Below are positions 1-64,000 of a stretch of 64,000 bases of DNA, piece by piece. The position numbers and the translations under genes were made by a program. The notes under the pieces were generated by a model that made no database searches, had not been told where the DNA came from, and was given only the letters and a program-made list of their open reading frames with translations. Source of the DNA: Caldinitratiruptor microaerophilus (lineage in GTDB: Bacteria; Bacillota; Sulfobacillia; Symbiobacteriales; ZC4RG38). Within the stretch, counting starts at the first letter, position 1. The number at the start of each line of letters is the position of its first letter. The stretch is taken from positions 806,001-870,000 of the forward strand of contig NZ_AP025628.1 of NCBI RefSeq assembly GCF_025999835.1, written 5' to 3'.

Positions 1-430
1 ACGTGATGAAGAGGATGCGGCCCCAGCCCCGCTCCTGCATGCCGGGGAGCACCCCGCGCGCCAGCCGGACGGCGCTCATGAGGAGGAGGTCGACGGCCTT
101 CCGCCAGGCCTCGTCATCCAGCTCGAGGAAACGGCCGGGCGGCGGTCCGCCGCTGTTGCTGACCAGGATGTCGATCCGCCCGTACTCGCCCTGCACGGCG
201 GCGATCAGGGCGTCGATGTCCTCCTTGCGGCTGACGTCCGCCACCCGGGCCAGCACCCGGACGCCGGTCGCCTCCCGGATCTCCTCGGCGGCCTCGCGGA
301 TCTGGCCCTCGTCCCGGCTGCAGATGGCGACGTCGGCCCCCTCCTGCGCCAGCGCCAGCGCCACCGCCCGGCCAAGCCCCTTGCTGGCCGCGGTCACCAG
401 TGCTACCCTGCCACTGAGCCCAAGGTCCAT
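1..430 (-). CDS. SDR family oxidoreductase, 3' end outside window
   Basis: This is the N-terminal 143 residues of a short-chain dehydrogenase/reductase, read leftwards off the window edge. The ATG at 430 opens with MDLGLSGRVALVTAASKGLG, where TAASKGLG is the Rossmann dinucleotide-binding loop (family form TGxxxGxG, here with Ala for the first Gly). CSRD follows strand 2, and the NSGG near residue 93 corresponds to the NAG motif. The catalytic YxxxK lies beyond the edge. Paralogues include FabG-like 3-oxoacyl reductases and BacC-like enzymes, so the substrate cannot be stated. It is divergent from the nagR operon with about 240 bp between the starts. Confidence 0.85.
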   Translation of the reverse strand, partial: MDLGLSGRVALVTAASKGLGRAVALALAQEGADVAICSRDEGQIREAAEEIREATGVRVLARVADVSRKEDIDALIAAVQGEYGRIDILVSNSGGPPPGRFLELDDEAWRKAVDLLLMSAVRLARGVLPGMQERGWGRILFIT

Positions 431-614
431 GCCACACCACGCCTCCTTGCGTGGTGGACAGTATTCGATCCTCCAGGTTCGCTTCCTTCCGGGGCGGGAC
501 GCTCGGGCGGAGGCCGTCGGCGAGGGGGACGGGCCGAACTCGCCCAGGCCATCCTGGACGCCGCGCGCTGAGCAGGAGAACCCGGGGGAAACAGCGAACC
601 GTCCCCGTGGGACA

Positions 615-645
615 AGTGGTCTAGACCACATTGGTATATACCATG
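615..645. promoter_or_regulatory. tandem NagR/DasR-type operators (dre-like)
   Basis: Two adjacent palindromes lie 28-58 bp upstream of the GntR-family gene. The first, AGTGGTCTAGACCACA (615-630), is nearly identical to the Streptomyces DasR dre consensus ACTGGTCTAGACCACT. The second, ATTGGTATATACCATG (630-645), resembles the Bacillus NagR site. Their centres are 15 bp apart. The likely reading is autoregulation of nagR and amino-sugar control of the downstream PTS/nag operon through glucosamine-6-phosphate or GlcNAc-6-phosphate. The palindromes are seen directly; the regulator assignment is inferred from match and position. Confidence 0.85.
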
Positions 646-672
646 TGTCGTTGCCATGCCATGTCAGGGTAG

Positions 673-1443
673 GTGTTGGGGTTGCCCGGCGCCCCGCGCA
701 CGGCGCTCTACTACCGGCTGATCCAGATCCTGCGCGAGCAGATCGAGGCCGGCGGGCTGCAGCCGGGTGACCGGCTGCCCTCCGAGCGCGAACTGAGCGC
801 GCGGTACGGCGTGAGCCGCATGACGGCCCGGCACGCCCTGGAGATCCTCGCGAACGAGGGACTGGTGGAGCGGCGGCAGGGCAGCGGCAGCTTCGTCGCC
901 CGGCCCAAGATCCACCAACAGGGCGAGACGCTCCGCAGCTTCACGGAGGACATGCGCCAGCTGGGCCTGGAGCCGGGAGCCAAGGTCCTGTCCGCCGGGA
1001 TCCGGGAGGCGAGCGCGCATGTGGCGCGAGCGCTCGGGCTCGGCGCCGACCGGCGGGTCGTCCGGCTCGAGCGCCTGCGCACGGCGAGCGGCGAGCCGGT
1101 GGCGCTGGAGGTCTCGCACCTGCCGGCCCGGTTTGCCGGCGTCCTCGAGGAGGACCTCACCGGCTCGCTGTACGCGATCCTGGCGCGGCGGTTCGGGCAG
1201 AGCCTGGCCTACGCAGACCAGTACCTGGCCGCCTCGACCGCCGGCGAGCACGAGGCGCAGCTGCTCGGGGTCCGGCCCGGCAGCCCGGTCCTGCGGATCG
1301 AGCGGGTCACCTACGGTCCGGACCACGTGCCGGTGGAGTTCGTGTCCTCCATGTACCGGGGTGACCGGTACCGGTTCCACGTCCGCCTGGTTCGCAACGG
1401 CCCTGTTCCGGGAGGCGGAGCGGACACGGGTTCGGGGGGATAG
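673..1443 (+). CDS. nagR: GntR/HutC-family amino-sugar regulator (NagR/DasR-like)
   Basis: This is a 256-residue transcription factor. A GntR winged helix covers roughly residues 10-75 (LPSERELSARYGVSRMTARH is the helix-turn-helix), and a UTRA ligand-binding domain covers roughly 95-240. HutC-subfamily members such as NagR (YvoA) and DasR bind phosphorylated amino sugars and release dre-type operators. Two such operators lie just upstream, and the downstream genes are amino-sugar PTS and nag genes. The GTG at 673 is used; TTG at 676 or 682 remain possible because the AGGG at 666-669 is very close to 673. It ends 3 bp before the HAD gene and begins the operon. Confidence 0.88.
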   Translation: MLGLPGAPRTALYYRLIQILREQIEAGGLQPGDRLPSERELSARYGVSRMTARHALEILANEGLVERRQGSGSFVARPKIHQQGETLRSFTEDMRQLGLEPGAKVLSAGIREASAHVARALGLGADRRVVRLERLRTASGEPVALEVSHLPARFAGVLEEDLTGSLYAILARRFGQSLAYADQYLAASTAGEHEAQLLGVRPGSPVLRIERVTYGPDHVPVEFVSSMYRGDRYRFHVRLVRNGPVPGGGADTGSGG

Positions 1444-1446
1444 CGG

Positions 1447-2349
1447 GTGTACCGGCTGCTGGTCTTCGACATCGACGGCACGCTGCTGAGCGACGACCGG
1501 AGCCTGCCGCAGGCGGTCGCCCACGCCCTGGCGGCTGCCAGGAGTCACGGCTTCGGGGTGACCCTGGCCACGGGGCGCGAGCTGAGCGAGGCAGAACCGG
1601 TCATCCGCCAGGTCCGGCCGAACGCACCGGTGGTGGGCTGTAACGGCGCGCTCGTTTACGATCCGAATACCCGCCGGATTCTCTGGGAAGCCCCTATCTC
1701 CAGGGGCACGGCCCTCCGTCTCGCCGGACGGCTCGACGAGCTGGGCTGGCACTACGGCGTCTGCGGCCGGGACCGCATCGTGGTGGGCCGGCGTCATGCC
1801 TGGCGGCTCCGGCTCGGCCCCTGGCGACGGCTGCGGAACTGGACCGGTCTGGTGTACTACGTCCGGTGGCTGTGGGAGTGGCGCCGGTATGTCAACCTGG
1901 AGGTCGTCCCCGACGTCTCCCGGTTCCTCGATACGTGGGACGAACCGGTGATGAACTTCTTCGTCTGGGAACCGGCGGAGAGCGTGGTGCGCCACCTGGG
2001 GCCGCTGGCGAAAGAGGTCAGCGTGGACCCGGTGAGCCCCCGCTCGGTCCACATCATGGCGCCCGGCGTCGACAAGGGCACCGGCGTCGAGGTCCTGGCA
2101 GGGCTGCTCGGAATCGGCATGGACGGCGTGGTGGTGTGCGGCGACCAGTACAACGACCTGTCGATGTTGCGGCGTGCGGGGCTGGCGGTGGCGGTGGGGA
2201 ACGCCCCGCCGGAGGTACAGCGTCAGGCCGCCTGGGTGGTTCCCTCCAACCGGGAGAACGGGGCCGCCCTTCTCATCCACCGGCTGATCCGGATGACCGC
2301 CCGCAGCGCGGAGCCGGCTGCGGCGGACCGTTCGGGCGCCGCGGATTGA
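1447..2349 (+). CDS. Cof-type HAD-superfamily phosphatase
   Basis: This is a 300-residue haloacid-dehalogenase-type hydrolase. Motif I is FDIDGTLL at residues 7-14 (nucleophile and acid Asp), motif II is the TGR near residue 40, and motif IV is GDQYNDLSML near residue 237, the pattern of the Cof/YkrA sugar-phosphatase subfamily with a C2 cap. Only 3 bp separate it from nagR, so the two are co-transcribed. By context it may dephosphorylate an accumulated amino-sugar phosphate, but these enzymes are promiscuous and the substrate is not visible. The GTG start at 1447 reads MYRLLVFDIDGT, the usual N-terminus. Confidence 0.88.
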   Translation: MYRLLVFDIDGTLLSDDRSLPQAVAHALAAARSHGFGVTLATGRELSEAEPVIRQVRPNAPVVGCNGALVYDPNTRRILWEAPISRGTALRLAGRLDELGWHYGVCGRDRIVVGRRHAWRLRLGPWRRLRNWTGLVYYVRWLWEWRRYVNLEVVPDVSRFLDTWDEPVMNFFVWEPAESVVRHLGPLAKEVSVDPVSPRSVHIMAPGVDKGTGVEVLAGLLGIGMDGVVVCGDQYNDLSMLRRAGLAVAVGNAPPEVQRQAAWVVPSNRENGAALLIHRLIRMTARSAEPAAADRSGAAD

Positions 2350-2442
2350 GCGTGCAGGCAGGCGGAAGGGGGTGAGGCACCGCAAGGGTACGAGGTCACG
2401 GCTCCGGCGGCCGCAGGCCCAAGCGCAGAGGAGGTCAGGCAT

Positions 2443-3189
2443 ATGGAAGGGTACAGCATCTGGGTGGCCGTCATTCTCGCCGTGTGGGCCTACATCGCCA
2501 TCGTCACCATGCTGGGGCCGGGTCTGTGGTGGCACGAGCCGCTCATCAGCGGCCTGGTCACCGGGCTCGTGGTGGGCGACGTCGGCCTGGGCCTCCAGGT
2601 CGGGGCGTCCCTGACGCTCATGTCCCTCGGCATGCACACGTACGGTGGCGCAACCATCCCGGACTTCATGACCGGCGCGATTCTCGGAACGGCATTCGGG
2701 GCCCTGGGAGGCGCGGGCCCGGAAGCAGGCCTGGCCATCGCGATCCCGGCGGCCCTCCTGATGACGCAGCTCGACATCCTCGGGCGGGCCGTGACCACCG
2801 TCTTCATCCACGGGGCCGACGCCTACCTGGAGCGCGGCGACCTCCGGGGCATCACGAGGATGCATCTCTGGGGCCACCTGCCCTGGGGCCTGTCCCGGGC
2901 CATTCCGGTGTTCCTTGCCATCTGGCTCGGCTCCGGCCCGGTCCAGGCGTTCATGAAGTGGCTGCCGCAGTGGTTCATGAACGGCATGAAGGTCACCGGC
3001 GCGGTCCTGCCGGCCCTGGGCTTCGCCCTGCTCCTCGCGCAGCTTCCGGTCCGGCGGTACTGGCCGTTCATGGTCCTGGGGTTCGTCCTGTTCGCATACC
3101 TCAAGGTGCCGATCACCGGCATCGCGCTGCTGGCCGTCGCGCTGGCGGCCCTGTACGGCTCGCTGAAGGGAGGCGAGCAGCATGGCTGA
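2443..3189 (+). CDS. PTS mannose/fructose/sorbose-family IIC component
   Basis: This is a 248-residue membrane subunit of a mannose-class PTS permease (EIIC). Several hydrophobic segments begin at residues 5-20, and the conserved loop LQVGASLTLMSLGMHTYGGA is present. EIIC and EIID together form the translocation channel of this class. A strong AGGAGGT precedes the ATG at 2443. It overlaps the EIID gene by 8 bp, indicating translational coupling. The four subunits are on separate genes here. The N-acetylgalactosamine/GlcNAc catabolic neighbours suggest an amino-sugar substrate. Confidence 0.92.
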   Translation: MEGYSIWVAVILAVWAYIAIVTMLGPGLWWHEPLISGLVTGLVVGDVGLGLQVGASLTLMSLGMHTYGGATIPDFMTGAILGTAFGALGGAGPEAGLAIAIPAALLMTQLDILGRAVTTVFIHGADAYLERGDLRGITRMHLWGHLPWGLSRAIPVFLAIWLGSGPVQAFMKWLPQWFMNGMKVTGAVLPALGFALLLAQLPVRRYWPFMVLGFVLFAYLKVPITGIALLAVALAALYGSLKGGEQHG

Positions 3190-4021
3190 GGCGGAGGTTC
3201 GCCCTGCTTCCCGGGTGACGGAGAGGGACGTCCGCCGAGCGATGTGGCGGCACATCCTCACGCTGCAGTGGTCGTGGAACTACGAGCGCATGCAGGCCCT
3301 CGGCTGGCTCTGGAGCATGCTCCCGATCCTCCAGAAGGTGCACCCCGATCCGGAGAGCCTCAAGGAGGCCATGCGCCGCAACATCGCCTTCTACAACACG
3401 AACCCGCAGATCGGCTCGCCGCTGATCTTCGGGGCGGCGGTGGCCATGGAGGAGCAGGGGCAGGGGGAGGTCGGCGACAGCCTCAAGGTGGCGCTGATGG
3501 GCCCCCTGGCGGGCATCGGCGACACCATCCAGGCGATCCTCCTGCGGCCGATCCTCGCCGTGGTCGCCGCCTCGCTGGCGATGGCCGGCAGCGTCGCCGG
3601 GCCGGTCATCATGATCCTGTTCGGCCTGGCCATGATCGCGGTGATGCCGCCGCAGTTCTGGCTCGGCTACCGGCAGGGCGTCGGCCTCGTGCATCAGATG
3701 GCCGCCGGCGGTGCCATCGAGCGGCTCACGGAGGCGGCCACGGTGCTCGGCCTGACCGTGATCGGCGGCTTCATCCCGAGCATCATGGCCGGCCTGAAGA
3801 CGCCCGTGAAGTTCGTCCGGAGCGTGACGGTGGGCGGCCAGGTCACGGAGAAGACCATCGAGCTGCAGGCGGTGCTCGACCAGATCCTGCCCTACATGAT
3901 CCCCGTGCTCGTCACCGCCTTCGCGTACTGGCTCCTGCGGGGGCTGCGGCTCTCGCCGGCGAAGACGCTCCTGGTCCTCGCCGTGGTCGCCTTCGTCCTG
4001 AGCGCGCTGCACATCCTCTGA
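3182..4021 (+). CDS. PTS mannose/fructose/sorbose-family IID component
   Basis: This is a 279-residue EIID membrane subunit. It opens with a soluble segment (residues 1-110) containing the family-typical NYERMQALGW and the FYNTNPQIGSPLIFG segment. The GPLAGIGDTIQ motif follows near residue 112, and then hydrophobic stretches end at LSALHIL. EIID proteins occur only with mannose-class IIC partners, and the IIC gene overlaps directly upstream. The start is ATG 3182 inside the end of the IIC gene. Confidence 0.93.
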   Translation: MAEAEVRPASRVTERDVRRAMWRHILTLQWSWNYERMQALGWLWSMLPILQKVHPDPESLKEAMRRNIAFYNTNPQIGSPLIFGAAVAMEEQGQGEVGDSLKVALMGPLAGIGDTIQAILLRPILAVVAASLAMAGSVAGPVIMILFGLAMIAVMPPQFWLGYRQGVGLVHQMAAGGAIERLTEAATVLGLTVIGGFIPSIMAGLKTPVKFVRSVTVGGQVTEKTIELQAVLDQILPYMIPVLVTAFAYWLLRGLRLSPAKTLLVLAVVAFVLSALHIL

Positions 4022-4036
4022 TCCCCGGACCCGGGG

Positions 4037-4065
4037 AGAGGGGGCCGGCATGGGCCGCCCCCTCT
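4037..4065 (+). promoter_or_regulatory. intra-operon hairpin between IID and IIA genes
   Basis: AGAGGGGGC (4037-4045) and GCCCCCTCT (4057-4065) form a 9-bp stem just after the IID stop, preceded by a smaller CCCCGG/CCGGGG stem at 4023-4036. There is no clear T-run after it. It could act as an attenuator or as an mRNA processing and stability element separating the membrane subunits from the soluble ones. Confidence 0.45.
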
Positions 4066-4112
4066 TCCCGTCCGGCCCGGGCGCCTTCACCACGCGAGCG
4101 GGGGAGTCGAGT

Positions 4113-4526
4113 GTGATCGGAATCGTCCTGGCAGGTCACGGCGGCATCGCCGAGGGATTCCGGGATGCGGCCGAGATGATCCTGGGCCCCCAGCCGCAGC
4201 TGGCCGTCGTGCCGCTGCGGCCGGCGGAGAACCTGGACGAGTACCGGGACCGACTGGCCGCGGCGGTCGCGGAAGTCGACGCCGGCGACGGCGCCCTCGT
4301 CCTCGCCGACCTCTTCGGCGGCAGCCCGTGCAACACCGCCGCCTACGTCCTCACGCCCCGGACCGAGGTCGTGGCGGGGGTCAGCCTGCCCATGTTGCTC
4401 GAGGTCCTGGGGGCCCGGCAGCGGGCCGCTCTCGCCGACCTGGTCCGGATCGCGCTGGCGGCCGGTCAGGAGGCGCCCGTCCGCCTCGCCGACCGCCTCG
4501 GCACCGGCGCCCCGGCCACACCGTGA
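4113..4526 (+). CDS. PTS mannose-family IIA component
   Basis: This is a 137-residue EIIA domain protein that passes phosphate from HPr-His to IIB. The N-terminus MIGIVLAGHG contains the phosphorylatable His9, and ADLFGGSPCN near residue 66 is the second conserved loop of the family. The longer reading frame from 4050 runs through the hairpin, whereas GTG 4113 has a GGGGGAG 7 bp upstream and restores the family N-terminus, so 4113 is chosen. It is encoded alone rather than fused to IIB. Confidence 0.9.
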   Translation: MIGIVLAGHGGIAEGFRDAAEMILGPQPQLAVVPLRPAENLDEYRDRLAAAVAEVDAGDGALVLADLFGGSPCNTAAYVLTPRTEVVAGVSLPMLLEVLGARQRAALADLVRIALAAGQEAPVRLADRLGTGAPATP

Positions 4527-4547
4527 TTCACGAAGGGGAGGTTCCCG

Positions 4548-5039
4548 ATGCCCGTCGTCCACATGCGGATCGACAACCGGCTCATCCACGGCCAGGTCAC
4601 CGTGGCCTGGGTGAGTGCCCTGGGTGCCGACCACATGATCGTCTGCAACGACAAGGTCGCCCGGGACCCGATCCAGAAGATGATGCTCCCCCAGGCGGCG
4701 CGGGGCGTGAAGACCTCCGTCCTGTCCGTCGACGACACCGTGGCGTACGCCGGCTCGCCCGAGGCGGCCCGGGAGAAGATCTTCGTCATCGCCAAGTTCC
4801 CGACCGACGCCCTCGAGCTGCTCGAGAAGGGCCTGCAGCCGAAGGAGATCAACGTGGGCAACCAGGCCCCGATCCCCGGCACGAAGTACAAGATGGTGCT
4901 CAAGAGCGTCGCGGCCACGCCCGAGGACGCCGAGGTCTACCGGAAGATCGCCGCCAGGGGATACAAGCTCACCTGCAAGATGATGCCCACGGACCCCGCG
5001 GAAGACTTCATCGAGGTCCTGGCCAGGAAGGGGCTCTAG
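4548..5039 (+). CDS. PTS mannose/sorbose-family IIB component
   Basis: This is a 163-residue EIIB subunit, the last phosphocarrier before the sugar. The signature RIDNRLIHGQV spans residues 7-17 and His14 is the expected phosphorylation site. Length and the downstream VCNDKVARDP segment fit the sorbose-class IIB family. It lies 21 bp after IIA behind an AAGGGGAGG ribosome-binding site and ends 1 bp before the next gene. Confidence 0.93.
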   Translation: MPVVHMRIDNRLIHGQVTVAWVSALGADHMIVCNDKVARDPIQKMMLPQAARGVKTSVLSVDDTVAYAGSPEAAREKIFVIAKFPTDALELLEKGLQPKEINVGNQAPIPGTKYKMVLKSVAATPEDAEVYRKIAARGYKLTCKMMPTDPAEDFIEVLARKGL

Positions 5040-5040
5040 G

Positions 5041-6324
5041 ATGGGGCTTCGTGCCGGCTGCGCCGCGTTTCCCGTCACCCCGCCCGTCCCCGGCCCGATG
5101 GGGGGTTACGCCGCCCGGCGCGGCCCGTCCCGCGGGGTCGCCGACCCTCTGTGGGCCCGGGCGCTCGTCCTGGAAGACAGCGGGGTCAAGGCGGCCCTGG
5201 TGATCGCTGACCTCCTGGCAATCCCGCGGCCGCTGGCGGAGGCGGTCCGCCTCCAGGCGGCGCCGGCCCTGGGCGTGCGGCCGGAGCACATCGTGGTCGC
5301 CGCCACCCACACCCACTCCGGGCCCGCCCTGCCGCCGGTGCCGCCCGAGGCCGACGAGGCCCTCCTCGCCTGGCTGGGGCGGGCGCTCGCCAGCGCCCTC
5401 GTCCTGGCCGACCAGGACCTGGAGCCGGTCACTGCCGGATGGGAGACGGCGGCCGCCCCCGGCCTGGCAGCGAACCGGCGCGATCCGGACCTCCCCGCTG
5501 ACCCGAACGTGACCGGGCTCGCCCTCTGGCGGGCCGACGGCTCGCTCAAGGGGCTGCTCCTCAACCACGCCTGTCACCCCACGGTGCTGGGTCCCTCGAA
5601 CGACCTGCTCTCGGCCGACTTCCCCGGCGCCGGCGTGGACATGCTCCAGCGAGCTCTCGGCGGCACCGTGTGGGTCGCCTACGCCCAGGGGGCGGCCGGC
5701 GACGTCAGTTGCCGCTTTACGCGCCGGGCCCAGACGCTCGCGGAAGTGCGCCGGCTCGGCACCATCCTCGCCGGCGCAGGGCTCGTGATCGCCGGGCGGG
5801 CGGCGCCGGGCCGGGCGACCCCGCTGCGGGTCCTTTCCCGGACGGTCCCCCTGGCCCTGCGGGAGTTCCCTCCCGTGGCCGAGCTCGAGGCGCAGGCGGA
5901 GGCGGCCGCGCAGGAGCTGGAGCGCCTGGAGGCGGCCGGGGCCAGCCCCCCCGAGAAGCGGCTGGCGGAGTCGCTCCTGGAGGGCGTCCAGTCCTCGCTG
6001 GTCTTTGCCCGGCTTGCCGGCCGGCTCGAGCGCGAGGCGGAGGTGACGGCCCTGCGCCTGGGGGATGCCGCCCTGGTGGCGCTTCCCGGGGAGCCGTTCT
6101 CTGCGCTGGCCCGGGCGATCCGGGAGCGGTCGCCCTTCGGGACCACCTTCGTACTGGGCTACGCCGGCGGGTATATCGGCTACGTGCCAGACCGGGAAGC
6201 CTACCGGCGGGGCGGCTACGAGACCCTGGCGGCCTGGGTGGAGCCGGGGGCGGCCGACCGGCTCGTCGGCGCCGCCGTGTCGCTCCTCGAAGCGCTCTGC
6301 GGGGAAGGTGGGGGAGGCGGATGA
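5041..6324 (+). CDS. neutral/alkaline ceramidase-like amidohydrolase
   Basis: This is a 427-residue protein resembling the N-terminal catalytic part of neutral/alkaline non-lysosomal ceramidases. Family-like features are the GYAAR segment near residue 22, ATHTHSGP near 87-94 (metal-binding His pair), NHACHPT near 177, and the late YIGYVPD segment. No signal peptide is apparent, so it is probably cytoplasmic. Classical ceramidases are larger and secreted. This shorter form sits between a PTS permease and nagA, suggesting hydrolysis of an amide-linked amino-sugar derivative. That activity is inferred from context only. Start ATG 5041 follows the IIB stop directly. Confidence 0.75.
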   Translation: MGLRAGCAAFPVTPPVPGPMGGYAARRGPSRGVADPLWARALVLEDSGVKAALVIADLLAIPRPLAEAVRLQAAPALGVRPEHIVVAATHTHSGPALPPVPPEADEALLAWLGRALASALVLADQDLEPVTAGWETAAAPGLAANRRDPDLPADPNVTGLALWRADGSLKGLLLNHACHPTVLGPSNDLLSADFPGAGVDMLQRALGGTVWVAYAQGAAGDVSCRFTRRAQTLAEVRRLGTILAGAGLVIAGRAAPGRATPLRVLSRTVPLALREFPPVAELEAQAEAAAQELERLEAAGASPPEKRLAESLLEGVQSSLVFARLAGRLEREAEVTALRLGDAALVALPGEPFSALARAIRERSPFGTTFVLGYAGGYIGYVPDREAYRRGGYETLAAWVEPGAADRLVGAAVSLLEALCGEGGGGG

Positions 6325-7535
6325 GCACCGAGCGGCTGGTCTTTCGCTCGCAGGAGATCTACGCCGAGGACGGGGTCGTCGACGGGCACGTGGTCATCGC
6401 CGGCGGCCGGATCGAGGCGATCCGCCCCGGCGACCCGCCCCCGGACGGGGACGCCCGGGTGGTCGACGTGCGCCCGCACCGGGTGTTCCCGGGCTTCGTC
6501 GACCTCCACATCCACGGCGCGGGCGGCTGGAACGTCGATGCCGCGGACGTGGACGAGCTGCGCGGCCTCTGCCGCTACGTGGCGGCCTGGGGGGTGACCG
6601 CCTTGCAGCCCACGGTCTCCGCCCTGCCGGCGGAGCGGCTCGAAGCCGTGGCCCGGGCCGTGCACGCGGCGATGGCGGCCGAACCGGAGGGAGCCCGGAT
6701 CCTCGGCCTCCACCTCGAGGGGCCGTACCTCAACGCGGCGCGCAAGGGCGCCATGGACCCCCGCCTCTTCCGCGATCCCTCCCGGGAGGAGATCGAGCAC
6801 CTGATGACGGCCTTTCCCGGCACCGTGCGGCACGTGACCCTGGCCCCGGAGCTGCCCGGTGCCCTGGACTTCATCCGCTGGCTCGCCGGGCTCGGCGACG
6901 TCACCGTCGCCGGCGGCCACACCGACGCCACGTACGACCAGACGCGGGCGGGCATCGACGCCGGGATCCGGGTGGCCAACCACGCGTACAACGCGATGCG
7001 GGGCCTCACGCAGCGGGAGCCCGGGGCGCTGGCCGCCTACATGCTCGACGGCCGGGTGATGTGCGAGCTCATCGCCGACGGCCGTCACGTGCACCCGGCG
7101 GCGATGGAGGTCCTGCTGCGCGTGGCCGGGAAGGACCGCATCTGCCTGGTGTCCGACGCCGTGCCGCCCGCCGGGCTCCCGCAGGGCCGCTACGAGCTCT
7201 TCGGCCGGGAAGTGGCGATCACGGCAGAGGGCTTCTGCCTCCTGCCGGACGGCACGCTGGCGGGCAGCGCCCACATGCTCGTCCTGGGCGTCCGCAACCT
7301 GGTCGAGATGCTCGGCGTCCCCGTGGCCGACGCGGTGCGGATGGCCAGCCTGAACCCCGCGCGGGTCGCCCGGGTGGACCGGAGCAAGGGCAGCCTGGCC
7401 CCCGGCAAGGACGCCGACCTGACCGTGGTGTCCGCCGACTGGAAGCCCCTCTGGACGGTGGTGGAGGGGCGGGTGGTCCACGCGCCCGACATGGCGCCGC
7501 CGCCGCCGAGCCCCGCCGTGCGCCCGTCCGCCTAG
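6321..7535 (+). CDS. nagA: N-acetylglucosamine-6-phosphate deacetylase
   Basis: This is a 404-residue amidohydrolase that converts GlcNAc-6-P (or GalNAc-6-P) to the free amino-sugar phosphate and acetate. The metal-site motif FVDLHIHGAGG holds His63 and His65; LHLEGPYLN supplies the Glu ligand, GGHTDA and NHAYNAM the later His residues, and VSDAVPPAG the catalytic Asp. The ATG at 6321 overlaps the preceding TGA (ATGA), so the two genes are coupled. It feeds the NagB reaction encoded 1.6 kb downstream. Confidence 0.93.
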   Translation: MSTERLVFRSQEIYAEDGVVDGHVVIAGGRIEAIRPGDPPPDGDARVVDVRPHRVFPGFVDLHIHGAGGWNVDAADVDELRGLCRYVAAWGVTALQPTVSALPAERLEAVARAVHAAMAAEPEGARILGLHLEGPYLNAARKGAMDPRLFRDPSREEIEHLMTAFPGTVRHVTLAPELPGALDFIRWLAGLGDVTVAGGHTDATYDQTRAGIDAGIRVANHAYNAMRGLTQREPGALAAYMLDGRVMCELIADGRHVHPAAMEVLLRVAGKDRICLVSDAVPPAGLPQGRYELFGREVAITAEGFCLLPDGTLAGSAHMLVLGVRNLVEMLGVPVADAVRMASLNPARVARVDRSKGSLAPGKDADLTVVSADWKPLWTVVEGRVVHAPDMAPPPPSPAVRPSA

Positions 7536-7575
7536 TCCCGCCCGGCCCCACTACGACGCAAGGGAGATGCACGCG

Positions 7576-8316
7576 ATGCCGGTGAGTGCCGAGACCTTCT
7601 TCGCCGAGGCACTGAAGGCGGTGGAATTCGTCCGGACCACGCAGATGGAGAACATCCGGAGGGCCGCCGGGATCCTGGCCGACCGCCTGCTACGGGGCGG
7701 CGTCGTCCACGTCTTCGGGACGGGCCACTCCCGGGCGTTCGCCATGGAGATGGCCGGACGGGCCGGAGGCCTGGCGCCCGTCCACGCCATGGCGCTGGAG
7801 GACCTGGCCCTGCGCGGGGTGAGGCCCGCCGGCGACCTGGAGGACCCGACCCTGGAGCGGGACCCGGAGGTGGGGCGCCAGGTCCTCCGGCTGTACGACA
7901 TCCGCCCCGAGGACGCCTTCGTGGTGGTCTCCAACTCCGGCCGCAACGGGTCGACGGTCGAGCTCGCCCTGACGGCGAAGCGCCACGGCCACCCCGTGGT
8001 CGCGGTGACCTCGATGCAGCACACCACCCGGGTCACCTCCCGCCACCCCAGCGGCAAGCGGCTCTTCGAGGTGGCAGACGTCGTGATCGACAACGGGGCG
8101 CCCTTCGGCGACGCCCTGCTCGACGCCGGGGACGGCCTCCGGGTGTGCTCGGTGTCCTCCATCACGGGCGCCTTCGTCGCCCAGGGGATCACCGCCGAGA
8201 TCGTCCGCCGGTACCGGGAGGCGGGAAAGGTGCCGCCCGTGTTCATCAGCGCCAACGTCGACGGGGCCGACGAGCACAACGAGCAGCTCCGGCAGGCGTA
8301 CGCCGGCCGGATCTGA
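7576..8316 (+). CDS. SIS-domain protein, paralogue 1
   Basis: This is a 246-residue protein with one SIS (sugar isomerase) fold. GTGHSRAFAMEMAGRAGG near residue 47 and VVSNSGRNGST near residue 117 are the phosphosugar-binding loops. Such proteins are isomerases or sugar-phosphate-binding regulators. Among amino-sugar genes it may act on an amino-sugar phosphate. ATG 7576 is chosen because the AGGGAG at 7561-7566 lies 9 bp upstream; the alternative ATG 7567 abuts it. Its neighbour at 8332 is clearly homologous, so this is a tandem duplication. Confidence 0.85.
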   Translation: MPVSAETFFAEALKAVEFVRTTQMENIRRAAGILADRLLRGGVVHVFGTGHSRAFAMEMAGRAGGLAPVHAMALEDLALRGVRPAGDLEDPTLERDPEVGRQVLRLYDIRPEDAFVVVSNSGRNGSTVELALTAKRHGHPVVAVTSMQHTTRVTSRHPSGKRLFEVADVVIDNGAPFGDALLDAGDGLRVCSVSSITGAFVAQGITAEIVRRYREAGKVPPVFISANVDGADEHNEQLRQAYAGRI

Positions 8317-8331
8317 GCCGGGGTGGGGCGC

Positions 8332-9069
8332 ATGTCGTTCCTCGAGCAGTACGGCGAGGCCGTCCGGGAGCAGCTGGAGTGGATCCTGCGCACCCAGGCC
8401 GAACCCATCCGCCAGGCGGCCGCGCGGGTGGCCGACACCGTGGCGGGTGGGGGCGTCGTCTTCACCTTCGGCACCGGCCACTCCCACTGCATCGCAGAGG
8501 ACGTGGTCTACCGTGCCGGCGGCCTCGTGCCGGTCGACGCGATCCTGGAACCGAGCCTCACGGGCAACCAGGACGTGACCAAGAGCGAGTACCTGGAGCG
8601 GCTCGAAGGGTTCGGGCGGATCATCCTCGAGCACCGGCGGGTCCGGCCGGGCGACCTCCTCATCGTCATCTCGAACTCGGGCCGCAACGCGGCGCCGATC
8701 GAGGTGGCGATGGAAGCCCGGGCACGCGGCATCCCCGTGGTGGCGATCACGGCGCTTCCCTACTCCCGCGCCGTGACCTCGCGCCACTCCTCGGGCCGAA
8801 AGCTCTACGAGGTGGCGGACATCGTCATCGACACCGGCACCCGGCTCGGCGACGCGACGGTCCGCCTGGAGGGGCTCGACCAGCCAGTGGGCCCGACGAG
8901 CGGCATCGCCGGCATGTTCGTGGTGCACGCCGTCATGGGCACCGCAGCGGAGCTCCTCCTGTCGCGCGGCATCACCCCGCCCGTCTGGGAGAGCGGCAAC
9001 CTCGACGGAGCCAGCGAGCGCAACGCCAGGCACATGGACCGCTACTGGGGGCGGATCCGCATCTGGTGA
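8332..9069 (+). CDS. SIS-domain protein, paralogue 2
   Basis: This is a 245-residue SIS-fold protein. It shares FGTGHS, YRAGGLVPV, ISNSGRNAAPIE and the terminal region with the upstream paralogue, including matching VTSRH-SG-K-LYEVADIVID segments. The middle differs: this copy has TGNQDVTKSEYLERLEG where the other has a shorter loop, so the substrates may have diverged. The ATG at 8332 follows a GGGGTGGGG ribosome-binding site; an in-frame GTG at 8323 is less likely. It is 15 bp downstream of paralogue 1. Confidence 0.85.
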   Translation: MSFLEQYGEAVREQLEWILRTQAEPIRQAAARVADTVAGGGVVFTFGTGHSHCIAEDVVYRAGGLVPVDAILEPSLTGNQDVTKSEYLERLEGFGRIILEHRRVRPGDLLIVISNSGRNAAPIEVAMEARARGIPVVAITALPYSRAVTSRHSSGRKLYEVADIVIDTGTRLGDATVRLEGLDQPVGPTSGIAGMFVVHAVMGTAAELLLSRGITPPVWESGNLDGASERNARHMDRYWGRIRIW

Positions 9070-9090
9070 GCCGGCGGTGGGGGTGAGCGA

Positions 9091-9834
9091 GTGGAGGTCA
9101 GGGTGACCACCTCGGTGGCGGCGTTCCACGACGAGGCCGCTTCCTTCGTGAGCGAGCGGGTCCGCCAGAGCCCGTCCGCCGTCCTGGCCCTGCCCACGGG
9201 CTCGTCCCCGGTCGGGATGTACCGGGAGCTGGTGCGGCGGGTCCGGGACGGTGTGCTGGACCTGAGCCGTACAGTTTGCTTCAATCTTGACGAGTACCTG
9301 GGGCTGGGTCCGGACCATCCCCAGAGCTACGCGCAGTACATGCAGCACCACCTCTTCGGACACGTCCGCGTGGGCCGCCACCACATCCCCGACGGGCTGG
9401 CGGCGGACCCGGACGCGGAGGCGCGCAGGTACGAGGAGCGGATCGTCGAGGCGGGCGGCTTCGACCTGGCGATCCTCGGGCTCGGCCCGAACGGGCACAT
9501 CGGCTTCAACGAGCCGGGGTCGCCCCCGGACAGCCGCACCCGGGTAGTCGAGCTGTCCCCGGCGACCCGCCGGGCCAACAGCCGCTTCTTCGGCAGCGTG
9601 GAGCTCGTGCCCCGGCGGGCGATCACCGTGGGCATCGGCACGATCCTCGAGGCGCGGGAGATCCTGCTCCTGGCCATCGGGCAGGGCAAGGAGCGGGTCC
9701 TGCGTGCCGCACTGGAGGGACCGGTCACCGCGCAGGTCCCGGCCTCGTTCCTGCAGCGCCACCCCCGGGTGACGGTCCTGGTGACCCCGGACCTGGCCCG
9801 GCGGGCCGGGATCGGGCAGCGCGTGAGCCTGTAG
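9091..9834 (+). CDS. nagB: glucosamine-6-phosphate deaminase
   Basis: This is a 247-residue NagB-family enzyme converting glucosamine-6-P to fructose-6-P and ammonia. LPTGSSPVGMY (residues 34-44) binds phosphate, CFNLDEYLGL (63-72) contributes the catalytic Asp, and GPNGHIGFNEPG (132-143) contains the active-site His and Glu. The length matches short Gram-positive NagB proteins that lack the E. coli allosteric extension. The GTG at 9091 follows a GGTGGGGGTGAG stretch. With NagA it completes the route into glycolysis. Confidence 0.94.
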   Translation: MEVRVTTSVAAFHDEAASFVSERVRQSPSAVLALPTGSSPVGMYRELVRRVRDGVLDLSRTVCFNLDEYLGLGPDHPQSYAQYMQHHLFGHVRVGRHHIPDGLAADPDAEARRYEERIVEAGGFDLAILGLGPNGHIGFNEPGSPPDSRTRVVELSPATRRANSRFFGSVELVPRRAITVGIGTILEAREILLLAIGQGKERVLRAALEGPVTAQVPASFLQRHPRVTVLVTPDLARRAGIGQRVSL

Positions 9835-9871
9835 ACGCCTTACTTGAATGGATCCTCAGGGGGAATGTTCG

Positions 9872-10150
9872 TTGGCGGTCGAGCGCACCGTGACGGTGCA
9901 GCATCCGGAGGGGCTTCACGCCCGGCCGGCGGCGATGTTCGTCCAGATGGCCAGCCGCTATGCAAGCGAGATCGAGGTTGAGGCCAAGGGCCAGAAGTCG
10001 AGCGCCAAGAGCATCCTCGGGGTGCTCAAGCTCGGCGTGAGCCGGGGCGAGGCCGTCACCATCCGGGCGACGGGCGCGGACGAGGAGGCCGCGGTGGAGG
10101 GCCTCGCCGCTTTCCTGGCCGGCGAGGCGGACAGGGGGGCCACATCGTGA
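9872..10150 (+). CDS. ptsH: phosphocarrier protein HPr
   Basis: This is a 92-residue HPr. EGLHARPAAMF contains the His (residue 16) phosphorylated by Enzyme I, and SAKSILGVLKLG carries the regulatory Ser of Gram-positive HPr (Ser46 region), the target of HPr kinase. The TTG at 9872 is preferred because AGGGGG (9858-9863) lies 8 bp upstream and gives the usual family length; the in-frame ATG 9848 would add eight residues and leave no ribosome-binding site. It overlaps ptsI by 4 bp. Confidence 0.93.
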   Translation: MAVERTVTVQHPEGLHARPAAMFVQMASRYASEIEVEAKGQKSSAKSILGVLKLGVSRGEAVTIRATGADEEAAVEGLAAFLAGEADRGATS

Positions 10151-11805
10151 GCGTGCGCCTGCAGGGGGTGGCGGCCGCGCCGGGGCTGGCGCTCGGCCGG
10201 GCGGCTCTCTGGCACCCCCGCGCCGGACACGGGCCGGAAGCCCCCGGCGACGGGGCGGCGCCCGGCGACCCGGAGCAGGCGATGGCGCGCTACCGGGAGG
10301 CGGCCCGGCACGTCCGGGCGGAACTCGAGTCCCTGCAGCAGGTCGTGGCTGGACGGGCGGGAACGGAAGCGGCCGCCATCCTGGGCGCGCAGGCCCTCAT
10401 GGCGGAGGACCCCGAGCTGGCGGCCGAGGTGGAGCGCCTCCTCCGCCACGGGACGCCCCTCGCCCGGGCGGTCCGGGAGGCCGGCGAGGCCATGGCGGCC
10501 CTGCTGGACGCCCTGCAGGACCCGTACCTTCGCCAGCGGGCTGCCGACGTCCGGGACGTGACCGGCCGCATCGCGGCCGCGCTCGCCGGGGGGGAGGAGG
10601 CGCCGCCTGCCCCGTACGAGGACACGGTCCTGATCGCCCCGGAGATCCCGCCCTCGGCGGTGGCGCGGCTGGACGTCGGGCGCGTGCGGGCCATCGTCAC
10701 CGCCGGCGGCGGGGCCACGTCGCATGCCGCGCTCCTGGCCAAGGGGCTCGGCATCCCCGCCGTCATGGGCTGCAGCGGGGTCTTGGAGGCCGCCACGGAA
10801 GGGGACGCGGTGGCGGTCGACGGCGACGCCGGCAGCGTGCTCGTGCGCCCGGAACCGGCGGAGGAGGAGGCCTTCCGGAGGCGGGTGGCCAGGGCGGCCG
10901 AGGAGGCAGCCGGGCTGGCCCGGCTGCGCGACCTGCCGGCGGTGACGGCGTACGGCCGGAAGGTCATGCTGGCGGCCAACCTGGCCCGGGCCGCGGAGGC
11001 CCGGGCGGCGCTGGAGGCCGGCGCGGAAGGGGTGGGCCTCTTCCGGACGGAGTTCCTCTTCCTCGACCGGCCGGACCTGCCGGGCGAGGAGGAGCAGTTC
11101 GCCGAGTACCGGGCCGTGGCCGAGGCGATGGCGCCCCGCCCCGTGGTGATCCGCACGCTGGACATCGGGGGGGACAAGTTCCTGCCGGCGCTGCCGCTGC
11201 CCCGTGAGGAGAACCCGTTCCTGGGCTGGCGGGGGATTCGCCTCTGGCTCGACCGCGAGGACCTGGCGGTGCCCCAGATCCGGGCGCTCCTGCGGGCGGC
11301 CCGCCACGGGGAAGTCCACATCCTGCTGCCGATGGTCGCCGACGTGTCGGAGGTGCGCCGGGCCCGGGCGCTCATCGAGCGGGTGCGGGCAGGGCTCGGC
11401 GAGGCGGCGGGTCCGTACAAGCTGGGCATCATGGTGGAGGTGCCGGCGGCGGCGCTGGCGGCCGACCGGCTGGCGGCGGAGGCGGAGTTCTTCAGCATCG
11501 GCACGAACGACCTGGTGCAGTACACCCTGGCGGCGGACCGGGGGAACCCGAAGGTGGCGGCGCTCTCCGACCCGCTCCACCCGGCCGTGCTGCGGCTGAT
11601 CGACATGACGGTGCGCGCGGCGCACGCCCGGGGGATCCCCGTCGCCGTGTGCGGCGACGCCGCGGGGGACCCGCGGGTGATCCCGGCGCTGGTGGCGCTC
11701 GGCGTGGACGAGCTGTCCATGCCGCCCGCGGCGATCCCGGCGGCGAAGCGGCAGGTGCGGTCGCTGACGGAGGCGGACGTGCAGGCGGCGATCCGGGGGC
11801 TTTGA
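10147..11805 (+). CDS. ptsI: PTS Enzyme I (phosphoenolpyruvate-protein phosphotransferase)
   Basis: This is a 552-residue Enzyme I that autophosphorylates from PEP and charges HPr. The N-terminal HPr-binding/swivel domain ends in GGGATSHAALLAKGLGIP with active His193. The PEP-binding TIM barrel has EGVGLFRTEFLF, TLDIGGDK, the GTNDLVQYTLA loop and the catalytic-region CGDAAGD near the C-terminus. The length is slightly under the usual 570. The GTG start overlaps the ptsH stop (GTGA). Having the general PTS proteins inside an amino-sugar operon suggests they are co-induced by amino sugars. Confidence 0.95.
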   Translation: MSVRLQGVAAAPGLALGRAALWHPRAGHGPEAPGDGAAPGDPEQAMARYREAARHVRAELESLQQVVAGRAGTEAAAILGAQALMAEDPELAAEVERLLRHGTPLARAVREAGEAMAALLDALQDPYLRQRAADVRDVTGRIAAALAGGEEAPPAPYEDTVLIAPEIPPSAVARLDVGRVRAIVTAGGGATSHAALLAKGLGIPAVMGCSGVLEAATEGDAVAVDGDAGSVLVRPEPAEEEAFRRRVARAAEEAAGLARLRDLPAVTAYGRKVMLAANLARAAEARAALEAGAEGVGLFRTEFLFLDRPDLPGEEEQFAEYRAVAEAMAPRPVVIRTLDIGGDKFLPALPLPREENPFLGWRGIRLWLDREDLAVPQIRALLRAARHGEVHILLPMVADVSEVRRARALIERVRAGLGEAAGPYKLGIMVEVPAAALAADRLAAEAEFFSIGTNDLVQYTLAADRGNPKVAALSDPLHPAVLRLIDMTVRAAHARGIPVAVCGDAAGDPRVIPALVALGVDELSMPPAAIPAAKRQVRSLTEADVQAAIRGL

Positions 11806-11958
11806 GGGCCTCAGGAAACCCCGATCAGCTCCCGCACGGTTCCGAACCGAAGAACTGCCCCGGCGACCAGGACCGTGCTGGCGACCAGCAGCCACCGTCC
11901 CCAGGGCTTGTCCGGCCGGGCGATGAACGCCCACAGGCCGGCGGCCGGGTGGTTCCAC

Positions 11959-12498
11959 CTACCGCCCCCACAGCCCCCGCCCGGCCCGCCGCGCCTCCCA
12001 CTCGCAGAGGACGAGCAGGTCGCGGTAGTCCGGGTTGTCCGGGAAGGAGGCCACGCGGGCCAGACCGCGACGGATGACTTCTGCGTTGACAAAGTCACCC
12101 CCTGCCGCCCATACCCAGGCCAGCGTCCGCCCGTAGGCGTCGCGAGGGCTCCGGCCCGGCGCCACGAGAACCTGGCGCCCCTCCAGGTAGCGGCGAAGGG
12201 CGGTTGCGGCCTGCCGGCCGTAGTGCTCGGGCGGGCGGCGGGGGTCGACCGACTCGGGCGCGTTCACGCCCAGGAGCCGCACGATCTGGCCCCCGGCCGT
12301 GACGAAGGTGTCGCCGTCGACCACCCGCCGGACCGTCACCGGCTGGCTCTCCTCCGGGGCCGGCGGCGCGGCCGCGCGGCACCGGTCGGGCTCGAGGGAG
12401 CCCGTCAGGGCCCTCGCCCCCAGCGCCCCCAGGAGAACGGTCGCGGCGAACGCGATCGTGCGCCCCCGCGGCTGGGACCACCAGGCCAGTCGCCCCAC
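11959..12498 (-). CDS. thermonuclease-family (SNase-like) protein, membrane-anchored
   Basis: This staphylococcal-nuclease-fold protein is about 179 residues from GTG 12498; the longer frame begins at TTG 12558, inside an AT-rich promoter-like patch. A hydrophobic segment (IAFAATVLLGALGARAL) is followed by the SNase core VRRVVDGDTFV, VRLLGVNAPES, DAYGRTLAWVW and an EVIRRGLAR segment. The catalytic Arg/Glu pair is represented by the R of VRLLG and the E of APES. It is probably an exported or membrane-tethered nuclease. It converges with ptsI and is divergent from the nucleotidylyltransferase gene. The segment after its stop has hydrophobic coding-like sequence (see findings). Confidence 0.8.
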   Translation of the reverse strand: MGRLAWWSQPRGRTIAFAATVLLGALGARALTGSLEPDRCRAAAPPAPEESQPVTVRRVVDGDTFVTAGGQIVRLLGVNAPESVDPRRPPEHYGRQAATALRRYLEGRQVLVAPGRSPRDAYGRTLAWVWAAGGDFVNAEVIRRGLARVASFPDNPDYRDLLVLCEWEARRAGRGLWGR

Positions 12499-12703
12499 CC
12501 CCGGTTCCCCGTGACCGTTCGCACGGATCGGCGGTACGGGGTCGAGAATATATAACAAAGACTTCTAGAACTGGGGTGAAAATCCTCTCCGCGCCGAACG
12601 AGGGCCAGTGCTCCCGGGAGCGCCTGGAACCGATGTCCGCAAGCCGCCGTACCCTGGCCTAGGCGTTGGATGCGCACGTTCCGGGAACCGGGGGGATTGT
12701 CCA

Positions 12704-13765
12704 GTGAAGGCCCTGCTCCTGAGCGGTGGGACCGGGAGCCGGCTCCGTCCCCTCACCTACACCTGCCCCAAGCAGCTGATCCCGGTTGCCAACAAGCCGG
12801 TGCTGTACCGCGCGCTCGAAGCCATCGGCGCGGGCGGCATCGCCGACGTGGCGGTCGTGGTGGGTGAGGCCGCGCCGGCCGTCATGGCTTCGGTGGGGGA
12901 TGGCTCGCGGTGGGGGCTCCGTGTGACGTACCTGCGGCAGGACGCGCCGAGGGGCCTGGCCCACGCGGTGGCGATCGCGGAAGAGTTCCTGGCTGCCGAC
13001 CCCTTCGTTCTCTTCCTGGGCGACACCTTGCTGAAAGACGGTATCGGGGCTGCCGTCACGCGCTTCCAGGCGACCCGTCCGGACGCGCTCGTCGTGGTTG
13101 GACGGGCCGAGGACCCCGGCCGGTTCGGGGTCGTTGAGGTGAAGGGCGGTCGCGTGCACCGTCTGGAAGAGAAGCCCAGAACTCCCCGGAGCGATCTGGT
13201 GCTCGTGGGGGTGTACGTGTTCGGCCCCCGGGTCTTCGATGCCGTCCGGGCGATCCGGCCGTCCGCGCGCGGGGAACTGGAGATCACCGACGCGATCCAG
13301 CAGATGGCGGACTGGGGATGCACCGTGGACGCCCACCAGGTCGCGGGCTGGTGGAAGGACATCGGGACCCCCGAAGACTTGCTCGATGCGAACCGCCTCC
13401 TCCTCGAAGACGTCGAGACGGAACTGCGGGGGCTGGCGGAGGAATCATGGATCGCCGGGCCCGTGCGCCTGGGGGCCGGGACGGTCGTGCGGCGGAGCAC
13501 CGTCCGGGGACCCGCCGTCATCGGGGAGGGCTGCCACATCGAGGACGCACACGTCGGGCCGTTCACGTCGGTCGGGGACCGCTGCACGCTACGCCGGGTG
13601 CAGATCGAGAACAGCATCGTCCTGGAAGGATGCGTTCTCGATCGCGTCGCGTTCCCCGTCGTGTCGAGTGTACTCGGGCGGGAAACCGTCATCGGGTGCG
13701 GAGGGACACCCTCACGGGGCCTCGGGCTGGTGGTCGGTGACCGAAGCCGGATCTGCCCCGTTTGA
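12704..13765 (+). CDS. glucose-1-phosphate thymidylyltransferase, long form
   Basis: This is a 353-residue nucleotidylyltransferase that would make a dNDP-hexose from hexose-1-phosphate. LLSGGTGSRLRPLT (residues 5-18) is the nucleotide-binding loop and CPKQLIPVANKP (20-31) the substrate loop; FLGDT is the metal-binding Asp motif. The C-terminal third is a left-handed beta-helix of hexapeptide-like repeats, typical of the long RmlA form found in secondary pathways. GTG 12704 lies 7 bp after GGGGGGA; the frame from 12608 adds an unlikely leader. It opens the glycosylation locus and may supply an activated sugar to the transferases downstream. Confidence 0.88.
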   Translation: MKALLLSGGTGSRLRPLTYTCPKQLIPVANKPVLYRALEAIGAGGIADVAVVVGEAAPAVMASVGDGSRWGLRVTYLRQDAPRGLAHAVAIAEEFLAADPFVLFLGDTLLKDGIGAAVTRFQATRPDALVVVGRAEDPGRFGVVEVKGGRVHRLEEKPRTPRSDLVLVGVYVFGPRVFDAVRAIRPSARGELEITDAIQQMADWGCTVDAHQVAGWWKDIGTPEDLLDANRLLLEDVETELRGLAEESWIAGPVRLGAGTVVRRSTVRGPAVIGEGCHIEDAHVGPFTSVGDRCTLRRVQIENSIVLEGCVLDRVAFPVVSSVLGRETVIGCGGTPSRGLGLVVGDRSRICPV

Positions 13766-13827
13766 GCCGTCGCGCACCGTCAGCGGCGGCAGGCGGGGAC
13801 CTGCGGCCGCCAGGACCGGAGGCGGCT

Positions 13828-14673
13828 TCACTCGAGCGTGTTGATGCGGATCTCCAGCGTGGTGGGGTGTCCCGCCACGGCGGACCGGTACCCGACGCGG
13901 GCGAACGCCGCGAAACGATACGGTACCAGTGCGACGAGCTGGTCGGGCGCGACGACCGTCTCGGCGCCGTCGACCAGGAAGTGAGAGCCGTCCGGGCCGA
14001 GTTCGAGCCGTACGACCGCGGCGAACCCGCCGGTGTTGTTCACCCACACCGTGTAGGTCGTGAACTCGCCCACGGCGCGGACCTGGCTGCCGGCAAAGGT
14101 GTCCCCCGTGGCGACCGTCTCGACTCCGGGGGGTGGGGGAGGCAGGACCTCGAACACGACGGTGAAGCGCGGAGCGAGGGAAGGGGTGGGGGTGAACCGG
14201 CTGACGAACCTCGCCACGTTGTCGGTGGTTTCGTTGCCGGACCGGATCATCACCCCGAAGTTCGGAAGCAGGCCTGATTGCCAGGCCGCCACGAGTCCGG
14301 TGACGTCCCAGGATTTGAACAGGCCCGCCTCGGAACCGAACGACAACGTGGCCACCGGCACCGGGTCGAAGCCCGGCTGCGAGCTCCACGCGGTTCCGAC
14401 CTCCGTCCACGGCGAGGTGAGCCGGTAGGCGGCGTATGGCGTCGGTGGCGCCGGTTGTTCACTGCTCGTCAGGAACAGGTCCAGGGTGGCGCTCAGCACG
14501 GTGGCGCCTGCGGGGATCGCCGCGGAAGGGAAAGGAGCCCGGACGAGGCTCCGGAACACCGCGCCGCCCAGGAAGCCGGCGAGAAGGGTGGGCGTGGACG
14601 GAAAGCTCCGGCTCGGTTGCGAGCTGTCCACGTAGGTGGTCTGCGTCGCAGGGATTACTGCCGTCCCTGGCAT
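13828..14673 (-). CDS. DNRLRE-like protein with C-terminal DUF6385-type domain
   Basis: This is a 281-residue protein. Residues 1-170 resemble the DNRLRE/carbohydrate-binding-type beta-sandwich (LDLFLTSSE, YRLTSPWTEVGTAWSSQP, SWDVTGLVAAWQSG). After a proline linker, residues 185-281 match the C-terminal domain of the repeat protein at 17195-17947 (VRLELGPDG... VALVPYRFAAFARVGY against VRLQLSADS... FFVPYKFVKYAKIQY). There is no signal peptide, as for many spore-surface proteins made in the mother cell. It lies 34 bp downstream of the methyltransferase on the same strand. A structural or glycosylated surface protein is inferred. Confidence 0.65.
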   Translation of the reverse strand: MPGTAVIPATQTTYVDSSQPSRSFPSTPTLLAGFLGGAVFRSLVRAPFPSAAIPAGATVLSATLDLFLTSSEQPAPPTPYAAYRLTSPWTEVGTAWSSQPGFDPVPVATLSFGSEAGLFKSWDVTGLVAAWQSGLLPNFGVMIRSGNETTDNVARFVSRFTPTPSLAPRFTVVFEVLPPPPPGVETVATGDTFAGSQVRAVGEFTTYTVWVNNTGGFAAVVRLELGPDGSHFLVDGAETVVAPDQLVALVPYRFAAFARVGYRSAVAGHPTTLEIRINTLE

Positions 14674-14707
14674 CCTGAACCCCCTGAGGTCGCCCTTCCC
14701 TGGCGGG

Positions 14708-15709
14708 TCAGGCGGGCTTGCGGATGGCGCGGAACACGTACTGCACCACGATGGCCTCGGTGGCGTAGGTGGGGGAGACCATGCCGAGGGGTGCGAGGGC
14801 CTCGCAGAAGCGTTCGACCAGCGACGTGAGGTCCGGCGTCGTGTTCGCCGCGAGCTGGACGATCATCAGGCCCGCCGACTCGAACATCGAGACGATCTCG
14901 CTCAGCGTGAAGAAGCGGAGATGGGTGCGATCCAGGATGCCCGCCGGCTGATAGGGCCACGCGCCGCCCAGGAGCGCCGCCACGACGCTGAAGTGGTTCA
15001 CGTTGGGGATCGAGGCCACCACCGAGCCATCCGCCGACAGGTAGCGAAGGTGGCGCTTCAGGACCTCCCAGGGGTCCCGCAGGTGCTCCAGCACGTCGCC
15101 GTAGACGATGCAGTCGAAGTAGCCGGCGGGGAAGGGGAGGTCCAGCTTCTCCGCGTCCCCCACGAAGACCTGGTCCAGACGGGCGCGGGCCCGCTCGGCG
15201 ACTTCTGGAACCACCTCGATACCGATCACCTCCGTGCTACCCCTCGCCTTCAGTGCGGCCCCGAGCCGGCCGGCCGCGCACCCCACGTCGAGGACCCGCC
15301 GGACGCCTGCCGGGATGAGGGACAAGAGGGTGCCGTGCACGTGTTCGTAGTAGTCCTCCGGTTTGCCGGCCACCGAGGCCCCGACCGCCCCGGCGTCGAT
15401 GCGGGCGATCAGGTCACGGGCCCGCTCGACCACGTCCTCTGCTTCGCCGTCCGAAGGCCAGTGCGCCACGGGCACGCCCGCCCGGGCCAGCGCGCGCTGG
15501 GTCGCAGGTGGCAGGTCCGCCCCTTCCAGGACCACCACGAGGTTGACCTCCCCCACCAGCGCCTCCTCGATCACCGCCGCCGGATCCCGCCTGGCCGTGT
15601 ACAGGCCGGTGGCGGAGTGGCCGAGGACGGAGAGCGCCCACGCCAACTGGGCGACGCGGTTGGCGTCGGCTGCCTCCGTACCGGGGGCCACGAGGAGTAC
15701 CTTCACCAC
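14708..15709 (-). CDS. class I SAM-dependent methyltransferase with N-terminal extension
   Basis: This is a 333-residue protein. Residues 1-110 form an unrecognised alpha/beta region (KVLLVAPGTEAADANR). Residues 125-300 are a Methyltransf_11/23-like domain with the SAM loop VLDVGCAAGRLG, the acidic strand-2 end VIGIEVV, and FDCIVYGDVLEHLRDP. The DRTHLRFFTLSEI segment is typical of methyltransferases in glycan clusters. It is divergent from the glycosyltransferase-methyltransferase fusion and upstream of the DNRLRE protein gene. It probably methylates a glycan or a glycosylated surface protein. The GTG at 15709 follows GGGAGGGAAGG. Confidence 0.85.
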   Translation of the reverse strand: MVKVLLVAPGTEAADANRVAQLAWALSVLGHSATGLYTARRDPAAVIEEALVGEVNLVVVLEGADLPPATQRALARAGVPVAHWPSDGEAEDVVERARDLIARIDAGAVGASVAGKPEDYYEHVHGTLLSLIPAGVRRVLDVGCAAGRLGAALKARGSTEVIGIEVVPEVAERARARLDQVFVGDAEKLDLPFPAGYFDCIVYGDVLEHLRDPWEVLKRHLRYLSADGSVVASIPNVNHFSVVAALLGGAWPYQPAGILDRTHLRFFTLSEIVSMFESAGLMIVQLAANTTPDLTSLVERFCEALAPLGMVSPTYATEAIVVQYVFRAIRKPA

Positions 15710-15765
15710 CCTTCCCTCCCGTCCGAAAGGCGCGTATGCATGGAGGTGCGAAAGGGGGCTACAGC

Positions 15766-17139
15766 GTGCGGATCAGCATCGTGATCCCGACCTGGAACCA
15801 GTGGGCGGTCACCGAGCGGTGCCTGCAGGCCCTCGCGCGCCATACCCCCCAACCGCACGAGGTGATCGTGGTCGACAACGGTTCCACCGATGGCACCCCT
15901 CAGATGCTGCGCAGTCGCTTCCCGGCGGTGCGGCTGGTGCAGAACCCCGTGAACGTCGGGTTTCCGAGGGCGGCCAATCAGGGGCTGCGGGCGGCCAGCG
16001 GGGACCTTCTGGTCCTCCTCAACAACGATACGGTGGTGACGCCCCGCTGGCTCACCTGCCTCATCCGGTGCCTGGAGGAGGCTCCACAGGCGGGTCTCGT
16101 CGGGCCGGTGAGCAACGCCGTCTCGGGTGTGCAGCAGGTGAGCGTCGCGTACGCCTCGCTGGCGGACATGGAGGCCTTCGCCACGCGCTTCAACGGTCCG
16201 GATCCCTCCCGCTGGCGCCAGACCGTCCGCCTGGCAGGCTTCTGCCTGCTGCTGAGCCGGCGCCTGTACGGGTCGGTCGGACCTCTGGACGAAGCCTTCG
16301 GGCTGGGGAACTACGAGGACGACGACTACTGCCTGCGCGCCATCGCGGCGGGCTACCGTGTCTGGGTCGCCGGGGACGTGTTCGTGCACCACGACGGCAG
16401 CGCGTCCTTCCGCCTGGACGGAGACCGGTACCGGCGGCTCCTGGCCCGGAACCGGGCGCTGTTCCTGCGAAAGCATGGACTCCGCCGCTACCGGTGGAAC
16501 CCAGACCCTCACCTGGCCGCCTGGTTGCCGGGTTCGCCCCGGCGCGTCGTGGACGTGGGGTGCGGCCTGGGTGCCACCGGCCTCGAGCTCATGCGCCGTG
16601 GTGTCGCGGAGGTCTGGGGCGTGACCTGGGATCCTGCCGAGGCGCGGATTGCGGGACGGCTCCTGCACCGCGTGGTCCTCGTCCCGGAGAGGACGGGCCT
16701 GCCCCCGGGAGAGATCGGCCCGTTCGCCGGCGCCGTGATCTCGGGCGGGCTGGACGAGTTCCCGGACCCCGTCGCCCTCCTGGCCCGGGTGCTCGACCTG
16801 CTCGAGCCCGGCGCTCCCCTGGTGGTGCAGGTTCTCAACGAGGGCCATTACTCGTCCCCCCGCTTCCGGTCATACCTGCCTGCGGGCCTGCCGGCTCCGG
16901 AGGAGGGCGTGGAGGGGGTGCCGGTGCGGCGCCTCCGGCTCGACGAGTTCCTGGGGACCCTGCTGCGGCTGGGGCTCGAAGGGATCGAAGTGGGAACCGT
17001 GCATGCCCCTCCGCCGGCAGCGGTCGAGCCGGCAGTCCGATCCGTCGCCGCTCAGGTCGCAGGGCCCGGCGAGCACCCCGAACAGGTGTATGCCGACCTG
17101 TGCACGTGGCGCTTCGTGGCGCGCGGGCGCAAGCCGTGA
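15766..17139 (+). CDS. GT2 glycosyltransferase fused to a methyltransferase domain
   Basis: This is a 457-residue two-domain enzyme. Residues 1-250 are a rhamnosyltransferase-like GT-A domain: SIVIPTWNQ, VIVVDNGSTDGTP (nucleotide-binding Asp), LLNNDT in place of DXD, and GNYEDDDYCLRAI as the catalytic-base region. Residues 260-455 are a Rossmann methyltransferase with VVDVGCGLGATGLEL as the SAM loop and a weaker remainder. GTG 15766 has AAAGGGGG 8 bp upstream; the ATG 15736 has none. A fusion of this kind suggests glycosyl transfer followed by methylation of the same glycan. The acceptor is unknown; the neighbouring repeat protein is a candidate. Confidence 0.85.
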   Translation: MRISIVIPTWNQWAVTERCLQALARHTPQPHEVIVVDNGSTDGTPQMLRSRFPAVRLVQNPVNVGFPRAANQGLRAASGDLLVLLNNDTVVTPRWLTCLIRCLEEAPQAGLVGPVSNAVSGVQQVSVAYASLADMEAFATRFNGPDPSRWRQTVRLAGFCLLLSRRLYGSVGPLDEAFGLGNYEDDDYCLRAIAAGYRVWVAGDVFVHHDGSASFRLDGDRYRRLLARNRALFLRKHGLRRYRWNPDPHLAAWLPGSPRRVVDVGCGLGATGLELMRRGVAEVWGVTWDPAEARIAGRLLHRVVLVPERTGLPPGEIGPFAGAVISGGLDEFPDPVALLARVLDLLEPGAPLVVQVLNEGHYSSPRFRSYLPAGLPAPEEGVEGVPVRRLRLDEFLGTLLRLGLEGIEVGTVHAPPPAAVEPAVRSVAAQVAGPGEHPEQVYADLCTWRFVARGRKP

Positions 17140-17169
17140 GCGAGATCTCTCGCCCGTATGTGGTCGCGG

Positions 17170-17187
17170 CGCGGGGAGGACCCCGCG
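17170..17187. terminator. possible bidirectional hairpin between convergent genes
   Basis: CGCGGGG and CCCCGCG form a 7-bp stem with a 4-base loop in the 55-bp gap between the convergent glycosyltransferase-fusion and repeat-protein genes. No T-run follows on either strand, so its role as a terminator is weakly supported. Confidence 0.35.
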
Positions 17188-17194
17188 GCCGGCG

Positions 17195-17947
17195 TCAGAC
17201 GTGGGCCTGCAGGAAGATGCTCAGGGACGTGGTGAGGGCGGCCGTCTGCGACGCGTACTGGATCTTCGCGTACTTGACGAACTTGTAGGGCACGAAGAAG
17301 AACTGCGTGGTCGGCGCCAGGGTGATGGTGCCGGTGGTGTCGGTGTCGAACAGCACGCTGTCCGCGCTGAGCTGCAGGCGGACCAGCGCGCTGTTCGACG
17401 TTCCGGCGTTCCTCGCCGCGAACGTCACGGTCGAGAACTCGAGGACGTCGACCACGACGGCGTCCTTGAAGGTCGTGTCGCCGGTGTCTGCCACGTTGGT
17501 CAGGGAGTCGGCCGTCCGCCGGTCCTCTAGCGTGACCGCGGCCAGTAGGCTGGCGGCCGTCGGGTTCGAGACCTGCACCTGGAGGCTGGCGGGGGTGGGG
17601 TTGGAGACCTGGGCCAGGAGGCTGGCCGGCGTGGGGTTGGAGACCTGGGCGAGGAGGCTGGCCGGCGTGGGGTTGGAGACCTGGGCGAGGAGACTGGCGG
17701 CGGTGGGGTTGGAGACCTGGGCGAGGAGGCTGGCGGCCGTGGGGTTGGAGACCTGGGCGAGGAGACTGGCGGCGGTGGGGTTGGAGACCTGGGCGAGGAG
17801 GCTGGCGGCCGTGGGGTTGGAGACCTGGGCGAGGAGGCTGGCGGGGGTGGGGTTGGAGACCTGGGCCAGGAGGCTGGCAGCCGTGGGGTTGGAGACCTGG
17901 GCCAGCAGCGCGGAGGCCTGGTCGTTGAACACCTTGAAGTTCGGCAT
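17195..17947 (-). CDS. 12-residue-repeat protein with DUF6385-type C-terminal domain
   Basis: This is a 250-residue protein. A 13-residue head (MPNFKVFNDQASA) leads into ten repeats of LLAQVSNPT[A/P]AS, then a spacer and a C-terminal domain of about 100 residues that matches the end of the 13828-14673 protein. The repeat has one Asn, one Thr and a Ser in every unit, a regular ladder well suited to O-glycosylation or to a beta-solenoid. There is no signal peptide or membrane segment. The ATG at 17947 follows GGAGGGGG. It is flanked by seven glycan-enzyme genes, so I infer it is an acceptor or scaffold for them, perhaps on the spore surface. The function is not demonstrated. Confidence 0.75.
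   Translation of the reverse strand: MPNFKVFNDQASALLAQVSNPTAASLLAQVSNPTPASLLAQVSNPTAASLLAQVSNPTAASLLAQVSNPTAASLLAQVSNPTAASLLAQVSNPTPASLLAQVSNPTPASLLAQVSNPTPASLQVQVSNPTAASLLAAVTLEDRRTADSLTNVADTGDTTFKDAVVVDVLEFSTVTFAARNAGTSNSALVRLQLSADSVLFDTDTTGTITLAPTTQFFFVPYKFVKYAKIQYASQTAALTTSLSIFLQAHV
17549..17908 (-). repeat. ten tandem 36-bp units (12-aa repeats)
   Basis: Ten contiguous in-frame 36-bp units encode LLAQVSNPT[A/P]AS. The units are nearly identical at DNA level, differing mainly in the Ala/Pro codon (GCC/GCG against CCC/CCG) and in one degenerate last unit (LQVQVSNPTAAS). Near identity indicates recent expansion or ongoing homogenisation, so copy number is likely to vary between strains. 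Confidence 0.97.
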
Positions 17948-17975
17948 GGGCGTTCCCCCTCCGGGATCTCGCCAC

Positions 17976-18094
17976 CAGGTTATGTTCGGTCGACCCGAGA
18001 TGACATAACAGCCGGCCCGGGCCATCCGCCCGGGTCGCTCTCGTGCTGGCCCCGGGGACTCCGGGCGCAATCCCTGCCGACTTGTCATAACCTT
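17976..18094. promoter_or_regulatory. divergent CATAACCT boxes (sigma-K -10-like)
   Basis: The 183-bp gap between the repeat-protein gene (-) and the first glycosyltransferase-TPR gene (+) has two CATAACCT boxes facing outward: 17976-17984 on the minus strand, 29 bp before the ATG, and 18086-18094 on the plus strand, 36 bp before the TTG start. Both fit CATAnnnT, close to the Bacillus sigma-K -10 (CATAnnnTA). Convincing -35 elements are not visible. Co-regulation of the two genes is inferred. Confidence 0.4.
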
Positions 18095-18130
18095 GGCATG
18101 GAGTTTCCGCCGCGCGGAGGTGATGATGCC

Positions 18131-20176
18131 TTGGCGGGTGCGCGCGCCCGGATCAGCCTCTGCGTGCTCGCCAGTGACGCCGCCGGGCTTTCCCGCTGCC
18201 TCCGCAGCGCGGCAGCGCTCGTCGACGAGGTCGTGGTACTGGCCGGGAACGGTTCCAGGGCGATCCGGCAACTTGTCGGCGCCTACGGGGGCCGGCTCGT
18301 GTCCGGCACCTGGGCGGACGACTTCTCGGCCGCACGGAACCGGTTGCTCGACCATGCGCACGGGGACTGGGTGCTCTTCCTGGACGACGACGAAGAGCTG
18401 CACGAGCCCGAACCGTCCACGCTGGCGGGCTTGCTCACGGAGACGGCCAGGGGGTACTACGTCCCTGTCCTGAGCCCCCTGGGTGATGGGGCCGAGGCAG
18501 AGCTCGAGCACCAGCTACGGCTTTTCCGGCGCAGTCCTGAGCACCGTTACGTGGGCATCTGCTGCGAGGAACTGACCGGGGACTGGTCGCCGGCCAGCCC
18601 GGGGGTGCACGTGGCGCCCCTGCTGGTCTGGCACCATGGTTACGTAGGAAACGGACTCGTCTCTCGCACCCGGCGGAAAGTGCAGTTGCTCGAGGCACAG
18701 GCGGGCCAGCCCGATGGCCACCGGAGCCTGTGCCTGGGACGTGAGTGGGCACGTCTGGGTCGGTACGCGGAGGCAGCCGGCCATCTCCGCCGTGCGGTCG
18801 AGTTGCTCGACGTACAGAGCCGGAACTGGGCACGGGCCTGCCGGGAACTCGCCTCGGCCCTCGTGGAGCAAGGGCTCTACGACGAGGCGCTCGCGCTGCT
18901 GGAACGGGGGGTGGAGAGGCACCCGCTGGCCAGCGACCTCTGGTTCCTGCTCGGGAGTGCGGCCGCGCGGCTGGGACGCCACAACCTGGCGATGGCCGCG
19001 TTCGGCCGTTGCCTCCAGCTGGGACAGGGCAGCTGGTTCTACGACCCCTCCCCGGGAGTCGGCGACTACAAGGCGGCGCACGCGCTCGGGCTGGTCCACG
19101 AGTGCCTGGGGCAGACCGATCGGAGCCTGGACCTCTACCGGACGGCCATGAGAGCGGGCTCTGGTTTCACCGAGCCCCTCTACCGCATAGCGACGATCCT
19201 GGGGACCGATCCGCGGAGAAACGCCCTGGCTCCAGCCCTCCTGCGCACCCTGGGAAAGACGTGGCGGACCGCTACGTCCGAGGACCTGCGTCTCGTGGCG
19301 GACGTGCTCGGCACGCAGGGTCGCTGGCGCGAGGCGGTCGAGTGCCTGGAGCGGTCCCTGGCGGCGATCACCGGGGCCGAAGGGGCGCTATTGCGGGGCA
19401 TCTGCCTCGCCATGCTCGGCCGCGTGGACGAGGCAACCGCGGCCCTGACCCAGGTTCCGCCCGGCTCGCCCCTCCGGGGCAAAGCGCTGCTCCGCCTCCT
19501 CGCCTTGGACTGGATCCGTGGCGACTGGGCGCGGGCCGAAGCGACCCGCCGGGAGCTGGGCGAGGCGGGGGTCACGGAGCCGGTCCAGAAGGCGGCGGAG
19601 CTGGCCCACCGGCTGCTGGAACGCGGTGCGGTGTGGGGTACCCTGGGGATCGATCCGGATGCGTCCGCGGCGATGGGCAACGCACTCCTTCTCTGGATCG
19701 AGGTCCTGCTGGCGGCAGGTCGGGTGTCGGAGGCAGAACGCCTCGGGGCGCTGATCGGCGCCCTGGCCTGGCCCCCGGGTCCTGCCAGGCTGGCCGTGGT
19801 CGCGGCCCGCTGGGGCCACCCGGAAGTCGTGCGCCCCTTCGAGCAGCGTCTGCGCGCCGCTGCCGTCCCGGAGGCGGCCGAGGCCTGCCTGGCGCTTGCT
19901 CGCGCCCACCGGCGGTCCGGGCGGCGAGGGGCGGCAGCCTGGTATCTCGCCAGCATCCGCGGGGGCTCGCCGCTCGTCGCGCCGTATGTCGAACTTGCGA
20001 ATCTGCTCCGGACGGCGGCGCGGGCGGTCGCCCGCGCGCGCTCGGCCGGGTCCTGCGCCACGGCGGCCGCCGTCCGGAGGGGTTCCCGCCGCGCTCCGAG
20101 ACAGCCGGCCGGACACGGGGGTGAGGAGCATGGCCGGAAGCCGGCCCGAGATCAGCCTCTGCATGATCGTCCGTGA
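18131..20176 (+). CDS. divergent GT2-TPR glycosyltransferase paralogue 1
   Basis: This is a 681-residue protein. The N-terminal 200 residues match the GT2 domain of the four following genes (SLCVLASD, FSAARNRLLDHA, VLFLDDDEELH, LRLFRRSPEHRYVG). The rest is rich in TPR-like helix pairs. The strand that ends in VVVDTGS in its paralogues reads VVVLAGNGS here, so the nucleotide-binding Asp is missing, although the DXD-like DDD (85-87) is kept. It may be inactive, regulatory or altered in donor choice. TTG 18131 is chosen because GGAGGTGA lies 7 bp upstream; the ATG 18098 frame has no ribosome-binding site. Its last 47 bp overlap the next gene. Confidence 0.8.
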   Translation: MAGARARISLCVLASDAAGLSRCLRSAAALVDEVVVLAGNGSRAIRQLVGAYGGRLVSGTWADDFSAARNRLLDHAHGDWVLFLDDDEELHEPEPSTLAGLLTETARGYYVPVLSPLGDGAEAELEHQLRLFRRSPEHRYVGICCEELTGDWSPASPGVHVAPLLVWHHGYVGNGLVSRTRRKVQLLEAQAGQPDGHRSLCLGREWARLGRYAEAAGHLRRAVELLDVQSRNWARACRELASALVEQGLYDEALALLERGVERHPLASDLWFLLGSAAARLGRHNLAMAAFGRCLQLGQGSWFYDPSPGVGDYKAAHALGLVHECLGQTDRSLDLYRTAMRAGSGFTEPLYRIATILGTDPRRNALAPALLRTLGKTWRTATSEDLRLVADVLGTQGRWREAVECLERSLAAITGAEGALLRGICLAMLGRVDEATAALTQVPPGSPLRGKALLRLLALDWIRGDWARAEATRRELGEAGVTEPVQKAAELAHRLLERGAVWGTLGIDPDASAAMGNALLLWIEVLLAAGRVSEAERLGALIGALAWPPGPARLAVVAARWGHPEVVRPFEQRLRAAAVPEAAEACLALARAHRRSGRRGAAAWYLASIRGGSPLVAPYVELANLLRTAARAVARARSAGSCATAAAVRRGSRRAPRQPAGHGGEEHGRKPARDQPLHDRP

Positions 20177-21770
20177 CGAGGCCGAATGCCTGCCGCGCTG
20201 CCTGGAGAGCGTTCAGGGCGTGGCGGACGAGATCGTCGTGGTAGATACCGGGTCGGTCGATGACACGGTCGAGATCGCTCGCCGGAGCGGCGCCCGGGTG
20301 GAGCACTTCCCGTGGAACGGTGACTTCGCTTCTGCTCGGAACCGGAGCCTCGACCTGGCCACCGGCGAGTGGATCCTCGTCCTGGACGCGGACGAAGAGC
20401 TGCACCCCGACGACCGCCACGGCATCCGATCCCTTGTGCGCCAGACCGGTGCCGAGGGGTTTCTCGTCCGCATCGTCAACCGGCTCGACAGCGCGGTTCC
20501 GTGGGCGGAGGAAACGAGCGTCAACGTCCGCCTGTTCCGTAACCGCCCCGAGTACCGGTTCACGGGCATCCTGCACGAGCAGATCGCAGAGAACATCGTG
20601 CGGGCGCGCCCGGGTGCCCGGCTCGAGCCCTGCGCCCTGCGGATCCTGCACTACGGGTACCAGCAGGAGGTGGTGGCCCGCAAGGAGAAGCGCCTGCGCA
20701 ACCTCGCCCTGGCGAGGGAGGCAGTGACCCGGGCGCCGGAGGACGCCTTCCTCCGCTTCAACCTCGGCGTCGAGTACCTGCGGCTGGAACGGTACGAAGA
20801 CGCCCTGGCCGAACTGGAGGCGGCCTGGCGGCTACACGCCCGGGGAGCCCTGTGGGCTTCCAAGCTCGTCAAGAGCCTCCTCGTGTGCCTGCTGCGGCTC
20901 GGCAGGCACCAGGACGTCCTGGCGCGGGCGGAGGCGAGCCAGGCCGAGTTCCCGGACTTCACCGACCTCGTCTTCCTGCGCGGGGTAGCCCTCTTCGAGC
21001 TGAAGCGTCACGCCGAGGCGGTCGGCGTGTTCCACCAGTGCCTGGCCATGGGTCCGGCCCCGTGTCCGCCGTATTCGGGGGTGGAGCCCGCACTGGGCGG
21101 GTGCAAGACGCACCTCGCGCTGGGGATGGTGTACGAGGCCATGGGGCGGCTCCCCGACGCGGTCCGGCACTACCACCAGGCGGCGGTGCTCGGGGGTGGA
21201 TGGCACGAGCCGCTCGGGCGGCTCGCCGCGCTTCTCATCCCCCGCGAGGACCTGGCGGCGGTCCGCGGATACCTGGAGCCGTTCTTCGATCTCGGGCAGC
21301 CCTCCCAGCGGGTGGCGCTGGCGAACCTCTTCTTCACCCATGGCCGTTACGACGTGGCGTTGCAGTACCTGGGGCCGCCCGACCCGGAAGACGGCGGTGC
21401 CGGCGGAGCCGCCGCCCTTCTCCGGGGCCGCTGCCTGGCGAAGGTGGGGCAGTACGAGGAAGCGCTGGCCGCGTTCCGGTCCGTTCCCCCCGAGAGCCCC
21501 TTGCACCGTGAAGCCCTCGTCCACACGGCATTCTGCTGCTGGTGCCTGGACCGGCCACGGGCCGCCCGGGCCGCCGTCCGAAAGCTCGGCGGGCGGGACG
21601 AGGACTACCTGGCGGTCGCCCGGCTGTTCTACTCCGAGGCGGAGGAAATCCTGTCGGAGGGCCTGCGGCGGTTCCCCGAGTCGACGCTCCTGCAAGAGAC
21701 CCTCGTGGCGCTGCGCGAGGAGATCGCCGACCTGGAGCGTCCGGCGCGACCGGCGTCCGGGGACGATTGA
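20130..21770 (+). CDS. GT2-TPR glycosyltransferase paralogue 2
   Basis: This is a 546-residue protein. Residues 7-200 form a GT-A domain with ISLCMIVRDEAECLPRCL, VVVDTGSVDDT (nucleotide binding), FASARNRSLDLATGEW and LDADEEL with the DXD motif at 86-88. ILHEQI and the HYGY motif follow before a long TPR array, where FNLGVEYLRLERYEDALAEL is a clear unit. This architecture resembles SunS-like and other peptide or protein glycosyltransferases, in which TPRs may grip the acceptor polypeptide. ATG 20130 sits after GGGGGTGAGGAG inside the end of paralogue 1. All catalytic motifs are intact. Confidence 0.88.
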   Translation: MAGSRPEISLCMIVRDEAECLPRCLESVQGVADEIVVVDTGSVDDTVEIARRSGARVEHFPWNGDFASARNRSLDLATGEWILVLDADEELHPDDRHGIRSLVRQTGAEGFLVRIVNRLDSAVPWAEETSVNVRLFRNRPEYRFTGILHEQIAENIVRARPGARLEPCALRILHYGYQQEVVARKEKRLRNLALAREAVTRAPEDAFLRFNLGVEYLRLERYEDALAELEAAWRLHARGALWASKLVKSLLVCLLRLGRHQDVLARAEASQAEFPDFTDLVFLRGVALFELKRHAEAVGVFHQCLAMGPAPCPPYSGVEPALGGCKTHLALGMVYEAMGRLPDAVRHYHQAAVLGGGWHEPLGRLAALLIPREDLAAVRGYLEPFFDLGQPSQRVALANLFFTHGRYDVALQYLGPPDPEDGGAGGAAALLRGRCLAKVGQYEEALAAFRSVPPESPLHREALVHTAFCCWCLDRPRAARAAVRKLGGRDEDYLAVARLFYSEAEEILSEGLRRFPESTLLQETLVALREEIADLERPARPASGDD

Positions 21771-21771
21771 G

Positions 21772-23823
21772 ATGCCGCCGCGCGTGTCGCTCTGCATGAT
21801 CGTACGGGACGAGGCCGAGGCACTCGCCCGGTGCCTGCGGAGTGCCCAGGGCGCCTACGACGAACTGGTCGTCGTGGATACCGGGTCCGTCGACGACAGC
21901 CCCGCCGTCGCGCGCCGGTTCGGTGCCCGGGTGCTCCGCTTCCCCTGGTGCGATGACTTCGCCGCAGCGCGCAATCACGGCCTGGAGCGGGCCCGGGGTG
22001 ACTGGCTGCTGTGGCTGGACGCCGACGACGAGCTGCCGCCGGGAACGGCCGGCCGCCTGCGCGAGCTGGTCGCGGAGGGCGGCCCGGAGGGCTATTTCTT
22101 CCCGACCGTCAGCTTCCTGGGCGGCGGGCTCAGCGACCGTTCCGTCACGTGCCTTCACCTGCGCCTCTTCCGCAACCGGCCGCACCACCGGTTCCGCGGA
22201 GCCATCCACGAGCAGGTCACCTGCGATCCCGGGTCCTGCGCCGTCCGTCAGGACATCCGGGTCCTGCACCACGGTTACCGGCAGCACCCGGAGCGGCTGC
22301 GGGCGAAGGCGGAGCGCAACCGCCGGATCCTGCTCCAGCAGCTGCGCCGCTACCCGGGCAGCCCGTGGTACCTGTACCACCTCGGCACGGAATACCTGCG
22401 CCTCGGGCACCCGGATCGGGCCATCACCTGTTACCGGGAGGCCCGCAAGAGGGCCCTCCGGGAGGGTCTGGTCCTGCCCGAGCTGTGGAAGAAGCTCGCC
22501 GCCGTCCTGTCGGAGCACGGCGATCCGGGTGAGGCGGAGGAGATCGTCGCCGAAGGACTGGGCCTCTTTCCGGAGTACACGGACCTCGAGTTCGTCGCCG
22601 GAACCGTCGCCCACCGCCAGGGGCGCCTCGGCGACGCCCTCAGGCACTTCCGCCGGTGTCTGGCGATGGGCGACGCCCCGGTCACCTTTCCCAGGGAGGA
22701 CGGCCTGGGCGGGTGCCGTGCCCTCCATGCCGCCGGGCTGGTCCACTTCGACCTGGGGAACTACCCGGCGGCCTTCGAACTCGCCCTCGCCGCGCTGGCC
22801 CGTGGCCCCGCTGACACGGAGACCCTCGGTCTCGCCGTGGAGGCCCTCTCCAGCCATCTGGACGGGCGCGAGCTCGTACGGCGGCTGGAGACCCGCCTGG
22901 AGGTCACCCCGGAAGTGGCCTGGCTGCTGGTACAGCTCCTCGCGCGAGTGGGCGCGTACCGGGCGGCCCTCTACTTCCTCCCGCGCAGCACTCCGGCCGC
23001 GCCGGCCGCGGCCCGGGCCCTCCTCGCCGGAATCTGCCATCTGGGTGCGGGAGAGCCCTCGCGCAGCGAGACGTCCTTCCTGGAGGCCCGCGAGGCGGGC
23101 GCACCGGCGGAGGAGGTGAACCGCTACCTGGCCCTCGTGCACGGGTGCGCCGGCCGGCGGGACCCGGCTGGGTGGCAGGCACTGGCGCCCTCCCCTCAGG
23201 CGAGGCTGGAGCTCGCCGAGAAGCTGCTCGAACTTGGCCGTGCCCGCACCGGTCTCCGCATCTTGCGGGAGGTGGTGGCAGGGGGGGAGGTCAGCCTGCG
23301 TCTGGAGGCCGGGAAGGCGTGTCTCCGGCGCGGGCGGTACCGGGAAGCGTGCCGGCTCCTGCTCGGCGTTCCGTCACCACGGCCGGACGAGGTGCGCGTG
23401 GACCTCTCCCTGGCTGCCGCTGGGGCAGGCAGGGTCGCGTTCGCCCGACGCCTCCTCGCTGAGACGGATCCGCGCCGGTGCAGGTTCGAGACCGTCTGTG
23501 CCCTCGCCTGGTCGCTCCTGACGGCCGCCCGGGCAGTGCTGGGGGCGGCCCCCGCCACGGCCGCACGGTGTCGGGACAGGAAGGCGCGGCTCGACCGGCT
23601 TCCGATCTGGCGCTGGTCCGTCTTGCGGCCGGTCGGCGGGAAGCGGCCGTGGCGGGTGCGGAAGGGGAACCCGCGCCGGGGCCGGGGCGGGCGGCAGGGG
23701 GGTGCGGTGGATGACGGGCGCCTCGGAGACGGCCAGGCGGCCGCGGCTATCGCTTTGCATGATCGTCCGCGACGAGGAGGCAAATCTCCCAAGATGCTTG
23801 AAGAGCGTGGAAGGGGTGTATGA
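21772..23823 (+). CDS. GT2-TPR glycosyltransferase paralogue 3
   Basis: This 683-residue protein is the longest of the set. The GT2 domain has VSLCMIVRDEAEALARCL, VVVDTGSVDDS, FAAARNHGLERARGDW and the LDADDE DXD at 83-85, then GAIHEQV and HHGYRQ. TPR-like units follow (YHLGTEYLRLGHPDRAITCY; GLVHFDLGNYPAAFELAL). Compared with paralogues 2 and 4 it has about 150 more TPR residues and a basic, low-complexity tail. The ATG at 21772 starts 1 bp after the preceding stop. The last 113 bp overlap the next gene, so the tail is partly shaped by that gene's coding sequence. Confidence 0.88.
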   Translation: MPPRVSLCMIVRDEAEALARCLRSAQGAYDELVVVDTGSVDDSPAVARRFGARVLRFPWCDDFAAARNHGLERARGDWLLWLDADDELPPGTAGRLRELVAEGGPEGYFFPTVSFLGGGLSDRSVTCLHLRLFRNRPHHRFRGAIHEQVTCDPGSCAVRQDIRVLHHGYRQHPERLRAKAERNRRILLQQLRRYPGSPWYLYHLGTEYLRLGHPDRAITCYREARKRALREGLVLPELWKKLAAVLSEHGDPGEAEEIVAEGLGLFPEYTDLEFVAGTVAHRQGRLGDALRHFRRCLAMGDAPVTFPREDGLGGCRALHAAGLVHFDLGNYPAAFELALAALARGPADTETLGLAVEALSSHLDGRELVRRLETRLEVTPEVAWLLVQLLARVGAYRAALYFLPRSTPAAPAAARALLAGICHLGAGEPSRSETSFLEAREAGAPAEEVNRYLALVHGCAGRRDPAGWQALAPSPQARLELAEKLLELGRARTGLRILREVVAGGEVSLRLEAGKACLRRGRYREACRLLLGVPSPRPDEVRVDLSLAAAGAGRVAFARRLLAETDPRRCRFETVCALAWSLLTAARAVLGAAPATAARCRDRKARLDRLPIWRWSVLRPVGGKRPWRVRKGNPRRGRGGRQGGAVDDGRLGDGQAAAAIALHDRPRRGGKSPKMLEERGRGV

Positions 23824-25240
23824 CGACCTGGTGATCGTCGACACGGGCTCGCGGGACCGGACCGTGGAGGCCGCGCGGGCCTGCGGGGCCCGGGTGCTGT
23901 CCTTTCCGTGGCGGGACGACTTCAGCGCAGCGCGCAACCACGCCCTCGACCACGCGACCGGCGAGTGGGTTCTGTGGCTCGACGCCGACGACGAGGTCGT
24001 GCCGGAGGACCGCGGAAAGATCCGCCCCCTCCTGGCGGACCCGGCGTGCGCAGGGTACTTCTTCTACACGCTCAGCCTCGTTCATCCAGGGGTCCCCTCC
24101 GTTCACGTCCGGAACGTGCATCTGCGGCTGTTCCGGCGCACCGCGGAACACCGGTTCGTCGGAGCCATCCACGAGTACGTGACGACGGGGGCCGGGCGCT
24201 ACGGCACGGCCGGCGTCCGGATCCTCCATCACGGCTATCTTCCGGGTGAACTCGCCGCGAAGGACAAGACGGGCCGGAACCTCCGGATCCTCAGGCGTCT
24301 GGTCGAGGACGAGCCGGGGAACGCTCTCTGGCACTACTACCTGGGATGTGAACTGTGCCGCGCCGGGGACTGGACGGGTGCCGCGGCGAGCTTCGGGCGC
24401 GCCAGGGAAGTGCTGGGAGAGTCGGCCGGCTGGGCGCCGGACCTGTGGCGCCGGTCGGCGATCTGCCGAATGCACCTGGGCCAGCACCGCGAGGCACTGG
24501 CCGAGCTCCAGGAGGGCATCGCCCGCCACCCCGACTACACGGACCTGCACTTCCTCCTCGGGCTTCTGTGGCATCGCCTCGCGCGCTACGGAGACGCGCT
24601 GGCGGCCCTCCGCCGTGCCCTGGAGATGGGCGAGCCCCCTCCCTGGTACACGCACGACCACGGGACAGGCGGGTTCCGGGCGCTGACGGCACTCGCTCAG
24701 GTGCACTACGATCTGGGCAACTACCCCGAGGCGGCGCACGCCTGCCTCGAGGCGCTCCGGCGCCAGCCGGACTACCCGGGCCCCTTGCCCGTCCTGGTAG
24801 GCGCCCTGTGGGCCATGCACCCGCCCCGGAAGGCCAGTGCCCTGCTCGCTGCCTTCGTGAGAGATCTGCGACTGGCCCCCGCCCCGCGAGTCGCCCTCTG
24901 CACACGCGTGGCGGCCGCCCTCCACGAGGTGGGCGCGCATGCCGCCTGCCTGGAGTGGCTCGGTGCTCACCCGCGCCGGAGCCGACACGACGGTGCCGGC
25001 CCGCCGGAGGCCGTGGCTCTTCGGGCTCGCGCGCTGGCGGCACTGGGTCGCTCCCTCGTCCGGCCCCGCACACCGCCGCCGGCTCCCGGTCTGCCCGCGG
25101 CCCTGGTCCGCCGGGCCGGGCGCCTGCGCGCGGCAGCCCTGGCCGTCCTCGACCGGTCCGGATCTCCCGTCCTGCGGGCGCTCGCCCGGGCGGCCGGACG
25201 TAGGCGCCCTGGTCCCCTGCGGGTCTGGTCGGGAGGATGA
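23711..25240 (+). CDS. GT2-TPR glycosyltransferase paralogue 4
   Basis: This is a 509-residue protein with the same plan: LSLCMIVRDEEANLPRCL, VIVDTGSRDRT, FSAARNHALDHATGEW, LDADDEV (DXD 91-93), GAIHEYV, HHGY, then TPR-like repeats (YYLGCELCRAGDWTGAAASF) and an Arg/Ala/Pro-rich tail. ATG 23711 is preferred over GTG 23702 because the GGCAGGGGGG stretch ends about 10 bp before it. The ATGA overlap with the next gene shows tight coupling. Confidence 0.88.
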   Translation: MTGASETARRPRLSLCMIVRDEEANLPRCLKSVEGVYDDLVIVDTGSRDRTVEAARACGARVLSFPWRDDFSAARNHALDHATGEWVLWLDADDEVVPEDRGKIRPLLADPACAGYFFYTLSLVHPGVPSVHVRNVHLRLFRRTAEHRFVGAIHEYVTTGAGRYGTAGVRILHHGYLPGELAAKDKTGRNLRILRRLVEDEPGNALWHYYLGCELCRAGDWTGAAASFGRAREVLGESAGWAPDLWRRSAICRMHLGQHREALAELQEGIARHPDYTDLHFLLGLLWHRLARYGDALAALRRALEMGEPPPWYTHDHGTGGFRALTALAQVHYDLGNYPEAAHACLEALRRQPDYPGPLPVLVGALWAMHPPRKASALLAAFVRDLRLAPAPRVALCTRVAAALHEVGAHAACLEWLGAHPRRSRHDGAGPPEAVALRARALAALGRSLVRPRTPPPAPGLPAALVRRAGRLRAAALAVLDRSGSPVLRALARAAGRRRPGPLRVWSGG

Positions 25241-26628
25241 GCACCATGCGCCTGACCCTGTGCGTGATCGCGCGGGACGAGGAGGAGAACCTGCCGCGCT
25301 GCCTGGCGAGCGTCTCCGAGGTGGTGGACGAGATCGTGGTGGTGGACACCGGCTCCCGGGACCGCACCCGTGAGGTGGCGGAGGCGGCAGGCGCCCGGGT
25401 CGCCTTCTACCTGTGGGACGGCTCGTTCAGCGCCGCCCGCAACCTCGCCCTCGATCTGGCGACCGGTGACTGGGTCCTCATGCTCGACGCGGACGAGGAA
25501 CTGCACCCCGGCGACCGGGACTCGATCCGGCCCCTGCTGGCTGGCGAGGCCGAAGGGTACTTCTTCACCGTTCTCAGCTACCTCGGGCCGCGTCCGGGAG
25601 CCGACGTCCTCCGCGACGCCCGGCTGTGCCTGTTCCGGCGCCGACCGGGCTACCGTTACGAACGACGCCTCCACGAGGACATCGCCGGCAGCATCCTTTC
25701 CGCCCGGCCCGGCGCGGTTCTGGCTCACGCTGCAGTCCGTGTGCTGCACTACGGGTACCTGGACCCCTCCCTCGCCCGGCGGGCCAAGGCGGAGCGGAAC
25801 CGCGCGGTCCTGCTGGCAGCGCTGCGGGAGACGCCGGACGATCCCTTCCTCCTGTACAGCCTCGCCGCGGAAGCCATGGGCCAGGGCGAGGCGGCCATGG
25901 CGCTCGACCTGCTGCGCGAGGCAGGGCGCCGCGCGGACCGGGGTGCTCCCTGGTATCCGGACTGGGTGAAGAAGACGGCCGTGTGCCTCATCGAGCTGGG
26001 GCGGCTCGACGAGGCCAGGGAGGTGCTGAATCACGGGGTGGAGGCGTTCCGCGACTTCACGGACCTGCGGTTCCTCCTGGGCGTCCTCCACGTGCGAAGG
26101 GGGGACACCGGTGAGGCGGAGGCTTGCTTCGAGGAGTGCCTCCGCCTTGGCGAAGCACCGGTGGGCTACGCCTCGTGGGAGGGGGTGGGTACGTTCCGAG
26201 CTTGGGCTGCCCTCGGGAGCCTGGCGGAATCGAGGAACGACTACCAGGCGGCCGTCCGTTGCTACGCCGCCGCGCTGAGTCAACGCCACGACTTCGGCCC
26301 GGCCCTGGGGAGACTCTGCCGGATCCTCGCCCGGGTGGCACCACGTCAGGCAACGGCGTGGATCGCCCGCTACTTCGACCTGTCGCACGAGGCGACGGCC
26401 ATCACGTTGGCCCGCGTCCTCGAAGCCGCCGGCGCCCCGGGGCTCGCGGGTCGGGTCCTGCGGGTGGCCCTGAACGTCACCGGCCGGGCGGGGACGCCGG
26501 CGCTCGCCGCCGGGTTCGCCGCACTGCGGCGCCGCCAGGCCGCGGCTTGGCTCGGTGGCCCGGTTCCGGGACGGCCGCCTCACACGGACCCGCCCTCCGT
26601 GCCCCGACGGGCCAGCGGCGTTCCGTGA
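25237..26628 (+). CDS. GT2-TPR glycosyltransferase paralogue 5
   Basis: This is a 463-residue protein: LTLCVIARDEEENLPRCL, VVVDTGSRDRT, FSAARNLALDLATGDW, LDADEEL (DXD 84-86), then RLHEDIAG and HYGYLDPS, and a shorter TPR region (FLLYSLAAEAMGQGEAAMAL). All GT2 motifs are intact. It starts at ATG 25237 overlapping the previous TGA and ends the five-gene array. Its 3' end overlaps the convergent 26580-27221 gene by 49 bp. Five related enzymes in a row suggest stepwise building of one glycan or modification of several related acceptors. Confidence 0.88.
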   Translation: MSTMRLTLCVIARDEEENLPRCLASVSEVVDEIVVVDTGSRDRTREVAEAAGARVAFYLWDGSFSAARNLALDLATGDWVLMLDADEELHPGDRDSIRPLLAGEAEGYFFTVLSYLGPRPGADVLRDARLCLFRRRPGYRYERRLHEDIAGSILSARPGAVLAHAAVRVLHYGYLDPSLARRAKAERNRAVLLAALRETPDDPFLLYSLAAEAMGQGEAAMALDLLREAGRRADRGAPWYPDWVKKTAVCLIELGRLDEAREVLNHGVEAFRDFTDLRFLLGVLHVRRGDTGEAEACFEECLRLGEAPVGYASWEGVGTFRAWAALGSLAESRNDYQAAVRCYAAALSQRHDFGPALGRLCRILARVAPRQATAWIARYFDLSHEATAITLARVLEAAGAPGLAGRVLRVALNVTGRAGTPALAAGFAALRRRQAAAWLGGPVPGRPPHTDPPSVPRRASGVP

Positions 26629-27221
26629 CGGGAGGCCCCTCCGACCGGGTAGTACCGGCCCGGCCGGTCCGCCGTGGCCCTGTAAGATCGCACGGGACGG
26701 CCCCGCGATGCCGTGTCCCCGGGGTCTCCCCACTGTACCGTCAGCGTTGCTGGTGGCGGGCTGCCGCCCGGGACCGGGCCGGTCTCGCCGCCTGCGACCG
26801 GCAGCGGCACGGCAGCGACCCGCGATGGCGGCCCGTCCGGGGCGGCCCCGGGGGGATCGCCGGCGGTGGTCAGTTCCACGACAAGGGGAAGTGCGGCCAC
26901 CAGTCCGACGCCCGGCGCCGGCTCGACGTGTACGGGACCGGCCTCGACGGTCCGGGCGACCACGCCGGCCCCGGGACCTGCGGGCAGCGGCAGGACACAG
27001 CGGAAGGGGGCCGAGTAGCGGACAACCCGCTCGCCGGCCGGGTCGCGGAACACCAAGAGGAGGCCCAGCGTTCCCTCTGCGGTCGCCTGCCGGTCGCGGG
27101 CACAGGGAGACAGGCGCAGATGTGTACCGTCGCGGTCCCAGCGTATGTCCGCCAGATTCTCGCCGGGTTGTCCGAACCCGTCTGTTCGGATCACGACCTC
27201 TACCCGCCCGCGGCACTTCAT
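26580..27221 (-). CDS. unrecognised protein, possible SPOCS/DUF3794-like domain
   Basis: This is a 213-residue protein with no firm family match. Residues 30-120 show a beta-rich pattern (GTLGLLLVFRDPAGERVVRYSA, PFRCVLPLP, LPLVVELTT) that resembles the SPOCS/DUF3794 fold of spore coat and SipL-type proteins; this is an eye-based impression. The Gly/Pro/Arg-rich tail overlaps the end of the last glycosyltransferase gene. The ATG at 27221 follows a strong AGGAGGTGA, so the gene is likely to be real. A CATAGGGT box lies 25-34 bp upstream. A spore-coat or exosporium role is inferred from these features only. Confidence 0.55.
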   Translation of the reverse strand: MKCRGRVEVVIRTDGFGQPGENLADIRWDRDGTHLRLSPCARDRQATAEGTLGLLLVFRDPAGERVVRYSAPFRCVLPLPAGPGAGVVARTVEAGPVHVEPAPGVGLVAALPLVVELTTAGDPPGAAPDGPPSRVAAVPLPVAGGETGPVPGGSPPPATLTVQWGDPGDTASRGRPVRSYRATADRPGRYYPVGGASRHGTPLARRGTEGGSV

Positions 27222-27245
27222 ACCCGCTCACCTCCTGTCGCGATC

Positions 27246-27255
27246 ACCCTATGCG
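27246..27255 (-). promoter_or_regulatory. CGCATAGGGT box upstream of the 26580-27221 gene
   Basis: On the minus strand this reads CGCATAGGGTG, matching the CATAnnnT core of sigma-K-type -10 elements, 25 bp before the ATG at 27221. The same 10-mer occurs twice more in the window at 28809-28818 and 57378-57387. No -35 AC is placed correctly here, so confidence is limited. Confidence 0.35.
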
Positions 27256-27304
27256 CCGGCCCCCGGCAGCGCCTCTTCCGCCGCCGGGGGTTCCCGGGGG
27301 CCGC

Positions 27305-27340
27305 GGTGAAGGCCACCGGGCAGTACCGGTGGCCTTCACC
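27305..27340 (-). terminator. perfect 15-bp hairpin after the Cys-rich gene
   Basis: GGTGAAGGCCACCGG (27305-27319) and its exact complement (27326-27340) flank a 6-base loop, 20 bp beyond the stop of the 27361-27948 gene. There is no T-run, so it is either a factor-assisted terminator or an mRNA 3'-end stabiliser, which is common in GC-rich genomes. Confidence 0.6.
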
Positions 27341-27360
27341 ACGGGGATGCTGGACAGGGA

Positions 27361-27948
27361 TCAGGAGCCGGTGAACGGCGTGGTGACCCGGTCGGCCACG
27401 CTGGACGGCGCCAGAACCACCTTCACCGCTCGGTCCTGGCAGATGGACACGTCGAACGCGCCGACGTCGAGGGTGGCCTGCACGGCGGTGCCCCCGCCGA
27501 TGATGGTGGCCCCGCTGACCGTGGCGCTCGGCGGCGGGCTGGAGAGCGCGCAGTCCGTGCCGGAACCCAGGTTGTCGGTGAAGTCGGTGTCGACCTGGCA
27601 GGTGATGAAGTTGCCGTTCGATAGCTGCAGGAAGAACGCCGACCGGATGGTGAGCGTGAACTGGCCGTTGAAGCACGTCGAGCTGAGCGGGAAGGCGGTG
27701 GAGAAGAGCACGGCGACGATGGTGGTTCCGGGCGGCAGCGTGGGGCTGCAGGTGATGGTGGTGGGGGGCGGATCGTAGCTGCAGCGGCGCCGGATCTTGG
27801 TCCGGCAGAGCTGGACGATGTCCAGCGTGCCCGGGGTGAGGACGCCGGTCTCGGTGGTGTCCACGCAGACCGTCGGGGTGATCGGTGGGTCGGCGTCACT
27901 ATGGAAGATCTGGATCTCGCCACCCGCGAGCGGCGGAACGGCACTCAT
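27361..27948 (-). CDS. Cys-rich, beta-rich protein, unrecognised
   Basis: This is a 195-residue protein of unknown family. It has about eight scattered Cys, many Thr/Ser/Val, and short alternating stretches (TIVAVLFSTAFPL, GQFTLTIRSAFFLQLSNG, QATLDVGAFDVSICQD) that suggest a beta-sandwich cross-linked by disulphides. There is no signal peptide or hydrophobic anchor. Cys-rich beta-sandwiches without export signals are usual for spore coat, exosporium or appendage subunits, and the neighbours support this, but it is inference. ATG 27948 follows AAAGGAG by 7 bp. A CATAAGTAT sequence upstream resembles but does not fit CATAnnnTA. Confidence 0.6.
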   Translation of the reverse strand: MSAVPPLAGGEIQIFHSDADPPITPTVCVDTTETGVLTPGTLDIVQLCRTKIRRRCSYDPPPTTITCSPTLPPGTTIVAVLFSTAFPLSSTCFNGQFTLTIRSAFFLQLSNGNFITCQVDTDFTDNLGSGTDCALSSPPPSATVSGATIIGGGTAVQATLDVGAFDVSICQDRAVKVVLAPSSVADRVTTPFTGS

Positions 27949-28044
27949 CCAACCACTCCTTTCGGAAGTCCCGTCTCATACTTATGTAGAGCGCTCCACA
28001 CCCGTTCCTTCGCAGGCTGGGGCCGCGCAGCGAGGCAGAGGAGA

Positions 28045-28068
28045 CGGCCCGGCACCTTGGCCGGGCCG
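28045..28068 (-). terminator. hairpin 3 bp after the 28072-28569 gene
   Basis: CGGCCCGG (28045-28052) pairs with CCGGGCCG (28061-28068) around an 8-base loop. It directly follows the stop codon of the minus-strand gene and precedes the Cys-rich gene. No T-run follows. Confidence 0.5.
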
Positions 28069-28071
28069 CAT

Positions 28072-28569
28072 TCACCACGTGATCGAGATGTGGACCGGAC
28101 GGCGCAGCCTGCACCGCCAGGGCAGGACGTGGAGTGTGCCGGTGACCAAACACGGGTCCGCTGGGTCGACCGTGGTGCCCTCGAGCTGAACGGCGGGAGT
28201 GTCGGCGTCGACCCCGTCCGCCGGGCCGAGGTGTGCCCTCAGGACGACGTCTTGTGCCAGCATCGCCGGGCGATCCGACGTCTCGAAGGCCAGAAGGACC
28301 TTCACCGTCAGCTCGAGGCAGCCCGAATCGGGAATCCACCGCATCGGGCGGAGGGGGGTCGCCTCCGCGTGGAGGATGCGGAGGACGGGGCGGTCGTGCC
28401 GGTACGTCATGGCGAACTGTTGGGAGCGGAAGGCTTCGTGGAACTCGAGCCACAGGTTGGCCGTGATGCGGGGCGACGGCGGCCCGCCGGGTGATTCGCC
28501 GGGAAACGGGCTCGCGGCGGGCGCGAAGGGCGACTCGGCGCCCCCGGCCTGATGAATCTCGATACGCAT
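28072..28569 (-). CDS. unrecognised protein of the spore-surface-like locus
   Basis: This is a 165-residue protein from ATG 28569, which has GAGGAG 7 bp upstream. A longer frame from GTG 28764, also preceded by GAGGAG, adds 65 residues rich in Arg/Pro that look non-native. The body is beta-rich (NLWLEFHEAF, LELTVKVLLAFET, DVVLRAHLGPADG, TGTLHVLP) with two Cys and ends in HISITW. It has no signal peptide and no recognised family. It is grouped with the two following minus-strand genes by orientation and style; a surface or coat role is only an inference. Confidence 0.55.
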   Translation of the reverse strand: MRIEIHQAGGAESPFAPAASPFPGESPGGPPSPRITANLWLEFHEAFRSQQFAMTYRHDRPVLRILHAEATPLRPMRWIPDSGCLELTVKVLLAFETSDRPAMLAQDVVLRAHLGPADGVDADTPAVQLEGTTVDPADPCLVTGTLHVLPWRCRLRRPVHISITW

Positions 28570-28807
28570 CCGGATTCTCCTCGGACTCGGCGCGTCGCCG
28601 GTGGCCAATGTGAGGCACCGGCAAGGAGCAGGGAGTCTCGGCGTGTGGGACCGCTTCGGCCGGAGTTCGGACGATCTGCGTCCCGACGCTTCCTGCAGCG
28701 GCCCAAGCGCCACCGACTCCCGACCGGGCACGGATACGTAACCGTCGAGGCGCGCAGCCCCCACGGATGATCTCCTCGTCGTGCAGGATTCCAGCCGGTG
28801 CCCGTGC

Positions 28808-28816
28808 TACCCTATG
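28808..28816 (-). promoter_or_regulatory. CATAGGGTA, exact sigma-K -10 pattern
   Basis: On the minus strand CATAGGGTA matches CATAnnnTA exactly. An AC dinucleotide lies 16 bp upstream (28833-28834), the Bacillus sigma-K spacing. It faces the 28072-28569 gene and would give a leader of about 230 bases to ATG 28569, or about 35 bases to the alternative GTG 28764. Confidence 0.45.
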
Positions 28817-28905
28817 CGTATGGAAACCCGGTGTACGCGCGGCGGACATCCACCGGCCGTTCCCGGGTGCATGCGCTGCTGTGCGGCTGGAAGGGGGGAC
28901 GGCGT

Positions 28906-29790
28906 TTGTCCCAGACAGCGCCCCGACCGGAGCGCCGGCACCCGAAGAACCAGCTGAACGACCTCACCGGGCGGGAGTGGCTGCGCTTCACCCGCACCTG
29001 GTTCGTCCACGACCCGCCGCCCCGCAGCCGGGAGGAGCTGGAGCACCCCGCCAAGTACCCCGAGGGGCTGGTGACCGACTTCCTGCGGTTCTTCACCAAG
29101 GCCGGGGAGTGGGTCCTGGATCCCTTCTGCGGGGTCGGGTCGACGCTCGTAGCGGCCGCCCGGTCCGGGCGCAGCGGTGTCGGGATCGAACTGGTTCCCG
29201 CGTTCGCGGCCGTCGCCCGGCGCCGAGTGGCAGCCGAGGCTGCCGGCACCCGGCAACTCGTGGCGGAGGGCGACGCCGTCCGTCTTCCGGAGGTGCTGGG
29301 GCGGCTCCGGCAGGCCCACCCGGAGGTACCTGCGCGCTTCGACTTCACCATGACCTCCCCGCCGTACTGGGACATGCTGTCGAAGAGCCGGGGCGGCGTG
29401 GAGTCGGTGCACAAGCGGCGAGCGAAGCGCGGCCTGGCCACCACGTACTCGGACCACCCGGACGACCTCGGCAACCGGCCTGACTACGGCTCGTTCCTGG
29501 CCGCCCTCGGCGAGGTGTTCCGGCACGTCTACGCTCTCACCCGCCCGGGGCGCTACCTGGTGGTGGTCGCCCAGAACATGCGCACCCCTGCAGGCGCCGT
29601 GCAGCCCTTCGCCTGGGACCTCGTGCGCGAGCTGACCGAGCGGGGCCCCTGGGTGTTCCACGGCGAAAGGATCTGGTGTCAGGACTCGAAGCCCCTGGGC
29701 ATCTGGGGCTACCCCAAGGTCTTTGTCCCGAACTATCACCATCACTACTGCCTGATCTTCTACAAGCCGGAGGGAGGTCGTGACCCGTGA
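28906..29790 (+). CDS. site-specific DNA methyltransferase (N4/N6 amino type)
   Basis: This is a 294-residue DNA methyltransferase. The SAM motif I DPFCGVGSTLVAAARSGR precedes motif IV TSPPYWD, and NQLNDLTGREWLRFTRTWF at the N-terminus is typical of these solitary enzymes. SPPY marks an exocyclic-amine methyltransferase (m4C or m6A). TTG 28906 has AAGGGGGGA 7 bp upstream and gives the family N-terminus; the frame from 28798 includes promoter-like sequence. No restriction endonuclease is adjacent, so it is probably an orphan regulatory methyltransferase. It overlaps cutA by 4 bp. Confidence 0.82.
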   Translation: MSQTAPRPERRHPKNQLNDLTGREWLRFTRTWFVHDPPPRSREELEHPAKYPEGLVTDFLRFFTKAGEWVLDPFCGVGSTLVAAARSGRSGVGIELVPAFAAVARRRVAAEAAGTRQLVAEGDAVRLPEVLGRLRQAHPEVPARFDFTMTSPPYWDMLSKSRGGVESVHKRRAKRGLATTYSDHPDDLGNRPDYGSFLAALGEVFRHVYALTRPGRYLVVVAQNMRTPAGAVQPFAWDLVRELTERGPWVFHGERIWCQDSKPLGIWGYPKVFVPNYHHHYCLIFYKPEGGRDP

Positions 29791-30110
29791 CCGACGTGTT
29801 CCTCGTGTACGTCACCACTTCGAACGAGGAGGAAGCGGCGCGGATCGGCCGTCAGGTGGTGGAGGAGCGGCTCGCCGCCTGCGCCAACGTCGTGCCCGGC
29901 GTCCGCTCCTTCTACCACTGGGAGGGGCGCCTCGTGGAGGACGGTGAGGCCCTGCTGCTGCTCAAGGCCCACCGCGAGCGCCTGGACGACCTCATCGCGC
30001 GCGTGAAGGCCCTGCACAGCTACACGGTCCCGGCCGTGAACGCCGTCCCCATCGAGCGCGGGAACCCGGACTACCTCCGCTGGGTGGCTGAGGAAACCGT
30101 GGGGCGCTAA
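29787..30110 (+). CDS. cutA: divalent-cation tolerance protein CutA
   Basis: This is a 107-residue CutA1, a ferredoxin-like trimer linked to copper and other divalent-cation tolerance. The length is typical. Conserved features are VYVTTSNEEEA, EERLAACANVVPGVRSFYHWEG, EALLLLKAH and HSYTVPAVNAVPIERGNPDYLRW. The GTG start overlaps the methyltransferase stop and follows AGGGAGGTCG. Confidence 0.95.
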   Translation: MTDVFLVYVTTSNEEEAARIGRQVVEERLAACANVVPGVRSFYHWEGRLVEDGEALLLLKAHRERLDDLIARVKALHSYTVPAVNAVPIERGNPDYLRWVAEETVGR

Positions 30111-30841
30111 CCACCGCCCAGCAGCGCTTGAAATCGGGCTGCGTCGGCGGCCATGGACACGTTGTTGAACAGGACCCACGCCGGCGGGCGAATGAGCCCG
30201 CGCAACCGGTTCAGATCGGCGTCAGTGTACCGGTAGCCGTAGCCGCCGACCCCGTGCAGGCGGAGGTACTGCAGGTCACCCCATACCGGTTGCGCCACGA
30301 AGGGGTCCACGGCGTGGACCAGGTCCAACTCCCGGCACAGGTCCCGGACCACCTCCTCCGGCCATGGCCCGCGGGGCTCCCAGGCCAGCACGAAGGGGCC
30401 CCGTTCGGCGTCGCGCAGGAAGCGGCGCATCCGTGTGAGGTTCTCTTGCGTAGGTCGGAAGGAGGCCGGGGTCTGGAGGAGCACGAGGCGCGCCCCGAGG
30501 ATCCGGGCCGCTCGTACGGTTTCCCTCCACGCGTCTTCCACTTCCGGGGTCCCCTGCAGCGAGCCGTACGCTTCCTTGCAGCCGGGCAGGGGCCGGCGGA
30601 GGCGACGGTAAGTCGGGGACGATGCCGGGTGGGTGACGAGCTGCCACGCCTTCATCGTGAACACGAAGCCCTCCGGCGCTGCTTCCCGCCACCGGACCAG
30701 CGTGGCCTCACGCGGCGGGTCATAGAAGGTCTGCTGGATTTCCACAATCGGGTACCGCCGAACGTAGTCGGCCTGCCGGAGCGCCCAGCCGCAGCAGCCG
30801 ACCAGGACGTCTTTCGGCCTGAAGCCGTCCGGTTCGTCCAT
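30107..30841 (-). CDS. DUF72 (YecE-like) TIM-barrel protein
   Basis: This is a protein of about 244 residues from ATG 30841 (260 from GTG 30889). VLVGCCGW at the start, the QQTFYDPP segment in place of the usual EINSTFY, FTMKAWQLVTHP, the LLQTPASFRPT strand, FVLAWEPRGPW and YLRLHG are the DUF72 landmarks. The biochemical role of the family is unsettled; it is widespread in bacteria and archaea. It converges with cutA, overlapping it by 4 bp, and the start side overlaps the MntA/HepT remnant frame. Confidence 0.85.
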   Translation of the reverse strand: MDEPDGFRPKDVLVGCCGWALRQADYVRRYPIVEIQQTFYDPPREATLVRWREAAPEGFVFTMKAWQLVTHPASSPTYRRLRRPLPGCKEAYGSLQGTPEVEDAWRETVRAARILGARLVLLQTPASFRPTQENLTRMRRFLRDAERGPFVLAWEPRGPWPEEVVRDLCRELDLVHAVDPFVAQPVWGDLQYLRLHGVGGYGYRYTDADLNRLRGLIRPPAWVLFNNVSMAADAARFQALLGGG

Positions 30842-31194
30842 CGTGCCTGTCGCACCTGTCCTAATGGTGTCTGGCTGGTTTCCAACCACGCGAGGACGTG
30901 GCGGGCGAATTCCGTCAGGTGGCCAAGTCGTTCCCGCAGGATCTGGTGCAGTTCGTCGGGGGTGACTTCCGCGTAAAGGTGTACCAGACGGTTCCGGGAA
31001 CCTGCCATGCCACGGATGTCGATGTAAGTGCTGGCCTCTCGCCAGCGCCGGTCGTCAGGAGAGAACAGCGCCGCCACGTCCACGTCGCTGTCCGGTCCTG
31101 CGGTCTCCGACGCCACCGAACCGAAGAGGTACAGAGCGAGGAGACGGTGGTCGCGTGCAACCCGGGACAGACATTCCCGGTCGATCCGTCGCAT
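30652..31194 (-). pseudogene. MntA-HepT fusion remnant (deletion chimera)
   Basis: This frame starts at ATG 31194 after GGGAGGAG. Residues 1-60 are the N-terminal half of a minimal nucleotidyltransferase (YLFGSVASETAGPDSDVDVA with the GS...DxD metal site). Residues 62-105 are the C-terminal end of a HepT-type HEPN toxin, with the RNRLVHLY motif (Rx4HxY) followed by FARHVLAWLE. In intact modules mntA and hepT are adjacent separate genes, so an in-frame deletion has probably joined them. The remaining 75 codons run through the DUF72 gene in another frame and look meaningless. Loss of the first HEPN helices should abolish the toxin fold. Confidence 0.75.
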
Positions 31195-31443
31195 GCCGCG
31201 TCTCCTCCCGACGCCAGCCATGCTTTCATATTACCACAACATGGTGTTGCTGCCAACCGTCACCTCGCCACGGTGCCTGCCACGTGTCGCACCGGTGCAG
31301 AGTAACGCAGTACACGCACCGTACGAGAGCTCGTGACGGATCGACCGCCGTACGGCCGGAGGCCGCCGTTCGGACGAAGCCGGCGTGCCAAGGCAGGACT
31401 GCGAATCGTCAAGGCGAATCTTTTCTCCGTGTCCACGGCCAGG

Positions 31444-31454
31444 TGGTCAGACCA
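31444..31454. promoter_or_regulatory. TGGTCAGACCA operator upstream of lutR
   Basis: A perfect 11-bp palindrome with the GGTnnnACC core bound by PdhR/LldR-type FadR-subfamily regulators lies 38 bp before the GTG at 31492. It probably mediates lactate-responsive autoregulation of lutR and lutABC. Its position supports the downstream GTG start over the earlier in-frame ATG at 31333. Confidence 0.7.
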
Positions 31455-31491
31455 GCCCGCCAGTGCGGCGCACGAGGGCAGGGAGGCCGCG

Positions 31492-32238
31492 GTGACCCGG
31501 TTCGAGCGGATCACGAGCCAGCGCATCTACCAGCAGATCGTCGACCAGATCTCCCGGATGATCCGGGAGGGCGTACTCCGGCCGGGCGACCGGCTTCCCC
31601 CCGAGCGCCAGCTGGCCGAAGCGTTCGGGGTCAGCCGCGCCGCCGTGCGTGAGGCGCTGTCGGCGCTGAGCATGACCGGGCTCCTCGAGGTGCGCCCGGG
31701 AGAGGGCACCTTCATCCGCAGCGCCACGCCGGAAGTGCTGATCGGCCCGCTCGCGACGCTCCTGACCATGGAGCGCGACGAGGCCGTGGGGCGGGAACTG
31801 CTGGAGATCCGGATGGCGCTGGAGGCGGACAGCGCCTTCCTGGCGGCCCAGCGGTGGGAGCCGGAGGACCTGGTTGCGATCGAGACCGCTCTGCAGGCGA
31901 TGGAGGACGAGCACCGGTCGGGGCAGCTGGGCGCTGCGGCCGACTGGCAGTTCCACTACGCGATCGCCGGGGCGTCCGGCAACGGGCTCCTGCTGCAGAT
32001 CATGCGGACGCTCAGCGAGAGCATGCGGGAGTCGCTCGAGGCCTACCGCCGGCGGCTCCTCCGCATCCCCTCGATGGGCGAGCGCCTGCTCGCCGAGCAC
32101 CGCGGGATCCTGGAGGCCATCCGGGACCGCGACGCGCCGCTCGCCCGCGAGCGGATGCGGGCGCACATCGAGGGCGTGGAGCGGACCCTGTACCACCAGG
32201 CGTCGGAAACCACAGGCACCGGTGACCCGGAGCGCTGA
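31492..32238 (+). CDS. lutR: FadR-subfamily GntR regulator of lactate utilisation
   Basis: This is a 248-residue regulator. The winged helix covers residues 5-72 (LPPERQLAEAFGVSRAAVRE is the helix-turn-helix), and an FCD all-helical sensor domain covers about 85-235, where His of FHYAIAGASGN and HRGILEAI are family metal/ligand positions. It precedes lutABC and has a GGTnnnACC operator upstream, so lactate is the likely effector. The GTG at 31492 has AGGGAGG 5 bp before it. Confidence 0.85.
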   Translation: MTRFERITSQRIYQQIVDQISRMIREGVLRPGDRLPPERQLAEAFGVSRAAVREALSALSMTGLLEVRPGEGTFIRSATPEVLIGPLATLLTMERDEAVGRELLEIRMALEADSAFLAAQRWEPEDLVAIETALQAMEDEHRSGQLGAAADWQFHYAIAGASGNGLLLQIMRTLSESMRESLEAYRRRLLRIPSMGERLLAEHRGILEAIRDRDAPLARERMRAHIEGVERTLYHQASETTGTGDPER

Positions 32239-32272
32239 CCGGGTCGGCCGGGACGAGAAGGCGGGATGCCGG

Positions 32273-33001
32273 TTGCGCGTGGCCCTGTTCATCACCTGCC
32301 TCGGCGACCTGTTCTTTCCCCGGGCCGGCATGGCGGTGGTCAAGCTTCTCGAACACCTCGGGGTGGAGGTGACCTTCCCGGAGGGGCAGACCTGCTGCGG
32401 CCAGCCGCAGTGGAACAGCGGCTACCCGGAGGCGGCGGCCGCACTCGCCCGTCACTTCCTGGACGTGTTCGACGGGGCCGACTACATCGTGAGCCCGTCC
32501 GGGTCGTGCGCGAGCATGGTGCAGCACTACTACCCCGAGATCTTCCGTGACGACCCGGCCCGGCTCGATCGCACCCGGCAGATCTCCGGCCGGATCTACG
32601 AGTTCACCCAGTTCCTCGTCGAGGTGCTGGGGGTGGAGGACCTGGGCGCCCGCTACCCGGCCCGCGCCACCTACCACCAGTCCTGCCACATGACTCGCCT
32701 CCTGGGGGTGGAGGAGCCGCCCCTGCGCCTCCTGCGCAACGTGCGCGACCTGGAGCTGGTGCCCCTCGAACACCCCGAGCTGTGCTGCGGCTTCGGCGGT
32801 ACCTTCTCGGTGAAGTCCCCGGAGGTCTCCGTGGCGATGGCCGACGAGAAGCTGGACGACGTGACCCGCACGGGAGCGGACCTCCTCGTGGGGGCGGACC
32901 CGTCGTGCCTGCTCCACCTGGCGGGCCGGGCGCACCGGCGCCGGCTTCCCCTGAAGATCATGCACGTGGCCGAGGTCCTGGCCGAGGGGGTGGGGCTGTG
33001 A
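32273..33001 (+). CDS. lutA: lactate utilisation protein A, iron-sulphur (CCG-domain) subunit
   Basis: This is a 242-residue LutA (YkgE-like) protein with two CCG cysteine motifs, TCCGQPQWNSG near residue 42 and ELCCGFGGTFS near 172, which bind a noncubane or [4Fe-4S] cluster as in heterodisulfide-reductase-type subunits. YHQSCHMTRLLG is a further conserved Cys segment. LutABC oxidises L-lactate to pyruvate. TTG 32273 follows a GGCGGGA site; GTG 32279 is an alternative. The stop overlaps the lutB start (TGATG). Confidence 0.92.
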   Translation: MRVALFITCLGDLFFPRAGMAVVKLLEHLGVEVTFPEGQTCCGQPQWNSGYPEAAAALARHFLDVFDGADYIVSPSGSCASMVQHYYPEIFRDDPARLDRTRQISGRIYEFTQFLVEVLGVEDLGARYPARATYHQSCHMTRLLGVEEPPLRLLRNVRDLELVPLEHPELCCGFGGTFSVKSPEVSVAMADEKLDDVTRTGADLLVGADPSCLLHLAGRAHRRRLPLKIMHVAEVLAEGVGL

Positions 33002-34464
33002 TGGCCGGGGGCACCTTCCGGGCCCGCGCCCGCAAGGCGCTGGAGAACCCCCGGCTCCGCCGCGCCGTGCGGGTGACCATGAACAACTTCATGAGCGCCC
33101 GCCGGGCGGCGATGGCCGAGCTCGCCCAGCTGGCCCGGGAGGGCCTGGCCCTGGGCGACTTTGCGGCCATGCGGGAGCGGGCGCGGGCCATCAAGCAGCA
33201 CACGCTCGACCACCTGGACCACTACCTCGCCCGGGCGGCGACCGCCATCGGGGAGCGGGGCGGCCACGTCCACTTCGCCGCCGGGGCGCACGAGGTCGGC
33301 GAGATCGTGCGCGAGATCGCCCGCCGGCGCGGGGTGACGCTGGCCGTCAAGTCCAAGTCGATGGCCACCGAGGAGGTCCACCTCAACCGTGCGCTGCAGG
33401 CGGACGGCATCGAGGTCGTCGAGACCGACCTGGGCGAGTACATCATCCAGCTGGCGGGTGAGACCCCGTCGCACATCGTCGGGCCGGCGATCCACAAGAC
33501 CCGGGAGGAGATCGCCCAGCTGTTCGGCCGGGTGGTGGGTCGGGAGCTCAGCACCGACACGCCCACCCTGACCGGCGTGGCCCGCCAGGTGCTGCGGGAG
33601 AAGTTCGTCCGCGCCGGCATGGGCATCAGCGGAGCCAACTTCGTGGTGGCGGAGACGGGGACGCTCTGCATCGTCACCAACGAGGGCAACGGCCGGCTGG
33701 TGACCTCCGCGCCGCCCGTGCACGTGGCAGTGGTCGGGATCGAGAAGCTGGTCCCCACCCTGGCCGACCTCTACGTGTTCCTCGGCCTGCTCGCCCGCAG
33801 CAGCACCGGGCAGAAGATCAGCGTCTACACCCACATGATCACGGGACCCAGGCGGCCCGGCGAGGCCGACGGCCCCGAGGAGCTGCACGTGATCTTCCTG
33901 GACGCCGGCCGTTCGGACATCCTCGGGACCGAGTACCAGGAGGTGCTGCACTGCATCCGCTGCGGCGCCTGCCTGAACCACTGCCCCGTGTACCGGCAGA
34001 CCGGTGGCCACGCCTACGGCGCGGTGTACAGCGGACCCGTCGGCACCGTGCTCACGCCGCTCCTGGGCGAGTTCCGGGACTGGAAGGACCTTCCCGCCGA
34101 GGCCTGCAGCCTGTGTGCGGCGTGCTGGGAGGCCTGCCCGGTGGGGATCCCGCTCCACGACCTCATCTTGAAGCACCGGCAGAAGACGGCGCGCGAGGGC
34201 CTGGACCAGAGCGGCCTGGGCGGGCCGCTGCGCCTTGGGGCCGCTGCCTGGACGAAGCCGTGGGCGTACCGGCTGTCGGTGCGGGTGGGGCGGCTGGCGC
34301 TGCGCTGGTTCGCCCGTGAGGAGGAGGGCGGCCGGCGGTGGGCGGTGAAGGCCCCGGGCCCCCTGCGCGCCTGGACCGAGGGCCGGGACCTGCCGGCGCC
34401 GCCGGAGAAGAGCTTCCGCGAGCTCTGGGCGGAACACCTGCGGGAAAGGGGGCAGCGGGCGTGA
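33001..34464 (+). CDS. lutB: lactate utilisation protein B, ferredoxin-type subunit
   Basis: This is a 487-residue LutB (YkgF-like) protein. An LUD domain covers residues 60-300 (VKSKSMATEEVHLN, GISGANFVVAETGT, NEGNGRL). It is followed by two ferredoxin-like cluster motifs, CIRCGACLNHCPVY and CSLCAACWEACPVGIP. The C-terminal segment is the usual DUF3390-like tail. Gene order lutA-lutB-lutC with ATGA-type overlaps shows a single translation-coupled operon. Confidence 0.94.
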   Translation: MAGGTFRARARKALENPRLRRAVRVTMNNFMSARRAAMAELAQLAREGLALGDFAAMRERARAIKQHTLDHLDHYLARAATAIGERGGHVHFAAGAHEVGEIVREIARRRGVTLAVKSKSMATEEVHLNRALQADGIEVVETDLGEYIIQLAGETPSHIVGPAIHKTREEIAQLFGRVVGRELSTDTPTLTGVARQVLREKFVRAGMGISGANFVVAETGTLCIVTNEGNGRLVTSAPPVHVAVVGIEKLVPTLADLYVFLGLLARSSTGQKISVYTHMITGPRRPGEADGPEELHVIFLDAGRSDILGTEYQEVLHCIRCGACLNHCPVYRQTGGHAYGAVYSGPVGTVLTPLLGEFRDWKDLPAEACSLCAACWEACPVGIPLHDLILKHRQKTAREGLDQSGLGGPLRLGAAAWTKPWAYRLSVRVGRLALRWFAREEEGGRRWAVKAPGPLRAWTEGRDLPAPPEKSFRELWAEHLRERGQRA

Positions 34465-35207
34465 CGGAGCGGGCGGAGATGCTGGCGAGGATCGCCCGGC
34501 GCCTGGGCCAGCCGGCCCCGCGTGACCAGGTGGCGTGGGACCCGCGGGCGTCCCTGCCGGAGCGCCCGCCGTCGATCCCCGCGGCGGAGCTGGTCCGGCG
34601 GTTCGTGGCACAGCTCGGGAGGCTGGGCGGCAAGGCCATCCGGGTGGCTGCCGACGCCGAGGCGGTCGACTACGTGCTCTCGGTGGTCGCGCCGGACGTG
34701 GTGGCGGCGGGCCGCGGCATCCCCCCCTCGCCTCCGGCGGGGGGAGAGGCTCAGGGCGCAGCGGCGCCCGGCCCCGTCCTCCTCTGGGATGACCCGCTGC
34801 TGACCCGGCTCGAGCTGGCGGCGGCGCTGGCCTCGCGCGGGGTCGAGGTCTCGGTGTGGCGTCCGGACCTGGGCCCCGCCGCCCTCAAGGAGCTGGCGGC
34901 CCGCGCCCGGGCCGGCGTCACCGGCGCCTGGTGGGGGGTGGCGGAGACCGGCAGCATCGCCCTGCCGGCAGGCCCCGGGCGAGGGCGCCTCGTGAGCCTC
35001 TTGCCGCGTACCCACATCGCGGTCCTGCCGGAGAGCCGGCTGGTGCCGTCGGTGGCCGAGCTCTTCCGCCACCTGGTGGAGGAACCGGACCTGCCGTCCT
35101 CGCTGGCGCTGGCCACGGGCCCGAGCCGCAGCGCCGACATCGAGAACGACCTCAGCATCGGGGTGCACGGTCCCGCGGACGTGCACGTGGTCATCGTGCC
35201 GGGCTAG
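34461..35207 (+). CDS. lutC: lactate utilisation protein C (LUD domain)
   Basis: This is a 248-residue LUD-domain protein. The ligand-site segments are AWWGVAETGSIALP, LVSLLPRTHIAVLPESRLV and TGPSRSADIENDLSIGVHGP, all LutC (YkgG) hallmarks. It completes the lactate oxidase complex. GTG 34461 overlaps the lutB stop; the upstream in-frame extension from 34338 is discarded because it lies in lutB. Confidence 0.93.
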   Translation: MTERAEMLARIARRLGQPAPRDQVAWDPRASLPERPPSIPAAELVRRFVAQLGRLGGKAIRVAADAEAVDYVLSVVAPDVVAAGRGIPPSPPAGGEAQGAAAPGPVLLWDDPLLTRLELAAALASRGVEVSVWRPDLGPAALKELAARARAGVTGAWWGVAETGSIALPAGPGRGRLVSLLPRTHIAVLPESRLVPSVAELFRHLVEEPDLPSSLALATGPSRSADIENDLSIGVHGPADVHVVIVPG

Positions 35208-35338
35208 TCGACGGAGTGGGGCCGGCAGCAGGGTCGGAGCCCAGGCACCTGGCGGCGACCTGGCCCGACCGCCGCCCGGCGCGGCCCGACCCAAGGCGGG
35301 ACCCGGGCGCGCCCGGACCTGGGGCGGCCACCGGCCAG

Positions 35339-35391
35339 AAGTGCAGAAGAGGAACCGCTGGCAGCTGCGTCGCGGTTCCTCTTTTGCACTT
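35339..35391. repeat. 20-bp-stem hairpin, GTGCAGAA family copy 1
   Basis: The left arm (35339-35358) and right arm (35372-35391) are complementary at 19 of 20 positions around a 13-base loop. The arms start and end with AAGTGCA/TGCACTT. It is far longer than a normal intrinsic terminator and lies 131 bp after lutC. Confidence 0.75.
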
Positions 35392-35500
35392 CAATCGGGG
35401 AAGCGTGCCCCGCGGTCCGGGGTCTTGACCCTGCGGGTCGACATAAGACCAAACCCCGCGGCCTTCTGCCCCGTCCTCCTGACCCCATTCGCCCTCGGAT

Positions 35501-35549
35501 GTGCAGAACAGGAGCCACGACGAAGACGCCAGCGGACCCTGTTCTGCAC
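35501..35549. repeat. 12-bp-stem hairpin, GTGCAGAA family copy 2
   Basis: GTGCAGAACAGG (35501-35512) and its perfect complement (35538-35549) flank a 25-base loop. It shares the GTGCAGAA start and TGCACTTC end with copy 1, so the two look like members of one repeat family. Confidence 0.7.
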
Positions 35550-35636
35550 TTCGTTCCGCACGATAGCACCCCGTGCCGCCTGGGTGAACGCGAGTCGTGT
35601 GCGTACGGTCCGGCCCGGCGGGCAGGCCTGCCGTGC

Positions 35637-36269
35637 TCAGAACGTGAACCGGTGCCGGCCGATCGTCACTGCGTGCGGGCGCCCCCACAGGAACTTGTTC
35701 TTCGTCTTCGCGGGGTTGAAGAAGAACAGCGCACCGCCGGTGGGGTCCCAGCCCCGCTCGGCGTCGCGGACCGCCCGGTACGCCGTCGCCGTGGGCTTCT
35801 GGAACGCCGTGCCGATCAGGACGGATTCGAACTGCCGCCCACCGCCCTCCATGATCACGCCGCGGACGGTGTCAGGGAAGTGCGGGCTCCTCACCCGGTT
35901 GAGGATCACCGCGGCCACCGCCACCTGGCCCTTGTAGGGCTCGCCGCCGGCCTCCGCCGTGACGACACGGGCCAGGAGGTCACGGTCCGCCGGCGAGAGG
36001 TGCACCCGGCCCGTCGCCTGGCCGGCGCCATCCGCCCCGCGCCCGGACGGGATGACCAGCCGCTGGCCCGGGTAGATGAGGTCGTCCCACTCCCCGTTGG
36101 CCCGTCGCAGCGCCGTGACCGTGGTGCCGAAGCGCCGGCTGATCTTCCACAGGCTGTCGCCCCGCCGCACGCGGTACACCGTGTGCGCCGAGGCCGGAGC
36201 CGCCGCGACCGACAGCGTGAACAGGAGGGTCATCACCCCGGTGAGGATGGTGCGCCCGATGCGTCGCAT
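35637..36269 (-). CDS. sleB: LysM plus SleB-type cell-wall/cortex hydrolase
   Basis: This is a 210-residue exported hydrolase. A signal peptide (residues 1-28, ending near SVAAAPASA) is followed by a LysM domain (30-75, YRVRRGDSLWKISRRFGTTV). The Hydrolase_2/SleB lytic domain has RVVTAEAGGEPYKGQVAVAAVILNR (the Glu of AEAGGE is catalytic) and a terminal GALFFFNPAKT segment. The family degrades spore cortex during germination; some members act on vegetative wall. ATG 36269 follows AAGGGAGGCGA; the frame extended to 36365 precedes the signal peptide and is not used. Confidence 0.9.
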   Translation of the reverse strand: MRRIGRTILTGVMTLLFTLSVAAAPASAHTVYRVRRGDSLWKISRRFGTTVTALRRANGEWDDLIYPGQRLVIPSGRGADGAGQATGRVHLSPADRDLLARVVTAEAGGEPYKGQVAVAAVILNRVRSPHFPDTVRGVIMEGGGRQFESVLIGTAFQKPTATAYRAVRDAERGWDPTGGALFFFNPAKTKNKFLWGRPHAVTIGRHRFTF

Positions 36270-36408
36270 GCTGTCGCCTCCCTTGCTGCGTGTATCGGTG
36301 GGTCGGGCAGAAGCGACATACCTTTGGACGTCCACAAAGTTGCCGGTTCGAGTGTACAAGCTCACACCGTGCGTGCCTACCCTGAAGTTGCTGGCGCGAA
36401 TGGAAAGA

Positions 36409-36432
36409 GGCCGGACCCTGCAGGGCCCGGCC
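36409..36432 (-). terminator. intrinsic terminator of the nup operon
   Basis: GGCCGGACCCTG and CAGGGCCCGGCC form a 12-bp stem with one mismatch, 27 bp beyond the last permease stop. Read on the minus strand it is followed by TCTTTCC, a short T-rich tail. Confidence 0.65.
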
Positions 36433-36458
36433 CCGTGTCCGGCGAGAGGCGTGGGCGC

Positions 36459-37376
36459 CTAGCGTTCCTCCCGGTCGTACGGCAGCCCGTCGGCGGCCGG
36501 CGGCGTCGCCCGGCGCACGACCCCGCTCAGGACGGCGATCGTCAGAACGTAGGGGATCATCTTGATGAACTGGTACGGGACGGCCGAACCCGCCTCGACC
36601 GCCCGGAAGCTGACGGCTTCCGCCAGCCCGAAGAGAAGGGCGGCGATCAGGGCGCCGGCCGGGTTCCAGTTGCCGAAGATCATCGCCGCCAGGGCGATGA
36701 ACCCCCGCCCCTGAGTCATCCCTTCCACGTACATGCCCACGTGTTCCATGGCCAGGTACGCCCCGGCGAGGCCCGCCAGGACGCCGCTCAGGATCACACC
36801 CGCGTACCGCATGGCGAAGACGTTCACGCCGAGGGTGTCCGCCGCGAGCGGATTCTCGCCGCACGCACGCAGCCGGAGCCCGAACACGGTGCGGTTCAGG
36901 ACCCAGGCGCTGAGCGGCACCAGGGCGAAGGGAAGCACCAGCAGTGGAGACAGCCCGGTCACGAGCGGGTGCAGCGCCGGCACCCGGTCGAGGAGCGGGA
37001 TGTCGAAGGGCGTGAACTTGGGGACGTGCGGGGTGGTGGTCGCCATCTTGAAGATCGTGATGCTGGAGAACCGGGCCACGCCGTAGGCCAGGAGGTTGAG
37101 GGCCACTCCGCTCACGATCTGGTCGACCCGGAAGGTGACGGTGGCGAGCGCGTGGAGAAGGGCGAAGGCCACGGCGGCGGCCACGGCCCAGACGACCCCG
37201 GCCACGGGACCGTGAAAGTACGCGCCCGTGGCCCCCCAGAAGGCGCCCATGATCATCATGCCTTCGAGGCCGATGTTCACGATCCCGCCGCGCTCCGAGT
37301 ACACCGCGCCCAGCGCGGCCAGCAGGATGGGCACGCTCATGCGCAAGGCGGAGGCGACGATCTCCAGGACGGCCAT
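36459..37376 (-). CDS. nupQ: nucleoside ABC transporter permease NupQ-like
   Basis: This is a 305-residue membrane protein of the BPD_transp_2 (branched-chain/ribose) class with about eight hydrophobic segments. YSERGGIVNIGLEGMMIMGA and LRACGENPLAADTLGVNV are the conserved cytoplasmic loops. In Bmp-type systems it pairs with the NupP permease. The ATG at 37376 is 1 bp past the upstream stop. Together with the lipoprotein and ATPase it forms a guanosine/nucleoside importer, consistent with the divergent deoC. Confidence 0.9.
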   Translation of the reverse strand: MAVLEIVASALRMSVPILLAALGAVYSERGGIVNIGLEGMMIMGAFWGATGAYFHGPVAGVVWAVAAAVAFALLHALATVTFRVDQIVSGVALNLLAYGVARFSSITIFKMATTTPHVPKFTPFDIPLLDRVPALHPLVTGLSPLLVLPFALVPLSAWVLNRTVFGLRLRACGENPLAADTLGVNVFAMRYAGVILSGVLAGLAGAYLAMEHVGMYVEGMTQGRGFIALAAMIFGNWNPAGALIAALLFGLAEAVSFRAVEAGSAVPYQFIKMIPYVLTIAVLSGVVRRATPPAADGLPYDREER

Positions 37377-37377
37377 G

Positions 37378-38493
37378 TCAGGACACCGCCTCCTTCTTCT
37401 GCTGGCGCCGGACGTAGCGGGTCATGAGCTCGACCGCCACCACGATGGAGAGCACCATGACGCCCTGGATGATGGCGATGGCGTCCATCGGCACCCCCTG
37501 GAGCGCCTGCACGCCCTCGGCGCCCCGGTCCAGGAAACCGAACAGCAGGGCGGACAGGACGATCCCGAGCGGGTGGTTCTTGCCGAGAAGGGCCACGGCG
37601 ATGCCGTTGAAGCCATAGTTCTTGGGAAAGTCGATGTCCAGGTAGCCGATGTACGACAGCAGCGGGCTGAGCCCGGTGAGTCCGGCCACCGCGCCGCTCA
37701 GGAGGAACGTGCGCAAGAGCACCCGCCGCGTGTCGATCCCCGCCGCCTCCGCGGCGTCTGCCCCGAGCCCCACCGCCCGCACCTCGTAACCGAAGGGGGT
37801 ACGCCAGAGGAGGTAGTAGAACCCGACCGCCAGGAGGAGGGCGAGGGGGAAGAACCAGTTCAGGTACACGTGCCGGGGCAACTCGACCCCGAGGCCGGCG
37901 AGCAGGCCGTGGAGCGTCGGCATCCGGGCCGACTCGGCGATGTGCGGCGTGCGCACCTGGGGGCTTCCCAGGCCCATGAAGAGCTTCTGCCCCCGGTCCA
38001 TGTAAAGGTCCGCTACGAAGTAGTGCACCAGCGAGTAGGCGATGTAGTTCATCATGATCGTGGTGATGACCTCGTGCACGCCCCGGCGCACCTTGAGCCA
38101 GATCGGGAGGAGCGCCCACAGGGCCCCGCCGGCCATCCCCAGGGCGATGACCAGCGGCAGGTGCACCGCGGCAGGAAGGCCCCGGAGGCCGAACCCGGCC
38201 CAGGCAGCCAGCATGGCGCCGATGAAGTACTGGCCCTCCACCCCGATGTTGAACAGCCCCGCACGGAATCCGAGGGCCACGGCCAGCCCGGAGAAGATGA
38301 GGGGGGTGGAGCGGAAGAGGATCGCGGCCACGCTGTCGAACCGCTGGAAGCTGAACCGGAACATGCCCGCGTAGACCGCGACCGGGTTCTTGCCGATCCC
38401 TGCCAGGATGACTGAGCCCACGAGGCTTGCGAACAGGATTGCCACCAGCGGTGTCAGGGCCTCCAGGATGATTAGGCGCCAGCTCGTCTTCAC
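37378..38493 (-). CDS. nupP: nucleoside ABC transporter permease NupP-like
   Basis: This is a 371-residue membrane protein with a larger periplasm-side loop than NupQ. ALGFRAGLFNIGVEGQYFIGA is the conserved coupling region, and VRAVGLGADAAEAAGIDTRR aligns with the NupQ loop. The GTG at 38493 overlaps the ATPase stop (GTGA), so the subunits are translated together. The much longer frame on this strand is an artefact of GC-rich read-through across the ATPase gene. Confidence 0.9.
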   Translation of the reverse strand: MKTSWRLIILEALTPLVAILFASLVGSVILAGIGKNPVAVYAGMFRFSFQRFDSVAAILFRSTPLIFSGLAVALGFRAGLFNIGVEGQYFIGAMLAAWAGFGLRGLPAAVHLPLVIALGMAGGALWALLPIWLKVRRGVHEVITTIMMNYIAYSLVHYFVADLYMDRGQKLFMGLGSPQVRTPHIAESARMPTLHGLLAGLGVELPRHVYLNWFFPLALLLAVGFYYLLWRTPFGYEVRAVGLGADAAEAAGIDTRRVLLRTFLLSGAVAGLTGLSPLLSYIGYLDIDFPKNYGFNGIAVALLGKNHPLGIVLSALLFGFLDRGAEGVQALQGVPMDAIAIIQGVMVLSIVVAVELMTRYVRRQQKKEAVS

Positions 38494-40055
38494 GGCCCGT
38501 CCCCACCCTTCGTGCCGGCCGGCACCGTGGTCCGGGCGGCCCCGAGCATGTAGCGGCCGACCTCCGCGGGGTCGACCTCGTCGGGGCGGAACTCGGCGAC
38601 CAGCTGGCCGCCGTACATGACCCCCACCCGGTCGGCGAGGGACAGCACCTGGTCCAGGTCCGCGGAGGTCAGCAGCACGGCCTTTCCGGCGGCACGGGCC
38701 GCCAGGAGCTGCCGCTCCACGAACTCGGTGGCCCCCACGTCCAGCCCGCGGGTGGGCTGGGAGGCCACGATGAGGCGGGGGCTGTCGGTCAGTTCCCGGG
38801 CGAGGATGAGCTTTTGCTGGTTGCCGCCGGAGAGGCTGAGGGCGGGGAGGTCGACCGAGCTGAGGCGGATGTCGTACTCGGCGGCCAGGCGCCGGGCGTG
38901 CTCGGCGGCGCCCGCCACGGCGAGGAGCCCCCGGCGGGTGAACCGGGTCCGGTGCCTCCCCAGGATCAGGTTCTCCCACGCTGCCATGGGCAGGACCATG
39001 CCCCGCCGGTGGCGGTCCTCGGGGATGTACGCCACGCCCAGGGACCGGATCTCCCGCACGGAAAGCCCGGCGACGTCCCGCCCCGCCAGGCGGACGTGCC
39101 CGGCGAGCGGGCGCCGGAGCCCGACGATGGCCTCCACGAGCTCCGTCTGCCCGTTGCCCTCGATGCCGGTGAGGCCGTAGATCTCGCCTTCCCGTACGTG
39201 GAGGGACACGTCCCGCACGGCGGGCTGCCCGCCGCGCCCGGGCACGACGAGCTCTTGGACCTCCAGCAATACCCCGCCGGGGCGGACGGGCTCCTTCTGC
39301 CGCTGGAGCAGGACAGGGCGGCCCACCATCATCTGGGCGAGCGCCGCGGCCGTCGTGGAGGCGGCCGGCACGGTCCCCACCACCCGCCCCCGGCGGAGCA
39401 CGGTGATCCGGTCGGCGATGCGGAGCACCTCCTCGAGCTTGTGGGCGATCAGGACGATGGCCTTGCCCTGCTCGCGGAGGCGGGCGAGGTTGCGGAAGAG
39501 CTCGTCGACCTCCTGGGGCGCCAGGACGGCGGTGGGCTCGTCCAGGATGAGGGTCTCCGCGCCGCGCAGCAGCATCTTGAGGATCTCCACCCGCTGCTGC
39601 TCGCCCACCGACAGGCCGGCGACCACGGCGTCGGGGTCGAGGGAGAAGTCGTACTGGCGGCACACCGCCCGCACCCGTTCCCGGGCCGCGGCCCAGTCCA
39701 GCAGCCCGTGGCGGCCCACCTCCGCCCCGAGCACGATGTTCTCGACCACGGTGAACCGGGGGATGAGCATGAAGTGCTGGTGCACCACGCCGATCCCCAG
39801 TGCGATGGCCCGCCGCGGCCCGTCGATCCGCACGGGCTTGCCGCCCACCCGGATCTCCCCCGCATCGGGCTGGTAGAGGCCCGTCAGGATCTTTACCAGG
39901 GTGCTCTTGCCCGCCCCGTTCTCGCCGACCAGGGCATGAACCTCGCCGGGGAACACGTCGAGGTCGACCCGGTCGTTGGCGGTGATGCCGGGAAAGCGTT
40001 TCGTGAGGCCGCGGACCTGGATCACCGGCGCCGCGGCGGTGCGGGGTTCCGACAT
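38490..40055 (-). CDS. nupO: nucleoside ABC transporter ATP-binding protein NupO-like
   Basis: This is a 521-residue protein with two ABC domains. Domain 1 has Walker A GENGAGKST, signature LSVGEQQRVEIL and Walker B LILDEPTAVL. Domain 2 has a degenerate Walker A (GIEGNGQTE), signature LSGGNQQKLILA and LIVASQPTRGLDVGA, as usual for sugar/nucleoside importers of the RbsA type. ATG 40055 is chosen over the longer frame. It lies downstream of the lipoprotein gene across a hairpin at 40094-40119. Confidence 0.93.
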   Translation of the reverse strand: MSEPRTAAAPVIQVRGLTKRFPGITANDRVDLDVFPGEVHALVGENGAGKSTLVKILTGLYQPDAGEIRVGGKPVRIDGPRRAIALGIGVVHQHFMLIPRFTVVENIVLGAEVGRHGLLDWAAARERVRAVCRQYDFSLDPDAVVAGLSVGEQQRVEILKMLLRGAETLILDEPTAVLAPQEVDELFRNLARLREQGKAIVLIAHKLEEVLRIADRITVLRRGRVVGTVPAASTTAAALAQMMVGRPVLLQRQKEPVRPGGVLLEVQELVVPGRGGQPAVRDVSLHVREGEIYGLTGIEGNGQTELVEAIVGLRRPLAGHVRLAGRDVAGLSVREIRSLGVAYIPEDRHRRGMVLPMAAWENLILGRHRTRFTRRGLLAVAGAAEHARRLAAEYDIRLSSVDLPALSLSGGNQQKLILARELTDSPRLIVASQPTRGLDVGATEFVERQLLAARAAGKAVLLTSADLDQVLSLADRVGVMYGGQLVAEFRPDEVDPAEVGRYMLGAARTTVPAGTKGGDGP

Positions 40056-40093
40056 CGCGAACCTCTCGAATCCCCGGAGCCCGAACACGGGAA

Positions 40094-40119
40094 GGGGGGT
40101 GACCGGTCCGTCACCCCCC
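40094..40119 (-). promoter_or_regulatory. intra-operon hairpin after the bmp gene
   Basis: GGGGGGTGAC (40094-40103) pairs perfectly with GTCACCCCCC (40110-40119). It sits between the binding-lipoprotein gene and the ATPase gene. Such hairpins commonly stabilise the upstream message or partly terminate it, giving an excess of binding protein over transporter subunits. Confidence 0.6.
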
Positions 40120-40133
40120 ACCGCGCACCGGCC

Positions 40134-41267
40134 CTACCGGGGGAGCTTGGCCAGGAACGCCTCGAGTTCCTTGAGGTCGACCGGTACCTGGATCTCCCCG
40201 GCCACGATCCTCTTCTTCAGGTCCTCCAGCCGGGGCTTGATGTCGGCCAGCATCTGTTGATTGTACTGGTTCTCCGCGTACCCCACGCCGTCGTCCGCCA
40301 GGCCGAAGACCCGGTAGCCGCCCTTCCACTTCCCCTCCACCAGGCTCTTGATCGTCTCGTAGACGGCGACGTCCACCCGCTTGAGCATGCTGGTGAGGAT
40401 GTACGGGCGCTGGTCCTCCTTCGCGCTCAGGGACTGGTCCGAGTCGACGCCGATGACCAGCTTCTGCTTGGCAGCGGCCGCCTCGATGACGCCGATGCCG
40501 GAGGCGCCGGAGGCGTGGTACTCCACGTCGGAGCCCTTGTTGTAGTGGGCGAGCGCCAGCTCCTTGCCCTTCACCGGGTCCTTGAAGGCGTCGCCCGTGG
40601 TGCCGATGTAGTCGGAGAAGACCTCCGCCTTGGGGTTCACGTACTTGACCCCGGCGATGTAACCGGACTCAAACCGTTCGATGAGCGGAATCTTCATTCC
40701 GCCAACGAAGCCCACCTTGTTGGTCTTCGTCTTGAGCCCGGCGGCAGCCCCGACGAGGAACGACCCTTCGTGCTCCTTGAAGAGGAGGCTGACCACGTTC
40801 GAGTCGTCCTTGAGCCCGTCGATGAAGCCGTCGATCAGGCCGAACTTCACCTGCGGGAACTCCTTGGCGACCTTGGTGATGTGTTCGGTGAACAGGAAGC
40901 CGACGCCGAAGATCAGGTCGGTCTTCTCCTCGGCCAGGAGGCGGAGGAGCTGCTCCCGGTTCTCACCGCCGGCCGAAGGCTCCAGGTACTTGACCTCGAT
41001 CTTGTCGCCGAACTCCTTCTGGGCCCTCTCCAGGCCGGCGTAAGCCGAGTCGTTGAAGGACAGGTCGCCCCGGCCGCCCACGTCGAAGACGAGCCCGACC
41101 TTCAGTTTCTTCGCTTCTTGGGGCTGTTGGGGCTGCTGTGGCTGGGGCTGGGCGGCGGCACCCGGCTGCGGCTGCGCGGGCGCAGCAGGCTTCTGGCCAC
41201 ATCCGGCCAGAAGGCTTGCGGCCAGGACGGCGCTGAGCGCGATGGCCGCGACACGGCGAAGGGACAC
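40134..41267 (-). CDS. nupN: BMP-family nucleoside-binding lipoprotein
   Basis: This is a 377-residue substrate-binding lipoprotein. The signal peptide ends in the lipobox LLAGC with Cys23 as the lipidation site, followed by a Gln/Pro/Ala-rich linker (about 24-52). The Bmp/PnrA-like fold begins at LKVGLVFDVGGRGDLSFND, the family signature; FGVGFLFTEH and GFVGGMKIPLIERFESGY are further matches. It captures nucleosides for the Nup ABC transporter and is the first gene of that operon, divergent from deoC. Confidence 0.93.
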   Translation of the reverse strand: MSLRRVAAIALSAVLAASLLAGCGQKPAAPAQPQPGAAAQPQPQQPQQPQEAKKLKVGLVFDVGGRGDLSFNDSAYAGLERAQKEFGDKIEVKYLEPSAGGENREQLLRLLAEEKTDLIFGVGFLFTEHITKVAKEFPQVKFGLIDGFIDGLKDDSNVVSLLFKEHEGSFLVGAAAGLKTKTNKVGFVGGMKIPLIERFESGYIAGVKYVNPKAEVFSDYIGTTGDAFKDPVKGKELALAHYNKGSDVEYHASGASGIGVIEAAAAKQKLVIGVDSDQSLSAKEDQRPYILTSMLKRVDVAVYETIKSLVEGKWKGGYRVFGLADDGVGYAENQYNQQMLADIKPRLEDLKKRIVAGEIQVPVDLKELEAFLAKLPR

Positions 41268-41358
41268 CGGACGGGACCCCCTTCCCAGATTTCTGTGTTG
41301 CCGCGTTAGCCTTCGTCACCCTTCGGCGGAATCCCTCCGGTGATCTTGGCTCAACCCC

Positions 41359-41387
41359 TTGCCAAACACATGTTTGTGTGGTAACGT
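41359..41387 (+). promoter_or_regulatory. possible deoC promoter with inverted repeat
   Basis: TTGCCA (41359-41364) and TAACGT (41382-41387) are spaced by 17 bp. The spacer contains CACA/TGTG half-sites around ATGTT, a possible operator. The -10 is a poor match, so this is tentative. It lies in the divergent nupN-deoC gap and is the only AT-rich patch there. Confidence 0.35.
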
Positions 41388-41475
41388 ATGGCAAGAAAGC
41401 TGTGGACAAAACTGTCCGCCAGGATTCGCAACGCCCTCGCTGAGAACGATGGGGACGATCGGGAGGGGATCGCCC

Positions 41476-42168
41476 ATGATCGGGCCGGAACTGCCGCCAC
41501 TCACCCGAGCCGCCCTGGCCGCGATGATCGACCACACGCTCCTCCGCCCCGAGGCGACCCCCGACCAGGTGGAACGCCTGTGCACCGAGGCAGCTCACCA
41601 CGGCTTCGCCGCCGTCTGCGTCAACCCGGTCTTCGTCCCGCTGGCGGCGCGCCTTCTCGCCGGCACTCGCGTCAAGGTCGGCACCGTGGTCGACTTCCCC
41701 TTCGGTGCCGGCACGGCCGCCGACAAGGCACGGCAGGCCGAGGCCGCTCTCGCCGCCGGGGCGGTCGAGCTCGACATGGTCCAGCCCATCGGGCTCCTCA
41801 AGGGCGGCCACGACCGGGAGGTGGCCGAGCACCTGCGCGCCGTCATCGAGCCTGCGCACCGGGCGGGGGCCATCGTGAAGGTCATCCTGGAGACGGCGCT
41901 CCTCACCGACGAGGAGATCGACCGCTCCGCCCGGCTCGCCGCCGAGGCGGGGGCCGACTTCGTGAAGACGTCGACCGGCTTCGGGCCAGGCGGGGCCACC
42001 GAGGCTGCCGTCCGCCGCATGCGGGCCGCGGTCGGGCCGGGGGTGGGGGTCAAGGCCGCCGGCGGCATCCGGGACTACGAGACCGCCTGCCGGATGGTCG
42101 CCGCCGGCGCCAACCGGATCGGCACGAGTTCGGGAGTGGCGATCGTGAACGCCGCGCCCGTGGCGTAG
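41476..42168 (+). CDS. deoC: deoxyribose-phosphate aldolase
   Basis: This is a 230-residue DeoC that splits deoxyribose-5-phosphate to glyceraldehyde-3-phosphate and acetaldehyde. IDHTLLRPEAT near the N-terminus, VKVILETALLTDEE (proton-relay Lys region), FVKTSTGFGPGGAT with the Schiff-base Lys, and VGVKAAGGIRDYE are diagnostic. ATG 41476 follows GGGAGGGGATCG; the frame from 41359 runs through the promoter region. It is divergent from the nucleoside transporter and so joins deoxynucleoside uptake to catabolism. Confidence 0.95.
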   Translation: MIGPELPPLTRAALAAMIDHTLLRPEATPDQVERLCTEAAHHGFAAVCVNPVFVPLAARLLAGTRVKVGTVVDFPFGAGTAADKARQAEAALAAGAVELDMVQPIGLLKGGHDREVAEHLRAVIEPAHRAGAIVKVILETALLTDEEIDRSARLAAEAGADFVKTSTGFGPGGATEAAVRRMRAAVGPGVGVKAAGGIRDYETACRMVAAGANRIGTSSGVAIVNAAPVA

Positions 42169-42217
42169 GGCCCGGCGCTTGCCCGCCCGGGCGCCGTCCG
42201 TGGATACCGCGACCGAC

Positions 42218-42390
42218 CGGCCACGATCAGGTCGACCGGTTCGACGGCCTTGAGCGGCACCTCCTCGCCGAGGTCGCGGTAGTGCGAGAGGCTGGTCGCC
42301 TCCCGGTAGCGGCTTGGCGGGATGCGGTCCGGGGATAGCCGGACGAACCCGGCCCGGAGTCGGGGGGTGGGCATGCAGAGGGTCTCGGGG
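42218..42390 (-). pseudogene. 5-formyltetrahydrofolate cyclo-ligase-like fragment
   Basis: A minus-strand stretch reads LCMPTPRLRAGFVRLSPDRI, then SLSHYRDLGEEVPL and VEPVDLIVAG. This resembles the middle of the 5-FTHF cyclo-ligase-like family (PTPRLR-GF, then VDL-VVGS). The expected continuation GKGEGYSDLEYA is absent, and no N-terminal half is found upstream. It therefore looks like a gene remnant left between deoC and the acidic-tail protein. The match is by eye from family memory. Confidence 0.5.
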
Positions 42391-42446
42391 CGCGCACCGG
42401 GCGGAGGGGGGAGTCCTGCCCCAGCTTGGGGGTCGCCCCGGTCCGC

Positions 42447-43514
42447 CTACTTGATCCGGCGAATGTGGCGGCGCCCGTGGGGCCCCGGCGGGCCGTGCCG
42501 CCCGGGCGGGCGCTGCGGGAAGTCGTCGTCCTCGTCCTCGTCGTCCTCGTCGTAGTCGTCCAGGTCCAGGTCGTCGAGGGCATCGAGTTCCTCGAAGACG
42601 GAGTTCACGAACGCGCCGGCGAGGTAGGGCGGCACGATGGTCGCCTCGTAGTAGACGCCGGGCGGTGGGGCGGGCAGGCGGAGGTGCCGGTGGAAGCACT
42701 CGCCCAGCGCCCGGCCGACCGGGTCGCCGACGGCCGCCCACTTCTCCTCGACATAGTCGATCAGTTCCTGTGGCCCGACCACGACCACGGGCAGGAGCAG
42801 CACCACGGTCTGGAGGCTGTCCGGGTCGGCCTCGGCGTGCAGGCGCAAGGACCGCGGGACGGGCACCGCCGTCCCCGGCGGGCTGCCCTGCCGGACCTCG
42901 CGCAGCACCTGGGACTCGAGGAGCTCCGCCGCGTCCTCGGCGCGGTCCGGGTCGACGAACCGGTTTCCCGGAACGATGGCGATGCCCTCGGACCGCAGCC
43001 GCGACAGGGGGGTGAACGGCGGCAGGTCGGCGAGCGAGGCGCGCAGGGTCTCGCCCACCTCGGCCAGGAAAGCAGAGGGCAGGGTCCGCCCGAGCGGCCC
43101 CGGGTCCTGGTCCGGGCCGTACATCGTCAGGAACGCGATGAAGAAGGTCGAGGAAGCGGTCTTCTCTTCCGCCGGCGCCCGGGTGAGCAGCGGGACCTCG
43201 TCGCGGATGGCCCGCAGCGCGTCCGGGTCCTGCGCCACGTCGAGCGCCCAGGCGCCGTGGCCATCGGGGTCGTCCTTCCAGCCGGGGTGGCCGGCCAGCC
43301 ACTCGGCGAACCGCTGCGGGACGAACGGCACCCGGACGACGCGGTAGGGCCCGTCGTCACCGTACCGTGCCGCTTCTTCCTGCTCGATGAGGAAGTCGAG
43401 ATACGCGCGGAGATCCCCGCCGAAGACGCGCCGGTAATCGTCCCAGCGGTAATGGCACAGGGCCGTCAGGGCGTCCTTGCGCGCCACGCCGGGGTAGATG
43501 CCGTAAGTGACCAA
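42447..43514 (-). CDS. unrecognised protein with acidic C-terminal tail
   Basis: This is a 355-residue protein of unknown family. It begins MVTYGIYPGVARKDALTALC from TTG 43514, with AGGAGGG 6 bp upstream (better than the start at 43553). The body is globular (VVRVPFVPQRFAEWLAG, VVLLLPVVVVGPQELIDYV). It ends in a run of Asp/Glu (DLDLDDYDEDDEDEDDD) and a short basic tail rich in His, Arg, Pro and Gly. Acidic tails often serve as protein- or metal-binding flexible regions. It is divergent from the MaoC pair; no function is proposed. Confidence 0.7.
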   Translation of the reverse strand: MVTYGIYPGVARKDALTALCHYRWDDYRRVFGGDLRAYLDFLIEQEEAARYGDDGPYRVVRVPFVPQRFAEWLAGHPGWKDDPDGHGAWALDVAQDPDALRAIRDEVPLLTRAPAEEKTASSTFFIAFLTMYGPDQDPGPLGRTLPSAFLAEVGETLRASLADLPPFTPLSRLRSEGIAIVPGNRFVDPDRAEDAAELLESQVLREVRQGSPPGTAVPVPRSLRLHAEADPDSLQTVVLLLPVVVVGPQELIDYVEEKWAAVGDPVGRALGECFHRHLRLPAPPPGVYYEATIVPPYLAGAFVNSVFEELDALDDLDLDDYDEDDEDEDDDFPQRPPGRHGPPGPHGRRHIRRIK

Positions 43515-43654
43515 AGAGGGCCCTCCTGTCGTACCGCTTTGTGTCCGGTGCACCGTCGTCCTTCACCAATTTCCCGTCGGCCGCCGCATTCCTGCTGGTC
43601 GACCCATGCAGGAAGCCCGCACCTGCGCCCGAATTCCTCCGCAGAGGTGGTCGC

Positions 43655-44116
43655 ATGACGCTGAAGGAGCAGGTCGAAGCCATCGCTGCCGAATGGGTGG
43701 GCCGGACGACCGGTCCGGGGGAGCCGCTCGAGATCGAGCGGGGGGCGATCCGCCGCTACGCCGAGGCGATCGAGGACGACAACCCGCTCTACCGGGACCC
43801 CGAATTGGCCGCCGCGTCGATCCACGGCGGCATCCCCATGCCGCCCGGTTTCCTCATCACGGCCATGCGCTCCGGGGGCGAGCGGGACTTCCAGATCCCC
43901 TTGCCGGTGAGCCGGCGGATCCGCGGGGAGGACGAGCTCGAGTTCCTGCGGCCGGTCGTGGCCGGGGACACGCTGACGGCCCAGACGCGCATCACCGGGA
44001 TCGAGGCGAAGGAGGGCAAGAGCGGCTTCTTCGTCGTCATCCAGACGGAAACCACGTACTACAACCAGCGCGGCGAGGCCGTCCTCATCAACCGGGCGAA
44101 GGTCATCAAGCGCTGA
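43655..44116 (+). CDS. FAS1-like/MaoC N-terminal dehydratase subunit
   Basis: This is a 153-residue hot-dog-fold protein. IRRYAEAIEDDNPLYRD and PPGFLITAMRSGG are the substrate-site segments of the FAS1-like dehydratase family, and TYYNQRGEAV is near the end. Such subunits pair with a MaoC-type partner, here 20 bp downstream, to hydrate or dehydrate 3-hydroxyacyl thioesters, as in HadA-HadB-type enzymes. ATG 43655 is used, with AGAGGTGG upstream; the frame from 43541 begins in the promoter region. Confidence 0.85.
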   Translation: MTLKEQVEAIAAEWVGRTTGPGEPLEIERGAIRRYAEAIEDDNPLYRDPELAAASIHGGIPMPPGFLITAMRSGGERDFQIPLPVSRRIRGEDELEFLRPVVAGDTLTAQTRITGIEAKEGKSGFFVVIQTETTYYNQRGEAVLINRAKVIKR

Positions 44117-44135
44117 CGGGCGGGCAGGTGCGACG

Positions 44136-44615
44136 GTGAAGATGCTCACGCAACGCTACGTCGAGGACGTCGCGGTGGGGACGGCCCTCGGCCCGATCGA
44201 GTTCGGGCCGGTGACCACCCGCCACCTGGTGCAGTGGGCCGCTGCCGCCAACGACTTCTACGAGATCCACTACGACAAGGCGTACGCCCTTGCCCAGGGG
44301 CTGCCGGACGTGGTGGTGCACGGACCGCTCAAGCTCGCCCTGATGGGCCGCCTCCTCATGGGGTGGGTGGGTCCGCAGGGGTGGATCCGCCGCCTGACCT
44401 GCCGCTACCTCGGCTTCGACGTCCCCGGCACGGTCCTGCGCTGCACCGGGACGGTGACGGCCGTGCGGCCGGAGTCGGGGGAGGTCGACGTCGAACTGGA
44501 GCTGACGAACAGCGACGGTGCCCGCACCGCGGCGGGGACCGCGACCGTGCGGCTGCCGCGTCGGGGCCAGGGAGGCCGCGCACCGGTGCCGGGTGACGAC
44601 TCGGACGCGCCTTGA
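44136..44615 (+). CDS. MaoC-family dehydratase subunit
   Basis: This is a 159-residue hot-dog protein. WAAAANDFYEIHYDKAYA contains the catalytic Asp-x4-His hydratase motif and VVHGPLKLALMGRLL follows. It probably forms the active half of a heterodimeric (R)-3-hydroxyacyl thioester dehydratase with the preceding gene. The GTG at 44136 gives the full-length start; ATG 44142 is also possible. The hydrophilic tail is not conserved-looking. Confidence 0.87.
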   Translation: MKMLTQRYVEDVAVGTALGPIEFGPVTTRHLVQWAAAANDFYEIHYDKAYALAQGLPDVVVHGPLKLALMGRLLMGWVGPQGWIRRLTCRYLGFDVPGTVLRCTGTVTAVRPESGEVDVELELTNSDGARTAAGTATVRLPRRGQGGRAPVPGDDSDAP

Positions 44616-44711
44616 TCCGGCCCATCACCCGGCGCTGGTCCCTGCGGCGCGGGCGCAGTGGAACGGATGTGCACCACCCGTGATGCCCAGTCTTCCTCAG
44701 GGGGTTCAAGG

Positions 44712-44963
44712 ATGGAGCAAACCTCACAGCCACGCTCGACCACCGCGCCCCGGCCGCACGCCCCGTCGCAGGCAACAGCGCCGTCCCTTTCCGCCCTGGC
44801 GGATGCCCCCAACGAGCACCGCCACCGCCGCCGGCGGCACCGCCCCGCCTGGCGGCGGCTGTGGGACCGGATGCGGCAGTGGCGGCAGTGGCCGCTCTTC
44901 TTCCTCGCCGTGGGGGTGGCCGTGGCGGTGGGCGCTCTCGTCGCGGTGATCAGCCGGCTATGA
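44712..44963 (+). CDS. small tail-anchored membrane protein
   Basis: This is an 83-residue protein from ATG 44712. It has a Ser/Thr/Pro-rich N-terminus, a strongly basic middle (HRHRRRRHRPAWRRLWDRMR) and one C-terminal hydrophobic segment (LFFLAVGVAVAVGALVAVI). No family is recognised. The basic cytoplasmic region next to a single anchor could bind nucleic acid or acidic lipid, but this is speculation. The start is uncertain (ATG 44658 is an alternative). Confidence 0.5.
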   Translation: MEQTSQPRSTTAPRPHAPSQATAPSLSALADAPNEHRHRRRRHRPAWRRLWDRMRQWRQWPLFFLAVGVAVAVGALVAVISRL

Positions 44964-45403
44964 CCGCCACGTCACCCAGCGCCGTTTCCGGAGTCGGTCC
45001 AAGGAAGGACTCCGGGGAGATCATGAAGAAGAGAAACGTCGAAAGAGAGAACACCTGGGGACGGCCTGTCCGGCGGGATTCCCGAATGGGCGTCCGGGCT
45101 CCAGTCCACAGCAGGGATAGAAAGCCTCTATTTGCACTTCCTGAAATTACGCGGTAGACTCAAGTTGAGCGTTAACTGTTTAGTAAAGGACTTATGCCAT
45201 CATGAGGCGGGCATGACTTGTCGCCCGGGGCGTGACCGGACCGGAGACGGGGTGGGGGTCGGCACGCCCGAGAGGGCCTGAGAGAAATACGGGTCAACCG
45301 CGCCCCTGTGACCGCAGTCGCGGACCTGGGGCGTGTTCGTTACGGACGGTTTGCAGGGGAAGTCCTGGGTAGGGCAGGGCTGGCAAGTGGGGGGAAACGG
45401 CCC
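44964..45403. other. intergenic region with AT-rich promoter-like island
   Basis: No gene was recognised in this 440-bp gap. Bases 45118-45200 are clearly AT-richer than the surroundings and contain the palindromes CTCAAGTTGAG and GTTAAC, as expected for a promoter or operator region. GC-rich inverted segments follow at 45203-45240. No known riboswitch was recognised. Confidence 0.4.
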
Positions 45404-45589
45404 GTGGCCGAAAAGTGGGAGAATCTTTGGAAAGAGGCGGAGCGAGCCATGGACCAAGGGGTGACCGCCTGGGCGGATGCCCTGATCGAGCGGGCCGTCG
45501 AGCTGATGCCCGAGGACCATCCGATCAAGAGGTTGCGGAACGGAAAGCCTTCCAGGCACGCACAGCCGTCCGAACGTCCTCGGGCGTGA
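45404..45589 (+). CDS. possible small protein opposite the XRE regulator end
   Basis: This is a 61-residue frame from GTG 45404 behind GGGGGGAAACGG. It reads MAEKWENLWKEAERAMDQG and then an amphipathic helix (WADALIERAVELMPEDHP) that looks coding. The last 65 bases overlap the 3' end of the XRE gene on the other strand. No homologue is recognised. It may be a genuine small helical protein. Confidence 0.35.
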   Translation: MAEKWENLWKEAERAMDQGVTAWADALIERAVELMPEDHPIKRLRNGKPSRHAQPSERPRA

Positions 45590-45860
45590 GGCCGTCCGCG
45601 ATCAGGTCGAGCAGGAGGTCCTCCCAGTCGTCGGTGAGGGTGCGGCGGCGGACAGGATCGTCCGTGTTCCCGAGCAGGTAATCAATGGTGACCCCGTAGA
45701 TCGCGGCGAGGCGGCGCAGCATCTCGTAGCTGGCCTCGGTCACATCCCGTTCGTAGTTGTCGATGGTCTGGCGACTGACGTTCAGCGCGCTGGCCACGTC
45801 TTGCTGCGTGAGTCCCTTGCTCTTGCGCAACGCACGGAGTCGAGCCCCAGTGCTCTTCAA
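45525..45860 (-). CDS. XRE-family helix-turn-helix regulator
   Basis: This is a 111-residue regulator. LRALRKSKGLTQQDVASALN through VSRQTIDNYERDV is a canonical HTH_3/XRE domain (residues 7-60), followed by AIYGVTIDYLLGNTDDPVRR and a helical C-terminus. TTG 45860 is chosen because GGGAGGTG lies 10 bp before it; the longer frame upstream has no coding character. It may control the exopolysaccharide genes that start 650 bp away in the opposite direction, which is inference from position. Confidence 0.85.
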   Translation of the reverse strand: MKSTGARLRALRKSKGLTQQDVASALNVSRQTIDNYERDVTEASYEMLRRLAAIYGVTIDYLLGNTDDPVRRRTLTDDWEDLLLDLIADGLTPEDVRTAVRAWKAFRSATS

Positions 45861-46082
45861 ATCGAAGCCCCACCTCCCGCCCCCTGGCGTAGAATACCTC
45901 GAAGCCGCGTGATGCACCTTCCAATCTGCCCTCGCCGCAAAGAATCCACGACATGGGCCTTGAAGCGCTCGGATCCGTTGCGCCATAATTATCGTTGTCG
46001 TGCAAGGAAAATGGGCTATGGCATTCCGTACGCTCGGAAAGCTTGACTCGCACCATCGCATTTCCATGGAGGAGAGCCGCAT

Positions 46083-46446
46083 GACCGCGATCTGTAAGGC
46101 CGTGATCCCGGGGTGGTGGGACTCGGAACCTTCCTTCGTTCGACCAAGGCCCACCCGGAAGAGATGCCGCCCATCGATCACCGCTCCTTCGGCCGCGTCC
46201 CCGAGCTGGAGCGGCACCGAGAAGACTTGCGCAGGGCGGATCTGATCGAGCGAATCCGCAGCATCCCCGACCTGGCTGACATCCAACTTCGTTCGCCAGA
46301 AGGTGCCCCTGAGACCGGGGCACGCGAACCACGAGGCCCGCCACCTGCGTGCGGGCGAGCCGCTCGGTGACGTGCTCTCCCTGGTCGAGTGGCCCGCGCG
46401 GCGGACCTGCGGCCAGCCCTGCCGAACCACCTGCGCGATCTCGTGA
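46083..46446 (+). pseudogene. frameshifted gene remnant
   Basis: Coding-like sequence continues across three frames: MTAICKAVIPG, then GTFLRSTKAHPEEMPPIDHR with SFGRVPELERHREDLRRADL and IERIRSIPDLADI in a second frame, then FVRQKVPLRP and EARHLRAGEPLGDVLSLVEW in a third, ending at TGA 46446. High GC at the third position of each segment supports former coding. No family is recognised. It lies in the 650-bp gap before the exopolysaccharide genes. Confidence 0.35.
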
Positions 46447-46509
46447 GCGGGACCGGCTCTGCCGGTGCCCGGGCCGGCGAGCGGTCTGTGGCAGGAGGGT
46501 GGGGCAGCG

Positions 46510-47226
46510 ATGATCGACCTGCACGCGCACGTCCTCCCCGGTCTGGACGACGGCCCTGCGGACAGCGCCGGGGCTCTGGATCTCCTCGAAGCCATGGTGC
46601 GGGACGGGACGAGCACGGTGGTCGCCTCTCCCCACGGGGTGGGCAGCCGCTACGGCGTCTCCGGTCCACAGGTTCTGGAGGCGGTCCGGAAGCTCCAGGA
46701 CGCTGCTCGGGCAGCCGGCCTCAAGGTCCGCATCCTACCGGGCATGGAACTGCCGCTACGGGCGGACCTCGTCCGCCTCTTGCGCCGGGGCGATGCCCTG
46801 AGCATCGCCGGAACCCGGTACGTTTGCGTAGAGTTGCCCCACCAGGACTTGCCCTGGTTCACTGAGCGGGCTCTCTTCGAGCTCGCGGTGGCGGGGTACG
46901 TGCCGGTGATCAACCATCCGGAGCGGAACCGGGCCATTCAGGAGCGCCCGGACCGGCTCGCCCGTATGGCCGAGCGGGGCGTGCTGGCCATGCTGAGCGC
47001 CGGCAGTCTGCTGGGCGACTTCGGGCGCACCGCCCAGCGGCTGGCCGAGCGCTTCCTCAAGGAAGGATCGGCCACCCTGGTGGCGAGCGATGCCCACGGG
47101 CTCCGCACCCGTCCTCCCGCCCTCGCCGCGGCACTGGAACGGGCTGCCGCCCTGGGCAAGACGGACCAACTCGCCGAGATGGAGATCCTCCAGGAACTGG
47201 CCTCGACCGGGCTGACGGCCCGTTGA
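46510..47226 (+). CDS. PHP-type tyrosine-protein phosphatase (CpsB/YwqE-like)
   Basis: This is a 238-residue PHP-domain phosphatase. MIDLHAHVLPGLDDGP provides the HxH metal ligands at residues 4-6, ASPHG a further His, ILPGMELPL the Glu, INHPERN and ASDAHGL the final metal ligands. These enzymes dephosphorylate the BY-kinase that controls polysaccharide assembly; the kinase is encoded 1.6 kb downstream. ATG 46510 follows AGGAGGG. Confidence 0.92.
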   Translation: MIDLHAHVLPGLDDGPADSAGALDLLEAMVRDGTSTVVASPHGVGSRYGVSGPQVLEAVRKLQDAARAAGLKVRILPGMELPLRADLVRLLRRGDALSIAGTRYVCVELPHQDLPWFTERALFELAVAGYVPVINHPERNRAIQERPDRLARMAERGVLAMLSAGSLLGDFGRTAQRLAERFLKEGSATLVASDAHGLRTRPPALAAALERAAALGKTDQLAEMEILQELASTGLTAR

Positions 47227-47254
47227 GACGGTGGAGATCCACGGAGGTGAGGCC

Positions 47255-47926
47255 ATGCGCCGACGGCATCTTCTTGCGGTTGCCCTGATCACCAGCGTCT
47301 TGCTGGCGGCAACACCGGCAAGTTCCCTCACGGGCGTGTACGGTGGCGGGGGAACGAGCGCGCCTCCGCCCAAGCCGGTTCCCCTGCCGCCGCATCTCCA
47401 ACCCACGCCGGTCACTTCCCCGCCGGCGGACGTGCCTGCGGACCACTGGGCCTCGAGTGCGATCAACCAGCTCCGAACCGCGGGGCTCATGATCGGTGAT
47501 CCGGACGGCAACTTCCGCCCCGACGCCCAGGTATCGACGGCCGAGACGGTCATGGTGTTCCTCCGGCTCCTGGGCTTCAGTCCCAAGGTGGGAGTCGACG
47601 GACAGCACTGGGCTGATCCGGCCCTCGAGCTGGCAAGGTCCGTCGGTTGGATCGGCGAGAACCAGGCCAAGCGGCCGGACGACGGGATGGACCGGGTGGG
47701 CGTGGCGTTGGTGCTCGCCAGGGCCCTGAAAATTGAGCCCGTATCCGGAAGCCCACCGTGGTCGGACGTCAGTGGGCTGCCCCCGGACGCCCTGGGCTAC
47801 CTGGTGGCCCTCTATCAGAAGGGGCTATTCATGGGTTACCCCGACGGCACGTTCCGGCCGGACCGTGTCGTGACTCGGGCAGAAATCGCCGTCCTGGTGT
47901 CCCGCATCCTGGCAGGGATCCGATAG
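47255..47926 (+). CDS. exported S-layer-homology (SLH) domain protein
   Basis: This is a 223-residue secreted protein. A signal peptide (residues 1-25, ending near AATPASS) and a Pro-rich linker lead into SLH motifs: DVPADHWASSAINQLRTAG with DPDGNFRPDAQVSTAETVM, a middle weak repeat, and the last SDVSGLPPDALGYLVALYQK with YPDGTFRPDRVVTRAEIAV. SLH domains bind pyruvylated secondary cell-wall polymers. No other domain is present, so it may be a small anchor or adaptor for the polysaccharide made by the surrounding genes. ATG 47255 follows GGAGGTGAG. Confidence 0.9.
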   Translation: MRRRHLLAVALITSVLLAATPASSLTGVYGGGGTSAPPPKPVPLPPHLQPTPVTSPPADVPADHWASSAINQLRTAGLMIGDPDGNFRPDAQVSTAETVMVFLRLLGFSPKVGVDGQHWADPALELARSVGWIGENQAKRPDDGMDRVGVALVLARALKIEPVSGSPPWSDVSGLPPDALGYLVALYQKGLFMGYPDGTFRPDRVVTRAEIAVLVSRILAGIR

Positions 47927-48065
47927 ACTTCGCAGGGACGAGCACCGGCTTCCGCTTGGCATGACCGCTCAGGGCGGGTCGGGCGGCGAGCCGCCGCCCG
48001 ACCCGCCCTTACCATCCCCTGATCCTGGCGGGAAGGTCCTGGCGGAGAGAGCGGGAGGGAGTGGA

Positions 48066-48872
48066 ATGACCATGGAGGATGAGGAGGTCGACCTCCTGGA
48101 GCTACTGGCCATCGTCCGGCGGCGCCTGTGGATCCTCCTGGTCGTGCCCGTGGTGGCCGCACTCACGGCGGCCGGGGTGAGCCTGTACGTGCTTGAGCCC
48201 GTCTACGAGGCGTCGACCACTCTCTGGGTCGTCAAGAAGGAATCGGGCGCCATCGATTACCAGACACTGCTCCTGTACCGCAACCTCACCAAGACGTACG
48301 GTGAGGTAGCCAAGAGCCGCCGGGTGCTGGAACTGGCGGCGGCCAGGCTGGGGGGCACCCTGACGGCCGACCGGTTGCAGAGGGCCGTCCGGGTCGCCCC
48401 GGTACGGGACACGGAGATTCTGCAGATCGCCGTGCAGGACACCGATCCCCGACGTGCCGCCGACGCCGCCAACGCCATCGCCGCCGCCTTCGTCGAAGAG
48501 ATCCAGCGGTTCATTCGCCTGGACAACGTGGGGACCGTCGACCCGGCCGAGGTACCCCGGACGCCCGTCAGGCCCAAGCCCCTTCTGAACACCGCCCTGG
48601 CCCTGGTGCTCGGGGTGATGGTGGCCCTGGGTCTCATCTTCGTGGTGGAACTGGCCGACACGCGCCTCCGAACGCCGGAGGATGTGGAGCGGCGCCTGGC
48701 GCTCCCCGTTCTCGGGGTCATCCCGATCATCGAACCGGTGGGCGCTCAGGTGCCGCCCGTGACCGGCCGTCCCGAAACCACCGGCGTGCCGGCTGCGGTG
48801 TATCGCTCCCGCCGCAGCGGGCAGCGGAGCGCCGCGGCGGCCATCAGCGGGTCTGGGGGGGAGGAGCCGTGA
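48066..48872 (+). CDS. Wzz/CpsC-type polysaccharide co-polymerase and kinase modulator
   Basis: This is a 268-residue membrane protein. VDLLELLAIVRRRLWILLVVP is the first transmembrane segment of the Wzz family, with the second near 180-200 (TALALVLGVMVALGLIFVVEL) preceded by the RPKPLLN proline motif. The C-terminal cytoplasmic part interacts with and activates the BY-kinase. ATG 48066 follows GGGAGGGAG. It overlaps the kinase gene by 4 bp, the standard CpsC-CpsD arrangement. Confidence 0.92.
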   Translation: MTMEDEEVDLLELLAIVRRRLWILLVVPVVAALTAAGVSLYVLEPVYEASTTLWVVKKESGAIDYQTLLLYRNLTKTYGEVAKSRRVLELAAARLGGTLTADRLQRAVRVAPVRDTEILQIAVQDTDPRRAADAANAIAAAFVEEIQRFIRLDNVGTVDPAEVPRTPVRPKPLLNTALALVLGVMVALGLIFVVELADTRLRTPEDVERRLALPVLGVIPIIEPVGAQVPPVTGRPETTGVPAAVYRSRRSGQRSAAAAISGSGGEEP

Positions 48873-49567
48873 GCGACGGGCTCGACCCCAAGCTCGTGAC
48901 CGTCCTGGCGCGAAGGTCGCCGGCCGCCGAGGCCTTCCGTGTCCTGCGCACCAACCTCCAGTTCATGGGCCTCGACCGGCCTCTTGCGAGTCTCGTGATC
49001 ACCAGTGCAGGGCCCGAGGAGGGCAAGACCCTCACAGCAGCCAACCTGGCGGTCGCGTTCGCCCAGTCCGGGCAGCGCGTCGTGCTGGTGGACGCCGACC
49101 TCCGCCGTCCCATGGTGCACCGCACCTTCGGCCTGTCGCACGGGCTCTGGAGAGGCCTCACATCCGTCCTGACCAGTGCCGCCGACCTCGGGTCGGTGCT
49201 CGCGCAGACTCCAGTGGAAGGTCTCCGGGTCCTGCCAAGTGGACCGATCCCGCCCAACCCGGCCGAGATGCTCGGCTCCCAGCGCATGCGCCACCTCATG
49301 GCGGCGCTGCTCGAGCAATTCGACTTGGTCGTGTACGATACGCCTCCCGTGTTGGCGGTAGCGGACGCCCCCATCCTAGCGGCGGTCTCGGACGGAACCC
49401 TTCTGGTCGTCCGGGCCAACAAGGTGAGCCATCCGCTGGCCCGCCGGGCTCACGAAGCCCTGAGCGCCGTGAAGGCGCGTGTGCTGGGTGTCGTCCTGGA
49501 CGGGGTGCCGGGCCGGGCACGGAGCGGTTACTATGACTACCATTACTACGGCGCACGTAAGAGGTAG
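48869..49567 (+). CDS. CpsD/CapB-type bacterial tyrosine kinase
   Basis: This is a 232-residue BY-kinase. Walker A is SAGPEEGKT, Walker A' VVLVDADLRRP and Walker B VVYDTPP. The C-terminal tyrosine cluster GYYDYHYYG (about 221-229) is the autophosphorylation site. With the Wzz partner and PHP phosphatase it makes a phosphorylation switch for exopolysaccharide chain length and export. Its 3' end overlaps the convergent O-antigen-ligase-like gene by 22 bp. Confidence 0.94.
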   Translation: MSDGLDPKLVTVLARRSPAAEAFRVLRTNLQFMGLDRPLASLVITSAGPEEGKTLTAANLAVAFAQSGQRVVLVDADLRRPMVHRTFGLSHGLWRGLTSVLTSAADLGSVLAQTPVEGLRVLPSGPIPPNPAEMLGSQRMRHLMAALLEQFDLVVYDTPPVLAVADAPILAAVSDGTLLVVRANKVSHPLARRAHEALSAVKARVLGVVLDGVPGRARSGYYDYHYYGARKR

Positions 49568-51984
49568 CGGGTGCCGGCTGCCCGGTCCACCTGAACGGAT
49601 CGGAGGGCGCCGCGCACGGGGTTGATGTCCAGGGCCCGAACCCACGGGCGGTTCTTCAACTCTGCAGCCTGGTCTCGTTGGCCGGCCGCTTCCAGTGCCA
49701 GGTAGAGCCAGATCTCGGCCTGAATCCGGTGCGCGGCACTTTTCGCTGCTTCTCCGAGGTGAGGAACAGCCCGACGCGGGTCCCCGAGAAGTGCCAGCGC
49801 CTGCCCGTACCTGAGATGGAAGACCGGGGTGAGCGCAGGCTGCGCATCGGGCCAGAGGTGCTTCACGGGTTCTGTGGCCTGTCGCCTTCGCACGAGTTGC
49901 TCGGCGATATCCACGGTCCGCCTGGCCAATCGTTCACCGGCTGACCGGTCGCCTGTGAGCACGGCTTCGATCGCGGCCTCGCCGTACGCGCCCAGCGCAA
50001 GGTAGTAGGCCTGGGCCCGGGTCGGAGCCAGCCGCAGGGCTCGCTCCGCCGACCGGGCGGCGGCAATCCAGTCCTGCCGGGCGAGGTGCGCGGTGGCCTC
50101 TTCCTCGTGCCACAGGAACCAGTAAGGATCCCTGGCCTCGGCCGCGGCCAGGTGGTCGATCTGCTCCCGCTTGCCCGGGTTCGCTCGCGCCAGCCCCACG
50201 TGCGGCTGCGGGTCCAAAGGGGCCAGCCGGGCGGCCAGCCGGAAAAGTGAGATCGCCCCGGCGGAGTCGCCGGCGTCCAGCCGCTTCCACGCCCGGTGCG
50301 TGGCCACCGCCGATGCCGCGTGGGGAAGGGCCACCGCGAGCACCACGGCTCCGGCCGCCGCGGCCAGAGCTGGGTGAACACCGCGCAGGGCGGCGGTACC
50401 TGACCTGCGGCTCCGCCCGCAGCGAGGCGAGGTGTTCGGTCCTGTTTGGCGTTGCTCGGCAGGAGCTTCATCGGTTGCGACTTGGTCCACGGTGGGTGTC
50501 GGGAAGGACGCGCCGGCGATTGCTCCGGCGAGAGTCCATATCAAGAGCTGAACGAAGAAGTACGAGAGGTCAAAGTCCACAGCGCTGTGAAGCCCGATCG
50601 TGAGTGCTGCCGCCGCAAGGGGCCAGACGGCGGCGCGCGTGCCCTCGGGCCCCTTTGCGTGTGCACCTTTCCAGCCCGTGTACGTCAGAACCGCCCAGAA
50701 GACGAGGAGTGCCGCGGGGCCGGGCACCCCGGTCTCTGTTGCGGTTTGGAGGAAGCCGTTGTGCGTTTCCGACGCTGCGTACCAGAAGGTCTGGTGCTGG
50801 TGGTAGAGCCGTTCCCACGCTCGCCCGCCGCCCCCCAGCCAGGGCCGGTCCTGTAAGATCTTCAGGGCGTCGCGATCGTAGTAAAAACGGAGGAGGGCGT
50901 TTCGTGTGCGCCAATCCATGTCCAGGAGCCGGGCGGCGTGCTGCGGGAGGTGGCGACGCACCAGGTCGGCCGGACTCGTCGCTGTGAAACCGACGCCGGA
51001 CACCAGCCCCCCAACGGCCACCATACCTACGATGAAACAGCCCCGCAGCCGCGGAGGTGCACTCATGAGGGCCGCCAGGACCACGCCTCCTGCCACCGAC
51101 GCCAGGGTGCCCAGGCTCAGCCACTTCAGGGCTTCGGTCCAATCACGCCACGCACCGCTCTCCATGAACCCACGGGCTGTGGCGGCGGCCGCCACCAGAG
51201 GCCCGGCCAGGAGGAGGAAGGCAGGCATGCGCCGACCCGCGGGCAGACCGGCCGGGAGCAGGAGCAGCGCGGATGCCAGAACGAGCACCGCCCCCCGAGA
51301 GGCCGCGAGAACGAAGGCAACGGAGAGGATGTACACGGCTGCGGCTGCGGCAGCGTATGCGGGAACGCGCCTGCGACTGGACACGGCGAGTCCGGCCGCC
51401 AGCAGGGCTATGGCCTCGAAGTAGATCGCCGCGGTGTTCGGGTATTGGAAAGAAGCCCCGAGCCGCCCGTCCGCGCCGATGAGCGCCATGGCCGTGAGCG
51501 TCTCCTGGTCGGCGACTCCCCTGCCCGCATACGGAGAGAGAGCCACGGCCGCGACCGCGAGTCCGCCCGCCACGACTGCCCAGCCGAGGGCGGCGAGGCG
51601 ACCCGGGCTGCGGGCCACCTCCTCTCGAACCATCCACAGGGCCATGAGCGCCGCGGCGTGCTGGAGCGTAACGTCCACGTGCCCCTGCGGAAACACGGCC
51701 ACGGCCGTGGCGACGACGTAGAGCGCCAAAAGGGCACCTGCTGCCTGCTCCACTCCGGTTATCAGCGGGCGAAGGAGACCCCCGCCCCACCACACCCCGG
51801 TCGACCAGAGCACGAAGCCGAGTGCCAACGCCACGATGGCAGGGCGGAATTCGGCGGGGAAGAACAGTCCTTCCGGAAAAGGGCCCACAAGGAGTGTGGC
51901 CAACACGATCGCCACACCCGTTCGGCGGAGCAACACAGGCGTCACGACCGACGTCACCCCGTGACTTGAGCGGAAGCCATTCAC
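49546..51984 (-). CDS. O-antigen ligase/polymerase-like membrane protein with TPR tail
   Basis: This is an 812-residue protein. Residues 15-500 hold about 10-12 hydrophobic segments with a Wzy_C-like loop (DALKILQDRPWLGGGGRAWE, ASETHNGFLQTATETGVPG), the hallmark of O-antigen ligases and polymerases. Residues 560-812 are soluble and TPR-like (LAARLAPLDPQPHVGLARAN; ALRLAPTRAQAYYLALGAYG). It may polymerise exopolysaccharide or transfer it to cell-wall or protein acceptors. It is convergent with the CpsD gene. Start ATG 51984 is uncertain, as ribosome-binding sequence is weak. Confidence 0.85.
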   Translation of the reverse strand: MNGFRSSHGVTSVVTPVLLRRTGVAIVLATLLVGPFPEGLFFPAEFRPAIVALALGFVLWSTGVWWGGGLLRPLITGVEQAAGALLALYVVATAVAVFPQGHVDVTLQHAAALMALWMVREEVARSPGRLAALGWAVVAGGLAVAAVALSPYAGRGVADQETLTAMALIGADGRLGASFQYPNTAAIYFEAIALLAAGLAVSSRRRVPAYAAAAAAVYILSVAFVLAASRGAVLVLASALLLLPAGLPAGRRMPAFLLLAGPLVAAAATARGFMESGAWRDWTEALKWLSLGTLASVAGGVVLAALMSAPPRLRGCFIVGMVAVGGLVSGVGFTATSPADLVRRHLPQHAARLLDMDWRTRNALLRFYYDRDALKILQDRPWLGGGGRAWERLYHQHQTFWYAASETHNGFLQTATETGVPGPAALLVFWAVLTYTGWKGAHAKGPEGTRAAVWPLAAAALTIGLHSAVDFDLSYFFVQLLIWTLAGAIAGASFPTPTVDQVATDEAPAEQRQTGPNTSPRCGRSRRSGTAALRGVHPALAAAAGAVVLAVALPHAASAVATHRAWKRLDAGDSAGAISLFRLAARLAPLDPQPHVGLARANPGKREQIDHLAAAEARDPYWFLWHEEEATAHLARQDWIAAARSAERALRLAPTRAQAYYLALGAYGEAAIEAVLTGDRSAGERLARRTVDIAEQLVRRRQATEPVKHLWPDAQPALTPVFHLRYGQALALLGDPRRAVPHLGEAAKSAAHRIQAEIWLYLALEAAGQRDQAAELKNRPWVRALDINPVRGALRSVQVDRAAGTRYLLRAP

Positions 51985-52136
51985 GTCCGACGTTCACTGA
52001 GCCAAGCAAGATTGACGGAGATGCATATGAGGCAATTATTCCTTGCTCATGTGCCTGGTTCCTCTGCGGAGACAGCCGGGCGTGCGACCCTCCGGGTGCC
52101 TTGGGCAGACTCGGGCCCGGGGTCCGGCGATGAAAA

Positions 52137-52170
52137 GGTCCGTGGGCGTCCGGGTGGACGCCCACGGACC
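52137..52170 (-). terminator. rho-independent terminator
   Basis: A perfect 15-bp stem (52137-52151 with 52156-52170) with a 4-base loop is followed on the minus strand by TTTT. It lies 33 bp after the RCKP protein stop and is the best intrinsic terminator in the window. Confidence 0.9.
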
Positions 52171-52202
52171 GCCTCGGAGAGGCCGTCGGGAACGGACCTG
52201 TC

Positions 52203-52349
52203 TCAGATCGCCTTCTTCTTGTTGGTCTTCGCCTCGCCTTCCGCCTCTTTCTTGGCGAAGCTGTCCTTGCCGCCGCAGTTCGGGCACTTGCGGGGCTTGC
52301 ACCGGTTCTCCTGCTCGAAGCCGCACAGCGAACAGCGCCACACCGCCAC
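52203..52349 (-). CDS. RCKP-type rubredoxin-like zinc-ribbon protein
   Basis: This is a 48-residue protein. CSLCGFEQENRCKPRKCPNC gives two CxxC pairs (residues 6/9 and 22/25) and the RCKP signature at 16-19, followed by a Lys-rich tail. GTG 52349 lies 8 bp after AAGGAGG, and a strong terminator follows, so it is a monocistronic unit. The family binds iron or zinc in a rubredoxin-like knuckle; its role is not known, although redox or oxygen-stress functions are usual for rubredoxin-like proteins. Confidence 0.85.
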   Translation of the reverse strand: MAVWRCSLCGFEQENRCKPRKCPNCGGKDSFAKKEAEGEAKTNKKKAI

Positions 52350-52724
52350 GGCTGGAACCTCCTTCCCATCAGTTTGCGGAGACTTCCACGCGCACTGCGG
52401 GTGTTCCTGTGAGTGAGTTGTTGAGCCCTCGGGTACTGGCTCCGATGATGGCCGGAGGGGAGCGGCCGTCGGTGACCGAGGTCACACCCCAGCCCAGGGC
52501 CGGCTGCGGGCGGACTGCAGGCTCGTGCGGTCCCCTCGGGCGGACTGCGCCGCCCCCTTCCGGCGTCCCACGTGGCGGTGTCGGCGGCGTGGGGTTCGTT
52601 GTCCGCGCCCCCCCGTCCGGCCATGACCGTGAGGTAACGGGGTGTCATGTAACGCCGGGAGCGGCTAGTCGCCGGGCCAGACCGGCACAGTGCACGCGGG
52701 CCCGGCTGCGGCCACGAGGAACGT
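52350..52724. other. intergenic gap without recognised gene
   Basis: The 375 bp between the end of sbtA and the start of the RCKP protein, both on the minus strand, contain no coding pattern or known RNA that I can support. The RCKP promoter must lie here, but no convincing -35/-10 pair was found. Confidence 0.5.
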
Positions 52725-53723
52725 TCAGGACGGGAGGAGAAGGCGGGCCAGCGTGTAGTAAACCGGGATGCCGACCAGAACGTTGAACGGGAACGTCACG
52801 CCAAGCGCGAGCGTGATCGAGAGCGACGGGTTGGCGCCGGGAAGAGCCAGGCGGACGGCGGCAGGAGCCGCGATGTACGACGCGCTGGCGGCAAGCACGG
52901 CCAGAAGCGTGGCGCCCCCCGGACTGAGCCCGACGAGTCGCCCCCCCAGCACGCCGAGGCTCCCGCCGATGAGCGGCATTACCACCCCGAAGCCGAGCAG
53001 GAACCGGCCGAGGCGGATGAAGTCACCGAGGCGGCGGGCCGCCGTCAGGCCCATGTCCAGGAGGAAGAGGGCGAGCGCGCCCGGGAAGAGGTCGTGGACA
53101 AACGGTTTCAGTAGCTCGGTCCCCTCCTTCCCGGTGAGGATGCCGATGGCGAAGCTTCCCAGGAGAACGATCACGCTGCCCCCAAACAGCGCCTCGCGAA
53201 CCAGAGACCGGAGAAAGACGGTTCGGTTCGTCACCGCACGGTCTGGTTGGGTGGAGAACGCCCGCGCCAGCAGGATTCCGCTGACGATCCCCGGCGCCTC
53301 CATGAGGGCCATCATGGCCACCATGTAGCTCTCGTAGCCTACGCCCAGAAAGGTGAGGAAGTTCGTCGTGGTGATGAATGTGACCGCGCTGATCGACCCA
53401 TAGTGGGCGGCGATCGCCCCGGCGTTCACCGGATCGAGCCGGCCAAGCCGGGTGAGGATCAGGAACGCAATGCCGGGCAAGAGGAATCCGAGGACCAGGG
53501 CCGCCAGGGCGGTCTGCACCACCTGCTCGGACAGGCCGGCGTGGGCCAGTTCGGCGCCGCCCCGAAAGCCGATGGCCATCATCAGGTAGAGGGCGAGGGC
53601 AGAACTCAGCTCCCGGGGGAAGGACAGGTCGGACTTGAGCAACGCCGCTGTGGTGCCCAGAAGGAAGAAAAGGACAGGCGGGGAGACGAGATTCTCCGCC
53701 ATGAGCGCTGGCACGTTCAGCAT
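52725..53723 (-). CDS. sbtA: SbtA-like sodium-dependent bicarbonate transporter
   Basis: This is a 332-residue membrane protein with about ten hydrophobic segments in two inverted halves. LSSALALYLMMAIGFRGGAEL, AAHYGSISAVTF and LLDMGLTAARRL match the SbtA/DUF897 family, which imports bicarbonate with sodium. No adjacent SbtB-like PII partner is present. It follows a winged-helix gene on the same strand by 168 bp with its own promoter. In a heterotroph it may support carboxylases or pH balance. Confidence 0.88.
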   Translation of the reverse strand: MLNVPALMAENLVSPPVLFFLLGTTAALLKSDLSFPRELSSALALYLMMAIGFRGGAELAHAGLSEQVVQTALAALVLGFLLPGIAFLILTRLGRLDPVNAGAIAAHYGSISAVTFITTTNFLTFLGVGYESYMVAMMALMEAPGIVSGILLARAFSTQPDRAVTNRTVFLRSLVREALFGGSVIVLLGSFAIGILTGKEGTELLKPFVHDLFPGALALFLLDMGLTAARRLGDFIRLGRFLLGFGVVMPLIGGSLGVLGGRLVGLSPGGATLLAVLAASASYIAAPAAVRLALPGANPSLSITLALGVTFPFNVLVGIPVYYTLARLLLPS

Positions 53724-53795
53724 CGTTTACCCCCTGTTTGCGGTCCGGTGCCGGGGGCGAGCGCGGCCCGAACCGCGGCGCAAAATCACGGCCAT

Positions 53796-53824
53796 GATAT
53801 CACGAAACATATGTCGTATGTCAA
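53796..53824 (-). promoter_or_regulatory. sbtA promoter with ACATATGT operator-like palindrome
   Basis: On the minus strand TTGACA (53819-53824) is separated by 17 bp from GATATC (53796-53801). The spacer contains ACATATGT at its centre (53807-53814) within an imperfect CGA...TCG inverted repeat. A repressor bound there would block the polymerase; the winged-helix protein encoded just upstream is the obvious candidate. Confidence 0.55.
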
Positions 53825-53891
53825 GTCGCGCCAGTGGGGGGTTCAAACCTCCATGCACGGAGGAGGCGGGTGGCAAGACGTGAGCGCCTGT

Positions 53892-54173
53892 CTATTCTTC
53901 GGATGGCATGAGGAGGTTCAACAGCTCCTTCACGGCGCGTCCCCGCTGCGCCGGGTGCCGCATCGGCAACTCCGGGTGGACTTCGTAGCGGTTCCGCCTC
54001 CCATCGCGGAAACGGCTGATGTACCCGGCCTCCTCGAGGTCGTCCAGAATACGCTGGACTGCCCGTTCCGTGATGCCCACGGTGGCCGCGATCTCCCTCG
54101 CTGTCAACCGGCTGTTCCGCGCGATGCAGAGCAGAACCTGGGCGTGGTTGGTGAGGAACGTCCACTCGGACAC
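53892..54173 (-). CDS. winged-helix transcriptional regulator
   Basis: This is a 93-residue DNA-binding protein. LTAREIAATVGITERAVQRI is the recognition helix-turn-helix, and the wing is AGYISRFRDGRRNRYEV, in MarR/DprA-like order. The GTG at 54173 follows GGGGGCAG. It lies upstream of sbtA on the same strand and probably regulates it through the palindrome at 53807-53814. No metal or ligand site is visible. Length is short for MarR, so it may lack a dimerisation helix. Confidence 0.75.
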   Translation of the reverse strand: MSEWTFLTNHAQVLLCIARNSRLTAREIAATVGITERAVQRILDDLEEAGYISRFRDGRRNRYEVHPELPMRHPAQRGRAVKELLNLLMPSEE

Positions 54174-54357
54174 GGTGGGCTGCCCCCATGACCCAATTGA
54201 ATGACGACGCCGCTTTCATGATAGCATGGGGGGCGTTGTTCCCGGAGCGACATGACCGACGGGGCGAAGTTCCTGAGGGCGACACGCCGGTGTACCGCGG
54301 CGTTGCCGGGGCGGCCGTTGACCCCGGAGCGGACAGGCACACGCGCCTTCTGCCTCC

Positions 54358-54366
54358 CATATACTG
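54358..54366 (+). promoter_or_regulatory. CATATACTG, sigma-E/sigma-K-like -10 before sigK
   Basis: CATATACTG fits CATAnnnT and also resembles the sigma-E -10 (CATACA-T). An AC lies 17 bp upstream, a sigma-K-type spacing. It is 51 bp before the GTG at 54418. In Bacillus subtilis sigK is first read by sigma-E and then by sigma-K. Confidence 0.45.
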
Positions 54367-54417
54367 GTGGCACACGCGGCGCGGGTGGCGGGGGCCCGCG
54401 CCAGGAGGTGGCTGCCA

Positions 54418-54852
54418 GTGGTGGGCCTGCTCGGGAGCCTGGCCGAAGCCATCGTGCGTGGCCTGATGCTCCTCATGGGGTACGTCTCGAACTCCAGCAC
54501 CTTCCCCCAGCCCCTCACGGAAGAGGAGGAGGCCCGGTACCTCAGCCGCCTGCAGCAGGGCGATGAAGAGGCCCGGGCCGTTCTCATCGAGCGGAACCTC
54601 CGGCTGGTCGCCCATATCGTGAAGAAGTTCGACAACACCGGGGAGGAGACCGACGACCTGATCAGCATCGGTACCGTGGGTCTGATCAAGGCGATCGGCA
54701 CGTTCAAGCCCGACAAGGGCACCCGGCTGGCTACCTATGCGGCGCGGTGCATCGAGAACGACTTTTCGATGACTCCGCGGCGCGGGAAACAATGGGAGAA
54801 AGCCAGCGTACCGGCTACCGATAGGCGGCAGCCTTGCGGGCACCTCCCCTGA
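54418..54852 (+). CDS. sigK: pro-sigma-K, N-terminal part (SpoIVCB-like), interrupted
   Basis: This is a 144-residue frame. Residues 1-21 (MVGLLGSLAEAIVRGLMLLM then G) are a hydrophobic pro-sequence as in pro-sigma-K, with YVSN after it corresponding to the mature start YVKN. FPQPLTEEEEARYL, RNLRLVAHIVKKF, DDLISIGTVGLIKAI and GTRLATYAARCIEN are region 1.2-2 of sigma-K. After CIEN (residue 114) homology stops and 30 unrelated residues lead to TGA. Sigma regions 2.4 to 4 are missing. The break coincides with the skin insertion site in B. subtilis, so a functional gene requires excision. GTG 54418 follows AGGAGG by 9 bp. Confidence 0.93.
   Translation: MVGLLGSLAEAIVRGLMLLMGYVSNSSTFPQPLTEEEEARYLSRLQQGDEEARAVLIERNLRLVAHIVKKFDNTGEETDDLISIGTVGLIKAIGTFKPDKGTRLATYAARCIENDFSMTPRRGKQWEKASVPATDRRQPCGHLP
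54744..54779. other. recombination (att) site in sigK
   Basis: CATCGAGAA (54750-54758) and TTTTCGATG (54763-54771) are inverted repeats matching at 8 of 9 positions around CGAC; the arms extend outward to CGCGG/CCGCG with a 1-base offset. AACGA (54757-54761) takes the place of the AATGA core of the B. subtilis skin site within the same Glu-Asn-Glu codons. Symmetry around the break is what a large serine recombinase site would show. Confidence 0.75.
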
Positions 54853-54891
54853 TTGATATCATTGTGCTAGCATAGCCGGGAGGTGGGTGCG

Positions 54892-55131
54892 ATGCCCGAT
54901 ATTCTGATCCGGGACGTACCAGGACCGGTCCTAGAGGTCCTCAAGAACCGGGCCAAGCAGCACGGTCGCTCGCTCCAGCAGGAACTGGCCATGATCTTGC
55001 GGGAAGCCGCAAGACGCAGCCCGCCCAGGTCGGCAGCGGAAGTGGCAGATGCCATCCGGGCTCGTCTGGCCCAAACCGGCCGCGATTTCGGCGACAGCGC
55101 CGAGGAGCAGCGGCATGACCGGAGCCGCTGA
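54892..55131 (+). CDS. vapB: FitA/VapB-type ribbon-helix-helix antitoxin
   Basis: This is a 79-residue antitoxin. MPDILIRDVPGPVLEVLKNR and HGRSLQQELAMILREA form the ribbon-helix-helix DNA-binding fold of FitA-like proteins, and the C-terminal part (SAAEVADAIRARLAQTG) would wrap the toxin. ATG 54892 lies after GGGAGGTGGG. The stop overlaps the vapC ATG by 1 bp (TGATG), ensuring coupled synthesis. It is the first gene inside the sigK element and may stabilise it. Confidence 0.88.
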   Translation: MPDILIRDVPGPVLEVLKNRAKQHGRSLQQELAMILREAARRSPPRSAAEVADAIRARLAQTGRDFGDSAEEQRHDRSR

Positions 55132-55544
55132 TGGCCCGCTACGTGGTAGACGCTTGCGTAGCCGTGAAGTGGTACGTCCCGGAGGTAGCCAGCGACCGGG
55201 CGGTGGCCATCCTGAAAGGTGGCCATGAACTCCTGGCTCCCGAACTCATCCTGTCCGAATTCGGAAACATCATCTGGAAGAAAGTGAGCCGTGGAAGCCT
55301 GTCTGCCCCTGAGGGGGGCGAGATTGTGGATGCCTTTCTGGGTACGCGGCCGGTGGAGTGTTACCCGGTTGAACCGTACGTGCGAGCTGCCTTCGACATC
55401 GCGACCCGGTACCGGTGCACCGTGTATGACGCGCTTTATCTGGCCGTGGCCATTGCGGAAGACGGTTTGCTCGTAACCGCCGATGAACGGTTTGCCAACG
55501 CACTGCAGAACACGCCCGTTGCCGGCTACGTTTCACTGCTGTGA
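55131..55544 (+). CDS. vapC: VapC-type PIN-domain ribonuclease toxin
   Basis: This is a 137-residue PIN-domain endonuclease. The acidic metal residues are in place: Asp7 in YVVDACVAVKW, Glu43 in LILSEFGNIIW, Asp100 in TVYDALYLAVA, and Asp118 in LVTADERF. VapC toxins cleave tRNA or rRNA when the antitoxin is lost. Its location beside the recombinase suggests post-segregational stabilisation of the integrated element. Confidence 0.92.
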   Translation: MARYVVDACVAVKWYVPEVASDRAVAILKGGHELLAPELILSEFGNIIWKKVSRGSLSAPEGGEIVDAFLGTRPVECYPVEPYVRAAFDIATRYRCTVYDALYLAVAIAEDGLLVTADERFANALQNTPVAGYVSLL

Positions 55545-55620
55545 CATACCGTGCCGAATGCGCGTTGGCGGAGCGGCCGGAGTCAATGAATCCCCTGGAC
55601 ACCCGGATGGCGAGCGTGCC

Positions 55621-57180
55621 TCAAGATACGGGCTTCAACACCATGACCGGGGCGACTTCCGGGGCTCCGCTAGTTGACGTGTAGTGAGGTAGCCGGGCTC
55701 GGACCGTGATCCGAGTCTCGCTCACCTCGACTCCGACGACGAGCTGGCGGACGATCTGCTGCCGGGTCTCCATCGAGGGGTCCTCCTGAAGGCGCCGGAG
55801 GTAGTGTTGCAGGGCAGCGGCGAGGGCCCGACGTTCCTCTTCGGTGGAACGGAGACGCCCCGCGAGCTGGGCTCGCAGTGTGTCCCGCTTCGCGAGCAGG
55901 TGGGTTTGGCGCTCCTTGAGCCGGTTGAGGGAGTCGAGGGCGTCGTCCGGGTTTGCGAGCTGGCGCTCCAACACAAGGAGGATGTGCTTTTGGGCAGCCT
56001 CGGTCCTGGCCAGGGCCTGCTCGACCTCCGCGAGCTCGCGCTCGAGGCTCTCGGTGTCGGGCGCATCAATCGTTGCGACTAGGAGGTCAGGATCGTGGAG
56101 CCATGCCTCGACCTCCGCCCACACCCGGGCCTCCAACCGGTCTGCCGAGATCTCCTGCCCGCACCCCGGATGGCGGGCGCCGGCAAAGCTCTTGCGGCAG
56201 GTGTAGGTACGCCGGTACTTTCCCCAGTGCTTCCGGTTGGCTCCCGTCATGGTGTTGCCGCACACGGAGCACCTGACGAGGCCAGAGAGGAGGTATTGTT
56301 CGCGGTGGCGTGACCAGAGTTGTTTGGCCCTGGCCATGAGTTCTTGCGCCCGGTACCAGGTATCCGGGTCGATGATGGCCGGGACCGGAACGGGGATCCA
56401 CTCCTCCCGGGGGCGCTCGCGCGCCCACACCTTCTCCCCGGGGGGACGGTACCGGTTGAGCCCCACGCCGGTCATGTCACGGCGGTTCGCGTAATAGACG
56501 CCCATGTAGACGGGGTTCATGACGATCTGGCGGACGATCTGGCGGTGCCAGTTACCGCCTCGACGGGATGGCACGCCGTCTCGGGCAAGGCCGTGGGCGA
56601 TGCCGTTGAGGCCCCGTCCCAGCTCTACGTACTCCCGGAAGATGCGGCGGACCACCTCGGCCTCTTCGGGGATCACGCTGATGGATGAAGTGGCGGGGTC
56701 GTAGCGGTAGCCATAGGGATCTACCCTGTACGGGAGCCGGCCGGCCTTCGCCTTCTGGCGCTTGCCGGCCATCATGCGCTCGCGGATCTTCTCGCGCTCG
56801 TACTGGGCCACTGCACCGCGGAGCTGATAGAAAAGCTGGCCTTCCGGGGTGCCAGTCATGTCGAACTTCACGAAGGTGAGTCGGCTGTAGCGCTCGATCT
56901 GTTCGGTAATAAGCAACTGATGGGCCAGGTTGCGGGCGAGCCGGTCGGGATCCCACACGACGACCAGGTTGAATTCCCGCTGCCGGACAGCCTCCAAGAG
57001 GGCTTGGAGGCCAGGGCGCTCGAGAACGGCCCCCGAGACTGCCTCGTCGAGGTATTCGCGGGTTTCGGTGGCGCCTAGGCGCTCCGCGTGGCGGCGGCAT
57101 TCCTCCAGCTGAAATGCGATGCTGTGGCCCCTCTCGGCCGACTCGTCGGATGACACCCGCGCGTAGATCGCGCACCTCAC
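55621..57180 (-). CDS. spoIVCA: SpoIVCA-like large serine recombinase
   Basis: This is a 519-residue recombinase. The catalytic domain starts MRCAIYARVSSDE with the nucleophile Ser10, and has DPDRLARNLAHQLL and AVAQYEREKIRERM. The Recombinase domain contains VNGIA-type LNGIAHGLARDGVPSRRG and WHRQIVRQIVMNPVYMG; the zinc ribbon is LLSGLVRCSVCGNTMTG with C of RKSFAGARHPGCGQEIS. These segments match B. subtilis SpoIVCA closely in order and wording. A coiled-coil (about 390-460) follows. It points toward the sigK fragment. GTG 57180 overlaps a small upstream gene (GTGA). Confidence 0.95.
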   Translation of the reverse strand: MRCAIYARVSSDESAERGHSIAFQLEECRRHAERLGATETREYLDEAVSGAVLERPGLQALLEAVRQREFNLVVVWDPDRLARNLAHQLLITEQIERYSRLTFVKFDMTGTPEGQLFYQLRGAVAQYEREKIRERMMAGKRQKAKAGRLPYRVDPYGYRYDPATSSISVIPEEAEVVRRIFREYVELGRGLNGIAHGLARDGVPSRRGGNWHRQIVRQIVMNPVYMGVYYANRRDMTGVGLNRYRPPGEKVWARERPREEWIPVPVPAIIDPDTWYRAQELMARAKQLWSRHREQYLLSGLVRCSVCGNTMTGANRKHWGKYRRTYTCRKSFAGARHPGCGQEISADRLEARVWAEVEAWLHDPDLLVATIDAPDTESLERELAEVEQALARTEAAQKHILLVLERQLANPDDALDSLNRLKERQTHLLAKRDTLRAQLAGRLRSTEEERRALAAALQHYLRRLQEDPSMETRQQIVRQLVVGVEVSETRITVRARLPHYTSTSGAPEVAPVMVLKPVS

Positions 57181-57335
57181 GTACCGGTCTGTACCTCCTT
57201 TGCACGCTGACGTTTGATCCAGTCGGCGAGGATTCGCATGGCCCGCTTGCGGGCGGCCTCGGCTTCCTCCGGTGTCCCGACAGGCACGATGATGAGCTCG
57301 CGCTCTTGCACGGGCTTACTCAAGCGGCGCGCCAC
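57177..57335 (-). CDS. small basic protein coupled to the recombinase
   Basis: This is a 52-residue frame: MARRLSKPVQERELIIVPVG, then a helical region TPEEAEAARKRAMRILADWI and a basic tail. GTG 57335 follows GAGGAGGA by 7 bp and the stop overlaps the recombinase GTG by 3 bp, so the two are probably translated together. The function is unknown. A recombination directionality factor, which for serine recombinases is often a small basic protein, is one possibility, but there is no sequence evidence for it. Confidence 0.6.
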   Translation of the reverse strand: MARRLSKPVQERELIIVPVGTPEEAEAARKRAMRILADWIKRQRAKEVQTGT

Positions 57336-57377
57336 GGGACGTCCTCCTCTCGCTGGGATTCGGCGAGACTGCGAGAA

Positions 57378-57416
57378 ACCCTATGCGGACGGACAGGCCC
57401 GATGGGCCTGTCCGTC
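57378..57416 (-). promoter_or_regulatory. hairpin plus CGCATAGGGT box before the recombinase operon
   Basis: GACGGACAGGCCC (57388-57400) and its perfect complement (57404-57416) form a 13-bp stem with a 3-base loop after the 57460-58359 gene, so it could be that gene's terminator. Directly downstream on the minus strand is CGCATAGGGTT (CATAnnnT, 57377-57387), 42 bp before the small coupled gene, a candidate mother-cell promoter for the recombinase. Confidence 0.45.
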
Positions 57417-57459
57417 GGACCAGATGGGCCGTCGAGGAGGACGGCCCGATGGTAACAGG

Positions 57460-58359
57460 CTACCGGTCAATCCCGGTCCGGTTGAGGGCTCGGGGAAGAG
57501 GGATCGGCACCCTGCCGGCGAGCGCCTGGCGGCCCAGGTCGGTGATGGCGTACCCCATGGCCCACACGGGCCGCCCTCCGGGTGAGAGCCCGCGGTGCGC
57601 TGCGGGGACGACCTGGATCATCCCGGCCCGGTAGAGCCGTGCCAGGGCCTCGGCTGCCTCCGCGCGGGTCAGACCCGAGTGCCCATGCAGGAAGGTGGCC
57701 GCCCGGAGAGTAGCCCCTGCGGGTGCGGCGGCGAGTTCCCGGAGGATCACCAAGGCGACGTCCTTCGCCGGCGGCTCGTGGTCGATGAGCTGCCCGCCCC
57801 TCCGCGCGGCCATGTCCTCCACGAGGGCCCGCATCTCCTCTGCCGCGGTAGCGGGGCCCACCACGGATCGGAGGCGGCCGTACTGGTCTCGGAGGGCAGC
57901 AGCCGTCCGGTCGGCATCCTGGTCCGACGGGAACAGGTAGGTCCACGTCTCCCGATTCGCTCCGCGCCCGGCGAGGACGTGTAACCTGGCCCGGTACGGC
58001 TCCGCGTCGAAGAGCTGCGGGGTCTGGACGTAACGGGACGCGGCGTTCCGCACCCATCGGGCCAGCGCGGCGGCAGAGCGAAGGTGAGCCTGGGCGCGGG
58101 CGGTCTCGCCGGCTTCTGCCGCCCGGTAGGCGTTCGAGAGGAGGTCGATGACGGCGGTTTGAAAGGCAGCGTTCTCTGCGAAGGCGCCGAGGTGCCGTAG
58201 GGCGGACTCCACGTCGCGCCGCGAAGCATGGGCGCCGTCGAGCCAGTAGCGGAAGCCGACCGCCTGGCCTGTCGCCAGGACTTGTTCAGCGCGTCCCAGG
58301 CACGTGAGGTATTCACCCAGTGCGCGGTCGAGGTCGGGGTCAGGCCATACGGTTGCCAC
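57460..58359 (-). CDS. unrecognised element protein with C-terminal winged-helix-like region
   Basis: This is a 299-residue protein of unknown family. The N-terminal 150 residues are helical (YLTCLGRAEQVLATGQAVGF, AIDLL-like stretches, AHLRSAAALARWVRNAASRY). Residues 200-285 (DVALVILRELAAAPAGATLR, SGLTRAEAAEALARLYRAGM, GYAITDLGRQAL) look like a winged helix. GTG 58359 lies after GGGGAGGAA and the gene follows the ArdC-like gene directly, suggesting a pair. A DNA-binding accessory role for the element is possible. Confidence 0.6.
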   Translation of the reverse strand: MATVWPDPDLDRALGEYLTCLGRAEQVLATGQAVGFRYWLDGAHASRRDVESALRHLGAFAENAAFQTAVIDLLSNAYRAAEAGETARAQAHLRSAAALARWVRNAASRYVQTPQLFDAEPYRARLHVLAGRGANRETWTYLFPSDQDADRTAAALRDQYGRLRSVVGPATAAEEMRALVEDMAARRGGQLIDHEPPAKDVALVILRELAAAPAGATLRAATFLHGHSGLTRAEAAEALARLYRAGMIQVVPAAHRGLSPGGRPVWAMGYAITDLGRQALAGRVPIPLPRALNRTGIDR

Positions 58360-58373
58360 GGTGATTCCTCCCC

Positions 58374-59303
58374 TCAACGTTCAGGGCCGCCGAAGTCGGC
58401 GGCCCGTTCACGATCAAGTCCAAGCGCTCGGCTGATCACCTGCACCGCCCGGTGGATGCGGGGCAGCGCCTCCTTGACTTGCTGCGGCGTAACCCCCCTC
58501 GGCGAGAGGTAGGCCCACGCCTCGCGCCCGAAGTCGTAGCCCATGACGGCCGCCACGGCGCAGGCGGTGGCGTCGGCCTCCAGCTCCCGGATGGCCTCCG
58601 CCCTGGGGATCTCCCCGGCGTCCGGGGCCTTGCGGTTGTGCAGGATCTCGTGGGCCCACTCGTGGAGGAGCACCCGGAGGTGCATCCCGCCCTCCAGACC
58701 GGGACGGATGCGGATGCGACCGCCGGCGCTGTAGCCGTACACGCCCGCCTGGTGGATGGGTGCATGCTCGAGGACGATCCCGCTCCTGCGGATCGCCAGC
58801 TCGGTGGCCGCGACGTCGGCGGGCCGCACCTGGCTCGTCACGAGCATGGGGGACCTCGGGAGGGGCTGGCCGTCCGTCTGCGACACGTCGAAGACGTAGC
58901 CCACGCCGAACCGGACGGCCTGGGCCCGCTCCTCCCCGGGCGGTGCCAGGAGGGTGTCGCGCTCGGTGTCGTCCTTCTGCTGCTCCTGGAGCGCCTGGAG
59001 GGGGTCGACCCGCTTCAGCGGCGGAACCCCCAGGGGGACGAGGATGGCGATGCCCTTCTCACCCTTCTTCACGTGCCGCCCGAGCTTCTTCCAGGCGTTG
59101 AACCCGGCGACGAGGGTAGCGTCGGGGCGCTGGGTGAAGATGAGGATCTGGTTTCCAAGGCTGTAGCGATGGAAGTGACGCAGGAAGGCGGCGTAGCGGT
59201 ACACGGCGTCGGGGACGCCGGAGGCGATGTCGGCGGCCAGGCGGTCGAGGGCCGCCACGGCGATTGCTCGAGCGTCTTGGGCCTTTTCGGAAAGCGCTGG
59301 CAT
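58374..59303 (-). CDS. ArdC-like antirestriction/zincin protein
   Basis: This is a 309-residue protein. The N-terminal part has FHRYSLGNQILIFTQRPDAT and GFNAWKKLGRHVKKGEKGI, the ssDNA-binding ArdC_N signature. The C-terminal zinc metallopeptidase-like part has HEWAHEI (HExxH, 214-218) and RELEADATA with the distal Glu ligand. Such proteins are carried by plasmids and integrative elements and protect incoming DNA. ATG 59303 follows AGAGGTGG. Its presence supports horizontal movement of this element. Confidence 0.88.
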   Translation of the reverse strand: MPALSEKAQDARAIAVAALDRLAADIASGVPDAVYRYAAFLRHFHRYSLGNQILIFTQRPDATLVAGFNAWKKLGRHVKKGEKGIAILVPLGVPPLKRVDPLQALQEQQKDDTERDTLLAPPGEERAQAVRFGVGYVFDVSQTDGQPLPRSPMLVTSQVRPADVAATELAIRRSGIVLEHAPIHQAGVYGYSAGGRIRIRPGLEGGMHLRVLLHEWAHEILHNRKAPDAGEIPRAEAIRELEADATACAVAAVMGYDFGREAWAYLSPRGVTPQQVKEALPRIHRAVQVISRALGLDRERAADFGGPER

Positions 59304-59333
59304 AGGTCCACCTCTTGTGAAGCGCAAAGAAGA

Positions 59334-59362
59334 AGCCCCGCCGGCCCGGTGCGGGCGGGGCT
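59334..59362 (-). terminator. intrinsic terminator of the MNT/HEPN operon
   Basis: AGCCCCGCC (59334-59342) and GGCGGGGCT (59354-59362) form a 9-bp stem; on the minus strand the stem is followed by TCTTCTTTG. It lies 40 bp after the HEPN stop and just before the ArdC-like gene. Confidence 0.8.
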
Positions 59363-59402
59363 CAGGAGATACTTTTCGGCGGATCCGGACTGTCACACGT
59401 TC

Positions 59403-59831
59403 TTACGGAGTAAGGTCGGGGCCTTTTGACTCTGGCAAGAGTTGCTTGAAGCGTTGCGCGATCACGGCGAGAAAGGTCCGTGCGGCTTCCACCTGGCGTT
59501 GGGCGTCTCCCGAGGGGATAGGGGCACTCGGGTCATAGTCGGCGGCGTGTCGGAGTTCCTCTGCGTCAATCAGCGAGCGGTGAAGGTGCCGGGGAATAAG
59601 TTGAGGAGCTGCGAGCAGGCGGCCGAACTCGCTGATGACCGCTGCATGCTTGTGGAAGGGCCCGGCGCCGAGGAGCCACAAAGCCGCTGAGGCAGCGTGA
59701 AACATGGCGTAATAGGCGCGGTTGGCGGCACTTCTCGTCTTGCCGTGATCCAGGAGGATTTCGGCGGCGGACAGACTTTCCTGCGCCAAGAGCCACTCCT
59801 GCCTTGCGTTCAGCTTGTTGGGTTCGGCCAC
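59403..59831 (-). CDS. HEPN-domain protein (toxin-like partner)
   Basis: This is a 142-residue HEPN protein. EWLLAQESLSAAEILLDHGK and RSAANRAYYAMFHAASAALW form the four-helix bundle core; NRAYYAMFHA is the region that in related proteins binds the nucleotidyltransferase or RNA. The canonical Rx4-6H RNase motif is represented only by R-x-HLHRSL-like residues, so nuclease activity is uncertain. It overlaps the MNT gene by 22 bp. GTG 59831 is the start. Confidence 0.85.
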   Translation of the reverse strand: MAEPNKLNARQEWLLAQESLSAAEILLDHGKTRSAANRAYYAMFHAASAALWLLGAGPFHKHAAVISEFGRLLAAPQLIPRHLHRSLIDAEELRHAADYDPSAPIPSGDAQRQVEAARTFLAVIAQRFKQLLPESKGPDLTP

Positions 59832-60151
59832 AAGACGATCCCCTCTCGGGCAATGCTCTGGGTGATCGGTGCTTGGGTGGCTTCAAGGCGCCGCCAGGCA
59901 GATGCCGTTCGGATCAGGGGTGCGAGTACGACTGAATACTTGAGACTGACGTCGGCGGCGACGTCGATCACCTGCTCTCTCGTGGAGCCGTTGCCTTCGA
60001 CCACGACCAGCACGTCGATGTCGGAATCAGGGCCGGCTTCGCCGCGGGCATATGAGCCGAAGAGTAAGACCCGCTTCAAGGCGGGGCCAAGGGCGCGGAC
60101 GAGGGAGGTGGTAAACTCCTTGAGGATGGGTTCGATATCACGGTGGTTCAT
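59810..60151 (-). CDS. minimal nucleotidyltransferase (MNT)
   Basis: This is a 113-residue MNT protein. VLLFGSYARGEAGPDSDIDV carries the GS motif and the two metal-binding Asp residues of the polymerase-beta fold. In MNT/HEPN pairs the MNT protein usually adenylylates and neutralises the HEPN partner. ATG 60151 follows GGGAGGTGGG. It is upstream of HEPN, as in the typical order. Confidence 0.9.
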   Translation of the reverse strand: MNHRDIEPILKEFTTSLVRALGPALKRVLLFGSYARGEAGPDSDIDVLVVVEGNGSTREQVIDVAADVSLKYSVVLAPLIRTASAWRRLEATQAPITQSIAREGIVLWPNPTS

Positions 60152-60177
60152 GTTGAGCCCACCTCCCGGTGTCGGGG

Positions 60178-60354
60178 TTACGCCCTCTGAAGTACGTTAT
60201 CGAATACGAAGATGTTTCGGTCCAGGAAAGCGCCCGGGTTTTCCACGATCTGGATGGCCCGGATGCTCAGCTCGGGCGGGTAGAACCAGGGCTCAGGCAG
60301 GTAGTACGAGTCGCGGTAGACCCACGATAGAACGAGGACCCGGTCGGTCAGCAA
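60178..60354 (-). CDS. possible small protein or C-terminal gene fragment
   Basis: This is a 58-residue frame from TTG 60354: MLTDRVLVLSWVYRDSYYLP, PEPWFYPPELSIRAIQIVEN, PGAFLDRNIFVFDNVLQRA. The composition is protein-like with many aromatic residues, and the frame extends upstream without a start codon. It may be the 3' remnant of a gene or a small gene using a rare start. It lies between the AbiEii-like gene and the MNT gene with no family match. Confidence 0.4.
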   Translation of the reverse strand: MLTDRVLVLSWVYRDSYYLPEPWFYPPELSIRAIQIVENPGAFLDRNIFVFDNVLQRA

Positions 60355-60379
60355 GCCGATGCGGTCCTGAGGATGAGGA

Positions 60380-61006
60380 TTAGCGATCCAGCCACTCGGT
60401 CTGTGATCTAAGGTTACGTACGTAGAGACGTACCTGGTCTTGAAAGTAGGATTTGATCTTAGGCCAAGTAATGCTCGGGTCGATGAGGCGTGGCATGGGT
60501 TCGCGTTCGGCGTCTTCGAAGTACTGAAGGCTGCGGAGCAAATGCGCGAGAGAATATCTGCCCGTGAACTTGCGGGGCAGGCTGTCGAGGGCTTGAGCTA
60601 AGGGCCAGACTCGGGTCGAAATGACGTACAAGTCGACAAAATCCTTTCTGGCCCCCCGGTGAGAGATTGACGCAATTTTCATGAGCGAAATGTCGTGCAG
60701 GCTTGCCAGGGTGAGGCCCTGATAGTCGACAGTAGGGGCGATCAGCGGGTAGTCGTAGTGGAAGAACGACAAGCGCACCTGATTCAGGAGCACGTGAAGA
60801 GTGCCCGGCGCGGTATCGAGCACCTGCATGTTGCCCAGCCGCGCCAATTGCCCTTGCCAGCGTTCCGGATCGAACGCGTGTGGCGAGAAGAAGTCGAGAT
60901 CCACCGACTCCCGGTGGCCCAGTTGAAGCGCGGCCGCGGTGCCACCCGCGAGGTAAAATCCCGCCTGCGACGCTGGGGGGCCGACGACGGGTAGAAGGAG
61001 CCTCAC
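60380..61006 (-). CDS. AbiEii/AbiGii-type nucleotidyltransferase toxin-like protein
   Basis: This is a 208-residue protein from GTG 61006, 4 bp after the previous stop. FYLAGGTAAALQLGHRESVDLDFFSPHAF is the AbiEii nucleotidyltransferase core (shown here as two parts: the GGTA loop and the DLDFF metal site). SLHDISLMKIASISHRGARK and KDFVDLYVI are further family motifs. A longer start at 61087 would overlap the upstream gene by 77 bp. AbiEii toxins transfer nucleotides to tRNA or other targets. The partner here is a DUF6922 protein in place of the usual AbiEi. Confidence 0.88.
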   Translation of the reverse strand: MRLLLPVVGPPASQAGFYLAGGTAAALQLGHRESVDLDFFSPHAFDPERWQGQLARLGNMQVLDTAPGTLHVLLNQVRLSFFHYDYPLIAPTVDYQGLTLASLHDISLMKIASISHRGARKDFVDLYVISTRVWPLAQALDSLPRKFTGRYSLAHLLRSLQYFEDAEREPMPRLIDPSITWPKIKSYFQDQVRLYVRNLRSQTEWLDR

Positions 61007-61010
61007 GGGT

Positions 61011-61319
61011 TCAGGAACTGCCTGGGGAAACACCTGTCCAATCCGCCTCCGCCCCGAGTGACCGCACCTCATCGGGCGGTATGTCATAGATGAGCGCCCA
61101 AAAGCTGGCTGCCTTCCGGGTCAGGCGTCTCGAATTCCGGACCACCGCGACGATCGCCTCGTCCGTGAAGGTCCGCCACATCCACTGGATGGCCGGAATA
61201 TCCCCATAGTTTAGGATGCGTTCGATCACAAACGCTTCATGGCCGGGACCGAGGGAGGCAAGGTTGACGTCCCAGAACAGGGGTGCCAGGAAATCCGGCA
61301 CGGGCCGTTCGAGGCCCAT
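61011..61319 (-). CDS. DUF6922-family partner of the AbiEii-like protein
   Basis: This is a 102-residue protein. PLFWDVNLASLGPGHEAFVI, ERILNYGDIPAIQWMWRTF and RLTRKAASFWALIYDIPPDE match the DUF6922 pattern as I know it. Genes of this family often precede AbiEii-type nucleotidyltransferases, so an antitoxin role is likely by association. ATG 61319 follows AAGGAGGCG by 9 bp. Confidence 0.8.
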   Translation of the reverse strand: MGLERPVPDFLAPLFWDVNLASLGPGHEAFVIERILNYGDIPAIQWMWRTFTDEAIVAVVRNSRRLTRKAASFWALIYDIPPDEVRSLGAEADWTGVSPGSS

Positions 61320-61324
61320 GGTAC

Positions 61325-61366
61325 CGGCGCCTCCTTTCCGATGAGTGGCGGCAGTTTTGGCGTGAC
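61325..61366 (-). pseudogene. hicA 5'-end remnant
   Basis: Downstream of hicB the minus strand reads VTPKLPPLIGKEA before running into the DUF6922 start region. HicA toxins typically begin (M)xPKLPPLSGKEVI. The remaining 50 or so codons, including the catalytic His, are absent, and the first codon is GTC. The toxin has therefore probably been lost by a deletion that placed the DUF6922/AbiEii pair here. Confidence 0.45.
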
Positions 61367-61427
61367 TTCCCTTCTGGCCCCAGTGCCCACGGTGCCTCGA
61401 AGCCGGACAGGACGGAGAGCGACATGC

Positions 61428-61649
61428 TCATGAAGAACCCGCACTGCCGGTGGGAAGATCAACGTCGATCGGAGCGATGAGCGGGGAAGGGCTTGCGGCG
61501 CCGAGGGCGTCCTCCAAGTATAGCTCCAGGGCCTCTCTGAGGTTGGAGAGGGCCTGTTCGACAGTGTGGCCTTGACTCGTCACCTCGACTTCGAGACACC
61601 GGGCGACATACCAACTGCCTTCCCGAGTGACCGCAGCTGTCAGGTGCAT
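61428..61649 (-). CDS. hicB: HicB-family antitoxin-like protein
   Basis: This is a 73-residue HicB-type protein. MHLTAAVTREGSWYVARCLE, then VEVTSQGHTVEQALSNLREA and LELYLED, form the partial RNase-H fold of HicB antitoxins (short form without a separate DNA-binding domain). ATG 61649 follows GGAGGAGTTCCC. A hicA gene is expected alongside; only a short remnant is found downstream. Confidence 0.85.
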   Translation of the reverse strand: MHLTAAVTREGSWYVARCLEVEVTSQGHTVEQALSNLREALELYLEDALGAASPSPLIAPIDVDLPTGSAGSS

Positions 61650-61789
61650 GGGAACTCCTCCCGACACGAACTGGGTGCATCCGAGACGGGAGAGAAGTAC
61701 AAGGGCAACCGGCCATGAGCAGGGCATCGCCCTTAATTCTGAGTGTACCACGGCCCAGTCGATCCAAAAGGATCTCCTTCTGGAACGCA

Positions 61790-62443
61790 TCAGGGGCTGC
61801 CGGAGGGAAGCGCCTTGGCGGCCCCGTCCGAGGCACCCCCGTTTTGGAACACCCGCTCCGCGGTCAGGAGACGGTGGACGGTCGCCACCCCCACCCCGAG
61901 TCGGCGGGCAGCGGCGCGGTACCCGATCTCGCCGGCGAGCAGCTAGTCCCGGACTGCCGCCCATCGCTGTTCGAAGCCCGGATGGTGCACGACCGACGGC
62001 CGGCCGATGTGCTTTCCCTGCCGGCGTGCTCGGTTCGTGCCGGCCCGCACGCGTTCCGAGATGAGCTCGAGCTCGAACTGCGCCAGTGAGGCGAGGAGGT
62101 TCAAGAGGAGACGCCCGAGGGCCGTGCGGGTGTCGAACCCCTCCCGCACAGACTGGAAGCCCACGCCGATCTTCTCCCACGCGTCGAAGGTGTCGTACAT
62201 GTGCTTGACGGACCGGAAGGCCCGGTCCAGCTTGAACACCAGCACCAGGCTGGAGCGTCGCCGGGCCGCGTCGTCCAGGAGGCGGCGCCAGGCCACCCGG
62301 TGCGCCAGGTCGTTTGCCGACGCCTGGTCAACGTATTCGAAGTACACGTCCCATCTCTGGCTACGGGTGTAGTCACGCGGAGCAACGAGTTGCGTCTCGA
62401 GGTTCTGGTCTCGGTCATGGGTAGAGACCCTGGCGTACAGCAC
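61790..62443 (-). pseudogene. Hin/Tn3-type resolvase with in-frame amber codon
   Basis: The catalytic domain (VVLYARVSTHDRDQNLETQL, FKLDRAFRS, SLAQFELELISERVRAG, RQGKHIGRPS) is intact up to TAG at 61943-61945. After the stop the same frame continues with LLAGEIGYRAAARRLGVGVA then TVHRLL, a Hin-type helix-turn-helix, ending at TGA 61790-61792. One base change thus separates catalysis from DNA binding. The likely start is GTG 62443; the longer frame overlaps the promoter. It is a small serine recombinase, separate from SpoIVCA. Confidence 0.85.
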
Positions 62444-62525
62444 TACCTTACAGGCAACCCTTTCCAGAACAGGCTGTCGGGCGACTAACGGCCCGCTGCC
62501 GATGGTGTGTTCGAGATGGTATACT

Positions 62526-62548
62526 ATTCCTGAACACACGTGTCAGGA
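62526..62548 (-). promoter_or_regulatory. inverted repeat in the resolvase promoter
   Basis: TTCCTGA (62526-62532) and TCAGGAA (62542-62548) flank an ACGTG-containing centre. On the minus strand TTCCTG and TAGTAT are separated by 17 bp, so the repeat covers the -35 and spacer. It could be a res site or an operator. Confidence 0.45.
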
Positions 62549-62967
62549 ACGGGCGATCGGTATAGCCGGACCCGGTGACCCTTGTGAAGCCCCAGTAGCG
62601 TTGCCCCACAGAAGGGGCATGGGAAGACCGCCTTGGCAGCATTGCTTGGCAGCATTGATTCATTAGCCCGATGCGTTTCGCTGCCCCCGGTGCGGGTATA
62701 GCTGTCGCATCGTTTCCACAGGTGGCCTCTCGTTTGGCACGACGCACCAGGAAGAGTGGTGCTACCGGCTCAACCGGCATCGGGAGCGCGGTGGGTGACG
62801 TTGCCGTAGGTCATTTCGTCCCCTTGGTCGCTCACGAGAGGTTGTGTTTCCAAAGTATAGAGACGGCCTGACGCAACCGGAGGGCCGCATGCCACTCAGT
62901 TTGTACGGAAAGGAGGAAGCGGCGCCCCTCCCGACTCGAAGACGGGCTTCCGGTGCCGCGGGTCTGA
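62540..62967. other. gap between resolvase and ParB-like gene
   Basis: This 428-bp stretch holds the resolvase promoter at its left end and a zinc-ribbon fragment (62670-62798). Nothing else could be recognised. GC content falls from here to the window edge. Confidence 0.5.
62670..62798 (+). pseudogene. zinc-ribbon fragment without start codon
   Basis: The frame reads DAFRCPRCGYSCRIVSTGGL, then SFGTTHQEEWCYRLNRHRER to TGA 62796. A CPRCGYSC knuckle is clear, but there is a stop just upstream and no in-frame ATG, GTG or TTG near the 5' end. It is probably the remnant of a zinc-ribbon protein, such as a transposase N-terminus; the family is not certain. Confidence 0.4.
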
Positions 62968-64000
62968 ATGAGCAGAGATCACTTTTATCGCGTGACAGTG
63001 CCAGTACTTGAATTATTGCTCGACACAGCAAATCCGAGGATCCGGAACGGACTGGATCAGAAGGACTGTATCGCGAAACTCCTCAGGCGGCCACGGACAT
63101 TTATGAACTTGCTCCGCGATATCGCCGAGCGTGGCCTGACCCCTGAGCCCATCATCGTATCCCGCAATACTGCCGAAAAATGGGTGGTACGGGATGGCAA
63201 CCGGCGTGTCGCGGCGCTCCAGTTGCTTAACGACCCCGACCTCTGCCCAGCCCCTGCTCTCAAGAAGGAAATTGAAAACCTTGCCACAGAATATGCAGCC
63301 AGGATCCCGGATTCCATTGAGTGCCTCGCATGCGATGATGAGGAAGTTATCCTCAGATACCTCGAGCTGAAACATACTGGAGAGAATGAGGGGGTTGGGC
63401 AAGAGCGCTGGGATTCCCTACAACAAGCAGTCTTTAACTTTACGCATAACCGCCCAGACCAGAACAAGCGGGCAGTCCAACTGGTGCTTTGGGCCGAGCA
63501 GCAGGGCATCCGCGTTGATAACGACTTCCCACTTACAACTCTGAACCGCATACTGAAGCGAGAAACATTGGAGATGCTGGGATTCCAGGTGGTCAATGAT
63601 AGTCTCGTTCCCATCCTTGACACCGAAAGCGCCCGGCGTCTGGTCGAAACTGTTTTGCACGACCTCGCAACGGGAAGAGTGAAGGTACAGGACGTCTTTG
63701 AGCCGAGTCAACAAATCGATTACGTCAGGCGGGTTCGCACAGAAGTCGGTCCGCCCTTATCAGAAACACAGAGTATTGAACCCGCGCAGCACGCGACGTC
63801 CGAAACGGAGATGACCCCTACGGGGGCGGGCGCTCAGCCAAACCATCCCGGCAGCGCCACACGTACCGAGGGTACCCCAGCAGGTGACCAACAAGTAACT
63901 GCCAGGAGAGTCCGAGTTCCGAAGCCGTCCTGGGAAAGGCGCCGTCTTTTTCCAAGGAACAGTCCGGGTTTCAACGTTCCTTCTGACAAGACAAAGGTGC
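62968..64000 (+). CDS. ParB/Srx-type nuclease-fold protein, 3' end outside window
   Basis: At least 344 residues are present. RVTVPVLELLLDTANPRIRN and VVRDGNRRVAALQLLNDPDL form the ParB/sulfiredoxin fold with the DGNRRVAAL loop. A helical middle follows (RWDSLQQAVFNFTHNRPDQN) and then a Ser/Thr/Pro-rich linker near the edge. ATG 62968 is the best start; GTG 62992 and 62998 are alternatives. GC is visibly lower (near 52-55% by eye) than the rest of the window and codon use differs, so it was acquired separately. Such proteins occur in plasmid partition and in phage-defence islands. Confidence 0.75.
   Translation, partial: MSRDHFYRVTVPVLELLLDTANPRIRNGLDQKDCIAKLLRRPRTFMNLLRDIAERGLTPEPIIVSRNTAEKWVVRDGNRRVAALQLLNDPDLCPAPALKKEIENLATEYAARIPDSIECLACDDEEVILRYLELKHTGENEGVGQERWDSLQQAVFNFTHNRPDQNKRAVQLVLWAEQQGIRVDNDFPLTTLNRILKRETLEMLGFQVVNDSLVPILDTESARRLVETVLHDLATGRVKVQDVFEPSQQIDYVRRVRTEVGPPLSETQSIEPAQHATSETEMTPTGAGAQPNHPGSATRTEGTPAGDQQVTARRVRVPKPSWERRRLFPRNSPGFNVPSDKTKV

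Follow-up and report, generated by a model that had tools for sequence, protein, structure and literature searches.

A locus of TPR-bearing glycosyltransferases and DUF6385 repeat proteins that probably makes and O-glycosylates a spore-surface fibre protein

What is the function of five tandem glycosyltransferase (GT) genes that adjoin a gene for a highly repetitive protein? The question is raised by a 64-kb stretch of DNA, the window (positions 806001-870000 of the complete, 3.60 Mb, 70% GC genome of a SpoIVA-bearing member of the Bacillota), in which the core elements lie between 12704 and 26628 (Table 1). An earlier note, made from the sequence, had proposed a system that glycosylates a repeat protein, probably on the spore surface. 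The enzymes listed there were all recovered in profile searches: each of the five consecutive GT2-TPR genes matched Pfam GT2 and TPR models, and the GT2-methyltransferase fusion, the second methyltransferase, and the nucleotidylyltransferase (a long-type RmlA) were present as described. These five genes are the only strong matches to the GT2-TPR profile in the whole genome. The description of genes that overlap or abut throughout holds for the GT array (junctions, in order: 47 bp overlap, 1 bp apart, 113 bp overlap, and 4 bp overlap) but not for the flanking genes, which are convergent or divergent. Searches of the 64-kb window for tRNA and Rfam RNA genes gave no matches.

Table 1. Features of the locus, in window coordinates.
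Feature	Position	Strand	Evidence
Long-type glucose-1-phosphate thymidylyltransferase (RmlA-like)	12704..13765	+	NCBIfam rmlA_long TIGR01208 403 bits, cut-off 320; PF00483
DNRLRE/CBM96 + DUF6385 protein	13828..14673	-	NF033679 94.5 bits; DUF6385 8.3e-21; CBM96 7.8e-12
SAM methyltransferase (C-terminal domain)	14708..15706	-	PF13489 6.5e-21
GT2-methyltransferase fusion	15736..17139	+	PF00535 3.3e-27, PF13489 3.6e-8
Repeat protein with C-terminal DUF6385	17195..17947	-	TRF array 17540-17902; DUF6385 9.5e-17
Divergent intergenic region, 150 bp, repeat gene / GT array	17948..18097	.	CATAAC/GTTATG motifs in sequence
GT2-TPR 1, divergent	18098..20176	+	Pfam GT2 + TPR; alignment
GT2-TPR 2	20130..21770	+	PF00535 5.2e-22 + TPR; GmaR 3.4e-31, SunS 1.8e-21
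GT2-TPR 3	21772..23823	+	PF00535 1.4e-23 + TPR
GT2-TPR 4	23711..25240	+	PF00535 5.7e-22 + TPR
GT2-TPR 5	25237..26628	+	PF00535 5.1e-19 + TPR
Orphan protein, 195 aa, 8 Cys	27361..27948	-	no recognisable family
Orphan 165-aa protein	28072..28569	-	no recognisable family

The C-terminal domain shared by two proteins of the locus, which had been noticed earlier, is DUF6385 (8e-21 and 1e-16); the genome contains no further copy. Tandem repeats had been ascribed to more than one protein; they were found in one, whose gene contains a 36-nt unit repeated 10.1 times (TRF score 565). Its product has the layout MPNFKVFNDQAS-(ALLAQVSNPTxAS)n-DUF6385, with an MPNFKVF N-terminus and ten 12-aa repeats, and contains no Cys. 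Matches of the repeats to MgtE_N and similar Pfam families were taken as repeat artefacts. The window repeats contain more Ser (15%) than Thr (8%). Across 40 DUF6385 proteins with an MPN-type start, Thr accounted for 17.4% of the residues preceding DUF6385, compared to 5.4% for the remaining ORFs of these loci. The repeat units of these 40 proteins are unrelated (for example, NGTITSVLGATITAGTL, ITSTGLAITAPANGLTVTAP, TKVATVGTLNKVTAVGTI, and ASLLAQVSNETA), and unit lengths of 12, 34, 40, and 49 aa occur; the class found in the window (xAASLL) was also seen in relatives L074, L091-L093, L095, and L096. We propose that the window repeat protein is the glycan acceptor/fibre subunit, and that the DNRLRE/CBM96 protein bearing the other DUF6385 copy is a probable spore-surface partner.

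Carriers of DUF6385 made up 56 of the 398 Bacillota genomes searched, commonly with two genes a few kb apart. When 40 DUF6385 neighbourhoods were assembled from carriers and same-class relatives, GT2-TPR genes were present in 31 (two or more in 29) and absent nearby in nine, which implies that in the latter cases glycosylation can be dispensed with or relies on genes at other sites. When 25 DUF6385 genomes were searched in full with the profile, 66 strong GT2-TPR matches (E<=1e-80) were obtained, 57 of which, in 23 genomes, lay no more than 15 kb from a DUF6385 gene. Co-occurrence of the array with the repeat protein in relatives had been named as a check in the note. Searches that started from the GTs were made in named genomes (Paenibacillus, Desulfosporosinus, Desulfotomaculum, Thalassobacillus, Anaerosolibacter, and others). 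Among the best 80 GT matches, DUF6385 was present in 15 of 19 loci with at least three GT2-TPR genes versus 5 of 61 loci with one or two; thus, multi-gene GT arrays belong with DUF6385. Simple ORF calling and GC content add noise to these linkage counts. Homologues of the GT2-methyltransferase fusion were found in L092, L093, L096, and L055. The idea that GT similarity tracks repeat type (L091, L092, and L074 have both) was set aside, because the two could not be separated from phylogeny.

Many of the inspected GT loci without DUF6385 adjoin genes for collagen-like spore-type proteins or flagellin/FliD. Given the linkage in both directions and these neighbours, the GT family repeatedly adjoins plausible polypeptide acceptors. 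One relative (L088:13764-15128, minus strand) encodes collagen GPP repeats joined to DUF6385 directly after a GT2-TPR array, a fusion that may link BclA-like and DUF6385 acceptors. GT2-TPR genes located among genes for collagen-like proteins, most of them starting with a MSQANIPNITPTI-like sequence (L141, L143, L146, L148, L149, and L163), suggest glycosylation of a collagen nap in Lysinibacillus, Paenibacillus, Anoxybacillus, and others. Close GT2-TPR relatives also occur in flagellar operons with flagellin, FliD, FliW, or CsrA (L105, L139, L154, L169, and L171), which suggests flagellin glycosylation in those cases. By extension, the window array could modify flagellin or a vegetative surface (S-layer) protein, its adjacency to DUF6385 being incidental; we regard this as very unlikely, since array-type GTs accompany DUF6385, not flagellin, and since DUF6385 genes are found in sporulators and have the promoters described below. 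Elsewhere (L100:3596-4642 and L118:8515-9676, the latter in Clostridium ljungdahlii), GT2-TPR genes have as neighbours a ~95-aa beta protein and a DNRLRE-like protein in which DUF6385 was not detected; these loci may be a divergent version of the system.

The distribution of DUF6385 is biased towards spore formers. SpoIVA was encoded by 47 of 47 near-complete DUF6385 genomes and by 260 of 309 others (P=6e-4), and, over all genomes, by 54 of 56 DUF6385 carriers (P=0.003), both P values being only indicative because the genomes are related and not independent. Regions up to 150 bp upstream of start codons were searched for the sigma-K pattern AC-N15-18-CATAnnnTA, a consensus of the form quoted in PMC5749712. 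Perfect matches were present upstream of 21 of 88 deduplicated DUF6385 genes, compared to 29 of 792 other ORFs, and ended at a median of 34 bp before the start codon. Two hundred dinucleotide shuffles gave a mean of 1.1 and a maximum of 4 matches versus the 21 observed, and permuted -10 patterns gave no more than 12 each versus 31 for the true sigma-K -10. No enrichment of the sigma-E -10 consensus upstream of DUF6385 genes was observed (2/97, compared to 6/792 for other ORFs). On both strands of the intergenic region between the window repeat gene and the GT array, CATAAC/GTTATG motifs are present that may mark a common promoter or operator; the sigma-K -10 there is only imperfect. The promoter statistics in relatives support the view that the DUF6385/GT locus would be expressed late, in the mother cell.

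PDB sequences nearest to the GT2-TPR family profile include GmaR (5e-70) and SunS (2e-39). GmaR of Listeria (PDB 22ao), a flagellin O-GlcNAc transferase, is the closest solved GT domain; it acts on flagellin, is also an anti-repressor, and has no DUF6385. SunS has the GT2 fold, is detectable by sequence, and likewise has a polypeptide acceptor, but forms an S-linkage to Cys of a bacteriocin. The earlier note had likened TPR-bearing GT2 enzymes to SunS and had allowed for S-glycosylation. A SunS-type or glycocin-like system, for which the place of SunS among the nearest solved enzymes would speak, appears extremely improbable to us: the scores against the SunS equivalog model (TIGR04195) were 80.8 and 62.7 bits, far below its cut-off of 350, the repeat protein offers no Cys, and neither a peptide precursor nor an exporter was found among the genes read. 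O-glycosylation of the kind carried out by SgtA seems to fit better. SgtA of Clostridioides difficile is a GT2 enzyme with TPRs whose gene adjoins bclA3, and it was shown to modify Thr residues in the repeat region of BclA3 with beta-O-GlcNAc (PMC7157674). The forward primer published for cloning of the SgtA gene reads MITISLCMI (PMC7157674), so that SgtA and the window GTs have a common N-terminal ISLCMI motif in addition to the GT2 domain and C-terminal TPRs. The two systems differ in that SgtA/BclA3 comprises one GT and a collagen acceptor, while the window combines five tandem GTs with DUF6385 repeats and has an accessory RmlA, methyltransferases, and a GT2-methyltransferase fusion. The statement in the note that no such complete locus was familiar is thus valid for the DUF6385 acceptor family, which was mentioned in no paper in a literature check of open-access papers, but overlooks the SgtA/BclA3 precedent (PMC7157674). 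Within the array, GT2-TPR 1 may be inactive or use a different donor, judging from an alignment in which its DTGS motif is replaced by LAGNGS and DAD by DDD.

The accessory genes bear on a further alternative, in which the locus makes a polysaccharide of the spore or cell surface (crust/exopolysaccharide), free or lipid-linked, that the DUF6385/DNRLRE proteins merely bind. RmlA, methyltransferases, and a GT2-methyltransferase fusion are typical of such loci, and CBM96 is classified among the carbohydrate-binding modules. We nevertheless consider this unlikely. The genes read include no phosphoglycosyltransferase for initiation, no flippase, and no polymerase; the TPR-GT2 architecture and the nearest solved enzymes are polypeptide-modifying; and the GTs are linked to Thr-rich repeat proteins. 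The RmlA-like protein would rather serve sugar-nucleotide supply for protein glycosylation, and the separate methyltransferase is a probable sugar O-methylase. Three RmlB genes above the curated cut-off are present in the genome, outside the locus.

It is therefore our preferred reading, and one that we consider likely, that the locus is a late-sporulation, mother-cell (sigma-K type) unit that makes and O-glycosylates a Thr/Ser-rich spore-surface fibre protein, as a variant of the SgtA/BclA3 kind. The GT array adjoins the DUF6385 repeat gene, this linkage is kept in relatives, and promoters and distribution suggest a location on the spore. The protein glycosylation proposed earlier for a spore repeat protein thus receives strong support (linkage, sporulation bias, sigma-K promoters in relatives, and Thr-rich repeats), with the exception of its S-linked variant. 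Several observations given above speak against the reading: the imperfect sigma-K match in the promoter region of the window, the nine DUF6385 neighbourhoods without GT2-TPR genes, the excess of Ser over Thr in the window repeats, and the loss of DTGS from GT2-TPR 1. The sequence of events might be as follows. After sigma-K type expression late in the mother cell, cytoplasmic GT2-TPR enzymes would hold the repeat polypeptide in the TPR superhelix and add sugars to repeat Thr/Ser, initiation and elongation of the glycan being divided among the paralogues. RmlA would provide a dTDP-sugar, and the GT2-methyltransferase fusion and the methyltransferase would extend or cap the glycan. The glycosylated protein would finally be deposited on the spore as a structural subunit of the spore coat or of the outer surface, with an MPNxKVF start, a Thr/Ser-rich beta-strand stalk, and a head resembling those of endospore appendages (ENA). 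Attachment to the spore coat may be reflected in a relative (L055:4562-5308, minus strand) whose DUF6385 is fused to a SipL/SPOCS match that is weak and narrowly misses the cut-off (3e-4).

The nature of the head was studied by structure prediction. AlphaFold2 modelled DUF6385 alone with a mean pLDDT of 96 (76-sequence alignment); for the repeat protein, the pLDDT over DUF6385 was ~95, and the repeats were predicted, at low confidence, to form one strand per unit. A Foldseek search of the DUF6385 model against 350,542 PDB chains returned Ena2A and Ena1B as the top matches (E 7-8e-6); Ena3A and Ena1C were among the first eleven (7e-6 to 2e-4 for the four ENA proteins). DUF6385 is thus predicted to be a jelly-roll whose nearest PDB folds are Bacillus ENA subunits, a relation that is new here. 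The TM-scores were only 0.53-0.62 for ENA subunits and 0.67 for PirA and XepA, and so indicate jelly-roll likeness and are no proof of homology. Comparison of the repeat/DUF6385 profile with sequences of solved structures revealed no convincing similarity, so that the likeness to ENA is one of fold. The long repeat stalk distinguishes the DUF6385 protein from ENA subunits of similar predicted fold, and S-ENA/L-ENA proteins (PF13157) form disulphides through an N-terminal Cys connector, while the repeat protein is Cys-free. Glycosylated BclA proteins of the exosporium, with a repeat stalk and a C-terminal jelly-roll-like head, have a layout comparable to that predicted here, but their G-X-X collagen repeats are not matched by the 12-aa window unit, the GPP-DUF6385 fusion of L088 being closer in this respect.

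The MPNxKVF start conserved in DUF6385 repeat proteins recalls the M-P hook of F-ENA (PMC11952670). Clostridial F-ENA-4 has extra densities on Ser/Thr, read by the authors as probable O-glycans (PMC11952670). The F-ENA family DUF4183 was found in none of 25 DUF6385 genomes, that of the window included, and the S-ENA family PF13157 in one of 25; in the window genome, Enas (PF13157) gave no match at E<=0.001, and Pfam assigned DUF6385 instead. With this fold likeness, hook, and near-absence of ENA/F-ENA, a new endospore appendage class is possible. Such an appendage, a tentative suggestion that we consider rather doubtful, would consist of an MPNxKVF hook, a neck of Thr-rich beta repeats that varies greatly in length, and a jelly-roll head similar to that of ENA, and would polymerise on the spore, with the GT2-TPR array of each lineage co-evolving with the repeat to produce a dedicated O-glycan coat. 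If this were true, the DUF6385 appendage would replace ENA/F-ENA in spore formers that lack them.

The preferred reading, glycosylation of a spore-surface repeat protein, assigns a probable role to an unnamed domain found in about one in seven of the sampled Bacillota species (56/398) and to its GT arrays, and predicts that a glycoprotein of the spore surface is widespread beyond the Bacillus and C. difficile models. The pairing of array and repeat recurs in many distantly related spore formers, and so points to a widespread, unstudied sugar-coated spore surface. Differing repeats with matching GT arrays also constitute a natural series for studying protein substrate choice by TPR-bearing glycosyltransferases.

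The distal part of the region appears to lie outside this unit. The Cys-rich orphan, counted as a member of the locus in the note, had no homologue in 60 related genomes and matches no recognisable family, which places it beyond the conserved core. The 165-aa orphan, with only marginal matches in relatives, is likewise outside the conserved unit. An ORF at 26580-27221 (minus strand) is of doubtful coding status; its likeness to SPOCS, perceived by eye, received no profile support. A gene for a DNA N6/N4 methyltransferase (PF01555, 4.5e-19) adjoins the locus at 28798-29790.
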